Assembly (NCBI GenBank): GCA_963924555.1
Contig: OZ004581.1
Location: 310,001-374,000 of the forward strand
Origin: Crambe crambe
Taxonomy: Eukaryota > Porifera > Demospongiae > Poecilosclerida > Crambeidae
Reading direction: 5' to 3'
DNA: 64,000 bases
The notes beneath the pieces were generated by a model, which had not been told where the DNA came from, made no database searches, and saw only the letters and a list, made by a program, of their open reading frames with translations. The position numbers and the translations under genes are program-made. Of this stretch, positions 1 through 64,000 are shown in pieces (positions within the stretch are counted from its first letter, which is position 1; each line of letters starts with the position of its first letter).

Positions 1-306
1 CAGCTCTCAAAAATTTTGTTTGTGTCATCACATATAGAATGTGGAGCTGAGTGTTTAGCCATTTTGTGGCTCTCTCCTAAAAGTTATTCTACTTTTTGTC
101 ATGAAAGAAAGTATTATGGTTGTCTATTAGTCCTCATTTTATACATGAGCCTTCACTAATTACGTACTCAGCTTTTGACCAAATTTCAGAAAAGAGAGAA
201 CACACTAGCTCCCTCTTTTCCCTCTTTCTCTGCTAAAAGAGTAAGAATTTGGTCAAGGGTTAGAGGATCAGAGTCAAGGTGCAAAGTGAATGTTATATAA
301 ACTCAC
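1..306. other. Intron and left edge of the Calx-beta gene
   Basis: No coding segment was recognised. The next exon of the minus-strand Calx-beta gene would lie beyond the window, since the exon at 307-513 ends in a good donor (GTGAGT on the minus strand). Confidence 0.5.
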
Positions 307-7558
<7,252 letters not shown>

Positions 7559-7751
7559 TCTCCTTTCCCACAGACCCAATTGTGAAGTACTTTCAAAATT
7601 GAAGGAGTTGAATGAATAGTGTGAGAGATTGCAATAATGATTTATGCAAAATAATATTAAAGTGCAAAGTTATAGCCAATAGGCACTGTAGCTATATAGT
7701 TCTCACACAAACTCAGCCGGTGAGTTGTGAAGATCCTGCAACCAATCCCAG

Positions 7752-7761
7752 CCTTTTTATA
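7752..7761 (-). promoter_or_regulatory. TATA box candidate of the Calx-beta gene
   Basis: Minus-strand TATAAAAAGG lies about 195 bp upstream of the ATG at 7558 and is the only strong TATA-like string close to the first exon. This leaves room for a 5' UTR of roughly 165 bases. Confidence 0.5.
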
Positions 7762-9131
7762 GCCAGCTAGAGCTACAACACGTAGCCAGTCACTAGCACT
7801 ACATACATATAAAGGAGATGCTAATGTCAATTACTATTTCCTTATAGCAACAGCTAAACAATATTTCCACATTAGGAAGTGGCTAAAATTCATTAAAAAT
7901 CCAGTGTATTTTGTTGAACTCAAAAAAGTAGATAACAACATCAAACATCAGAAGGATTCTGTTCCGTAAAGAAGGATCCGTGCCTGGCAGAAACATAAAA
8001 AAATTGTGACCACAATAATATAGTTAGACCAATTAGGGTGTAAAACTGATTTGCTGTGTGTGCAGTTGTATGTCATTAGCTGGTGGACCTTCAGGAGTAA
8101 TCCCAGATCAGGAATTGAAGTATTTGATGTTTATGTCAACATTAAGTCCACAGAGTATAGGTTATAGTAGCTATTCTGTTATTTGATTAGATGAGTTGCC
8201 TATATAGCTAACTAGCTAGCTATTTCCTATATCTTCACCTGTTTGTCACCAAGTAAAAAGCAACCATATAAAGGTAAGCTAGAGTTATGCGACTTTAAAG
8301 GAAAACAAATGCATCACACCTCAACCTGGAGGATTTCTACATGCTGTCAACATGTGGAGTAATGAGGTACAGTAAAGCTACATCACTGTAAGGTTACAAT
8401 TATAGGTTATAATTAGAATAGATTTTTAGTTTAAAATTAAATAATTTCCCCTACCTGTCACACCCTAATTAGGGCAGCTGGAAGAGCACTACCAGTCACC
8501 AAAGCAACCAATGAAAGCACATTATATTATAGCTAGATATATACAGCAATACAGTTATAGATTTTTAGTTACATAATTTCCACACCCATTCTAATTAGAG
8601 CAGCTGGAAGAGCACTACCAGTCACCAAAGCAACCAATGAAAGCACATTATATTATAGCTAGATATATACAGCAATACAGTTATAGATTATTAGTTACAT
8701 AATTTCCACACCCATTCTAATTAGAGCAGCTGGAAGAGCACTACCAGTCACCAATGAAAGCACTTATAAGTCTTAGCTATACATAATGTAACTAGAGTGT
8801 TCATGTTCACCTAATCATTATAACCACTACAACTTTCTCTCTCAAAATTCAAATTTAAAAGCTCATAGACTTTAGCTATAGCAGCTGCTCATTGCAGATG
8901 CATCTTTAAGTTAGTTTTAAAATTTCAGTACAAGCAAAAAACAAAAGTATAGCTAGTTAGCTACATACATAAAAAATAACACACACGAACAACGAGAATC
9001 ACTATAAGGATAGTGTGTGTATGTATTGTCATCATTAAATTTTATTACCTGTTATCTGTATACTCATTCATAAACCCCAGTAATAATATAGGTAGCTAGC
9101 TAGTTAGCCAGTGTCACAGTGATAAAGAGGT
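7762..9131. other. Intergenic region between the Calx-beta gene and the membrane-protein gene
   Basis: Upstream region of the Calx-beta gene and 3' flank of the next gene, both on the minus strand. No coding segment recognised. Holds the 126-bp tandem repeat at 8466-8765 and otherwise AT-rich sequence with many tagctagct strings. Confidence 0.6.
8466..8765. repeat. 126-bp tandem repeat, about 2.4 copies
   Basis: The string taattag(g/a)gcagctggaaga recurs at 8466, 8592 and 8718 with nearly identical sequence between. The third copy is truncated. Confidence 0.9.
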
Positions 9132-12084
9132 TCAGGCTTTCTTCTGCTTGACAGTTTTACCGGCAGACTTGAAGAGACACTGGTAGAAGAAGACCAGTCC
9201 CAGGAGACAGCTGCTGATGATAATGACTTGGTACTCCACATGGTTATCATATGATGTCCCACAGATAGTGTAGAAACTGGTCCCGTTGGTCGGCAGCTGG
9301 TTCTGTTGGAGGCAGTGGAAATCAAAGTAAGGCTCAGTGTAGTTTGTAAGGCAGAGGAACGTCTTCTTGGGAAGACGCTGCAGAGAATGTGAAGGTGTGT
9401 GAGTGAGTAATATTTCAAGTTTTTGACAACAGTTAGCCCTAGCCATACCCCTAGCCCTAGAATAATTAGCCATAGACACATTACATTCTGGGGTTCCATT
9501 ATCTCCTCAATCCTTGACTAAATTCCAACTTAAGACATCAAGAGAGAGTATGGAGGTTATCTTCTCTCTTTTGGTACTTGAAATTTGAAATTTGGTCAAG
9601 AATGGAGAAAATTGCAGCAAACTCCTATAGCTAGCGTAGGTGAAAGGTGTACCAGCTCACCTTGCCAAAAGCTGTGTTGATATAAGAAATCTTGTTGCAA
9701 TCTCCGACAGTTTCATGAGGTCCCGTTGACTTGTAGGATGCAGGATCAGCGTAGATTACCAGAATGATGTAGAATAGGAAGTGAACAAGGACACTCAGTG
9801 AGAGTTCATCAAAGAAAGAGGAACGACGTGACCTTTGTTGACCTGTAAGATGGTATCATGAAGACCTTATCTGGAGGTGGGCAGTCATACTTTAGCTTTC
9901 CATAACTTATGCTCACTGGCAGACTTGGAACTGGAATTTGGTATAGAAATATAATCCAACTCATTATTGTATATTAAATGCAGGGCAGGCCACCCCATTT
10001 GAATAAAGAGACTTCAAAGAAAGTGGGCTGGGTCCATGGTATTAATTGAATTATGTATACTTAAGCACCCTGTTTGAAAGTACAGGTAGGGAAGACTCCG
10101 AGAACACACACATCTAGAACTGTTCCATCAAAACGAGAAATGGGTACATTATACATATGTATGCATTCTACCATACCTGTAGATTTAGGATCTGTTCCAT
10201 TGCTCCGTCGTTCTCCGATCCATGCCAACATGACATAGAGGCCAATGAGGACCCACACGCACACCTCTGTGTGGACAGAGAAGAGGTCATGTAGGACATG
10301 GTAGAACGGGATGAACTGGAAGATCACGGCCATAGGCATAGAAAGAAAACCTGCACAAAATGGTTGAATTCAGAATGGATTCTGATTCATATAAGGAAGT
10401 GGGAGGGGCTACAGGGGAGGAACTGCATTAGCTACTGAGCATGGTAAGAAGAAAAAAGAGCAAATTTTACATTTTTGGAAAGCCTTGACCGAGATGAGGC
10501 TCGCTAATATTACTTCTTATTCATTAACCATTTGCTTAGCCCTAGCCTTAGCCTGCCAATTGTACAGACTTGCCTGTCATGATAACACACACAAACTCAG
10601 CGAAATAGCCACCAGGCACTCTCTCCTTATCACTACTGCCAGTGATCATCAAGCGTGAAGTGCCCAAGATGAAGGTGAAGCTGGAAGCAAAGGTGAGGTG
10701 GAAGATGTAGCTATAAGGAAAAAGAAGAAATAAATTGAAGGGAGATCTTAATTCACAGGGGGAGAATCCTATTACTTATAAATCAACCTTTATCTGAGTC
10801 CCATCATCAGTTATATTAGGGGGAGAACCCACCTTAGCTCTATTTAAAGCACACCTTGTGAGAGGGACACTGTAGGTCCTGTCGAAGATATTTGGATCTG
10901 TGTCGTGCCAAGTCCACCAGAGGAACTTAATGCCGAGGATGTCGAAAGGAATGTCCATGATGAGGTCGGCGAGTGCCACAGCAAAGGGTTCACTCCACCA
11001 TGGAAGTCGGAGGCGAGTGACGGCAGCATTGGAGGTGTAGTGGAAGCAAGGATCTAATGGCAAGATATACAGTGCTTTTAAAGATTATAAGTCAATTTCA
11101 GGATTATAAACTGAGCAAATATTACTGAGCAAGATTACTAGCAGGCAAGGCTACTGGCAGATATTACAGAGCAAGATTACTGAGCAAGATTACTAACTCA
11201 CAGAAGAGTAGTATATGGAGAGGAAGCCTCTGTTTAAACATGGTGATTGAGCTGACCCCATGCCAGAAGTTGTCTATCTCCGGGAGCACATAGCTCAGAC
11301 TCTCTACCACCAGGCCATGTAGTATTGATGTGAAGAAGAGAAGATACAAACGGCCACCATGTCTGCGAGCTACAGAAGGGAAAGGAGAGTGGAATCCAAA
11401 AGGAGAGAATAAATCCTCATATATGCATACAAACAAAACAGTTATCTCCTCTCCCCATCTCTGTGCAGAAGCTATTGTATGCACCAACACGGGGCCATAT
11501 GGCAATCTGCTCTCCCTCCTCTCCTCTCCTCTCCTCTCCCCATCTCTCGAGGAGGGGAGAGGAGAGGAAAGGAGAGGAAAGGAGAGGAGAGGGTAGAGAG
11601 AGCTGATTATCCACTCTCTCTAGGTGAATGCAAATAGACTTTAAATTAATGGAAAGTGGGAGGAGTCTGATGCAGCTAAGAGGGGAGTCATGACGTCAAT
11701 TAATGGAAAGTGGGAGGAGTTGGAATAATCCTTGCTAGTCTGGCGGCTCTGACCCTTTACCTCCTTTTTCTTGGGGGTAAAGGGTCGGTGCCGCCAGACT
11801 AAATCCTTGCCTCATGCATGCATATGCATGCCAAGCTTATATTTTTTAATATTAATAATACTGATGCTAGCTATACAGGTACCATGTTTATATAACAGGA
11901 ATGCCCATAGGATGGTGACCAGTTCAAGCATCAGGAAGGTAGGATTGTCCTTCAGAACAAGCACAGGATTCTTGAAACTGATCAACCATTTCCTCTCCTC
12001 ACTCTGCCACAGCTTGGTCGATAAATTTAGAGCACGGTTCAGCGCAGGTTGAATATAGTTCAACGCAGGTTGAGCATAATCCAT
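9132..12084 (-). CDS. Multi-pass membrane protein, 435 aa, possibly DUF7802-like
   Basis: Seven exons: 12084-11883, 11369-11202, 11053-10855, 10710-10574, 10350-10177, 9842-9661, 9377-9132. They sum to 1308 nt with consistent phases, which supports the model. The first ATG is at 12084; upstream in-frame sequence lacks another ATG. Eight to nine hydrophobic helices can be seen, for example around FLMLELVTILWAFLLY (exon 1), YLLFFTSILHGLVVES (exon 2), FAVALADLIMDIPFDILG followed by WWTWHDTDPN (exon 3), and VIIISSCLLGLVFFYQCLF near the end. N-glycosylation sites NYT and NGT lie before the last helix. The tail KQKKA fits a KxKxx COPI retrieval signal, hinting at the ER. The WWTWH-D-DP motif recalls invertebrate DUF7802 proteins from memory only; function unknown. 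Exon 4 ends in a GC donor (GCAAGT). Confidence 0.82.
11505..11600. repeat. CT-rich/AG-rich mirror tract
   Basis: Runs of ctcct units followed by ggaga/ggaaa units form an imperfect inverted repeat in intron 1 of the membrane-protein gene. Confidence 0.7.
11736..11801. mobile_element. 66-bp MITE with 9-bp target-site duplication
   Basis: Near-perfect hairpin with termini TAGTCTGGCGGC and GCCGCCAGACTA. It is flanked on both sides by AATCCTTGC (11727-11735 and 11802-11810), a perfect 9-bp duplication of the Mutator-like size. The termini match the larger element at 33190-33746. Confidence 0.88.
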
Positions 12085-12374
12085 TTCACACACCTCTAGC
12101 TCTGCACTTGAATTTCGCAAAATATATTCACGCGAAAATTAAATCTCGTGAACCAGACCTTTCACCTTTGACCCCGATAAGCTGCGAGTTGTCGGCACTG
12201 GTTAGACAACTAAAACGTCCTCCATCGTGCCAAAGTAGGCAGTAGTGTGCAAAGTAAGAACCTACCTATTTATCTACCGGCCAGCTCGTTATCCAGCTGG
12301 TTATGGTGCCGGTATAAAGAGATATCGGTGCGCACTATTTAGAATACCGTACTTTGGTCTCCTGCAGCCTCGCT
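12085..12374. promoter_or_regulatory. Shared head-to-head promoter region
   Basis: 290 bases separate the start codons of the minus-strand membrane-protein gene (12084) and the plus-strand HERC gene (12375). No TATA box is obvious. The region must contain both 5' UTRs and probably a bidirectional promoter. Confidence 0.5.
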
Positions 12375-13859
12375 ATGTTATCGTGGGGGAATGCCTCAGA
12401 TGGTCAGTTAGGACTAGGAGGTATAGAAGACTCCTTCATTAGCAAACCAAGGTAATGCAGAACTTAAGTCACCAGAGAGGAGGTCATATTAAGGGAGACT
12501 CAATTGTTTCCATGGTATTACTCACCCACCTGGCTCTCTAGTCTAGTGATATATGATGAGTAAATGGTTCTTCCATATAGGTGGAACAAGCATATTGGTT
12601 GCCATCGAGTCTTGGATTTGGGCTGTGGTTTGAAGCACACTGTGGTGTTATTGAAAGGTGGTGAAGTACGGTCATTTGGCAGCAACGAAAAAGGGCAGCT
12701 GGGGCAGGATAAGTCTGCTACAAGACCAGGTGCAGTTGGTGAATATGACTAGAAGGGTGTGTAGCCATGAGACTGCATACAAGGTGCAAATTCCCTCCAT
12801 ATGCCTGTACAAATTAACAGTAAGATGTATTGCTGACTACTGAGCCATCCTGATCATTGGGGGCCCTTCCTTATGCCTTTAATAAATCCTGGAGAGAACC
12901 CTGTATTGTGGATAGTTAAAGACTCACATAACTTCATTAGGACCCATCACTCAACTGAAACCACCAACAGTCTTTGTGCGTCGTGTCATTTGTGGATATT
13001 ACCACACGATAGTGCTGGATGAGAGGGGTCGAGTATATAGCTGGGGGGATGGCCAGTTGGGGCAACTGGGATTGGATGCAGTGAAGGGCGAGTCATCTAC
13101 TATACCAAGGTAAGTAAATATTAGAGCAGCTTTACAACATGACCACCTCTGGGTCACAAAAAAATGATCTCTTTATGGAGTGGTGGTCTGAAATGGTCTT
13201 AAGAGGTGGTCTCTAAATAGCTTATATTTATAGAGGTCATACTAACCAAGTGGTCTTTAAAGAGAGGTGGGGCGGTCTCTTATAGAGGTGGTCTCTTTAC
13301 AGAAGCATTGGGACTAAATAACCAAAAAGAGGTGGTCTCTGAATCTTAAATACTGTACCAGTGGAATATCTTATTGTTGTTTATTGTTATTTGTTTGTTT
13401 ATTTGTGTCTCAGACTTGTCACTGAACTGGAAGAGCATGTGGTGATACAAGTAGCATGTGGAGGAAACCATAACCTGGCTCTCACTCAAGGCTAGTATAC
13501 TGTTTAGTATACTGGCTAATATACTGTGTAGTATACTAGCTAGTGTGTATAGTAGTGTGTGCATACTAGCTAGTAATTTAGGTGTTTTTTTTTTGTTACA
13601 GATTGTAAGATTTACTCCTGGGGACAAAATAATCACCACCAGCTTGGACTGGAGACTGATCGTCCCTTTGTTGGTAGACCCACCCTCATCCCGTCCCTCT
13701 CCAGTATTCCTGTCGTCCATCTGAGTGCTGGGCGGGGCCACAATGTGGTAGTCACCAGGGGAGGTTACGCCTTTTCTTGGGGACGCAATACGTAAGTGAA
13801 CTGCATTCTTGGGGGTGTGGCTAGCCTACATAGCAGGTGTAGGAAAAAATTTGAGTATT

Positions 13860-13911
<52 letters not shown>

Positions 13912-16900
13912 CCCTCCCCTGTCCCACCTCTCCTTTTCTCTTTAGTTTTGGTCAGCTTGGTGTTGGAACATTAAAAGGTGTGTTTGATAAATAGTTCCAA
14001 TGTACAAAGAGCTAATAAGGTGTACCTAGCCATAACCTTCCTACATGTTAACTGTAGATAACTTGAGTCCATGCCAGGTGTCAGCACTTGATGACGAGGT
14101 CGTCAGATATGCAGCTTGTGGAGATGAGCATAGTGCCTTCCTCACAGAGGTGCTTCAAATATCATTTAAAGGTTATATCGAGAAAAAAAATTTTTTTTTT
14201 TCTTTCAGGATGGGAAGTTGTTTACTTGTGGGTCCTCCAGATATGGACAACTTGGTCATGGCTCTTTGGACACCTGTGATATCCCAATGCTGGTGCAGGG
14301 GCTCGTGGGAAAGGAGGTGTGTCAGGTCTCCTGCGGAAGGTCAGTCCAGTGGAATTTCATTGGAATACCCAATACTTTTAAACTCTGAAATTCAGTTAGC
14401 ATATTAGAAAGCAGCAGTTAATTCTGTGTAGCCTGTATAGCTGGAAAAATTTTCCCCCACGAAAATTTTCTCCCATTCCTCCAATCACGAAAATTCCCAA
14501 TGCCACTGCATTTAGGATGCACACTGCAGTAGTTGTGGCACCAGGGGGTGAGATCTTCAGCTGTGGCTTGGGTCTGAACGGGCAACTCGGTACAGGAGAG
14601 AAGAAAAACCGGAGTGAACCCACACTGATTTCCTTGGGGGACCCTCCCAAGATCTCCTTGCCCAGTTGGAACATTACTAATGAATTTTTCACCAAAGACA
14701 CGCCTGTAGATCCAGTAGAAGAGGGCAGTGATGATAAATCACGGTACCTGCTGTGGAGACTCTATGCAGGAGGAGATCAAACCTTTGCAACTGTTGGAAT
14801 CACAACTGTAAGCACTGAAGTATGTACGGGGGGACCTCTGAACAATGGACTCACTTGGGACCCAGCCTTTTGTCCTTTGTAGTCCTCTTTTGGAGGTTTT
14901 TTTATATACAAAGGTGTTGTCCTTTGTTGAGAGGTTTGGGAGCATCCTTGAGGTTCCACCATACATTCTAAATTTTTTGTTTCTATTCTACTTGTTCAAG
15001 CAGGTAGATGAAGAAGCAGTAGTCCAAGCTGCACCAAGCTTTGATTCTATAACTCCAGCACCTGGTCCTTCAACTCAATCTTCTTCTGATTCTTTGACTC
15101 AAACCTCTCCAACGCAAACATCCAGTACTCAATCTTTCACACAAACTCCTAAAATCCCCACTGCCTCAACTCAGTCTTCAACTGGAACTCCCGATCTTCA
15201 ATCTTCTGGTTCTCAATCTTCTGGTCCTTCTACTGATTCTGGTCCATCTACTGTCCAATCACTTGGTGCTCAAACTCAAGACTCTTCTACTGGTGGTCCC
15301 TCTACTCAAACTCAAAACTCTTCGGTTGGATCTCGCACTTCTTCCAGTCAACTCCTGGATTCCTTAGCTCAGACTCCATCCACTTCTACTATTTCAAATC
15401 CTCCCACAAAAGCCACACCCACTTCCGATAGTCCTTTGGTGGATGTTCGAGTCCTTGATGATAACCACATCCCTCTCTTTCTGACCAATGAACTGATCTA
15501 TAAGAAGCTGAAATGTGACGAACTTTCGTTGGCAACCATGCAGACTGTGATTACGGTGCTAGATATGTTGTTTGCCAGTCCTGGGTGTGTGAATGGATCT
15601 CTTCTACAAAGGTAAGTCACCAAAAGAAGTGTTGGAATAAGTTATTGACCATTAAAGCACAAAGCAGGTAGAGTGTTGCTTCCATATACTATACTAAATA
15701 CAATAGAACAGTGGAACCTCTTCTCTAGGACACATACAAATTGCTATTAAGGCAAAAGTAGCTGGTCTCAAAGTGTCCACTACAATAATACAATAATAGT
15801 GGTTCCATTGTACTAGTGAAAGAATGTTTAATGGTAGCATTGATGTACTGTACCCCATGGGCTCCATAGCAACAGACGGTGCACTGATAGTCGACCGGCT
15901 GTGGACGTGGTGTCAGCCCTCAATATCTTCCGGCTGCTACGAGAAAGACTTCGTCCTGAAGACCTGGAGGCCAAGAAGCTACTCCTCTACCATATGCTCC
16001 ACCAGTTACCCATGGACGACTTCCCCTGCGATTCAAATGTAAGAAATTTGGTGGCTATAACAGGAGCTGGCCAGCAATTGACTGGCAAATTGACTGGCAG
16101 TTGACCAGCAATTGACTGGCAGTTGACCGGCAAATTGACTGGCAGTTGACCAGCAGATGACTGGCAAATCGACTGGCAATTGACTGGCAGTTGACCGGCA
16201 AATTGACTGGCAGTTGACCAGCAGATGACTGGCAGTTGACCGGCAAATTGACTGGCAGTTGACCAGCAATTGACCGGCAGTTGACTGGCAAATTGACTAG
16301 CAATTGACCAGTAGTTGACTCAACAGTGCTTATTCCATGTCATTATTTCTGGGTGGTCATTAATTATTTTTCTCATACATATTTTGATTATAATGAACTG
16401 CAACTTATATCTTCCGTTTCATTTAGTTGGCAAGGAAGCTTATATCTGAGATGTTTCCTGCTCTCTCGTTGAATCCTTGTGGAGCGGAGGGTCTGAGGGT
16501 GTTTTACATATTGCCTGCCTACATGATGAAGCCTGCACGCAGAGAACTCATCACCGTCTACATGAAGAAATTCCTGGAGCTTGACAAAAAGTCGAAGGCT
16601 ATCGTGTGTAAGTTAGTGCTAATTAGAGCACAGTGGGAGGAGGGGAGAGGGGGAGAGATGGAGGGACGAGGGGGAGAGGGGGAAGCACAGTGGGAGGAGG
16701 TGGGAGGGCACAGTGGGAGGAAAGGGAGGGGGAGGCACAGTGGGAGGAGAGGGTGGGGAGGGGGAAGAGATGTATTCCTTCCTACCACTACTAAGATATT
16801 TTTTCTTTCCTGTGTTACATAGTGGAATGGTTCTATGGTGGTCCAGTCGACTATGTCATACTTATTATAGTGGTAAGTACATGAAGTTTAACTTAGCCTC

Positions 16901-19900
16901 TGAAAAGTGTATTCAAGTGTATTATTTCTTGCCTGTTAGTGTATGCGTAAGCTCCTTCATCTTCCAACCTTCAAACTGAAGGAAGACAACAGCAAGCATA
17001 ACAACCCCAATATAGAGGTTAGTCTTCGTCCAGTCAAAGCATTAAAAAATCTCTTGATACACTGTTTGTTTATTTGTTTGTTTGTTTTTGTTGTTATTTG
17101 CAGTCTGATCAGGAATTACTGAGAACTGCTCTCAGATTCATGAGAATACTGCATGAGGTTGGTCACGTCCTCCATCGACATTGTCATGTGACTGTCATGT
17201 GACTACTTATTTGCAGATGAATGTGGAGAAGAATGAGCCGATAAGCTATGACCAGTGGCATTATCCTCACCTCACTGATATCATTGACCTCCAACAGGAC
17301 TTTGCAGACTGGGTCCAAAATAAGGTGGGCATTATATCATGTGCAAGTTTAGGGTGGGCATTATTTCATGTACAAAGGTAAGGTGGGCACTATATCATGT
17401 ATAAGTATAGGGTGGGCATTATTTCATGTACAAAGATAAGGTGGGCATTATTTCATGTATAATGATAAGGTGGGTATTAGGAGGAGACAGATGGAGGTCT
17501 TTCTAGCTGGCACCTTTATAAATTGATAACATCTGCAGGGTGGTGAGGTGATCGTGTTGTGTGAATATGCATTTGTGCTGGATGCCAGGGCCAAGTCTTC
17601 ATTGATGCAGTTGGAGTGTGTACTCCAGATGAGGGTAAGTCCTTCATTTATGGAGGAACTCAGGATCAAATCTCTTTCTAGTACCAAAGTATCTGTGACT
17701 GTCCCAAGTGTGTTACTTTAAGGTCATACATGATCTGTTGCTGTAGACGGCGATAACTGAAGCTTACAGCCTGAACTTTCAGAGTCTATTCACTCACCAG
17801 ACCATCAGTGACATGTCTCCGGAGAGCTTTGTGCTAAACGTGGACAGAAAGAACATTGTGGACAGCACTGTGCATCAACTGATACAGGCTAATGATGCCG
17901 ACCTTAAAAAACCACTTAAAGTATGTTGTGATCCTGCAACATGAAAGACCCTTTACCATTTGTGCAGTCTAGAATATTTTGACCCTTTTATCATATATGG
18001 ATTTTCCCCTACAGATTGAGTTTCTTGGAGAGGAAGGAGAGGATGAAGGGGGTGTGGCCAAGGAGTACTTCATGTTACTGAGTCAGCAGATTCTCAACCC
18101 AGATTTCGGGATGTTTGTGGAGGACGAGGAATCCCATCTCCTGTGGTTCAGAGATGGGGTAAGTCACATGACAATCATGTGAGACTGAAAGGAGATCAAA
18201 AACTACTTTCTTTGGTCCATATATAGGAGACGCTGTTCTATGAGAAGTTGGACTACTATATCATCATAGGAATTCTATGTGGACTGGCCATCTATAACTC
18301 CATAGCTGTTTATCTTCCTTTCCCAATTGCCCTTTACAAGAAACTCTTACAAAGGTAAAGAATTGTACTTCTATGCTGTAAAATTTTTGTTATTTTGCAA
18401 AGTGTGAGTCAAGATGTGGTATAATTACTTTTCCCAAAATGTAGCTTTGCTATCTATTAACACATAACTATGTGCAGACCTCCAAGCCATGATGACTTCA
18501 AGGAGATGTTTCCAGCCTTGGGGAGGAGCATCCAGTGCTTGATCGACTACAATGAAGACGACTTTGAAGAAAAATTCCACCTCAATTTCACTGTGAGGAT
18601 TGTGATAGCTAATTGGCAAGGGGTGTGGTCAATTTAGAAGGGGATCATAATTTCGCAGGTGACAAGACGCGAGTTTGGGGAGTTAAAAGTTAAAGAGCTG
18701 ATAGAGAATGGTGCTCACACGCCTGTTACCAAGGAGAACAAGCATCGCTACATGTACCTGTTCATGAAGTACTACCTGATTGACTCCATTAACGAGCAGT
18801 TCAAAGCTTTCAAGAGTGGATTCAACAGAGTCTGCAATGGTAGAGTCCTGGTGAGTACCTTGTTACAGTGGAAACCTCCAATAAAGGACACTCTGAAAGA
18901 GGACAAACCTCTCAACAAAGGTTTGAACATACACTCTATACAAAATAACCTCCAAAAGAGGACAACCTCTCTACAAAGGACAAAAGGAGGTCCCAAGTGT
19001 GTCCATTATTATGAGGTTCCACTGTGCAATGACAGAGTGCTAGTAGTATCTTATAAATTGAGTCTGCATTTGGTATTCAAGGAACATACCATTAAGTACT
19101 GCTTTACTAAAGATAACCATCAAATACTATATGTTCCATATAATGCCCCCCTTATTCACGTAGCAGAGTTATTATAATCCATGATTGCAGGGTTTGCTCC
19201 ATCCTCGAGAGCTAATGTCCCTTGTCGTTGGGATGCAGGTTCGAGACTGGGATGACATCAAGAAGGTGAGGAAGGGGTGATATGATGAGAAAACCCCCTT
19301 TGCCATGTTGATGGTATATTATAAATTGGGAAATAGATTTTTCATAGTAATTTGGTGTTTATAATTAATTTAATGCCAAACATTTCCCAAGTTTAGTAGC
19401 ATAATAAACATTACACAGTTTTCTTCTTATGGTATATTATTTTGCAGCACATACAGTACAGGAATGGCTACTCTGCAGACCATCCCTCCATCGTCATGTT
19501 TTGGGAAATATTTGATGCATTCTCAGAAGACACAAAGAAACAATTTCTCAGTAAATATGTACAGTAGAACCTCCAATCAATGGACACTCTTGGGACCCAG
19601 TCTTTTTTTTCCCTTTGTAGAGAGGTTTTGGGGGTTATTTTGTCCTTGGTTTAGAGGTTTGTCCTCATATCCTCAGTCCTTTATCTCCAGTCCTTAAGTC
19701 TCAGGATATTAGTCCTTTGGTTCCATTCTATCTCCAGAATTGTCCCTTCTATGAATTTTCCTTCTTCTCCTTCAGTCTTTTCTTCTTTTTAAATAGTCTT
19801 CCTAACGGGAACAAATCGCATTCCTATCCGTGGGTTTGAGAAAATGGGTGTTACCATTCAGAAGATGGATGGTGGTGAAGGCTTTGAGAAGCTCCCAGTG

Positions 19901-20011
19901 GCCCACACCTGTTTCAACATCTTGGATCTTCCTGCTTACCCCACCAAGGAGAAGATGAGATATAAGTTGTTACAAGCCATGAACTTCACTGCTGGATTTG
20001 GGATCATCTAA
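12375..20011 (+). CDS. HERC4: HERC4-like HECT E3 ubiquitin-protein ligase with RCC1 repeats, 1225 aa
   Basis: 25 exons, all in phase, total 3678 nt: 12375-12451, 12581-12729, 12941-13109, 13414-13490, 13602-13791, 13946-13977, 14058-14149, 14209-14339, 14516-14807, 15004-15611, 15891-16038, 16427-16607, 16823-16872, 16940-17017, 17104-17157, 17217-17324, 17539-17634, 17747-17920, 18015-18158, 18227-18354, 18478-18592, 18659-18850, 19191-19265, 19448-19550, 19797-20011. The first nine exons encode seven RCC1 blades (WGNASDGQLG at the start, then FGSNEKGQLG, WGDGQLGQLG, WGQNNHHQLG, WGRNTFGQLG, CGSSRYGQLG, CGLGLNGQLG). The C-terminal third is a HECT domain with catalytic cysteine in HTCFNILDLP (about C1193) and the usual FGII end. 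Exon 10 adds a Ser/Thr/Gln-rich stretch of about 130 residues, which makes the protein longer than vertebrate HERC4 (about 1057). Orthology to HERC4 rather than HERC3 rests on the N-terminus. Confidence 0.93.
13120..13345. repeat. GGTGGTCTCT-rich dispersed repeat in HERC intron 3
   Basis: Variants of ggtggtctct recur about six times in direct and inverted form around an AT-rich centre. The outline resembles a small inverted-repeat element without clear ends. Confidence 0.4.
13862..13910. repeat. (TC)n microsatellite
   Basis: TC dinucleotide run in the pyrimidine tract upstream of HERC exon 6. Confidence 0.95.
14823..14963. mobile_element. Copy of the dispersed CAGTGGAACCTCC repeat (inverted orientation)
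   Basis: Hallmark strings appear as reverse complements of the 18866 copy: cttgggacccagccttttgt, ctcttttggaggtt, tgtcctttgttgagaggttt and gaggttccacc. Lies in HERC intron 9. Confidence 0.65.
15708..15818. mobile_element. Small inverted-repeat element in HERC intron 10
   Basis: Ends acagtggaacctcttct and atagtggttccattgtact form an imperfect inverted repeat around a short AT-rich core. Possibly a distant relative of the CAGTGGAACCTCC element. Confidence 0.45.
16066..16322. repeat. 11-bp minisatellite (TTGACTGGCAG-like), about 20 units
   Basis: Units of the form (a/g)ttgac(t/c)(g/a)gca recur in higher-order blocks of two to four. Wholly within HERC intron 11, beginning 28 bases after the donor. 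Confidence 0.92.
16620..16770. repeat. G-rich minisatellite (cacagtgggagga units)
   Basis: Purine-rich repeats of gggagga/gggagaggg and four copies of cacagtgggaggag in HERC intron 12. G-run density is high on the plus strand. Confidence 0.8.
17325..17478 (+). repeat. 29-bp minisatellite starting at a splice donor
   Basis: About 5.3 units beginning gtgggcattat(a/t)tcatgt start exactly at the first intron base after HERC exon 16 (17324). Several units are preceded by taag, so the donor context is repeated. Confidence 0.85.
18866..19024. mobile_element. 159-bp MITE, reference copy of the CAGTGGAACCTCC family
   Basis: Clear termini: CAGTGGAAACCTCC at the left and GAGGTTCCACTG at the right, in inverted orientation. 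The body has aaaggacactctgaaagagg, ctctcaacaaag and aaaggacaaaaggagg blocks. Sits in HERC intron 22. Confidence 0.8.
19562..19700. mobile_element. Degenerate copy of the CAGTGGAACCTCC repeat
   Basis: Begins cagtagaacctccaatcaat and contains cttgggacccagtc, tgtagagaggtt and ttagaggtttgtcct. Lies in the last HERC intron. Confidence 0.6.
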
Positions 20012-21130
20012 CTGAATTGCCGCTAGCAAAATTCTTTTCATATGTAATTGCTGTCATGTTCATGACTTATCAAATGATGATGATAATCATTTAGCTGTTA
20101 ATTATACAGGGTGAATTTAATTTATTAAAGGCCAGAGTGAAGTGAGTCCCTCACGCTAACGAATTGGCTGAGAAATTTCTACTATATTTTTGTACATGCA
20201 TATATCACAAAAATATAGGCACCATCTGATAGTTCTTACTATATAGTCTTTCCTGTCACAATGCTTGCATTTCTAGTATTTGGAATTGGAGTCTGACAGG
20301 ATTGACCTTCTTGCTAGTTCTACTTTCTCCATAATATTAATATGAAAGGTGGCCCTATTCAGCTATACTGTACATGCATGGAAAATATTGCTGTGACCTC
20401 CGGCTCAGCAGGTATGGGTGTGGCTGGTTGACTACAATGACACTGTTTACAGGATTGAAGTATACATAATATCTACACATGGTTTACACAGCTGCAATCA
20501 TAGCATGAATGGAATCACGAGTATGTACCCCAAATAAGCTGCATTGGGGAGGCTCGTAGAGTAAACACATGGAGCATTGCAGGGTTCTCCCCCAAGGGAG
20601 GTCAGTGCAATACCACTCTGATGGGGCCCATTTTTCTTTCATGTGGTTAAAACAATGTATTTTTAATAGCCACAAGAATATCCAAATCCTTTACTATTCA
20701 AGCACCCTCTGATCAGTTTCACTGGGGAGAACTCTGCATTGCATGGTTTTGATGCTGACCAGTCAACAATAGGAGGTTATATTATTACTGTATAGCTAGC
20801 AATATTTTCACGGGGAAAGTAATGTTTTTTTTCCAATATATAATTTAGTTGTGAAATGTGAATTTTTGTACTATTGGTATCTGATAATTGAGCTACTGAT
20901 CGATGGTGTTTAGTGTTAAGGCAGCAGCAATCTGATCTTGAGCATAAGTGGTAGCTACATAATATAGATGATGTGGTTCATAGCTTAATGATAACATGTT
21001 TGTTTTGCAACACTCAGGTCATGGAATAATGATGATAGGGTTGTCATAATGACACACTTCCTCTTTGGATGAATATGTTTCATCACATGAGAATTAGCTA
21101 TGTATATATGTTACAATAACCATGCATGCA
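20012..21130. other. Intergenic region
   Basis: 3' flank of the HERC gene followed by AT-rich sequence. No coding segment recognised. Short strings such as ccccaagggaggtcagtgca near 20590 look like repeat remnants but could not be assigned. Confidence 0.5.
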
Positions 21131-21137
21131 CTTGCAC

Positions 21138-21145
21138 TATAAAAG
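21138..21145 (+). promoter_or_regulatory. TATA box of the CaaX-protein gene
   Basis: TATAAAAG lies 98 bases upstream of the ATG at 21236, well placed for transcription starting near 21170. Confidence 0.65.
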
Positions 21146-21235
21146 GTTCAACTTTGTCAGAATTCCTCACTTTTTTGATCTGAAACTTTTTCATGTTGCA
21201 GTCTTTCAGTAGCTAGCCAGTTTTTTGGTGTCATC

Positions 21236-21730
21236 ATGGCTGCAGTCTTGGGACAAACTGAAATTTCAGTGAAGAAAACTGGACAAGCATGTACTGTCCC
21301 AAATAATAACATAGCTAAACTGATGTATTACTTTAACTGTGTTTGTAGCTGTGTTGAACCCGATCAAAGTCCTACCATTCGTCGTTTGCGGGATTATGAG
21401 AACTATGTACGTCTTTCCAGTGACGAAGAAGCACAATTGCTGGCTATTTGCTTGACCCTCAGCCCTGATAAGCTCGTAGGAACAGTCCTATTTCCAGCAG
21501 ATGACTGTGGAAGCAGAAGTAATGAATTTCTGGAGTTGAGTGCTGTCAGTACTAAGTTGGTTGTGGCAGAATCACTTGTTGTTGGTGGACAGAGCAAGAA
21601 GATTAAAAAGATTATGATGTTTACGAAGCGCTGGCTGGAAACATATTACATTGAGCCACTCCGTTCGATCGAAAGGAGCCTGCGACCACCACCCAGACCA
21701 CAGCCCAAGAGCGATTGTATTATTTTGTAA
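21236..21730 (+). CDS. Single-exon 164-aa protein with C-terminal CaaX box
   Basis: Uninterrupted frame from an ATG in good context (tcatcATGgct) to TAA, with a TATA box upstream and AATAAA downstream. The family is not recognised. The C-terminus is SDCIIL: a cysteine, two aliphatic residues and Leu, which fits geranylgeranylation and membrane anchoring. It is preceded by a basic/Pro-rich stretch (RSLRPPPRPQPK). A CVCSC cluster lies at about residues 35-39, and the middle (LSSDEEAQLLAICLTLSPDKL) is probably helical. No GTPase motifs (GxxxxGKS, NKxD) are present, so this is not a Ras-like protein despite the tail. Lack of introns in an intron-rich region could mean a retrocopy or a lineage-specific gene. 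Confidence 0.75.
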   Translation: MAAVLGQTEISVKKTGQACTVPNNNIAKLMYYFNCVCSCVEPDQSPTIRRLRDYENYVRLSSDEEAQLLAICLTLSPDKLVGTVLFPADDCGSRSNEFLELSAVSTKLVVAESLVVGGQSKKIKKIMMFTKRWLETYYIEPLRSIERSLRPPPRPQPKSDCIIL

Positions 21731-21985
21731 AATGGATATACTTCAGGACAAAGAAAAAAAAACAAACCGTTCTGTAATGTAACCTTTTTTTCTTTTTTTT
21801 AAATGTAGCTATATGTTCTATAGAGCTTTCTTTATTTTAGCTATGTACTTAACCCTCGAACAGTCCATGGATGCCCAACCATGTAAAGAATTATCTTTGA
21901 TTGTTTTCTGCAACAGCACTATAAGCTTGCATGGCGTGTTAAGTGTATACATTTCCAGGGAGAATTGTATACATACCACTAGATG

Positions 21986-21991
21986 AATAAA
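21986..21991 (+). terminator. Polyadenylation signal AATAAA of the CaaX-protein gene
   Basis: First AATAAA on the plus strand after the stop codon, 256 bases downstream. Confidence 0.5.
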
Positions 21992-22422
21992 GTATATGGT
22001 CTGGTATGCAGCTATAGCTGTATGAATAACTGCCAATGAATAAGACATAGGACTTAGCTACTTATCATATAACTTACCTGGATCACTGTAGGTATAGAAA
22101 CATTAAAGATATAGTAGTCACTTTTGTTACAGATTTGTAACCAAAATGCTACAGAGCCAGTATTCATAGCATATACATACACAATTATTATGAGACTGTC
22201 CCTGACCAGAAGTTGAAAGCTGTTGGAGAGATGAATAATTATAACAACTAGTTAGCTGCTTGAATACACTGCTTGAATACACTTTGCAAAAATAGCTTGT
22301 TTATGTGACCACCTGCTAGTGCAGACATCTCCAGCAGAGCACCACCAGCATCCATGCCATTAAACTCATTGGTCTGCTCACTATTATTATAAGGATACAT
22401 GGAAGCTCTGCATAGGGGCATT

Positions 22423-22645
22423 TTCAGGTGTCTAGATTCAGTGGATTGGTGGAATGGAATGGTGGCTTCCATGTTCTATATTGCATGGGTATTAAATCTG
22501 TGATTGCTAGCAACAACAGATGCAGGAATCTATAACATGCATCAGTGTGATGCAGTTAAAGGTGGATGTAGCAGCTTTGTGTTAAACATGCATAACCATG
22601 AAAAAATTGCTTTCACATGAGGGTTGGAGTGCACAACACATGATC
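22423..22645. repeat. Direct duplication, copy 1
   Basis: The segment from gtgtctagattcagtggatt to ggttggagtgcacaacaca recurs at 23247-23492. Copy 2 has an extra block of roughly 65 bases and several small gaps. Confidence 0.85.
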
Positions 22646-22702
22646 TTCTTTGTGCTTTTCCGCAATGGATCAATGCAGCAATAATACGTACAGTACTCAC
22701 TG

Positions 22703-22880
22703 CAATCACTACAGTCACCATTGCTGCAATAATTAATAGCAATAATTAATGCAGTCACTACAGTCACCATTGCTGCAATAATTAATAGCAATAATTAATG
22801 CAGTAGTTACTGCAAGTATTCACTGCAATAATCAATGCAGTAATCAATGCAGTGATAATTGCAATACTGTAGTCACTGCT
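22703..22880. repeat. Tandem repeat of tcactacagtcaccattgct units
   Basis: A block of about 50 bases (tcactacagtcaccattgct followed by gcaataattaatag and caataattaatgcag) is tandemly repeated, then decays into shorter tgcagtaatcaa-type units. Confidence 0.8.
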
Positions 22881-23061
22881 ATAATTACTGCAGTATAACA
22901 CTAGTGGGTTGGTGTAGAAAAATTATATTGAGATCGTACGTTCTTTTTCGTTCATTTTCGACCATCGGGTAAATCCTCGCGTATCCATTGATCATGCAAG
23001 CGAAGCCGGATCAGACCATAGGATTGAAGATTGTATAGACTACGTACTGTAATCGGGATTG

Positions 23062-23062
23062 C

Positions 23063-23087
<25 letters not shown>
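23062..23087. repeat. C26 homopolymer followed by A-run
   Basis: 26 consecutive cytosines, then ga and about nine A. The preceding tatagactacgtactgtaat resembles the inverted repeats at 35122 and 36925. Length is unlikely to be exact in the assembly. Confidence 0.9.
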
Positions 23088-23097
<10 letters not shown>

Positions 23098-23246
23098 TGG
23101 GCCTGGGAACGAGGCTAATGTGGGGTGAGCCTGATGAGATTGATGGAGGTTAGTTGTGCAATATCAGGCCCGTAGCAACCGGTCAGGCCATGGCCTGACC
23201 ACTTTTAAACCTTTGACCTGGTACCCCTAAGTGAGCATTAGATGTG

Positions 23247-23492
23247 GGTGTCTAGATTCAGTGGATTCGTGGAATGGAATGGAATACTGGAATCTGAGAT
23301 TTCGATTATTAACACACGTTCCGACCTTAGCTTCCATGTTCTATATTACATGGGTATTAAATCTGTGATTGCTAGCAACCAATGCAGATGCAGGAATCTA
23401 TAACATGATGCAGTTAAAGGTGGATGTAGCAGCTTTGTGTTAAACATAACCATGAAAAAATTGGTTTCACAGAGGGTTGGAGTGCACAACAC
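23247..23492. repeat. Direct duplication, copy 2
   Basis: Second copy of the 22423-22645 segment, with an insertion between tggaatggaatgg and cttccatgttctat. Confidence 0.85.
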
Positions 23493-23939
23493 AAGAGGAG
23501 ACGTGAGTGATCGTGTTGTTAACTTGTTACTACTCTGTAGTTTCCTGAGGATGTTTGCTGATACATATCTACATATCACTTGAAGGTAGCTAGTATAATG
23601 GGCCCGGATAATTGATGCTGGCATCATTTTTTTGAGTATAGCTATATCTAGAAGCGTTGAGCAATATCTGAGAATTATAGTTTATAGCTACAGTATCAGT
23701 CTGACCAGATGGTAATATGGAATGTGGATGTGGGATTCAGCATATGACAGATACAATACTCGAGCTGCATGATCTTACAAGTTCTATAATTATTAGGTTT
23801 CAGTAATATTATTGGTAGTATTCTAGTCCAGTATTCCATTCCACTGTTCCCAATCCATGGGCCTACTAGCTACCTTCAAGTGATATGTAGATATGTTAGT
23901 AGTAACAGGTGATCAACATAATCACATCTCCTCTTGTGT
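23487..23939. repeat. Imperfect inverted repeat of about 80-118 bp arms
   Basis: acacaagaggagacgtgagt ... tatcacttgaaggtagctag (23487-23604) reappears inverted at 23858-23939 as ctagctaccttcaagtgata ... ctcctcttgtgt. Could be a decayed non-autonomous transposon. Confidence 0.7.
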
Positions 23940-24105
23940 ATTGTATTCCATTCCACTGTTTCCAATCACTAGGTATATGCATGTAGAGTGAGCTAAAAAT
24001 CCGACGCCTCGCACACGCCTCCTTTTCATGGAAGGCTAATGAATTATTCATTAATTTTTTACACTATTGGGAACAGTGCAAATAAACTACTGTGTTTAAT
24101 ATCTC

Positions 24106-27100
24106 TGAGGATGGTCAAGATTTGTGACATTGCAGGACGCTCTGTGGGTTCGGCCTTGATGCAGTTCATAATCAGTTTGTGCATATCTCTCCACTTCTCT
24201 GCAGTTCACTCAACATTTCTCGTCTCTTGTCAGGATTAGGCAGTTTTCTGATGATGACTTCACACAGCAGGATGCCATAGCTGTATGTGTCTACCTTGAC
24301 TGTGTATTTTTTACGTGGAGCATCTGGATCAGCAGAAGGGAATATTTCTGGTGCGGAATAGATAATGGCTCCTCGACCAGCAGTGCTTGCAAATTTTGCA
24401 AGATTGGCAGATCCTAGATCACCGACTTTGGCAACATATTGTCCATGAGAGAGGGACTTGAGGAGAACATTGGGAGCACTGAGATCACGATGGATGATGG
24501 GTTCCCAGTATTCATGCAAATAGTGAAGAGCATATGCCACATCCTGAAATATCTTCAAAGTTAGATTTCGTGAAATATCAGCTTCTTTATACTTTGAACG
24601 TAGATTCATATCCATCAGTTGAAGGAGAATCATGGGCATGGGTTGATCGTCGAAGATAGCTCCAATGAAGGCAACTATGTTGGGATGATGTACTTTAGCC
24701 ATGTAGCCAACCTCACGTCTAAGGTCATCGATTGTTCTTCCTTGTTGAAGAATTGCTTCATGAGGCTCTTTGATAGCAATATGAGATCTACGATACATTC
24801 CCTTGCAAACAGTGCCATAAGCTCCACGGGAAATCTCTTCATTCTTTGTCACTTGTGCTCTTGTGATTGAAAGAAATTCAAATTTCGGCTGTTGCTGTAA
24901 TTCTCTGATTCTCTCCTGCAGCAATTCTTTGTCAGTCTCAAGACACTGCAATTGCTAAAGTACAAATATGGCAAATGTTTAGTGTTTTATCATAATAGGT
25001 AATAGTTTTTGATAACTCACCGAATGGTATTCCAGTAGATTTTCATTCCTTCTCTCCAATTCCAATATTTTTTTTTCCAATTCATCTTTCAGGTTATCTC
25101 TTTCTAGCACAACTTGAGCTACTTGCCTTTCAAAATGTTGCTGTTGATTCCTTAGTTGGACACTGAGAACATACCGTACTCGCTCATTCAGATCAGAAAT
25201 TTCTTTCTTCAATTGTCGTTCCAGAGTGCTCCATTCTTTCTCTCTGTCCTTCATAACTGCAGCCATTTTCTCTCTTTCCCTGCATTCATTCTCGTATTCC
25301 TCAGTAGTAAGGGATACCTGATAAGATACTAACATTATAATAATACTTCAATAATGCAAATCAGATACCTCCACTTTTCGTGCCTCTATTTCATTCTTGA
25401 AATCTTCGATATCACACAGAAGTGATTCTTTTTCCATTTTCAGTCCTTCAGCTACAGCTATTGAATTATACTTAGCTATTACTAGTAATGTAATGTTCAT
25501 ACAACTAAAACTCACCATTTACCATTAGCAAGTCCATGTTAAGCTGAGCTAGCCTGTCTCTCTCCTCCTTCATTCTCTGCAGGCGTCTTTCCACAGCACT
25601 TCTAGACGAGATCAAATTCTTTATCTTCTCTTCTTTCATTCTAATTTTGCTTTCCAAATGTCTGACCTCAACCTAAATTCAGGATAATTGTGTGCCACAC
25701 CCACATAATTATCATATTCACACCTGGAAAGAGTGCTGGTTGAACACCACATCTCGTAACCCCTCCAACATTACAGATTGTGGATCAGATGGATTGATCC
25801 TTTGCTTCATATATTCATTAGCTGCTGTCAACCTTGCCACTTCAGCCTGCATGTATGTATATTGAACAGTCTGTCACTCCACTATAACTTAATTGCTACC
25901 AGCTATATACAGCTATAGTACCTCAAGTTCACAGTTATTTTCCTTTTCTGCTTTAATTTTCCCTTCCCAAACGTTCCTTTCTTCTTCAACATTTTGTTTC
26001 TCACGCTGTGGAGCAAATTAGAAGCTATATAGCTACCATAGGTGGTTAAACTTACCTTAATCATATCTAGATGTTCTCTCATTGCTTGTAGAGCTTGCTG
26101 CTGACGAGGGCTTCCATTTTCAGTGGATGATTCCTTTTCAAGCTTCCCTCTTTTCTCTCCCTTGGGTGGTTCACTGCCAGGGTCATTCTTCTCAAATGAA
26201 GTTTACGTGGACACTGGATCACTAGTAAGGTCTCTGCCTCCTTGCTGGTTCATGGCATGTTCTTCACCACCTTGAGCTGTCTGAAGTGGTGGCACAGCAG
26301 TTCCTTGATCATGAGGCACAGGATTGGGGTTGGTACCACTAGCACATTGAGGCATACCACCAGCACGTGGAGGCACACCACCAGCACGTTGAGGCTGCTG
26401 AGGGTACCCCTGTCCTTCAACTTGGGGACTGTATGGCTGTGAATACTGTTGACCAGGTGGACCAAGTGCCCGGTTATCTGGGAAGTTCTGTCTTCCCAAG
26501 CCTTGTGCTTGTTGCTGCTGTTCCTGGAATTGCTGGGCCTGAGGGTATGTATGGTGATGCTTTTGGGTTCCATACTGCAAATGCTGAGCTGCTTCTTTGG
26601 TCCTGGGATGTCCCTGCCAATCATTTCCCTGTGGATAGCCTACAGGTGATGGTACACTGTAAAAACAAATATGTAAAAACAACCCATTTTTAGGTCATCT
26701 GAGTTGCAATTTGCAACTCAGATAACCTAAAAATGGGTTGTTTTTACACATTTATTTTTACAGTGTAGCTGTTGAGGTCGGGCTTGACCTCCAGCTCTTG
26801 CTCCAAGCATGGCATTGGGTTGACCCTGTTGCTGGTTACACTGCTGCTGAGATTGCTGAAGAGGATCATTCTGTGATATAGTGAACTATGTAACCATAAT
26901 TACTAGAGGAACTTCAGAGTGCTCATACACACCTCAAAAGAAACTTTATCAGTTCTTGCTGCATCAGTAGTAAGAGATTTCAGAATCTTTTAATTGTATA
27001 CAGTGATATCAAGCAAAGGCACACTACATTGTGATCTTACTTCATCCTCTTCAGGGCTAAGAGGTGTATCATCAACAAGCTCCTTCTGTACAAGTTTCTT

Positions 27101-28850
27101 AAACTGAAAACTGATAGACTTTTGGTATTCAACTTCATCTTTCAGTAGTTCAATTTCAATCTGAAGTGACTGTAGCTAGTCACAGATATAATAATGACAA
27201 CATGCATATGCATAAATGTATAAAGCTTACCACATTGCGATCTTTTTCTTCCTCATACAGTTGCTCTGCTCGCAATTGAGGATTGGAACTGCCACAATTA
27301 GACCCCTTTGCACCTGCCTTTTCAACCTTTATGGGCTTAGTTTCAACTTTTTTCTTGAATTTTAGAAGCTCTTTGTTATCTTTTCTTGCTTTCTCCAGTT
27401 CTCCATCAAGGTGTACTGCTAAAGCAGTAGAAGTTTTAACCTTGAGTTACATACAATGATCATTATTAAATGATATCACAGCAGTTGTTGAACAGATTAC
27501 CTGGATTTTCAACCCATCGTATTCTTTCAATTTTCTGTGTTTTGATTCCTTCCTCCTCTCTACTTCAAGCTTTAAGTCATCTCTCTCACTACTAACCATC
27601 TCTACTTGTGTTTTCAAGTTCCCAATGACCACTTTTGAAGTATCCAGGTCTTGTTTAAGTTTGCCTGATACTCGTGCCCATTGCTTTCTTTGTGCATTAC
27701 GTTCTTCCTTCAAATCTTTAATCTCAGTATGTAAACACTTCATCTCTTCTTGCATAGCATCCTGTTGCAAGTCAATTAATAGACCCTGTGCTCGCTCACG
27801 ATCTTTACGCTCCTCCAGAAAATCAGCTTTATAAATTTCAGCCTAATAAGTGATGACAGAACATCAAGAGAGAGTCATGTGGTTACCTCTTTACCCTAAC
27901 TACATACCTCAACTCGAGCTGCTGCAATGTCACCAGTGGCTTCCTTCAGTTCAGTTTGGAGTTTTTCAACAGTGTGTTTAGTCACATCAAGTTGAGCAGT
28001 TTTTTCTTTCATTATTTTCTTCAGGTCACCAACTTCAATACGTAATTCTTTACATTTCTGATTATTGCAAACAAAGGCACTGGATTGCTCACCAGTCACT
28101 GCCGGAATCTAAACAAGAGTCATAGTATACAGGTCAGGTATTGTTCAGTGCACTTACTTCCATTGAAGATCTGAAAGCTTCTTATTTAGCAAAATGTAAT
28201 TCTTTTTTCAGAGCTTCATTCTCCCTTCTCAAATGTTCCATCTCTTCATGCGCACTTAAAAACTTCTCTCAACGTTAAACATCAAATATAAGTTGGTGCA
28301 CATCCAAAAAAGATTGAATTCTCCTTACCCCAGTAGTTCCTGGTATGTATCTCTATCCATAGCTTCATCTACTAGCCTCGTGCTCGTTCCCAGACTCTCA
28401 AGCTAGCTCGCTCGTCGAAGAAAAAGGTAAAGTACCGAAAGGGAGGAAGAGAAAAAGGAAAGGAAGACTCTAGCTCTTCTTCTTCTTCTCATCTTCCTCC
28501 CGTGCGGTACTTTAATATTATATATAATGGGAGTGAGAGAGGAAGGCCTGGGAACGGGCTAGCCATCTAGACCACAGAATGCATCCAATATTTATAGAAG
28601 ACAATCAGTATCTCTTACATACCTCGACGTTCATTCTTTTGGTGGACCTTTGATTATTTTACTTTGCTTTTTGGTTGGTAGCTATGTTATAATTTATTTG
28701 ATTATCCTTTTACGAATCTAGGCCCTTTTCAGAGAGCTGCTGCTTCAACTTATAAATCTCAGCTTGGTAATTCCTAGATAGCATCAGCTTCATTTTGTTG
28801 CTCTATTATTTTCTGGTTCCTACTGGAAATCATCCTTTGATCTTTATTCA
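24106..28850 (-). pseudogene. Gene A: decayed coiled-coil/UBAN-like/TKL-kinase paralog
   Basis: Minus-strand exons homologous to genes C, D and F, in the same order: relic of the exon-2 type (28850-28719), truncated exon-3 type near 28360-28320, exon-4 type at about 28272-28158, then 28108-27908, 27842-27501 (UBAN-like ADFLEERKDRERA), 27440-27231, 27169-27041, about 26990-26933, Gln/Pro-rich 26870-26056, then kinase-side coiled-coil exons 26005-25922, 25846-25724, 25672-25516, 25457-25369, 25317-25021 and kinase exon 24954-24172. Lesions: nonsense codon at 28182-28184, 111-bp MITE at 26655-26765, nonsense codon at 26203-26205 (CAA in gene F), and a 1-base deletion near 24200 that ends the kinase early (...ICTN) while the missing C-terminus persists in another frame to about 24106. 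Kinase Lys, HRDLSAPN and DLG motifs survive. The 3' half could still be expressed. Confidence 0.75.
26655..26765. mobile_element. 111-bp palindromic MITE inside a coding exon of gene A (TA target duplication)
   Basis: Two arms of about 53 bases starting CACTGTAAAAA pair almost perfectly around the centre gcaatttgc. Flanking TA is duplicated (26653-26654, 26766-26767), typical of Tc1/mariner-type insertion. Without element and one TA the exon is 702 nt and in frame, and gene F shows the uninterrupted site. On the minus strand the ends read CT|GTAAAA ... TTTTTACAG|TG, resembling intron boundaries. Confidence 0.93.
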
Positions 28851-28989
28851 CAGAAACTGTTATAGCTAGGTAAAAGTACAGACTAACCTTACATATCATG
28901 GCCTTTTTAATTAGCACCGTAAATTTTTCTCCCTTCATTCTCATTAGCTAGCTACTGTGCCTATAGCAACCCCAAGCCTCGAAGCTTAC

Positions 28990-29037
28990 CTTCAAGACCT
29001 CTTTAAAGTGAATGGGAAGCTTAATTTTCTCTGCCAT
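28990..29037 (-). CDS. Candidate first coding exon for gene A (weak)
   Basis: Minus-strand ATG at 29037 opens a 16-codon frame (MAEKIKLPIHFKEVLK) ending in a good donor (GTAAGC) in phase 0, the phase used throughout this gene family. No homology to the first exons of D or F. A TATAAAA string overlaps the ATG, so the reading may be coincidental. Confidence 0.25.
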
Positions 29038-29295
29038 TTTATACCAATAGTCCTTCCATTTATTAGCTAAGGGACACTGGGTTCACTGAACCAAAGAGGC
29101 TACAGGTTTGACAACTTATACAAACTTGCAAAGGGATATCGAAATGCTTAAGGGTTTCTATCTGTGAAGTGCTGAATGGGAATTCTCTGCTCCCCTGCCA
29201 GTCGTGTCATTATTAGCTATCATGGTCACATCAAGAAACAAAGAAATTAGCTAGGTCATATCATTTTAATATAATTATAAATTAAATGTAGCTAG
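29038..29295. other. Short intergenic gap between genes A and B
   Basis: AT-rich, 3' flank of gene B. No feature recognised. Confidence 0.5.
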
Positions 29296-32200
29296 CTACT
29301 CCATATTGCTTTCAACTTCTCTAAGGGTGGTCAAGATTTGTGACATCGCAGGACGCTCTGTTGGTTCTGCCTTGATGCAGTTCATAATCAGTTTGTGCAT
29401 ATCTCTCCACTTCTGCTCAGCTTCACTCAACATTTCTCGTCTCTTATCAAGATCAGGCTGTTTCCTGATGATGACTTCACATAGCAGAATGCCATAACTG
29501 TATGTGTCTACCTTGACTGTGTGCTTTTTACGTGGAGCATCTGGATCAGCAGAAGGGAACATTTCTGGTGCGGAATAGATAATGGCTCCTCGACCAGCAG
29601 TGCTTGCAAATTTTGCAAGATTGGCAGATCCTAGATCACCGACTTTGGCAATGTATTGTCCATGAGGGAGGGACTTGAGGAGAACGTTGGGAGCACTGAG
29701 ATCACGATGGATGATGGGTTCCCTGAATTCATGGAGGTAGTGAAGAGCATATGCCACATCCTGAAATATCTTCAAGGTTAGATTTCTTGAAACATCAGCT
29801 TCTTCATACTTTGAACGTAAGTTCATATCCATCAGTTCCAAAATGATCATAGGCATGGGTTGATTGTCAAAGACAGCTCCAATGAAAGTGACTATGTTGG
29901 GATGGTGTACTTTAGCCATGCAGCCGACTTCACGCTTGAGGTCATCATTTGTTGCACCTTCAAGAATCAATTCATGAGGTTCTTTAACAGCGACCCAACA
30001 TCCACGATACGTTCCCTTACAAACAGTACCAAATGCACCACGAGAAATCTCTTTTTTCTTGATTACATGTGATCTAGCAATCGAACGAAAGTCAAAATTT
30101 GGCTGCTCCAGTGATTGCCTCAATCTTTCCTCCAATAGATCTACATCAGACTCGAGTCTCTACAAGAAAAAAAACAGTGGAACCTCCGATGAAGGAAGGA
30201 CAAACCTCTCAACAAAGGACAATCTAAAAGTCTACAAAAAGGCAGGGTCAGTTTCCACTTTACCAATATACACTTTACCAATATACACTGACCATTATAA
30301 TGTCAGTGACAATTCTTGGGCTTAGCTATATATAACATCACTTACCACTACTTTTGACTCCAGGTGACATTTCTGTTGTTCTGCTGACTCTATGGCATGC
30401 CTTTTCTCCTTGCTCTCCCTCTGCAATTCTTGTTGGAGTTCACGGGTCTTAGAGTTGAGCACTTGAATATTCTCTTCCAATTGTTCTATTTCAGACTCCA
30501 GGTACTGAATAAACATAATGACATTATTATCACAGTACTGACACTAGTTAGTTCTCCTGAAACACTCATTGATAAACTTATTCTTACCACCACTTCTTGT
30601 TGCCATTTTTTGGAATCAAGTTTCTGCTGTTCACTGGCAGACAGTCGTTCATGTTCAACTAGCTCTTCTAGGTCATGGATTTCTGTGTTTAACTTTTGCT
30701 CCAAAATATCCCACTCCCCCTGCTTGTCCATCAACACTGCAGCAATTCTTTCCTTATCCTTGCATTCATTCTCATATTCTTCAGTAGTGAGGGAAACCTA
30801 TTATAATTAGCGATTACACAATAAGAGGCAGTCATGTATGAAATTTATACCTCCTTTTTACGAGCTTCAATCTCATCTTTCATATCTTCAATTTCATGCA
30901 AAAGTACTTCTTTTTCTTTCTTTAGTTCCTCAGCCTCAGCAATTTTGACAGCAAGCCGTTCTACAATGCAGTTTCATGACAATGATAGCTAATTATTTTT
31001 GGTTCAACTCACCATTGATATTTGCTTTCATTAATAGCAACTCCATATTATATTGAGCCAGTCTATCTCTCTCCTCTTTCATTCTCTGCAGGCGTCTCTC
31101 CAGTATGATTCTAGATGATGTCAAATTCTTTACCTTGTTCTCTTTCCTAGTGATGTTGCTCTGAAAATCCCTGACCTCGACCTTGAAATTGATTATGTAT
31201 AAATGTAAGGCCTTCTACATGGTCAGGTCCACTGTGATAATTATAGCTATTCATATACCTGCAATTGGAGTATCGGATCCTGTGTTATGGAGTGTGGATC
31301 AGATGGGTTGATCTTTCGTTTCAAGTATTCATTTGCTGCTGTCAGCCTAGCCACCTCAGTCTATCTTAGTATTGATACTAAAACTGAATCCACATGGACA
31401 CTGTACACCTTCATACCTTAAGTTGAGAGTTCTTTTCCTTTTCTGCTTCCATTTCCTGTTTCTGAGCATTCTTCTCTTCCTCTACGTCTTGTTTCTCACG
31501 CTGTGTAATGAAGAGATTGGCATGTAGCTAAGAACGTCTGGGACTTGGGAGAGTTACCTCAATCTTATCCAGATGCTCTTTCATAGCCTGCAATGCATTA
31601 ATGGTTGCCAGTGGATGAGAAACCACCTGCTGAGAGTGAGGTTGATTTTGAGGGTAGATAGCTTGTACAAGTTGCTGTCCTTGTGATCCTCCAGTTCCCT
31701 GCATGGGTGACCTCAACGTTTGATTGTGCTCTTCTTTCCTGAATAAAATTCTAAGGGTACCATAACTATTCTCAATAATCTCTAAAGCACATGCACTGAC
31801 TGTTTCTGCTGCTCATCCAATTGCTTCATCAGAAGATCCACTTGTTTATGAGCTTCTTCCAGCTCTGATGACTCAGAAGATGAGAATACTATGTTTGCTT
31901 TAGTCAGCTCTTCAATATTAGCCTTCAACTGTTCATTCTCCTCCTGCGACAAACAATGACGAGAATCTTTAAGTGCAATGCACCACAGTAGAACAACCTT
32001 GATAAGTGTATTAACAGTAGAACTGTTAATACATTAATTGAAACTTACTTCTTGCTTGGTGTTCTAAGTATTACAAAAGGGAAATTATTTTACTGCTTCA
32101 TTATCTTATGTACAAACAATACACTACAAAAAACACATGTACACTTTAAAGGTATAAAGTTAGTGTATACACTTTCACTGTAGGAACTTCAGTGCACAAA

Positions 32201-34540
32201 CAAGAAGAGAACAGATATTGATAAGGCAATGACTCAGCAAGTTTGTGACTTACTTTGAGTCTTTTAGTCTCTTGCTCCAAGAAAGAGTCTTGTGTGTCCT
32301 TCTTTCCAACTATATAGCTTGACTGGGACACTTGTGGTTGAAATTGGGATTTCCTCTCTTTCAACTTCCGCTCTGCAAGGTTCGCTCGCTTCGTCACAGC
32401 TTCCAACTCCTGGGCCAGTTTTTGGAACTGGTTTGTGTACTGCATCTCCATTTCGGCCATTTTGGAATGAGCCTTTTCCCGATCTTTCCGCTCTGCCTCA
32501 AAATCCTCCCTAAATGTGTCAGACTGAAAGGAAGGGGAGAAAATATCACCTCTTTCTCTTATCAAGGATGTCATATCTTGGCATAATACAGTCACTATGA
32601 AACTTACCATAAATTTTTGTGCTTCTATCTCTCCTTGGAGGTCAGCAACTTGTTTTTTTAATTTGTGGATTTCCTCCTTCTGTTGTTCTGAATGTGTAGT
32701 CAGCTCTCCAATATTAGCCTTCAACTGTTCATTCTCCTCCTGCGACAATAGATACTACAATGACAAGAATCTTTAAGCATACACTCAATTTACTAACCTC
32801 AAGTCCATCTGATTTTTTCTTTAAAGCTAAGACTACTTTAGCGGTAGATGCGTTCCGTTGTACCAATGCAGCCAAAGTCTCACCAGTAGAGTCAAGTTTC
32901 TGTAGCTGTTTGTTCAGTATCTCTATTATCTTGTCTTTCAACTTCATTTCCTCATATAACTTGGCCAGTTCTTTCTCATGCTCCTCACCGAAACCCTGCC
33001 TACTTCCAGTGGCAATTGTCATGGGTAACTGGGAGGTGGCTGGACGTTGCTGCTGCCATAACCCTTCCACCTCCACACCCCCTCCCACTTCCTCTCCCTC
33101 ATGTGTCTCCAGACCCTCTTCTTCCTTGCATTGGTGGGGGTGTGGGCTGCAAGACTTTAATGACATATACATCATGTAATGATGTATGTTAGTCTGGCGG
33201 CACCAACCCTTTTCTTGGGGTGGGGGGAGGGAAAGGGTCTGGTAACTCTAGCATAAATGAGTTGTGTCATTACATCACAGATTACATCACCATAAATATT
33301 TCCGCGCACATATTTGCAATTGATGGGTGGGGCTTACTACTAGTCATGGCTCAATGTGTTTGGAGACAGGAGGCTGATAAAGTTTGTAGAGAGCATAGCA
33401 GCCAAGGAAAAGGGCTAGAGAAGAGGGGAGAGAGTCTGGATGTTCTCAGAATAATTACCCCTGCTACAGTCTGTAACTATTCAGGCTTTATTCAGTCGAA
33501 TCTAAATGCTTCTTGAAGTGCTCATCATGTACAGGGGAACTGTGGTCACTAGGTAGCTGTTCTGCCATCGCTACACTACAGTCTACAGGTAGCCAGCCGA
33601 GAAGCACACGGGTAATTAAGAAGAATGTGTGCACCAATTTCTAGCAATCTGATTGGGCCGCCGTTCTGGCAATGCTAGAGTTACCAGACCCTTTCCCTCC
33701 CCCCCAACCCGAGAAAAAGGAGGTAAAGGGTCGGCCTGCCAGACTAGATGTATGTGTGGACGGTATTCTCCAATATCTGGAGAGGTGTGGACGGTATTCT
33801 CTCCAATATCTGGGGGAGTCCATGCAATGTGACAGCTAGAGGTAGGGTCCGGACCGGTAGCCTGCAGGACCCGCTTAGCAAGACAGTTACCCTACCTGTT
33901 GAAATCTTTGGGATTCCTCCGATCCTTTTTGGGGATTCCCTCTTTTTAAATAGTTGGCGACAGTGGAGATGATTCCACCGCCAATGGCAGCCTCTTCCTC
34001 TTCCCTTAGAGCTGCCAATTTCTTAGTGGCTCCTTCGCTACTTTTCAGTTTTGATTTCAAATGTCGGAGTTCATCTCTAATTGAGTTGTTCTCTTCTTGT
34101 AGTTTTGCTACCTGTTTATCTTTTTCTTTCAATCTCTCAACTTCTTGTTCGTGCTGAACAACATGTTCTTTCAGTTCTTTCTCTAGCTCCTCTATTTTAC
34201 TGTTCTTGAATTGAAGATTTTTGGACAATATCTTTTGGAGCGAGTCATACCTTTCTTTTTGTTTATTTCTTTCACCTGCCACTTGTTTAGGCATAGCAAA
34301 CTGACTCAATTTCTTGAAATCTTTCTTATAAGGGATAGCAGTTTCCCATGATGACAATTTCTTTTGCTGATATAATGAAGCACTAGCACCAGACGAAGTC
34401 ACACCAGCCCCTGAAGGAGGTCCAGGAGGAGGATCTTCAGGTTCTTCAGGCTGTCCTGGTGGATTCATAGAGTCGTACTTCTCATACGTTTCACCATTTT
34501 CCTCCTTAGTCTCCTTGGAGGATTTCTTTCGAGTGAACAT
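29296..34540 (-). CDS. Gene B: chimeric coiled-coil/UBAN-like scaffold with C-terminal TKL-type kinase
   Basis: Exons: 34540-33896 (ATG at 34540), 33146-32798, 32739-32608, 32523-32254, 31943-31801, 31738-31558, 31500-31417, 31360-31259, 31181-31013, 30960-30851, 30797-30588, 30504-30346, 30159-29296. Exon 1 gives an acidic/Pro-rich head, a Lys/Glu coiled coil and GIISTVANYLKRGN. Exons 2-5 match gene E closely, including DFEAERKDREKAHSKM (UBAN-like). Exons 6-13 match the kinase genes A, C and D. The kinase has ISRGAFGTV, VAVKEPH, HRDLSAPN, KVGDLG (DLG for DFG) and SAPEMF, and ends at TAG 29296, complete. Exon 3 fuses an E exon-4 head to an E exon-6 tail. Phase does not close between exons 1 and 2 as read, so an exon is missing from my model there or the link is broken; a mobile element occupies that intron. 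Confidence 0.75.
30174..30262. mobile_element. Partial copy of the CAGTGGAACCTCC repeat
   Basis: Starts acagtggaacctccgatgaa and includes ctctcaacaaaggacaatct. Lies in the last intron of gene B and lacks the right end. Confidence 0.6.
33190..33746. mobile_element. 557-bp non-autonomous DNA transposon with perfect 9-bp target duplication
   Basis: Termini TAGTCTGGCGGC and (inverted) GCCTGCCAGACTA. A second inner inverted repeat, gggtctggtaactctagcat, lies at about 33235-33254 and returns inverted at 33672-33691. Flanked by GATGTATGT at 33181-33189 and 33747-33755. Same termini and same 9-bp duplication as the 66-bp element at 11736. No transposase seen. Inserted in gene B intron 1. Confidence 0.9.
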
Positions 34541-35121
34541 GGCAAATTAAACCTATACACAGTTATATCAATTGTTTAATACAAACACTACCTATAGCTA
34601 AGGGTGTTAGCTAGTAGCCAAATTCTTCTACCAACCAGGTAGTCAGTCAACTGGTCCTCCAGAGGACTTCACTGAATAGGTAGGATAAGATTTGTGAATA
34701 GTAACACTTTTCCTCACACTACTGCTCTTAACCTACACAGTTGTATCATTCTACAGAGCTTAAGTATATACAACTTGTTAGATAGCTAGTCTCGATCTCG
34801 TGCGATTTTATCGCTTATATCCGACGCCTCAGACACGCCTCCTTGAAGGCTAAGGCCAAACAAACTTGATTGTTATTTTCCCGTCACCGCCCGCCTGTAC
34901 AATCTCATGAATAGCAATGCGCATGAGAAGAAGCTATTGTGCAACAATTATCAGACTTGGTCAGTCTGTTTGTTCATGCTGTCAGCAAAGTCATGACCGT
35001 ATTAGAAAAGAACCAAGTCATAAATTCATTTTATCATTGCTCAGCATGCATACCAGTTATTATGACATTTTCAGTTTACACTAAGATGCGTTAAGTACCT
35101 GATTGTGGCATAGATACTATA

Positions 35122-36949
35122 GACTACGTAACCGGGATAGGAAACCCAATTTTTTTCTCCGGGCACTCTGTGTTACGGGGTAGCTGCATGTGGGTTTGTA
35201 GAACCTACAACAACGTTACAAGTACAACCAGCCTTTCCTTTATGAAGCCCAGACCCCGCAGAGACTCGCAAAGAAAAGGACATGGCTGTAGCTTCCAGTT
35301 CTGGGGAAATTTTAGCTGCAAATGCATCTTTTTCTGGTGAGTTAGCTGGTTTGTAGCTACAACTGTATAACCTACAAACTACTACAGTGGTAAGCTCTAG
35401 CTATTATTTTTTTCTCTACCAGGTGATGCTTAGATGCTGTTTTAAGGATAATGGTTTTCTGCTACCAACTCCTCAGGCATCTGGTGCAGTGGGTGGAAGC
35501 TGCTTCAGCTTTAGCTCACTGTGCAGCTTACTGATTCTAGAGTATGGCTCTGAGGATCAGTTCGATTTAATGACCTGCTTACCAGACGACTTGACTGGAC
35601 CCTGAGACAGCCTCTAAAATTTGTGCACCTCTTACAACGTACACACTTGCCAGATGTGGGAATTAGAAGCTCACAGGCTACATGTCTGATGGTGTCACCA
35701 CAACTATCGATACTTGCTATTCGTTGATTTCCTATGATGTAGACAATTACTACATGTCATAGCTAAAGAGCTAGCATGCACACATACCTGTGGAATCAAA
35801 GAATTCTGCCCCATGAGCATCTGCCTGAAGTCATTCAGCTGTTATCAACCTGCTTTCTACATTCCAAAAAATAGTGGGAATTTCCCACTATTTTTTGGAA
35901 TGTAGAAAGCAGGTTGATAACAGCTTTTGCACTGGTAAGTTTAGGAGGAATGTCACTGAAAAGACTGCACTGGCCCACTTACACTGAAACACCGTTATAG
36001 CTGAGACTCCACCTTAATTCCTTGTCTATTTTCAAAAGCATGGTAGCCTTAGCTGAAAGGGGGTGAACATTGATGGTTAGCTAGGCAAATACTAGAATAT
36101 CTTCCATGGAATCAGTACACTTTATCCATCCCTTCCATGTGTTCTTCGAGTGATACCAAATCCGCACACAATTGAGGAGGTAAAGGAAAAGATACCCTTA
36201 CTTCTGCAGCCTACGTATAATATATGTATACTCTGTATACATCAATACTTCAGATTCTGCAAGCTTCCTCTTCTTCACTCTTTGTAAATGTTTCTTGGAC
36301 TCAAATCTAAGTTTTCATGGCATTCTAAGCTGACCATGAATATATTGTGCCTGCAACTAAAAAGTCACACTATTAAAGTAGCCCACACAAGAACTAATTT
36401 ATTTCTATCAGCTAACTACTTGGTTGAATACTTCTTATAGATTCCCACACACATAAGAAGTTACTTCTGAAATAATTGCTTTGTATGAACAAATAACAAG
36501 TGCACTTTCCAAAAGAGGGACATTAAAAATATGCAAGGAGAAGTGAAGATGTTTGCAGGAACAATACTATGTCTTTATTACTGATAGAATTCCTATTCAT
36601 GGGGTTAAAAGCAATCAATATGACAATTAAAACCTGTATTTTGCTTTATAAATAGCTAACTAGAGGGAGTTTTAGCTTAATTTCACTAAGCATCCAGAAC
36701 AATACCCAGTTTTAACCAGGACCATGCAGAATATTGCATGCACAATTGTAATATATCATAGTCACTACATAAGTCCTCCTTTTTATCTGGTTTCTATTCG
36801 CCATTCACCTACATGGAGGAAATGAGCTGGAATACTTGTCTCTCTTTCACCTGTTACTATGGCTCCACACATGCGCAGAAATCGTAACACTGTGTGCCCG
36901 TAATTTTTGTACACGGATTAATGCGGTTTCCTATCCCGGTTACGTAGTC
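35122..36949. mobile_element. Possible 1.8-kb element bounded by a 25-bp perfect inverted repeat
   Basis: The 25 bases at 35122-35146 (gactacgtaaccgggatagg...) return as an exact reverse complement at 36925-36949, and catagata/tatctatg strings just outside also pair. No transposase frame was recognised inside. Could be two independent small repeats instead. Confidence 0.45.
35837..35925. repeat. 89-bp perfect palindrome
   Basis: 44-base arms (agctgttatcaacctgcttt ... atagtgggaa and its exact complement) flank a single central T at 35881. No mismatch in either arm. Confidence 0.97.
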
Positions 36950-38006
36950 TTATCTATGATTGTGGAATGTCAGGATAAACCGCATGTACACTACAAACCA
37001 CTTGATGACGTTTCATAACGCTTCACGTGATGTAGAGACTGGGACATGTACATGTTATTTCTATTGAGCTGTAGCCACAAACCACGCATCAAATTACACC
37101 TGACGTTTTGATGACATCACAACTGTGGGTCTGAAGCTGTAAACCAGATATTTTCTATACTTTTCAACAGTCATATTTCATTTATGACAAGGTTTTGTGC
37201 TTATCTTATCATATCATATTAAAGTTCAAACTGTGTGGATCAGATAGCAACTTAAAATTTTGGGAACAGACCATTTGCATCGAGATGTCCGGTGTACTAA
37301 AGTTGACCAGTTTAGAGAAAGTCAGAAAAGTAGTGCCAATAAAACTTGTATAACTTTTTATAGGTTTAACATACAAACAATCTGATTGCTCCACTCTATA
37401 AAGAAAGGGCTAGTTAAGCCTCCATTCAAGTCTCAGAAACCTTTTATGAGTAGAAAATTTGCTGTGTCACTCCAAAATAAGTGATTTTTTGTGACATTTC
37501 ATTGTCCTGCAGTTCAGTGTATTTTCAAGCTAGACTTAAGTTTTTTTGCATGATTATGTAGTTTATACTGTTGGCTATCCACATGCAAAGTATCAAAGGC
37601 CCAATCGATTTTGCATCGAGATGTCCGGTGTACTGAAGATAGGTACCTATGCCGAAATCTCACTAGTTAGCCCTGCCATATCAGAGAGGGCACTGAGTTT
37701 TTGCTGAATTAAAGGTAAAGAGAGTGATTACCAACCTTTCATTTAGTAAGTATCAAAAAATTAAAGCACTAGCTGAAAGCATTTCTGAGATATCACAGGT
37801 AAAATACAGTAATGTTAAAAGTCAAATTCCACTCCATTGACCTAGTACAAAGCCACCAGACAGGAAGTGATCACGTAATTAACGCGTCTTAGTGTAAACT
37901 GTTTTGATAATGAATAATTAATAATTACCGCCCGCCCGCATCCTGTTAAGCAGGAAGTGAGTTGGGAAACTAAATTGCTTGGCCTAATGAGAACAGTGCA
38001 AATAAA

Positions 38007-41000
38007 CTACTGTGTTTCAATTTCTCTGAGGGTGGTCAGGATTTGTGACATTGCAGGACGCTCTGTAGGTTCTGCCTTGATGCAGTTCATAATCAGTTTA
38101 TGCATATCTCTCCACTTCTGCTCAGCTTCACTCAACATTTCTCGTCTCTTGTAAGGATTAGGCAGTTTCCTGATGATGACTTCACATAGCAGGATGCCAT
38201 AACTGTATGTGTCTACCTTGACCGTGTGTTTTTTACGTGGAGCATCTGGATCAGCTGAAGGGAATATTTCTGGTGCGGAATAGATAATGGCTCCTCGACC
38301 AGCAGTGCTTGCAAATTTTGCAAGATTGGCAGATCCTAGATCACCGACTTTGGCAACATATTGTCCATGAGAGAGGGACTTGAGGAGAACGTTGGGAGCA
38401 CTGAGATCACGATGGATGATGGGTTCCCAGTATTCATGCAAATAGTGAAGAGCATATGCCACATCCTGAAATATCTTCAAAGTTAGATTTCTTGAAATAT
38501 CAGCTTCTTTATACTTTGAACGTAGATTCATATCCATCAGTTCAAGGAGAATCATGGGCATGGGTTGATCGTCAAAGATAGCTCCAATGAAGGCAACTAT
38601 GTTGGGATGATGTACTTTAGCCATGTAGCCAACCTCACGTCTAAGGTCATCGATTGTTCTTCCTTGTTGAAGAATTGCTTCATGAGGCTCTTTGATAGCA
38701 ATATGAGATCTACGATACATTCCCTTGCAAACAGTGCCATAAGCTCCACGGGAAATCTCTTCATTCTTTGTCACTTGTGCTCTTGTGATTGAATGAAATT
38801 CAAATTTTGGCTGCTCTCTGTTCCTCTCCTACAAAAATTCTTTCAATGTTATCGTGCAAATGTATCGAAAGACATGAACTCACCACGAGAAGAATTCTGT
38901 CCAATTTCAACACATTTTGTTCCAATTTATCCTTCAGGCTATCTCTTTCTAGAGTAATTTGAGCTACTTGCCTTTTGAAACCTTGTTCTTGATTCCTCAG
39001 TTCAATATCATATTTCTGCTCTTCACTGACATTAATAGCATTCTGTACTCGCTCATTCAAATCAGAAATTTCTTTCTTCAATTGTTGCTCCAGAGTGCTC
39101 CATTCTTTCTCTCTGTCTTTCATAACTGCAGCTATCCTTTCTCTTTCCCTGCTTTCATTCTCGTATTCCTCAGTAGTTAGGGATACCTGATATGATAATA
39201 ATAAATAATACTTTAGTATAATTATGACTGTATGCAAACCAGATACCTCCTTTTTTCGTGCCTCTATCTCATTCTTGAAATCTTTGATATCATACAAAAG
39301 TGATTCTTTTTCTTTTTTCAGTCCTTCAGCTACAGCTATTGAAGGTAATTACTTGTAATTTTTGTAGAAATGCATGCATGTCCATGCTCACCATTAAGAT
39401 TTGCTTTTACTATTAGCAAGTCCATGTTAAGCTGAGCCAGTCCGTCTCTCTCCTCTTCCACCCTCTGTAGACGTCTTTCAATAGTACTTCTGGACGAGAT
39501 CAAATTCTTTATCTTCTCCTCTTTCATGGTAATCTTGCTTTCCAAATATCTGATCTCAACCTACATTCACAGAGTGAGTTATTTCATATCAATTGATGTA
39601 TGCATATATCCACACCTGAAATGAGCACTGGTTGAACACTGTATCTTGTGACTCTTCCAACATTACTGACTGTGGATGAGATGGATTGATCTTTTGCTTC
39701 AAATACTCATTGGCTGCTGTCAACCTTGCCACTTGAGTCTGTATGTATATTAAACAGTCTGTCACTCCACTAGTTTAATTGCTACCAGCCACAGCTATAG
39801 TACCTCAAGTTCACAGTTATTTTCCTTTTCTGCTGTGACTTTCTGTTCCCAAACGTTCCTTTCTTCCTCCATGTCTTGTTTCTCACGCTGTGGAGCAAAT
39901 TAGATTCCTATGAATAGCTATAATTATAGTGCTTGAACTTACCTTAATCCTATCCAGATGTTCTCTCAAAGCCTGTAGAGCTTGCACTTCACTTCCTATG
40001 GTCTGTTGTTGCTGGGATTGGTTAGTGTCTTGAGGATCACTGTAGGATTTTCCTTGTGATGTATCACGGCCCGAATTCAAGGAACCCTCGTCATCGCGGC
40101 CCAAATTCAAGGAACCACTGCCATCTTCATACTCCATTACTTCTTTCTTTGGAATAGCATGAGCAGGTCCACTTTGGGGTCTAATACTTAGATCTTGTGA
40201 ATGAGCACCTACTCCAAATTCTCCAGATTTTTGAGAGGTGTAAGAGGTTGTTCTCTTAAACTCTTTGTCAAGGTGCTCCTTCAGAGGAAGTTGGGGATCC
40301 TCAGATGCCAGCGATAGCGATAGCTAAAGTGCATATGTAACCATGTTTACTCTGAGCAACTGTTTCTAACACACCTCAAATAGATCTTTATCAATGCTTG
40401 GAGTAATGAGAGATTTCAGACTCTTCTGTTGAATACAATGATCATGTAAAGGCATTCTTTTCACAATAATTGTGTAGTCATACCTCCTCCTCGGGGCTAA
40501 GAGGTGTGTCATCAATGAGCTCCTTCTGTACAAGTTTCTTAAACTGGGAACTGATAGATATTTGGTGCTCAACTTCATCTTTCATTAGTTCCATTTCAAT
40601 TTGAAGTGCCTATTGTTAGAGTTATATAATAACGCACAATATATTAATGTGCATAAAAGAGCTCACCTCATTGCGATCTCTTTCTTCCTCATACAGCTGC
40701 TCAATTCGAACCAGTCTTTTCTCACTTTCAGATTGAGAATTGGAGCTGCCACGACTGGACCCCTTCACACCACCTGCCTTTTCAAGCTTTTTTTCTGTCT
40801 TACTTAAAGCTTTTTTCTTGAACTTCAGCAGCTCCTTGACATCTTTTCTCGCTTTCTTCAGTTCTCCTTCAAGGTGTACAGACAAGGCAGCAGAATTTTT
40901 AACCTTGAGTTACATACGATGACAATTAATGACATCACAGCAGTAGCTAGATAAATTACCTGGACTTTCAACTTGTCATACTCCTTTAACTTTTTGTGTT

Positions 41001-41634
41001 TTGCATCCTTCATCCTCTGAACTTCATATTTCAAGTCATTTCTCTCTTCACTAATCTTCTCTATCTGTTCTTTCAAGTTAGAAATGAAGAGTTTTGCACT
41101 ATCCAGGTCTTGCTTCAGTTTGCCAGATACTAGTGCCCACTGCATTTTCTGTGTATTACGTTCTTCCTTCATATCTTCCATCTCAGTGTGTAAATGCTTC
41201 ATCTCTTCTTGCATAACACCTTTTTTTTCCTGCTGCAAGTCTATCAATTGACCCTGTGCTCGCTCACGATCTTTACGTTCCTCCAGAAAATCATCTTTGT
41301 AAACTTTAGCCTAATAAATGATGCACAGTACATCAAGAGAGAATCATGTGGTTACCTTCAAGCTACATTACCTCAGCTCGAGCTGCTGCAATGTCATCAG
41401 CAGCTTCCTTCAGTTCAGTTTGGAGTTTTTCAACAGTGTGTTTAGCCACATCAAGTTGAGCAGTTTTTTCTTTCATTATCTTCTTCAGGTCACCAACTTC
41501 AATACGTAATTCTTTACATTTCTGATTATTGCAACCAAATGCACTGGATTGCTCACCAGTCGCTGCCTGGACCTACAAAATAAGAGCCATAGTATTAACC
41601 TTCACGTTCACGCTGCACTTACTTCCACTGACAT
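38007..41634 (-). CDS. Gene C: coiled-coil/UBAN-like scaffold with C-terminal TKL-type kinase, 982 aa
   Basis: 13 exons sum to 2949 nt in frame: 41634-41623 (MSVE), 41572-41372, 41310-40960, 40903-40667, 40609-40484, 40425-40375, 40323-39943, 39887-39804, 39738-39616, 39560-39392, 39335-39247, 39186-38884, 38828-38007. UBAN-like DDFLEERKDRERA at about residues 77-89, heptad coiled coil over most of the first 700 residues, a Gln/Ser-rich linker at about 330-450, then a kinase at about 730-975: SRGAYGTV loop, AIK Lys about 755, helix-C Glu about 774, HRDLSAPN about 848-855, DLG about 872-874, SAPEIF. The best-preserved kinase member. The four-codon first exon is a remnant of a longer exon in F, so an upstream start is possible. 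Likely a cytoplasmic signalling kinase recruited to ubiquitin chains (inference). Confidence 0.85.
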
Positions 41635-42433
41635 GTTCACAGACCTCTTCACGCCCACTTAAAACGAAAAAAAAAAAAAAAATCATCCCTGGCCCTCCCC
41701 CGCCTCAGAGCCGGCCACGCCCGCGCCCGGCGCCCCTTGGTTAATACGCGCGTGTGCCATACCACGTCTCACGCGCGCATGTTTATCAGTATATTTCTCA
41801 ACTTGGACAACAATCTGAGTCATTGCTGACGTTGATGCAGTTCTACTTGCCTCTCAAAATCTTGCTCTTGATTACTCAGTTGGACATCAAATTTATGTTG
41901 CTGTTCACTGACATGACTGTTCTTGCTCAGAAATTTCTTCTTCAGTTGTTCCAGAGTGCTCCGTTCTCTGTGTCCTTCATAACTGCAGCTAGCTATTCTC
42001 TTTCTCCCTGCTTTATTTCATTCTCATATTTTTCTCAACAGTAAGGGATATCTGACATGATACCTTTTCGTGTTCATTCTTTAAATCTTCAATATCAGCT
42101 ATTGATTACAATCTTGTGCCTGAGGCTGGTTTCTAACTATTAAAGATGCAGGAATCAAACTACTCTCTCAAAAGAGTAGCTATGTAGCTCGGTTATGTTT
42201 CACTTATCATGTATGCAGCTAGCTATGCCTCTCTCTACTGGTCCACACGAGACTACTACTCTAGTTCTCTCAGGTGCACTGTACCAGGTGGGGGCAGCAC
42301 GCACTCCAGCTGAATATAGGTATGACCACATAATATACAAAATAGCTAATACACAACAACACACAGGTACACAACATACACACTATCATCATTAGAGTTA
42401 TACAGTGCAGGTACAGTGGCTTTGCAAATCTAG
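41635..42433. other. Spacer between genes C and D with a decayed exon and a GC-rich island
   Basis: 41690-41780 is strikingly GC-rich (cctcccccgcctcagagccg, cccgcgcccggcgcccc) next to a run of about 17 A, unlike its surroundings. 41836-42110 is a decayed minus-strand copy of the coiled-coil exon seen intact at 39186-38884 in gene C, followed by a scrap of the next exon. Confidence 0.6.
41836..42110 (-). pseudogene. Relic of a kinase-gene coiled-coil exon
   Basis: Strings such as cttgctcttgatt.ctcagttggac, ttcttcagttgttccagagtgctcc and gtccttcataactgcagct match the plus-strand reading of gene C exon 39186-38884, with several deletions. A fifth kinase-type copy probably stood here. Confidence 0.7.
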
Positions 42434-45400
42434 CTATATGCCAATTTCTCTGAGAGTGGTCAAGATTTGTGACATTGCAGGACGCTCAGTTGGTTCTTCT
42501 TCAATGCAGTTCATAATCAGTTTGTGCATATCTCTCCACTTCCATTCGGCTTCTCTCAACATTTCTGGTCGTTTATCGAGATCAGGTTGTTTTCTGATGA
42601 TGACTTCACATAGCAGAATGCCATAACTAAAAGTATCAATCTTGACAGTTTGCTTCTTACGCTGGACGGTTGCAACGCTTGAAGGGAACATTTCTGGTGC
42701 AGAATATATAATGGCTCCTGGAGCAGAAGTCTTTGAGAGTTTCACGAGATTGGCAGATCCAAAATCACTGACTTTGGCAATGTATTGTCCATGAGGGAGG
42801 GACTTGAGGAGAACATTGGGAGCACTGAGATCACGATGGATGATGGGTTCCCTGAATTCGTGGAGGTAGTGAAGAGCATATGCGATATCCTGAAAGATTT
42901 TTAATGTCTGGCTCTTTGATAAGCTGACTTCATTATATTTTGATCGTAGGTTCATATCCATCAGTTCCAAAATGATCATAGGTATGGGTTGATCATCAAA
43001 GACTGCTCCAATAAAAGTAACTAAATTCGGGTGATGGACTGTAGCCATGCAGCCGACCTCACGCCTGAGGCTATCAATTGTTGATTCATCAAGTATAAGA
43101 GGATGAGGCTCTTTGATGGCAACCTGATATCCTCGATACTTTCCCTTGTGCACAATGCCATATGCACCAGGAGCAATCTTACTTTGCTTGGTCACTTGTG
43201 ATCGAGTGATTGAACTAAAGTCAAATTTCGGTTGCTCCTGCGATTGCCATATTCTCTCTTGTAATCGTTCTATTTTAGACTCCAGGAACTACATAAAACA
43301 CATTAGCCACTATAGACAGTGCTGGTACAAAATCTGTTCTTACCATCACTTCTTGCTGCCATTTTTGGGATTCAAGTTTCTGCTGTTCAATGGCAGACAG
43401 TCGTTCATGTTCGACTAGGTCTTTTAGGTCATAGATTTCTGTGTTTAATTTTTGCTCCAAAATATCCCACTCCCTCTGCTTTTCCCTCAACACTGCAACA
43501 ATTCTTTCCTTATCCTTGCATTCATTCTCATATTCTTCAGTAGTGAGGGAAACCTATTATAATTATTACACAGTAAAGAGGCAGTCATGCATGAAATCTA
43601 TACCTCCTCTTTGCGAGCTTCAATCTCCTCATTCAAATCTTCAATTTCATGCAAAAGTACTTCTTTTTCTTTCTTTAATTCCTCAGCCTCAGCAATTTTG
43701 ACAGCAAGTTGTTCTACAATGCAGTTTCATGACAATAATACTTATTATTTTTGGTTCAACTCACCATACATTAACAGTAACTCCATATTATATTGAACCA
43801 GTCTGTCTCTCTCCTCTTTCATTCTCTGCAGGCGTCTCTCCAGTATGATTCTAGACGAAGTCAAATTCTTTATCTTATCCTCTTTCCTGGTGATGTTGCT
43901 TTGCAAATCCCTGACCTCAACCTAGAAAGATGAATTGTGAATTGAGAGTCTCAGGTCCAGTATAAAATTAAATAGCTATACATACCTGCAATTGGAGTAT
44001 TGGATCCTGTGTTATGGAGTGTGGATCAGACAGATTAATTTTTCGTTTCAAGTATTCATTAGCTGCTGTCAACCTTGTCACCTGAGTCTGTATGTATGTA
44101 TATTGAACACTCCACTATAATTGCTACCAGCCACAGCTATAGTATGTACCTCAAGTTCACAGTTATTTTCCTTTTCTGCTTCAACTTTCTGTTCCCAAAC
44201 GCTCCTTTCTTCCTCCATGTCTTGTGTCTCACGCTGTGGAGCACATTAAATGGCTATATAGCTACCATAGGTGCTTAACTTACCTTAATCCTTTCCAGAT
44301 GTTCTCTCATAGCTTGTAGAGCTTGCTGGTGGTCATGCTGCAAATGCTGGGCTGCTTCTTCAGTTCTGGGATATCCCTGCTGATCATTTCCCTATGGATC
44401 TCCTGCTCCAAGCATGGCATTGGGTTGACCGTGTTGCTGGTTAAACTGCTGCTGAGATTGTTGAGGATATGGGACTGTTCCTTCATGATACTCCTGGCCT
44501 GGTGGACAGTTCACAGATGATGGCACCTGAGGGTGATCTGTGGAAGAACAAAATTGCAGTTGGTTGCATTGATCACTGCTGGTGCCATGTCCTGTGGGTT
44601 GTTGTTGATAACGTTGGTCAGTGTCTTGAGGAGGACCATGATCCATTAATTGTTTCCTTGGTGGAACCACATGTCCACTTTGGGGTATCTGGTTAATGAT
44701 TGGCAGAGGAAGTTCGGGATCCTCAGATGGCAGATCATTCTGTGATAGAGTGAACTATGTAACCATGTTTATTCGAGCAACTTCAGAGTGATCATACACA
44801 CCTCAAAAGGATCTTTATCAGTGCTTGCTGCATCAGTAGTAAGAGATTTCAGACTCTTCTGTTGAATAATACAACAATCACATAAAGGCACACTACATTG
44901 TGTGATCTTACTTCATCCTCTTCAGGACTGAGAGGTGTATCATCAATGAGTTCCTTCTGTACAAGTATCATAAACCTGGAACTGATAGACTTTTGGTGTT
45001 CAACTTCATCTTTCAGTAGTTCAACTTCAATCTGAAGTGTCTGTAGTTATAGATGCATAATGATAACATATAATGCATAAAATTTGCATAAGAGCTCACC
45101 TCGTTGCGATCTCTTTCTTCCTCATCTCGCGATTGAGAATTGGAATTGCCACAATTAGATCCCTTTGCACCTGCCTTTTCAGCCTTTTTGGGCTTAGTTT
45201 CGGTCTTACTTTCAGCCTTTTTCTTGAATTTTAGCAGCTCCTTATTATCTTTTCTTGCTTTCTCCAGTTCTCCAACAAGGTGTACTGATAAAGCAGTAGA
45301 AGATTTAACCTTGAGTTACATACAATGATCAAATGATATCACAGCAGTTATTGAATAGATTACCTGGACTTTCAACCTGTCGTATTCTTTCAACTTTCTG

Positions 45401-47815
45401 TGTTTTGATTCCTTCCTCCTCTCAACTTCATACTTCAAGTCATCTCTGTTACTACTAACTTTCTCTATTGTTTTTTTTCATTTTGTCGATGACCACTTTT
45501 GAAGTTTCCAGGTCTTGTTTCAATTTTCCTGATACTCGTGCCAATTCCATTTTTTGTGCATTGCGTTCTTCCTTCAAATCTTTAATCTCAGTACGTAAAC
45601 GCTTCATCTCTTCTTGCATAACATCCTTTTTTTTCTGTTGCAAGTCAGTCAATAGACCCTCTGCTCTTTCACGATCTTTATGCTCCTCCATAAAATCAGC
45701 TTTGTAAATTTCAGCCTAATAAATGACAGACCATCAAGAGAAAGTTATGCAGTCACCTTCACCCTAGCTACATACCTCAGCTCGAGCTGCCGCAATGTCA
45801 CCAGCAGCTTCCTTCAATTCAGTTTGGAGATTTTCAACAGTGTGCTTAGCTACATCAAGCTGAGCAGTTTTTTCTTCCATTATTTTATTCAGGTCACCAA
45901 TTCGAGTACGAAATTCTTTACATTTGCATTCATGGGCACTGGATTGCTCACCAGTCGCTGCCTGAACCTAAAGAAGAGTCATCAGCCAAACACGCAATAT
46001 TGTGCATGTTTCAGTTTGATGATGACATAATGTTAGATTACTTACTTCCATTAGCATTGACAATCTGAAAGCTTCTTGTTTAGTAACTCTTAATTCTTGG
46101 CTCAGAGCTTCATTCTCCCTTCTCAAATGTTCCATCTCTTCACGTGCACTCATAAAATCTTCTCTCAGTTTATCCCTTTCATCCTAAAGACATCATTAAG
46201 TTGGGATGCTGTTTAAATTCTCCTTACCTCAACCTCTGCTAGTAGTTCTTGGTATGACTCCTTATCAGTAGCTGTTATCTACAAGAAATTTAGCTTATAT
46301 CTCAAAGGCACTCTACACATCAAGATTTACCTCAAGATATTCATTCCTTTGCCGAAGCTTTTTGATTATTTCACACTGCTCAGAGAGCTGTTGCCTCAGT
46401 TCAGAAATCTCAGCTCTGTACTTTATGGCTTCAGAACCTGCATCATGATCCTTTAATTGTTTCTTTGGTGGAACCAAAAGTCCATTCCGGTTAATGATTG
46501 GATCTTGTGAATAGGCACCTACTCCAGCATCTCCAGATGGAGTTCCTTTGGCACCTCTAAACTGTTTGTCAAGGTGTTTCTTCAGAGGAAGTTCAGGATC
46601 CTCAGATGCCACATAATTAGGATCGTTCTGTGATAGAGTGAACATGTAACCATGTTTACTCAGAGAGTGCTCATGCATACACACCTCAAATGGATCTTTA
46701 TCAGTGCTTGCTGCATCAGTAGTAAGAGATTTCAGACTCTTCTATTAAATAATACAACAATCACATAAAGGCATGCACACTACATTGTGTGATCTTACTT
46801 CATCCTCTTCAGGGCTAAGAGGTGTATCATCAATGAGTTCTTTCTGTAAAAGTTTCTTAAACTTGGAGCTGATAGACTTTTGGTATTCAGCTTCACCTTT
46901 CAGTAGTTTATTTTCAATCTGAAGTGACTGTATATAGTTATAGATGTAAGTATAACTATGCAAAACAAAGCGAAATAAAAGAGCTCACCTGATTACTATC
47001 TCTTTCTTCCTCATACAGCTGCTCTGCTCGAATCAGTCTTTTCTCACTCTCAGATTGAGGATTGGAAATGCCATAACTGGACCCCTTTTTGGTCTTACTT
47101 TCAGTCTTATTTTCAGCCTTTTTCTTGAATTTTAGCAGCTCCTTGACATCTTTTCTTGCTTTCTCCAGTTCTCCTTCAAGGTGTACCGACAGAGCTGTAG
47201 CAGTTTTAACCTGCAGTAACATACAATGATCATCAATGACATCACAGCAGTAGTTGAACATTACCTGGACTTTCAACTTGTCATATTCTTTTAACTTCCT
47301 ATTCTTTGATTCTTTCATCCTCTGAGCTTCATACTTGAAGTCATCTCTCTCACTACTAATATTCTCTACTTCTTTTTTCAATTTCTCGATGACCACCTTA
47401 CAAGTTTCCAGGTCTTGTTCAAGTTTTCCTGATACTTGTGCCCATTCCATTTTTTGTATCTTGCGTTCTTCCTTCAAATCTTCAATCTCAGTCTGTAAAT
47501 GCTTCATCTCTTCTTGCATAACACCTTTTTTTTTCTGTTGCAAGTCAATCAATAGACCCTGTGCTCGCTCACGATCTTTACGCTCCTCCAGAAAATCAGC
47601 TTTGTAAATTTCAGCCTAATTAATGATGATTATACAGAATCCCAGGTTGGGCACACGTGTAAACACGACCTATTAACACTCCAATCAGATGGCACCTTAT
47701 ATTCATCCTGTTGGGAATTCCCTCTTGTGAACCAGTTGGTGACGGAGGAGATAATTCCACTACCAGCTTTATCAGAATCAGGTCCACTGCCAGTACTGTC
47801 GTGTCTCGTTGCCAT
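42434..47815 (-). CDS. Gene D: coiled-coil scaffold with two UBAN-like modules and C-terminal kinase; carries two lesions
   Basis: Exons: 47815-47696 (ATG 47815; GIISSVTNWFTRGN), 47615-47265 (UBAN-like 1), 47210-46989, 46927-46799, 46741-46685, 46627-46331, 46278-46228, 46183-46046, 45967-45776, 45715-45364 (UBAN-like 2, DFMEEHKDRE), 45309-45100, 45040-44912, 44858-44802, 44739-44284, 44233-44150, 44087-43986, 43921-43765, 43713-43604, 43553-43344, 43288-42434 (kinase). The block is an internal tandem duplication: exon 46627-46331 begins like the F exon-10 type (NDPNYVASEDPELP) and ends like the F exon-2 type (YRAEISELRQQLSEQ). Kinase intact: APGAYGIV, AIKEPH, HRDLSAPN, canonical DFG, SAPEMF. 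Lesions: T8 at 45471-45478 makes the exon 352 nt instead of 351, and TAG at 44392-44394 replaces CAG. Either a pseudogene, assembly errors, or two transcripts. Confidence 0.68.
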
Positions 47816-47938
47816 TATTTGTACTAGTCTGCTCGCAGGCCGGAGCCCCACCCCCTCTAGGATAGGTCATACTTTAACCACGTGATCGTTTGTAGAGCGC
47901 ATGCGCGCAGTAGCCAGTAGCTAACTAGCTGAGAAAAT
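47816..47938. promoter_or_regulatory. 123-bp divergent promoter between genes D and E with NRF1-like site
   Basis: Start codons of D (47815, minus) and E (47939, plus) are only 123 bases apart. GCGCATGCGCGC at 47897-47908 matches the palindromic NRF1 consensus. No TATA box. Confidence 0.6.
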
Positions 47939-50900
47939 ATGAGTAATTTTTCGACTAATAAGGAACGTACTGGCAGGGAGGATCCAGGATCTAGGTCATC
48001 TACGGATATCCCCAATACTTTACGAACAACAACAGGAACAAATTCCTCAACAAAGTCCTCGGACAAGTCAACGAGAGCTTCAACTACTAAGTCAACTTTC
48101 TACACCTCTTCAGTGACGACTCTGTCTTCTACTTACAGCACAGCTGGTCACAGGAATACCACCAGAACAACCCCTTCTCTCAAAGTGAGCAGCTCTCATC
48201 CAACAAGCCACACTCATGGAGTGGGTGAGGTGAGAAGTGGTGTCACTAACCCCCTCCCAAAGACACTTCAAATCATGGAGAACCCTCAAGACCAAAGGGC
48301 ATTGCATGTTTCATCAGCTGGTGTGGGTCACAGAATCAAGGAACCCATTGCTACAAATGCTGGTGCAGGAGGTGGTTCAAAAGCATCTGCTAGTATAATA
48401 TCGTCCTTGGAGACCCATGGTGGGAGTGGAAATAGACAAGCTTTGCTTTCCTCTTTTGACTTAACTGAAAAGAAGTATGACTCTGCTTTAAGTGGAAAAA
48501 CCAGTGCATTATCTGGGAGTACAACTCAAGAGATGCTAGTCAAGTACCATCCTAAGCCACCACATGAAGAAAGAACAAGTAGTGGGGTGAAGCGGTTTTA
48601 TAACACTAGATCTCGTGCGGAGGAAACTGGAAGTATGTCTGCTGCTACTAAAGGAGGAGAGGTGAGTGAATCAATGTTGGAGCTCTCAGAGTTTCCTCAT
48701 CCCCTTTTGTAACTCTGTGATACCACCATGGGTCCTGTGAGGTACGACTCATTTATGCAGACCACTGTTTCCCAAGAATGTAGCTGAGAAACATTATTGG
48801 GTCACATGAGCATCACCTGATTATCACATGATCTGTTTCTTAGGCACCCGCCCACTCTTCTCCAGCTGTCACCACCTCCTCCACCCATCATCCTTCTACT
48901 CAGGCCCCGCCCCCTTCTACTACACAAAGATCTTTCCAATTACTACCCACCAAGTCTAACATACATCCCTCCCTCCCCCAGCTGACGAAACCCTTGGAGG
49001 GTATTGGACAATCCTCAGTGGTGTATGTCACGGCTTCGAATTCCTCTCGTCCCCTCGATTCTCCCGTTTACAGCAGTGGGAACACATCCTCAGGGGACCT
49101 GGAGGGAGCCTATTCCAGCGAGGGAGAGGTAAGAGAACATACTTAAATACTCCCTATATGAGGACCTTTTCCAATTTTTTGACCTTTATCCTATGTGATT
49201 ACTATGCACACACCTTACTCTGAGCTTTTAATGTGTTTGTGTGTTCCCCCCAGCCCTAGGTCCTCTCTTCTCAACTTTGGACCCATTCTTTTGTCCTTCG
49301 TAGAGAGGTTGTCCTCTTTTGGAGGTTATTTTGTATAGAGTTTAGATTGTCCTTTGTTGAGAGGTTTGTCCTCTTTCAGGGTATTTTTTATCGGTGTTTC
49401 CATTCACCCTAATCCCCTAGCTAACTGGCCCTTGTTGTTGCCTACATGTTGTGCATTGAGGACCTATCATATTATCGTGGTTACACCCGGTGATGCAATG
49501 AATAAGGCCTTAGATAAAACATCAGATTCTACCATGGAGATAAGCTATCATACATGCCAGTGATTCAGAGTGATATAGTGGAGGCTAGAGTGAGTAGCCA
49601 ATGGGTTAAGAGGTTGCATTGTTTATGACTCACTCAAACTCAATGACTCATAAAATTATTTGACTTGTGAAAGTCATGCCTCATGTGTGACACTTGTGCT
49701 GTTTACTGTGTCTGGCACATTGCTGATTAAGTTTAGGCAAAAGAGTTTGCTTCACACTTTGCAAAAGGAAACAAATCACAAAAAGACAAGTCACAGTATC
49801 ACTTTACCGCAAGAATTTGGCCAGTATTAAATGCCACAGTAAGGGAATTTCCCCATGCAATGATGAAAATCCGATTATTTTTCTCGCATTTCCTTATGTT
49901 ATAGTAATTTTTGATTCTTCTTGGAATTTCATGCCGAGAGCAATCAATGCATAATCTGTTAGTCCCACCCCAGGCCACTGGACCTTAGCTATAAACATTA
50001 CATCATTGCTAAGTGCAGGGGCTCCCCCAATCATTACCTGTTAATTACATCACTCTTGATCATCCCCCGGCCAGGCAGAGAATCTTTATAATTTTACTCT
50101 CACTTTCTGTTTGTTCAGTCTTCCTGGCATTGCATCACTAAGGATAACAATGGGAATTTATAATCAAGAGCTGTTTACAGGGGTTATCCTCACTGTACAT
50201 ACAGTATTATAATGAAGGGAGTTGGGATAATTATCCTCACTGTATAGTGAAAGGGGTGGGGGGTGGGGATAATTATCATTGCTTGCAGGGGTACATACAT
50301 TATGTAGTGAAGGATGGGGATAATTATCATTATTATTACAGGGGTTATCCTCACTGTATATATAAGGTACTGTAGTACTGTGTGTACTCTTTGTAGTGGA
50401 ACCTTCCAATCAAAGGCATGTGTAGTCAAGGAAACTAGCACAAAATCTGTTATGAGTAGCAAAGTTCAAAGTGCAGCTGAATGTTAAGTTTACCTCAACA
50501 TGTGGAGGAGGGCATTTATATGTTGTTTTCATTATTATTTTTCCAGTGTTGTTTACATATGGTGAGGAAGTATTTGCTTTGGAATTCCTCTAAAGGGTTT
50601 TTTTGGTGTTGCATGACCTTGAGGTGTGAGGTCATGCATATTTAACTGCTGCATATCCTGGAGGGCGGGTATATATAAAGACTGCACCATTCCCCAGTGC
50701 TACTTCAGTCCAAAAAAAATAAAAAAATTACCAAGTTCTACAAGATCTTTACATGCAACTCAATATTAGAGCTTCTTAGCAGATATTATTAATAATGGTG
50801 CATGTTGTAGTAGACAAGTCAACGACCATAGTCAATTGAAACTGTGTGAAGAACATGAGCCTTTTAGAGGTGAGCCTGTGTCGGCTATTCTAGATCTAAA

Positions 50901-53900
50901 TTACAGACAGAGAAGGCGTTGAGATTCATAGAGCATATAATGTGTATTATTGTTGATCATGGTTGCCTCTCTCCTTCATCTCTACATGTTTTGTTTCTTC
51001 TCCTTTCCAGCATCAGCAAGCATCTTCCATGGGGAAACATGCAAAGATGGTCCCTGGACTGACCTTTGGCGGTAATAACGACAAAACCTCTTTCAACTTC
51101 GATGGAGAAAAAGGGAAGGTGATTTTCAAGACCTCAGCACATGCCAATGCTGTCCCTCCCTCCTCCTCTGCCTCTGATGAAGGTCCTTGTCCAGATGCCA
51201 GCTCTATGGAAAGAAATGCTGCTTCTAATAAGGAAGAAACAGACCTTCTCCCTGAAGGTCTCATAGCTAGCACAGAAGATCATGCAAGTGGGTATTCAAG
51301 ACAAAGATCAAATCTCACAGAAAGCTACAACTCGCAGTCCTCTACCGAAAGTGGTGATAAAGTTTTGACCCCTCATAGGTCAATTCCTTTTGATAAGGAC
51401 TATAAGAAGAGAATCCATCGCTCTAGCAGCTCAAAAAGTCACAGCTCAGAGGAAGGCAGTGAGGATGTGACTACTAAACGCCCAATGGAGAGGCAGACCA
51501 GCTCAGGAAAGCAGAAACATGCTTGTGTTGGTGTGGGCAATATCACACCGGTGGATTCTGTTGGAAAACCCGTTGCTAGTGGCAATGATGAGTCAGCAAG
51601 AAGTGGGACTTTGCAAGTTATGCTTGAGAGCGATGCTGCAATGGAAATTGCTAGGAAAGATGAAAAAATCGGAGCTCTAATGAAGGTGATAGAAGAGAAA
51701 GATAAGGTCATTGTTATGTATTGGGAGGAGAGGAGGAGGAAGGCTGAAGGTGGTGTGGGAAATGATCTGAACAAGCAACTTGAAGAGTACACTCATCAAA
51801 GACAACAAACCGCCGAATTGGCTCGTTTGCATTCAGTTGAGGAACATGAGAAACTAGTGCAGGAGGAGCTCCAGGCTTGTAAGAAAGAAAGGAATCAATA
51901 TGAAAGGCAGATGATTAGACTTACTGAGGAACTGAGCCTCAAAGAAGAGCAGTTTAAATCATTAAAGCACACTTATGGTGAGTTGTGTTCCGAGAATGAA
52001 AGACTATCGAAGTTAAAGTCTGAAGAAGATTTTGATATTACCACTCTCAAGAAGGAGCTTCAAAAGAAGGACAAACTCTTGAAGAAGATGAAGGAACATG
52101 TTAAAGAGATGTCTGCAAATGCTGCCATAGATGCTGAGGAACCATTGTTCCTGCCTGCTTCTGCCATGGGGACACACGAGGGAGAGGAAGTGGGAGGGGG
52201 CGTGGAGGTGGAAGGGTTACAGCAGCAGCAACGTCCAGCCACCTCCCAGTTACCCATAACAACTGCCACTGGAAGTAGGCGGGGTTTCGGTGAAGAGCAT
52301 GAGAAAGAACTGGCCAGGTTATATGAGGAAATGAAGTTGAAAGACAAGACGATAGAGGCACAAAACAGACAGTTACAGAAGCTTGAGTCCACTGGTGAGA
52401 ATTTGGCTGCATTGGTACAACGCAATACAACAACTGCTCAAGTAATCAAAACCTTAAAGAAAAAGGCAGATGGACTTGAGGTTAGTGTATGCTTAAAGAT
52501 TCTTGTCATTGTAGTATCTATTGTCGCAGGAGGAGAATGAACAGTTGAAGGCTAATATCGAAGAGCTGACTAAAGCAAACATAGCATTCTCATCCTCTGA
52601 ATCAGAGCTGGAAGATGCTCGTAAGCAAGTGGACCTCCTGGAGGAGCAGTTGGACGAACAGCAGAAACATTCAGACAAGTATGTGTGTTGTATAGATTAC
52701 TGAGAGTATACTGTAATTAGAGGCTTGAGATTACTAAGAGTATACAAGAATAATATTAATTATTTCAGGCTTGAAAGGCATTTAAAAGTGAATTTTGATC
52801 AATCAAAGAAGGCTGCAGAGAGGATCAATCATTTAGAGCAGAAAAATGTAGCCCTACAAGCTGTCGTTAGCAACACACAGCAGGTATGGATACTCTAAAT
52901 GAAGCACACTTAATCCGGCAATTAATGTGGTGTGCTTTATTTAGGAGTTGCAGGATGCACAAGAGCGTGCAACTAAGATTGCTACACATTCAGAGCAGCA
53001 GAAAGAGGAAATTCACAAGTTGAAAAAACAAGTCACTGACCTCCAAGGAGAGATACAAGCACAAAAATTTACGGTAAATTTTCTGTGACAGTTAATTTGT
53101 CACTGATAAAATTTTTGTTCCCTTCCTTTTTCAGTCTGACACATTTAGGGAGGATTTTGAAGCAGAGCGGAAAGATCGGGAAAAGGCTCATTCCAAAATG
53201 GCCGAAATGGAGATGCAGTACACAAACCAGTTCCAAAAACTGGGCCAGGAGTTGGAAGCTGTGAGCAAGCGAGCGAACCATGCGGAGCGGAAGTTGAAGG
53301 AGAAGGAATCCCAATTCCAAGCACAGTTGTCACAGTCAAGCTATATCACTGGGGAGAAGAAAAAGCTTGAGGTGAGTTCAAAAAGCTTAGAAAATGGATT
53401 TGCTGAGTCAGCAATGCTTGATGTTATGGATCATGGTACTGTTTAGGATGAAGTGTTGTCCAAGACACAGCAAGTGAAACAGTACAAGAAACAAGCCGAC
53501 CACTACAAGGATGAATTGGCCACCTTCAAAGTCGCTCATGATGCACAGAAGCAACAGGTTGGGGAATAAGTTGGCACAACAAAAGTGGATATCAGACTAT
53601 CAGTATTTTTATTTTATTTTTTACAGATTGAACAGATGGCGATGGAATTGGAGAGAAGTGCAAAGATTGTAAAGAGTCTCGAGCATGAAAATGGCAACCT
53701 GAAGGCCAAGGAGCGCCACCAGTTGGCTACTGGTGGACGAGCTGTTGGAAGGGTCTCCCCCTCGGCATCTGAGAAGATCGAAGAGCTGGAGAGACAAGTG
53801 GATGCACTTCAGATGGAAAAAGTTGTAAGTTAATTGTGAGAGGCAAGAAATGAAGATTATTTTGAATGTTTCAAGATTTTGCAGTCTCAAGTGGAACAAA

Positions 53901-54044
53901 TACAACCTCGTTCCCAAGCCCCACCCATTCACTCTCAAGCTCCACCCACTCATGCCCAAGCCCTTCCTACTCATTCCTCCTCGTCTTCAAGAGATAGGCT
54001 AGGGCATAATGTATGTTTGCACCTTACAGGTGACCTCTCTCTTA

Positions 54045-54096
<52 letters not shown>

Positions 54097-55605
54097 TTCT
54101 CTCTCTCTCTCTCGCTTTCTCTCTCTCTCTCTCTCTCCCTCTCCCTCTCTCTCTCTCCCTTCCTCCCTCTCTCCCCCCCTCCCCTCTAGATTTCGGCTTC
54201 AGCTTTGCCTAATCGTTACCCTCCCCTTGGGAACCAGGCCAAGGCTCACTCAGTGGATGACCCTTCTGTGCACCTGTCCGGCTCTCAGGGGAGGCAAGGG
54301 AGAATATTCCAAGGCGACCGCAACCAGAGGTGCGTGTAACAATGCTAGTGTAGCAGTGAAAGTTATGATAAAAGGGATCCATTCAACTTTTGTTTGTTCA
54401 TTATGTGTTTGCTTCTTATTTTTCGCAGCTCCAACATGCAGTACAGAGATCACAGCCAATTTTCTCACTCTCTTCGAGGTAGCGAAGGATCTCCAAGGGC
54501 TCATACCTCCTTCCACCACCCACAAGACAGCCATAACATGGGATCTTCTCGTAGCACCCAGCCCCCTCTGGACCAGCTCAACAGGCACTCTACAAACGCA
54601 TCAGCTTCTGGGGACTCTTACAACTTCCCTTCAAATGCGGATCCAGCTTTTGCACAGTCCTCAACCTCCAATGCCCCTCGACACAATCTCAACCCCTCTT
54701 CAAACCCCGCCCACCAGTATAATGTGAATGTATCCAATGGCTCCACCCATCCCTACAATGTTCCACCTGTGTATGTGCAAGGGAACATTTCTCCCTTTTC
54801 TACAGGTTCCACATCGCAGTCCAGTCAACGACCTTCGAACTTCATCCCTCGAAACCACAATGGGTCATACTTGCAGACAAACTCGAACGAGTATCCTACA
54901 AGATTTGGTAACCCGAGTTCCCCTTCTGCCCTGACAGGGTACACCCCGTCTGGCCCTGCCTCCCTCCCCGGAAATATCCTCTCCCCGAAACACCAGGAGG
55001 ACCCACAGAGGGGGAGACCGGGGGGTGGCTTGTATCGTGCCCATGATGACAACATGGCGATGGGTGGGGGCTCGGATACCGTCGAAAAGGACTCCCCTCC
55101 GACCTCTTTTATGTCACCACCTGGACCCAGCTCACTTAATTTGCAATCAGTACAGGGGCTCCTCCCACCACACCCACCAAGGCATCACAGTCATCAATTA
55201 GCCCCACGGCAAGGACAGGTGGGAGGGGCTGGTGGTCAGACTGGTTCTGGGCGTGGTCTCCTCGGGCAGAATCAACGTACTTATGGAGGGAATGTTATTT
55301 CTCAGTCAACCACACCCACTTCTTCAGCAATTAATCCTGTGAAGCATTCAAAAGGAAGCGAAACCAGTTTGACCAGTTTGGGCCCTGGAGCTGGAAACCA
55401 ACTGGAAGTCGGAATTGACAGTGAGATAGGAGCAGCCGCTGATGATATCAAGAACTTGGTGGGTGGTAACCAGTCTGTGGGTGGAGCTTCAGAGGATGCA
55501 CCCTATGACCCCAACCTCGTTTGTCCAACATGTGGGAAGAAGTTTAGAATAGGACAGATACAGAACTTTAGGCACCATGCTGCTTCATGCACCCGCAAAA
55601 AGTAG
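47939..55605 (+). CDS. Gene E: NEMO/optineurin-like coiled-coil scaffold with UBAN-like motif and C-terminal C2HC zinc finger, 1619 aa
   Basis: 12 exons sum to 4860 nt in frame: 47939-48661, 48844-49128, 51011-52480, 52530-52678, 52769-52883, 52945-53073, 53135-53371, 53447-53557, 53627-53824, 53885-54010, 54190-54329, 54429-55605. Residues 1-540 are Ser/Thr-rich and disordered. Long coiled coil from about 550 to 1130 with EDFEAERKDREKA at about 963-975, matching the DFxxERxxRE core of UBAN motifs. A Pro/Ser/Asn-rich disordered region follows. The end is VCPTCGKKF...HHAASC with C1593, C1596, H1610/H1611, C1615 (CxxC...HxxxC), the position of the zinc finger in NEMO and optineurin. No kinase. 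Likely a cytoplasmic adaptor that binds ubiquitin chains (inference from motifs). A TATA-like string in intron 2 suggests an alternative start. Confidence 0.85.
49258..49405. mobile_element. Copy of the CAGTGGAACCTCC repeat (inverted orientation) in gene E intron 2
   Basis: Contains ttttgtccttcgtagagagg, ctcttttggaggttattttg, tgtcctttgttgagaggttt and tcctctttcagggta, matching the reverse complement of the 18866 copy. Ends are degraded. Confidence 0.65.
50175..50360. repeat. Degenerate tandem repeat (ggggttatcctcactgta / ggggataattatcat)
   Basis: Four to five irregular units of about 40-60 bases in gene E intron 2. Confidence 0.7.
50670..50680 (+). promoter_or_regulatory. TATA-like element, possible internal promoter of gene E
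   Basis: tatatataaag follows a GC-rich ggagggcggg and lies 330 bases upstream of exon 3. A transcript from here would start translation at an ATG early in exon 3 (MGKHAKMVPG, 51029) and skip exons 1-2. Confidence 0.3.
54045..54180. repeat. (CT)n-rich microsatellite
   Basis: Long CT run with ctcgctttct interruptions, ending in the pyrimidine tract before gene E exon 11. The long Ser-Leu reading frame through it is an artefact. Confidence 0.95.
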
Positions 55606-55807
55606 AAGTATTTTACATTGTTGTGAATCAACACACACGTATGTACATGTTAGTTCAAAGTGGAATTCGGAAAGGCCTCATCCTTGCGCGCATGCGTATA
55701 AGCAAGCATTATGGGCGTGGGAGCCGAGGGTATTTCCCGCTAACGAAAGAAGGTGTTAGTTAAGGTTACCATATCTTGCTGAAATCGTGGTACCGAAGTG
55801 TTAGTAA
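55606..55807 (+). promoter_or_regulatory. Spacer between genes E and F with NRF1-like site
   Basis: 202 bases separate the E stop from the F start codon. tgcgcgcatgcg (55685-55696) is an NRF1-like palindrome like the one between D and E, and probably marks the F promoter. Confidence 0.45.
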
Positions 55808-58800
55808 ATGGCAACGGAACAAGGTGGTGCCGGCGGTAGACCTCCTGAATCTGATAAAGGCGGCGGTGGAATCATCTCCTCCGTCACCAACTGGTTCACA
55901 AGAGGGAATTCCCAGAAAGGGTCGGAGGAATCCCAATATAAGGTGCGATCAGAACCCGACTCAGATTGGAATGTTGTTGTAAGTTTAGGTAGTCTACTGA
56001 GGTCGTGCATTGGGAGTGACTGAGGGGAAGGGATTCTTGGTTCGTGTTGTGTTGTGTATCATTTCTTATAGTAACACCACCCTGATATGGAGGCTATTAC
56101 CTAGTCTTGCGCACCAGACGTATTATTTGCGAGGAAGAGAAGGGAAAAATACATCTGGTAAGGTAACAATCGCCAGGTTTCCGTTCTTTCAAAGAATGTG
56201 CATCACATGACTCATGGGATAATAATTTACCACATGTGGGTGCGCATACAATTAAAAATCAGTCTATAGCTAATAAAGCTAGCTGAGATATAGCATGGCC
56301 AACTCAAGTTCCAAGAAAGGTCTTGCAGTCCAACTAGTCTATAGCTAGCTATTCTGACCTACCTGTTGGAAGACACACAATGCTTCCCGAACCAAAGCTC
56401 TAAATCTTGCTTGCTTGATAGCCCAACTTGTTGGCAGCAGCAGAGATTGCACTGACAGAACTCTCCGAATAGAGACACTCGCCGCTAGCCATGGCAGGCC
56501 AGATAATTGTTTATGAGCCACACGCACGTGCGCGTTATTGAATTTTTGTGGTGGCAACAACATTCTGTCGTATGTCAAGAAAACCTGGCAATTGTTACCA
56601 GACGTACTTTTTTTTCCCCCCTCTCTCGCAAAAAAAAATGCAGCTGGCTAGCGAGACTAGCTATTACCTCCCTTTCCTTTCCTTGGGATTATGAAACTAC
56701 TTTTTATCAATCTAGGAGGAATATCAACTACATAGGCCTAAACCCTCACCCCATTCTGATGACAGTGACAATTTGGAACAGTTTCAAGAAGCTTTATCTG
56801 CCAGAGTAGCAGAAGTCGATATATTAAAGGGGAAAATAACCAAGTTATCTCAGACGATTTCCGATAGGAACCAGCAAATAATAGCATTGCGGCAACAAAA
56901 TCAAACTGATGCTAGTAATTACCAAGCTGAGATTTCTATGCTGAAGCAGCAGCTTTCTGAGCAGACCAAGAAAGGGCCTAAATTCGGAAAAGGATCATCA
57001 AACATAAAACTTGAGGAACATGCCAAAAAGCAAAGTGAAATAATCAAAGATCTTCGTCAAAAAATTGAATGTTTTGAGGTAAGTAAGAGCTTTCTATTCT
57101 GAGGAGTATGTATTTCATTGTATTGGGTCGATCTTTCATAATTTTTAATAGATGGCGTCTTCTGATAAAGATTCATACCAAGAACTGCTGGCAGAAATTG
57201 AGGTAAATAATATTTTAGATATGTAACCAACTTATTAGCTATGTCTTTAGGATGAAAGGGACAAATTGAGAGAGGATTTTGTGAGTGCCCGTGAAGAGAT
57301 GGACCATTTGAGAAGGGAGAATGAAGCTCTGAAGCAAGAATTACACTTTAGTAAACAAGAAGCTTTCAGATTTTCAATGGAAGTAAGTGTTGTGTGTACA
57401 TTCTCCTTGTGACTAAACCATCTGTTGACTCCTGTTTAGTCTCAGGCAACTGGTACGCAATCAAGTGTCTTTGGTTGCAGTAATTCTGAATGTAAAGAAA
57501 TGTGTAGCAAAATTGGTGATCTGAAAATAAAACTAAATGAAAAAACTGCTGAACTTGATACGATGAAACAAACACTTGAGCGACTCCAAGGTGAGCTGAA
57601 GGAAGCCGCTGGTGACATTGCTGCAGCTAAAGTTGAGGTATATAATGTATACATACATAATTATGTAGTGAAACCTCCTGCATGGTCACGTATCTAGCTA
57701 TAGTGCTTACAATAAGACCTGGTCATGTGACCAAATGTATTTACAGTGAAACCTGGTCATGTGACCATCAAAACCTGGTCATGTGACCACATAGTACTTA
57801 CAGTGAAACCTGGTCACATGATCCCATCTCTCTACCCAAAACCACTTCCCTAACATTATTTTGTTGTTTGTTTTGTTATTGTTTTGTTGTTGTTTTTTAA
57901 AGGGCAACCGCATACCAAGTTTTAAAAATGATATTGGTGCTTTAGAGAATAGCAACATGAATATTATGTCTGGTACTGCCTGTGCAAAGGGCACTGTTTG
58001 ATTTTCCATGCATAAAGCTTTCATGGCTGACTAGCTAGCTTTAGTGCTATATTTGAAGCCTTTCTTTTTTAGTCTAGCTCTAAACTTTGTCAGCATGGGC
58101 CTAGGTTCAAATTGCTCAATGTCGTACCTATGCTATGTAAAGAAAAGAAAATAGCATCCTGCTGGCCTCACTGAACTAGCTAATGGCTGAGAACTAGAAG
58201 ATGGCATATAATTTTTGGCTCTAGATGATAGTAGTGAGTACTGTAAGAGCAGAAACATTATAATTTAGTTTTATTAATTTTCTATTTAGTTTATAATCTG
58301 TAATTAATAATTATAGGCTGAAATATATAAGTCTGATTTCATGGAGGAGCGTAAGGATCGTGAGAGAGCTCAGGGAGCGTTGGATGACTTACAGCAGAAG
58401 GAAAAGAAGGAAGGCGTTATGCAAAAACAAGTCACTCATCTACGTGCTGAAGTTAAAACCTTGAAGGAAGAACGAAATACAATGAAGATGGAATGGGCAC
58501 GAGTCAAAGCTAAACTAGAAAAGGACTTTGAGAGTTCAAAACTGGTTATTGGTAATTTGAGAGATCAAGTAGAGAGGGTGAGTGAACAAAGAGATGACTT
58601 GAAGTATGAAGTAGAGAGGAGGAAGGAATCAAAGAACAAAAAGATAAAAGAGTATGACAAGATGAAAGTCCAGGTAATGTTAGCAGTACAACTATACATG
58701 TCTCACTAACGATTTATGTATGTAATTCAAGCTTAAAAAATCTTCGGCTTTTTCGGTACACCTTCATGGAGAACTGGAGAAAGCAAGAAAAGATGTTAAG

Positions 58801-61275
58801 GAGCTACAAAAGTTTAAGAAGAAAGCTGAAAGTAAGGCCAAGAAAGTGGAAAAAGAAAAAACAAACACAAAAGCATCTAATCGCTCAAGTGCTCATCCTC
58901 AATCTGAGAGCGAGAAAAACTCGCTCCCAGTGGAACGGTTATATCAAGAAGAACGAGATCGTAATGAAGTGAGTTCTTGATGATTGTATAGCAAGTATAT
59001 TACTTCTCTATAGTCACTAGAGATTGAAAATGAACAACTGAGAGAGGAAGTAGAATACCAGAAATCCTTGTTTAAAGAACTTTTACAGAAGGAACTCACT
59101 GATGCTATTCCTCTTAGCCCTGAAGATGATAAAGTAAGTTAGTCACATTTATGGTTATAACTATGAACTTAAGGTCATGACTATTTTACAGAAGAGTCTG
59201 AAATCTCTCACTGATGATGCAGCAAGCACTGATAAAGATCCATTTGAAGTATGTAGAAGTATTCTGAAGTTGCTCTGATTACATAATGCACTCTATCACA
59301 GAATGATCCTAATTATGTGGCATCTGAGGATCCCGAACTTCCGCACCTTGACAAGCAGTTTATGAATGCAAAGGGAACAGGTTCCTATCTCTCTCAAAAT
59401 CCTGGAGAGGCTGGAGTAGGTGCCCATTCACAAGACCTTTCTAACCAGAAACCCCAAAGTGGACCTGCACGTGCTCATGAAAATGTTCCACAAGAAATAA
59501 GAGATGAAGGTTCCTCAAATCTGGATCATGAAGCAGCACAGAGAAAACACCGCAGTGCTCCTCAAAACACTGATCAATGCCATCAGCAACAACAGCTCAC
59601 AGGTGTCAGCACAAGCAGTGATCAACGCAAGCTGCAGCAACAAGGACAATTTCGTTCCACAGATCAAAAGTTGAGGCCACCCATGCAGGGAGGTGGAGGA
59701 TTACAAGGACCTGTACGAGTCACTCATCCTCAGGATAAGTCTCTGCAACAACAGCAGCTGTCTCCTGTTCATAATCCACCACCAGGAATCGATGGGTGGC
59801 AGGGCCGAGCTAGCACTGGGGAAGTTCCACACCACCATCAACGGAGTGGAGGTAACTCTCACCATGCCAATACTCATCCCGTCCAATCTCAGCAACAATT
59901 TGAGCAGCGGCAACAACTTCCTCCAGGAGGTGGTCCAAATATTCCAGCATCTGAAGGGGAAGGACCAAACCAAAGACAAGCCACGCAGGGAGCTGGTGAT
60001 CAAGGTCTGACTCGGCCACCACATGAAGCACAGCATCAGGGTCAACCAAGGACTGGGGGAATACCACAACCTGCTCAGCCACAGTATGGACCAGAACCTT
60101 CGTACCGTCCTAACACCTTTCCTCAATGGCAGCAACAGCAACAGCAGCATGGTGGTTTACACCCTGCACATGGAGCTGGAGGTCATCCTCAAGTGCCATC
60201 TTCTGTGAACCGTCCACCGGGGCAGGAGTATCATGAAGGAACAGTCCGATATCAACAATCTCAGCAGCAGTTTAACCAGCAATATGGTCAACCCAATGCC
60301 ATGCTTGGAGCAAGAGCTGGAGGTCAAGCCCAACCTCAACAGCTACCATCACCTGTAGGTCATCCACAGGGAAATGATCAGCAGGGACATCCCAGGACCG
60401 AAGAAGCAGCCCAGCATTTGCAGCATGGACCCCAAAGGTATCACCATACATACCTTCAGGCCCAGCAATTCCAGGAACGACAGCAACAATCACAAGGCTT
60501 GGGAAGACAGAACTTCCCAGATAACCAGGCACATGCTGGTCAGCAGTATCCACAGCCATACAGTCCCCAAGTTGAAGGACAGGGGTACCCTCAGCAGCCT
60601 CAACGTGCTGGTGGTGTGCCTCCACGTGCTGGTGGTATGCTTCCACGTGCTGGTGGTACCAACCCCAATCCTGTACCTCGTGATAAAGGAACTACTATGC
60701 CACCACTTCAGACAACTCAAGGTGGTGGAGAACATGCCATGAACCAGCAAGGAAGCAGAGACCTTACTTATGTGAATGTTTTTGATGGAGAACATCAAAC
60801 TGGAGTCGATCATTGTCACCCTCGACCTGACTGCTCTCACAATGATATGACAACAAATCGACAATCCAATGTCCACTCTATAGACACCCAGACATCAGTC
60901 AACTTTGAAGAAAAGCCACACAGTGCGAACTTCTCCTCTCAGACCTCGAGGCCTACTAGTGATGCAGTGTCCACGCAAACGTCATTCGAGAAGAATGACC
61001 CTGGCAATGATCCACCCAAGGGAGAGAAAAGAGGGAAGCTTGAAAAGGAGGCATCCACTGAAAATATTCTGATAGAGAATATTGATGACGAAGTGAAGCA
61101 GATGGCACAAGAAGTGAGAGAAGAAGTGGGTGAAGACCGTAAACGTTTGCATACCATGCAACAGAAACCTTTCGATCCTAACTTGGTGTGTCCAATGTGT
61201 ACGAGAAAGTTCAGAATTGGAGAAATACAAAAGTTCAGAGCTCATGTGGATGCTTGTGAGGGAACATCTGACTAG
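55808..61275 (+). CDS. Gene F: coiled-coil/UBAN-like scaffold with Gln-rich region and C-terminal C2HC zinc finger, 1207 aa
   Basis: Ten exons, every intron phase 0, total 3624 nt: 55808-55942, 56716-57078, 57152-57202, 57251-57382, 57440-57637, 58317-58673, 58732-58968, 59014-59133, 59192-59248, 59302-61275. The N-terminus has GIISSVTNWFTRGNSQKGSE, shared with D and (diverged) B; it could be an amphipathic helix. Coiled coil spans residues 60-540, with SDFMEERKDRERA at about 299-311 (UBAN-like). Exon 10 (residues 551-1207) is one long Gln/Pro/His/Gly-rich disordered segment ending in FDPNLVCPMCTRKF...AHVDAC (C1180, C1183, H1198, C1202). Exons 1-9 are the template from which the first halves of A, C and D can be aligned. 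It is intact and appears to keep the full ancestral exon set. Probable ubiquitin-binding adaptor (inference). Confidence 0.87.
55943..56715. other. Intron 1 of gene F
   Basis: No coding segment recognised. Contains a CACGTG-like palindrome in cgcacgtgcgcg near 56524 and otherwise unremarkable sequence. Confidence 0.5.
57665..57825. repeat. Short repeats of tgaaacctggtcatgtgacc
   Basis: Four direct copies of (t)aaaacctggtcatgtgacca or close variants in gene F intron 5; the rest of that intron (to 58316) shows no feature. Confidence 0.75.
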
Positions 61276-62575
61276 TGATAAATGCTTTACTGCAAGCTAT
61301 TTTTGCTCTATAATATTCTAGAGTGATTGTAATTTTGTACTGCGCATGCGTGAACACTCCGCCCACGCATGGTTGCTAGGGAAGATTAACTTAAAAACTA
61401 TTCATGATAGAAATTTCTAACTTGCACCACATTATTAAGTATCAGAATAGTACTACATACACAAAAAATAAAGGAGGACCAATCAAAATGACTGATGTTA
61501 TGATTGATTTCATTCTCAAGGTAAACTGCGTTGCATCTCAATGACCACTTGGAATAAATGGCTGATTCTCCTTCACCGTGGCTCTCTCTTTGGCACTTCA
61601 AACGATCACTAGTTCGTCTCTTTGGCACTTCAAACGATCACTAGTTCGTGCAATCTGTTGTTTTTGCCTTTTAGTCAGTTCTCTGATTTGTTGGCAAAGA
61701 CGGCCACGAAGCATCAGCACTCCCTTCGCGGTGTAGCGTAGTGACTGCGAGCAAGTCTCTCTGTTTGTCCTTAGTTTGCCCTCGACCTGACTGCTCTCAG
61801 AATGATATGACAACAAATCGACAATCCAATGTCCACTCCGTAGTAGTCTGGCATAGCACCGCCCACCGCTGACCTTTTGATCCTAACTTGGTGTGTCCAA
61901 TGTGTACGAGAAAGTTCAGAATTGGAGAAATACAAAAGTTCAGAGCTCATGTGGATACTTGTGAAGGAAAGTGATTATACTATCAATGGTTTACTGCAAG
62001 CTAATAATTTGTTCTCTATTCTTGTAGGTGGTACATTGCAATTAGTAACTAAAATTAAGGTGTTTGCTGCATAAAACAGTGACCTAGGGGGAGGAAACAG
62101 TGACCTAGGGGGAGGGAGGGGGTGTCACTATACGATGGGCAGCTCCACTGATTTTAGGATGGGGGGGCAGTGCGCTTGTGCACCAGAAAACCATACCCAC
62201 TATCACAAGATCATATTGAATACCTTCATATAATGATATAAAATCTTGAGCTACTTCTTGTAAGTCGAGTGTGTCTGAGATGCTTGTGAATGTGTAGTCT
62301 TTTTTCAGACATTGTCAATCTCAAGCATTGTTATTGCAGCTGTATCTAATAGGTGAGCTGAAGCCACATGCTGAAACCACATGCATAAATTGCAATCATG
62401 TTACACAATTCTGGGGGCAAAGACCCCCTACTGTACCAGTTGGGGCCACCCCCATGGAGCCGTCCCTGCACGCCATAGGCAGTTCTACGCATGCGTATAG
62501 GAAGTGATTTTCCTCTGGCTCCACCCACTTGTTTATAAATAATTTCTAATCGATGCATGCACAGCTACCAGACGA
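61276..62575. other. Intergenic region with gene F tail fragment and short tandem repeats
   Basis: Contains an NRF1-like tgcgcatgcg (61341-61350), a 34-bp tandem duplication at about 61581-61648 (tctctttggcacttcaaacg unit), the duplicated gene F tail described separately, and cagtgacctagggggagg repeated twice near 62090. Confidence 0.6.
61783..62010 (+). pseudogene. Duplicated fragment of the gene F 3' end including the zinc finger
   Basis: 61783-61838 copies 60824-60885 of gene F (ctcgacctgactgctctcag...), and 61876-62010 copies 61172-61305, encoding FDPNLVCPMCTRKF...AHVDTCEGK then TGA. The coding sequence between the two parts is missing and replaced by unrelated bases. The finger cysteines and histidine are intact but no start or upstream exon is evident. 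Confidence 0.8.
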
Positions 62576-64000
62576 ATGATGCTGCGCAAAGCATTGAGTT
62601 TCTCAAAGAGCCCTCCTCCCTTGAGGGTGAAGTGTGAGCCCGCTAACACCGCCGAGACAGAGCGTACTAATGCGAGCACCAAGATCGGGAAATACGGCAA
62701 AACAGAGCAAGGAGGTTCCCCCGATTGCAACTTCAGGTAAATAGCTAGCAGGCTAATTAGCCGCAATTAAAGAATTATATGCATTTGATATTAATAGAAT
62801 GAGTTGTTTGGCTTTTGGTCAGCAGGTTGATTTGCACTCAGTGTGTGCTCAAGTGCGTTTAGCTGTATATGTGTTTACCTCTAAAAAATAATTAACTTTC
62901 GATAAAGCATAGCAAGATGATAACCAAAATGAAAGGCGATGTTAGCTATACTTACTTATGGAAGCTATGGCTAATTAGGTAGCCTGAGTTTAACACTATC
63001 AAAACAATGGCACATTCCCAACATCATCCATCCACATTCCCCAATTTTGATGTCGCTCCCACCTCAGTAAATTCAAACAATCTCCCCATATTTAGTTATT
63101 GAGTAACTAGTAGCTGTTAGAAAGCTCTAAACTGTCATTCCATATATAGTGGAACCTCCAATATGTAAAGGAGCTCTCTGAAAGAGCAACAAAGGACAAT
63201 CTAAAAGTACCTTAATTTTTAATAAAAAAAGGGGAGATAAGTTCTCTACAAAGGACAAAAGGATGGGTCCCAAGTGGAGGTTCCACTGAACTAAGATTAC
63301 CTGCTGGTTTTCAGTATATGTCTCATACACGTGTTCAATAGCTGTTTAACTAGTTTAAGCTCCTTATTCTATAGATATGGAGCAGCTGCAATGCAGGGAT
63401 ACAGGCCACACATGCAAGATGACTTCTCTTGTTCTCCCTCCGAAAACATAAAAGGAGAGTCCTTCGGGTTCTTTGGTGTTTTTGACGGCCATGGGCAGCA
63501 TGGTGAGATCGTGTCACAATATTGTGCAGAACACTTCATTCATAGTTTTCTCGAGAGAAAAACCCTAAGAAACTCGAAGGTGGTTACGCCAGACACAATC
63601 ATGACAGCATTGGGGAAAACGTTTGTGAAGTTTGACTCACAATTGAAGGAGGCGGCGTTGAGTTTCAAACCTCCTTCACCAGAGGGGAAGAAGATAAGCT
63701 TTGCTTTCAGTGGGACCACTGCAACCGTGGCACTAGTGCTGCAAGATTTGCTTATCATTGCAAATGTGGGAGATTCGAGAACCATATTATGTCGAAATGG
63801 AGCAGTGTCTTTCTCAACAACTGATCACAATCCTGGTATTGATATAGAGGATGAAAGAATCATAGCAGCTGGCGGTAAGATACATACGACACCTTCAAAA
63901 CACAAGGTCATTTTGGACCCAGAGGCATATACAAACTTGGCAGTATCGAGGACGTTGGGTGACTTCAATTTCAAAAAATCACCTCAGTTAACAGTTCAGA
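62576..64000 (+). CDS. PPM/PP2C-type serine/threonine phosphatase, 5' part (runs off right edge)
   Basis: Exon 1 62576-62736 (ATG ATG, first taken) encodes a 53-residue Lys/Ser/Pro-rich head. Exon 2 begins at 63375 after an acceptor (tctatag) and continues past the window end. Motifs of the PPM family follow in order: GYRPHMQDDF, FFGVFDGHGQHG (metal-binding Asp and Gly), FSGTTATVALV, IANVGDSRTILCRNG, TTDHNP, and AVSRTLGDFNFK. These are metal-dependent (Mn/Mg) phosphatases that reverse Ser/Thr phosphorylation. The C-terminal part, including the last metal-binding Asp region, is outside the window, so the subfamily cannot be assigned. It follows the scaffold/kinase cluster but on its own promoter; a functional link is not shown. 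Confidence 0.9.
63147..63288. mobile_element. 142-bp copy of the CAGTGGAACCTCC repeat in the phosphatase intron
   Basis: Begins tagtggaacctccaatatgt and ends gtggaggttccactg, with ctgaaagagcaacaaaggac and ctacaaaggacaaaaggatg in between. Both inverted ends are visible. Confidence 0.75.

Follow-up and report, generated by a model that had tools for sequence, protein, structure and literature searches.

A sponge gene cluster in which UBAN-type coiled-coil scaffolds are predicted to end in a TKL kinase or a UBZ-like finger

We found that six paralogous genes with a UBAN-type coiled coil are clustered in the window, i.e., the whole 64,000-nt stretch of Crambe crambe DNA analyzed here (C1:310001-374000; the genome searched comprised 143 Mb in 119 contigs). 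Four of these genes (A to D), on the (−) strand, encode a UBAN scaffold followed by a coiled-coil stalk and then a TKL kinase, and the remaining two (E and F), on the (+) strand, encode a UBAN scaffold with a UBZ-like finger at the C-terminus (Table 1). Neighboring sequences in the window include Calx-beta repeats, RCC1 repeats, a DUF7802 protein, and a PP2C phosphatase. The first-pass annotation had described the cluster as NEMO/optineurin-like scaffolds with interchangeable kinase or zinc-finger C-termini, and this description largely holds: the architecture and the UBAN cores were recovered, whereas A and D proved disrupted and several points need amendment. Our best explanation, to which we assign a probability of roughly 0.58, is that the cluster is a tandem gene family, still recombining, in which single-chain ubiquitin-reader kinases and kinase-less siblings act in a sponge innate pathway, with the architecture resting on genome sequence and purpose-written gene models.

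Table 1. Predicted features of the cluster, with positions counted within the window
Feature	Position	Strand	Remarks
Gene A	24172..28268	−	F-type scaffold, linker, stalk, TKL kinase; model without placed 5′ end
A UBAN exon	27501-27842	−	Core 27795-27824
A junction ORF	26056-26202	−
A stalk exons	25021-26005	−
A TKL kinase	24172-24954	−	Remainder in another frame at 24062-24205
Gene B	29296..34540	−	13 exons, 1172 aa model, open
B N-terminal F-type motif	33908-33982	−
B E-type UBAN exon	32254-32523	−	Core 32476-32505
B junction exon	31558-31738	−
B stalk	30346-31500	−
B TKL kinase	29296-30159	−
Gene C	38007..41572	−	F-type; open from CC2 through UBAN to kinase stop
C CC2 exon	41372-41572	−
C UBAN exon	40960-41310	−	Core 41263-41292
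C junction exon	39943-40323	−
C stalk	38884-39887	−
C TKL kinase	38007-38828	−
Gene D	42434..47815	−	Start 47815; F-type; two UBAN units in tandem
D first UBAN exon	47265-47615	−	Core 47568-47597
D second UBAN exon	45460-45715	−	Core 45668-45697; R479 changed to H
D junction ORF	44284-44754	−
D stalk	43344-44233	−
D TKL kinase	42434-43288	−
Gene E	50855..55605	+	1246 aa model, open; E-type
E UBAN exon	53135-53371	+	Core 53153-53182
E C-terminal finger	55492-55602	+
Gene F	55808..61275	+	Ends at own finger (61275)
F N-terminal motif	55853-55936	+
F UBAN exon	58317-58673	+	Core 58335-58364
F Q-rich exon	59302-61275	+	Finger at its end
F finger	61159-61272	+
Second copy of F finger	61873..61971	+	Downstream of F; 94% protein identity

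In each of A to D, a single ORF holds a linker like that of F, then the in-frame stalk start ALQAxxEHLxxIx, and then a donor site. The identity of this linker to the Q-rich exon of F was 90% over 29 residues in A, 47% over 36 in B, 49% over 109 in C, and 54% over 128 in D (BLASTP E-values of 4e-17, 7e-7, 2e-22, and 2.5e-36, respectively, with the low-complexity filter and composition corrections off). The B match was the weakest, reaching an E-value of 1e-5 with filters on, and the best of 200 shuffles gave 4e-5 compared with the observed 7e-7, with filters off. In A, the similarity to F stops shortly before the stalk, at the point from which F continues to its finger, and a finger search of A to D found no finger in any of the four genes. 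Since scaffold linker and stalk start share one ORF (in D with a stop codon), scaffold and kinase would be read as one gene. The proposal of the first-pass annotation that the kinase is covalently part of the scaffold is supported, at the level of predicted genes, by the four junction ORFs and by dN/dS values of 0.15-0.43 on both modules. In the genome sequence, the prediction of a single gene for reader and kinase holds; B shows it cleanly, and C supports it.

The four putative fusions differ in how intact they are. B is complete in its model and is the only one of A to D that reads from a start to the kinase, with the caveat that the start of exon 2 (33247) is doubtful. In C, both the UBAN and the kinase lie in open frames, with first exons that are not credible as modeled. 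A and D are disrupted and show a cluster in flux: the A kinase is frameshifted near 24205 and the A linker carries an inverted-repeat insertion, while the D junction ORF has an in-frame TAG (44392-44394) between scaffold and kinase, ahead of the stalk, and the frame of the second D UBAN exon breaks past the core, at about 45458-45477. The gene finder, written for this purpose, combined codon usage, generic splice weights, and a bonus for paralogous frames; its weak spots were the extension of F into the PP2C gene, an A linker placed out of frame, and the merging of two genes on contig C13 (see below).

The core DFxxERxxRE occurred in 6 of the 2,032 six-frame ORFs (≥20 aa) of the window, all six in the cluster, and in none of 20,000 shuffles of the B model. 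A UBAN-like motif is common to all six genes, as previously annotated; the single shared body that had also been described resolves into two scaffold types, F-type (A, C, D, and F) and E-type (B and E). Across the genome, 6 of 14 candidate places matched the F-type UBAN exon, each of them within the cluster (five exons, one matched twice), and 2 of 5 matched the E-type exon, namely E and B. Pfam scans of single UBAN exons or scaffolds (C, the first D exon, E, and F) ranked CC2-LZ as the best family for the E scaffold (E-value of 1e-5, 26.3 bits), the F scaffold (4e-7, 30.8 bits), and the first D UBAN exon (0.014), which favors the UBAN assignment; counting against it, HAUS-augmin3 outranked CC2-LZ in the C UBAN exon, and the curated CC2-LZ (PF16516) cut-off of 35.3 bits was not reached in the window (best 30.8, in F) or in the genome. 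A generic coiled coil was set aside, as the coil of the B kinase stalk gave no CC2-LZ match at E ≤ 0.05; the controls were the B stalk and the P0001 and P0002 coils only.

Compared with the PDB, the F UBAN exon (14 rows) matched TNIP1 first (two sequences, E-value of 0.0016), followed by ten RNA polymerase beta chains, which are a case of coiled-coil likeness, by TNIP2, and by one more polymerase. For the UBAN from C13, TNIP1, optineurin, and TNIP2 made up 9 of 10 rows (E-values of 0.0085 to 0.66), with TNIP1 ranking first. Judged by sequence, the UBAN resembles that of ABIN/TNIP more than that of NEMO. Among 11 aligned UBANs of the genome (excluding L021 and L025, which nearly duplicate L024 and L026, and L022, which lies beside a retroelement-like ORF), the core D, F, E, R, and E were invariant, and the remaining R (R479) was changed once. 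With the register set by motif spacing, six of the seven window cores have all the equivalents of optineurin D474, E478, R479, and R482, the exception being the second D core (R479 to H). These four optineurin residues bond linear ubiquitin, according to PMC4999505.

The four kinase ORFs on the (−) strand gave Pfam E-values from 9.7e-31 (A) to 1.6e-35 (D), in agreement with the four TKL-type kinase C-termini annotated previously, and by sequence we class these kinases as TKL. Among the 60 PDB rows listed for the D kinase, the first 16 were CTR1, TNNI3K, roco4, and TAK1, and the rows below them included ABL, LRRK2, IRAK4, and one EGFR row; because these first four were the best matches, an IKK/TBK1-type kinase was rejected. 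The catalytic lysine (K59), the HRD aspartate (D153), N158, the metal-binding aspartate (D175), and G177 were invariant across 10 aligned rows; kinases A, B, and C have DLG in place of DFG. The two C2HC-ending genes were likewise recovered, with C-terminal CxxC-H-C fingers on the (+) strand in E and F. In the scans of these two scaffolds, the finger had no Pfam match, and its PDB matches were weak (pol kappa, 0.0041; TAX1BP1, 0.035 and 0.19; CALCOCO2, 0.74; and designed proteins); these weak matches and a finger model compared by VIA-align against a few families lean toward UBZ fingers. The NEMO N-terminal kinase-binding domain (PF11577) was absent among the E and F scaffold matches, and it had no match at E ≤ 1 in an exon-by-exon search of the genome, which could miss it. 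Overall, the earlier interpretation is supported in part: the putative covalent kinase stands, and the NEMO/optineurin-like label fits the conserved contact positions for linear ubiquitin, whereas the nearest solved UBAN is that of ABIN1/TNIP1, the finger leans to UBZ, the NEMO kinase-binding domain was not detected, and the kinase is of the TKL rather than the IKK/TBK1 type.

All four combinations of body and C-terminus are present in the cluster: the F-type body carries a finger in F and a kinase in A, C, and D, and the E-type body carries a finger in E and a kinase in B. At the DNA level, A and C are 98% identical in their kinases and 82% in their UBAN exons; stalk exons 2-3 of B are 89-90% identical to D and 74-75% to A and C, and in the kinase, B shares 85-88% identity with A and C, compared with 80% with D. 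The N-terminal motif GGGIISSVTNWFTRG of F has close forms in D and B. By these comparisons, the cluster reads as a recombining mosaic, which fits the term "interchangeable" used at first pass. The dN/dS values (NG86) were 0.16-0.29 for the kinases (15 pairs among A to D and the C13 and C18 copies), 0.15-0.43 for the F-type UBAN exons (6 pairs), and 0.27 for the B/E UBANs, leaving out the second D UBAN exon and the A kinase past the frameshift; UBAN and kinase exons are both under purifying selection.

A genome scan for CC2-LZ at E ≤ 10 returned 21 matches that all stayed below the cut-off, including two on C13 and UBAN-like ORFs on C16 and C1. Around each of the C16 and C1 ORFs, no kinase was found within the 3 kb read, and one of them is followed by a C-terminal finger. 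On C13, there are two tandem genes in which a TKL kinase exon precedes the UBAN exon, with gaps of 0.34 and 0.56 kb. The second, cut by hand from the merged model, gave Pkinase (9e-32) and CC2-LZ (8e-4) matches in one chain, and both copies have, by eye, open coiled-coil stretches between kinase and UBAN. Since these kinases are only ~30% identical to those of the window, the fusion on C13 is probably independent, with the order reversed, and its presence strengthens the reading of a covalent scaffold and kinase.

Of 375 genome candidates scored, 136 were relatives of the window kinase. On C18, a 72% identical kinase follows an AIG1-like GTPase and a long coil; a 42% identical one on C6 has a CAP-Gly-like N-terminus that scored below the cut-off (1 of 8 C6 copies modeled); and the 7.5 kb read upstream of the kinase at C13:3969740, which is 91% identical to that of B, contained no UBAN. 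The gene finder joined a glycosidase-like exon to the upstream side of this last kinase, a join that was not trusted. The USP exons of CYLD matched 17 places in the genome, all on C21, where the 4 kb read yielded kinase, CAP-Gly, and USP in a single 794-aa model; the USP assignment rests mainly on the CYLD exon match, as the UCH profile reached only an E-value of 0.006. At four of the six places matched by the first USP exon, a kinase match lies 0.5-0.8 kb upstream. The IKK scaffold domain PF18397 was not detected (best E-value of 0.25 in an exon-by-exon genome search that could miss it), and the TBK1 ubiquitin-like domain PF18396 remained below the cut-off (best, 5e-4), results that neither show nor exclude canonical IKK/TBK1 kinases. 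PF18091, the C-terminal domain of HOIP, the builder of linear chains, scored above the cut-off in the genome.

Database searches with the B protein returned 7 proteins from 7,998 scored (three with the window kinase type and four plant kinases), and those with the C13 protein returned 2,287 from 8,000 scored. None of the 127 matches listed (7 from the B query and 120 of the 2,287 from the C13 query) carried a UBAN-like motif, a weak test of absence elsewhere, as many of these proteins come from collections in which gene prediction probably ignores introns. The F scaffold alone had no match at E ≤ 0.001 among 8,000 scored candidates. The named animal proteins among the matches listed came from Halichondria panicea (P0003 and P0106), Ephydatia muelleri (P0059), and Geodia barretti (P0116); the other four species-named proteins were from plants, and most matches had no species name. 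Halichondria P0003 combines CAP-Gly, USP, a coiled coil, and a kinase of the window type. It is like the window genes in joining a coiled coil to a TKL kinase (45-50% identical to kinases B, C, and D) and in fusing this kinase to a ubiquitin-pathway protein, and it is unlike them in its partner protein, a CAP-Gly-containing deubiquitinase instead of a UBAN reader. Among the titles and starts of abstracts listed from the open-access literature, neither a UBAN-kinase nor a sponge CYLD-kinase protein was the subject of any paper, and an earlier description may exist.

Known ubiquitin-chain readers, i.e., NEMO, optineurin, and the ABINs, hand the signal to separate proteins. NEMO/IKKgamma shares with the window genes the coiled-coil scaffold with CC2-LZ/UBAN and, with E and F, a C-terminal finger, but the window genes have no detectable N-terminal kinase-binding domain, and their predicted kinase is covalent and TKL, whereas NEMO recruits IKK. 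ABIN1/TNIP1 and ABIN2/TNIP2 share the UBAN core and the coiled-coil context (TNIP1 being the top and TNIP2 a lower PDB match of the F UBAN exon) and are not known to have a kinase in the chain. Optineurin recruits TBK1, while the window TKL kinase would be in the chain. The optineurin UBAN has the same linear-ubiquitin contact positions (PMC4999505). A parallel outside the ubiquitin system is provided by the GPCR-TK and GPCR-TKL/K receptors of choanoflagellates and sponges, in which TK/TKL kinases are covalently fused to sensors; according to PMC12716839, they are likewise repeated sensor-kinase fusions near the base of animals, but are membrane receptors without a ubiquitin reader. The architecture predicted here is a new one made from known parts.

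Other explanations have to be weighed against this reading. Scaffold and kinase genes might alternate as separate genes juxtaposed by duplication, with the kinase transcribed alone. The fusion is predicted from genome sequence and gene models, the D stop codon splits scaffold from kinase, the B linker homology is modest, the C and A models have no credible start, and the near-copy of the B kinase at C13:3969740 lacks an upstream UBAN over the stretch read, all of which speak for separate genes; we nevertheless consider them rather unlikely, as A, B, and C each have an uninterrupted ORF with F-homologous linker and stalk start, followed by a donor site. Similarly, the A frameshift and inverted-repeat insertion, the stop and broken second UBAN exon of D, and the absence of credible 5′ ends in the A and C models would be expected if only E and F were working and A to D were failed fusions becoming pseudogenes. 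Such decay seems unlikely given the low dN/dS of kinases (0.16-0.29) and UBAN exons (0.15-0.43), the open reading of B and C through both modules, and the retained active-site residues, and the A and D lesions may be assembly errors.

The fusions could also be real and the coil a dimerizing scaffold that does not read ubiquitin, the stalk-kinase being an immune output cassette swapped among sensors. Related stalk-kinases do occur with the AIG1-like GTPase and the CAP-Gly-like module, and CC2-LZ is below the cut-off and outranked in C. We regard this as quite improbable, because the residues fixed in 11 copies are those that PMC4999505 gives as ubiquitin contacts of optineurin while the surrounding coil varies, and because the B stalk coil has no CC2-LZ match. 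Several observations were counted against the ubiquitin-reader kinase family itself: CC2-LZ is below the cut-off everywhere and outranked in C, 2 of the 4 kinase genes are disrupted, the B linker match to F is modest, and the same kinase family occurs on modules without a ubiquitin link (AIG1-like GTPase).

At the sequence level, the predicted chain comprises, in order, a UBAN coiled-coil scaffold, a Q/P-rich linker, and then either stalk and TKL kinase or a UBZ-like finger. The scaffold would dimerize in parallel and its UBAN would bind Met1/K63-linked ubiquitin chains; clustering on these chains, assisted by the stalk, could allow trans-autophosphorylation by placing kinase domains side by side. 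E and F, which share this UBAN and have no kinase, may act as adaptors or competitors and may enter mixed dimers. The pathway served is most likely NF-kB or another innate one, because TKL kinases are joined to CYLD both here and in Halichondria.

More broadly, Met1/K63-ubiquitin machinery may have been covalently wired to TKL kinases several times in this lineage, giving a UBAN-kinase in the window, a kinase-UBAN on C13, and a CYLD-kinase on C21 and in Halichondria. Such wiring would replace, in part, the recruitment logic of IKK-NEMO and TBK1-optineurin, a tentative view that we would put somewhat short of even odds. The opposite-order fusions in one genome suggest that the link between reader and kinase was favored more than once. 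Provided that the proteins are produced, they would shortcut a central step of innate immune signaling, given that human scaffolds of this kind need to recruit a separate kinase. A reader and kinase in one chain would directly test whether chain-driven clustering alone activates a kinase, would offer a minimal reconstitution system, and would show early animals trying other ubiquitin/NF-kB wirings.

Within the cluster of six UBAN paralogues, an N-terminal motif that possibly forms an amphipathic helix is shared by the kinase genes B and D and the kinase-less gene F. No domain was recognised in the predicted Ser/Thr-rich ORF at window 47939-49259. The linker of kinase gene A is interrupted by an inverted-repeat insertion, perhaps a small transposon, and elsewhere on the same contig (L022) a reverse-transcriptase-like ORF adjoins a UBAN-like ORF, perhaps a UBAN fragment carried along with a retroelement.

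Coordinates of the features and loci
Feature	Location	Strand	Remark
GGGIISSVTNWFTRG or close form, B	window 33908-33982		conserved
Same, D	window 47708-47773		conserved
Same, F	window 55853-55936		conserved
Ser/Thr-rich ORF	window 47939-49259	+	between D and E
Insertion, A	window 26643-26765
L022	C1:789695-792793
L033+L062	C18:3171987-3175333
L059+L060	C13:3889952-3901076
L075	C21:5018259-5021823

The kinase type of genes A-D also occurs with other partners: one model (L033+L062) joins it to an AIG1-like GTPase and a long repetitive coiled coil, and two proteins from ENA contigs (P0001 and P0002) carry it as their second kinase, alongside a coiled coil and a kinase-like domain in which HCN replaces HRD. 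A single predicted protein (L075) comprises a kinase, CAP-Gly and a CYLD-type USP, and a kinase match lies immediately upstream in four of the six first-USP-exon places on C21. In the tandem gene pair L059+L060, the module order is reversed relative to the window genes, with an N-terminal TKL kinase ahead of the UBAN coiled coil.
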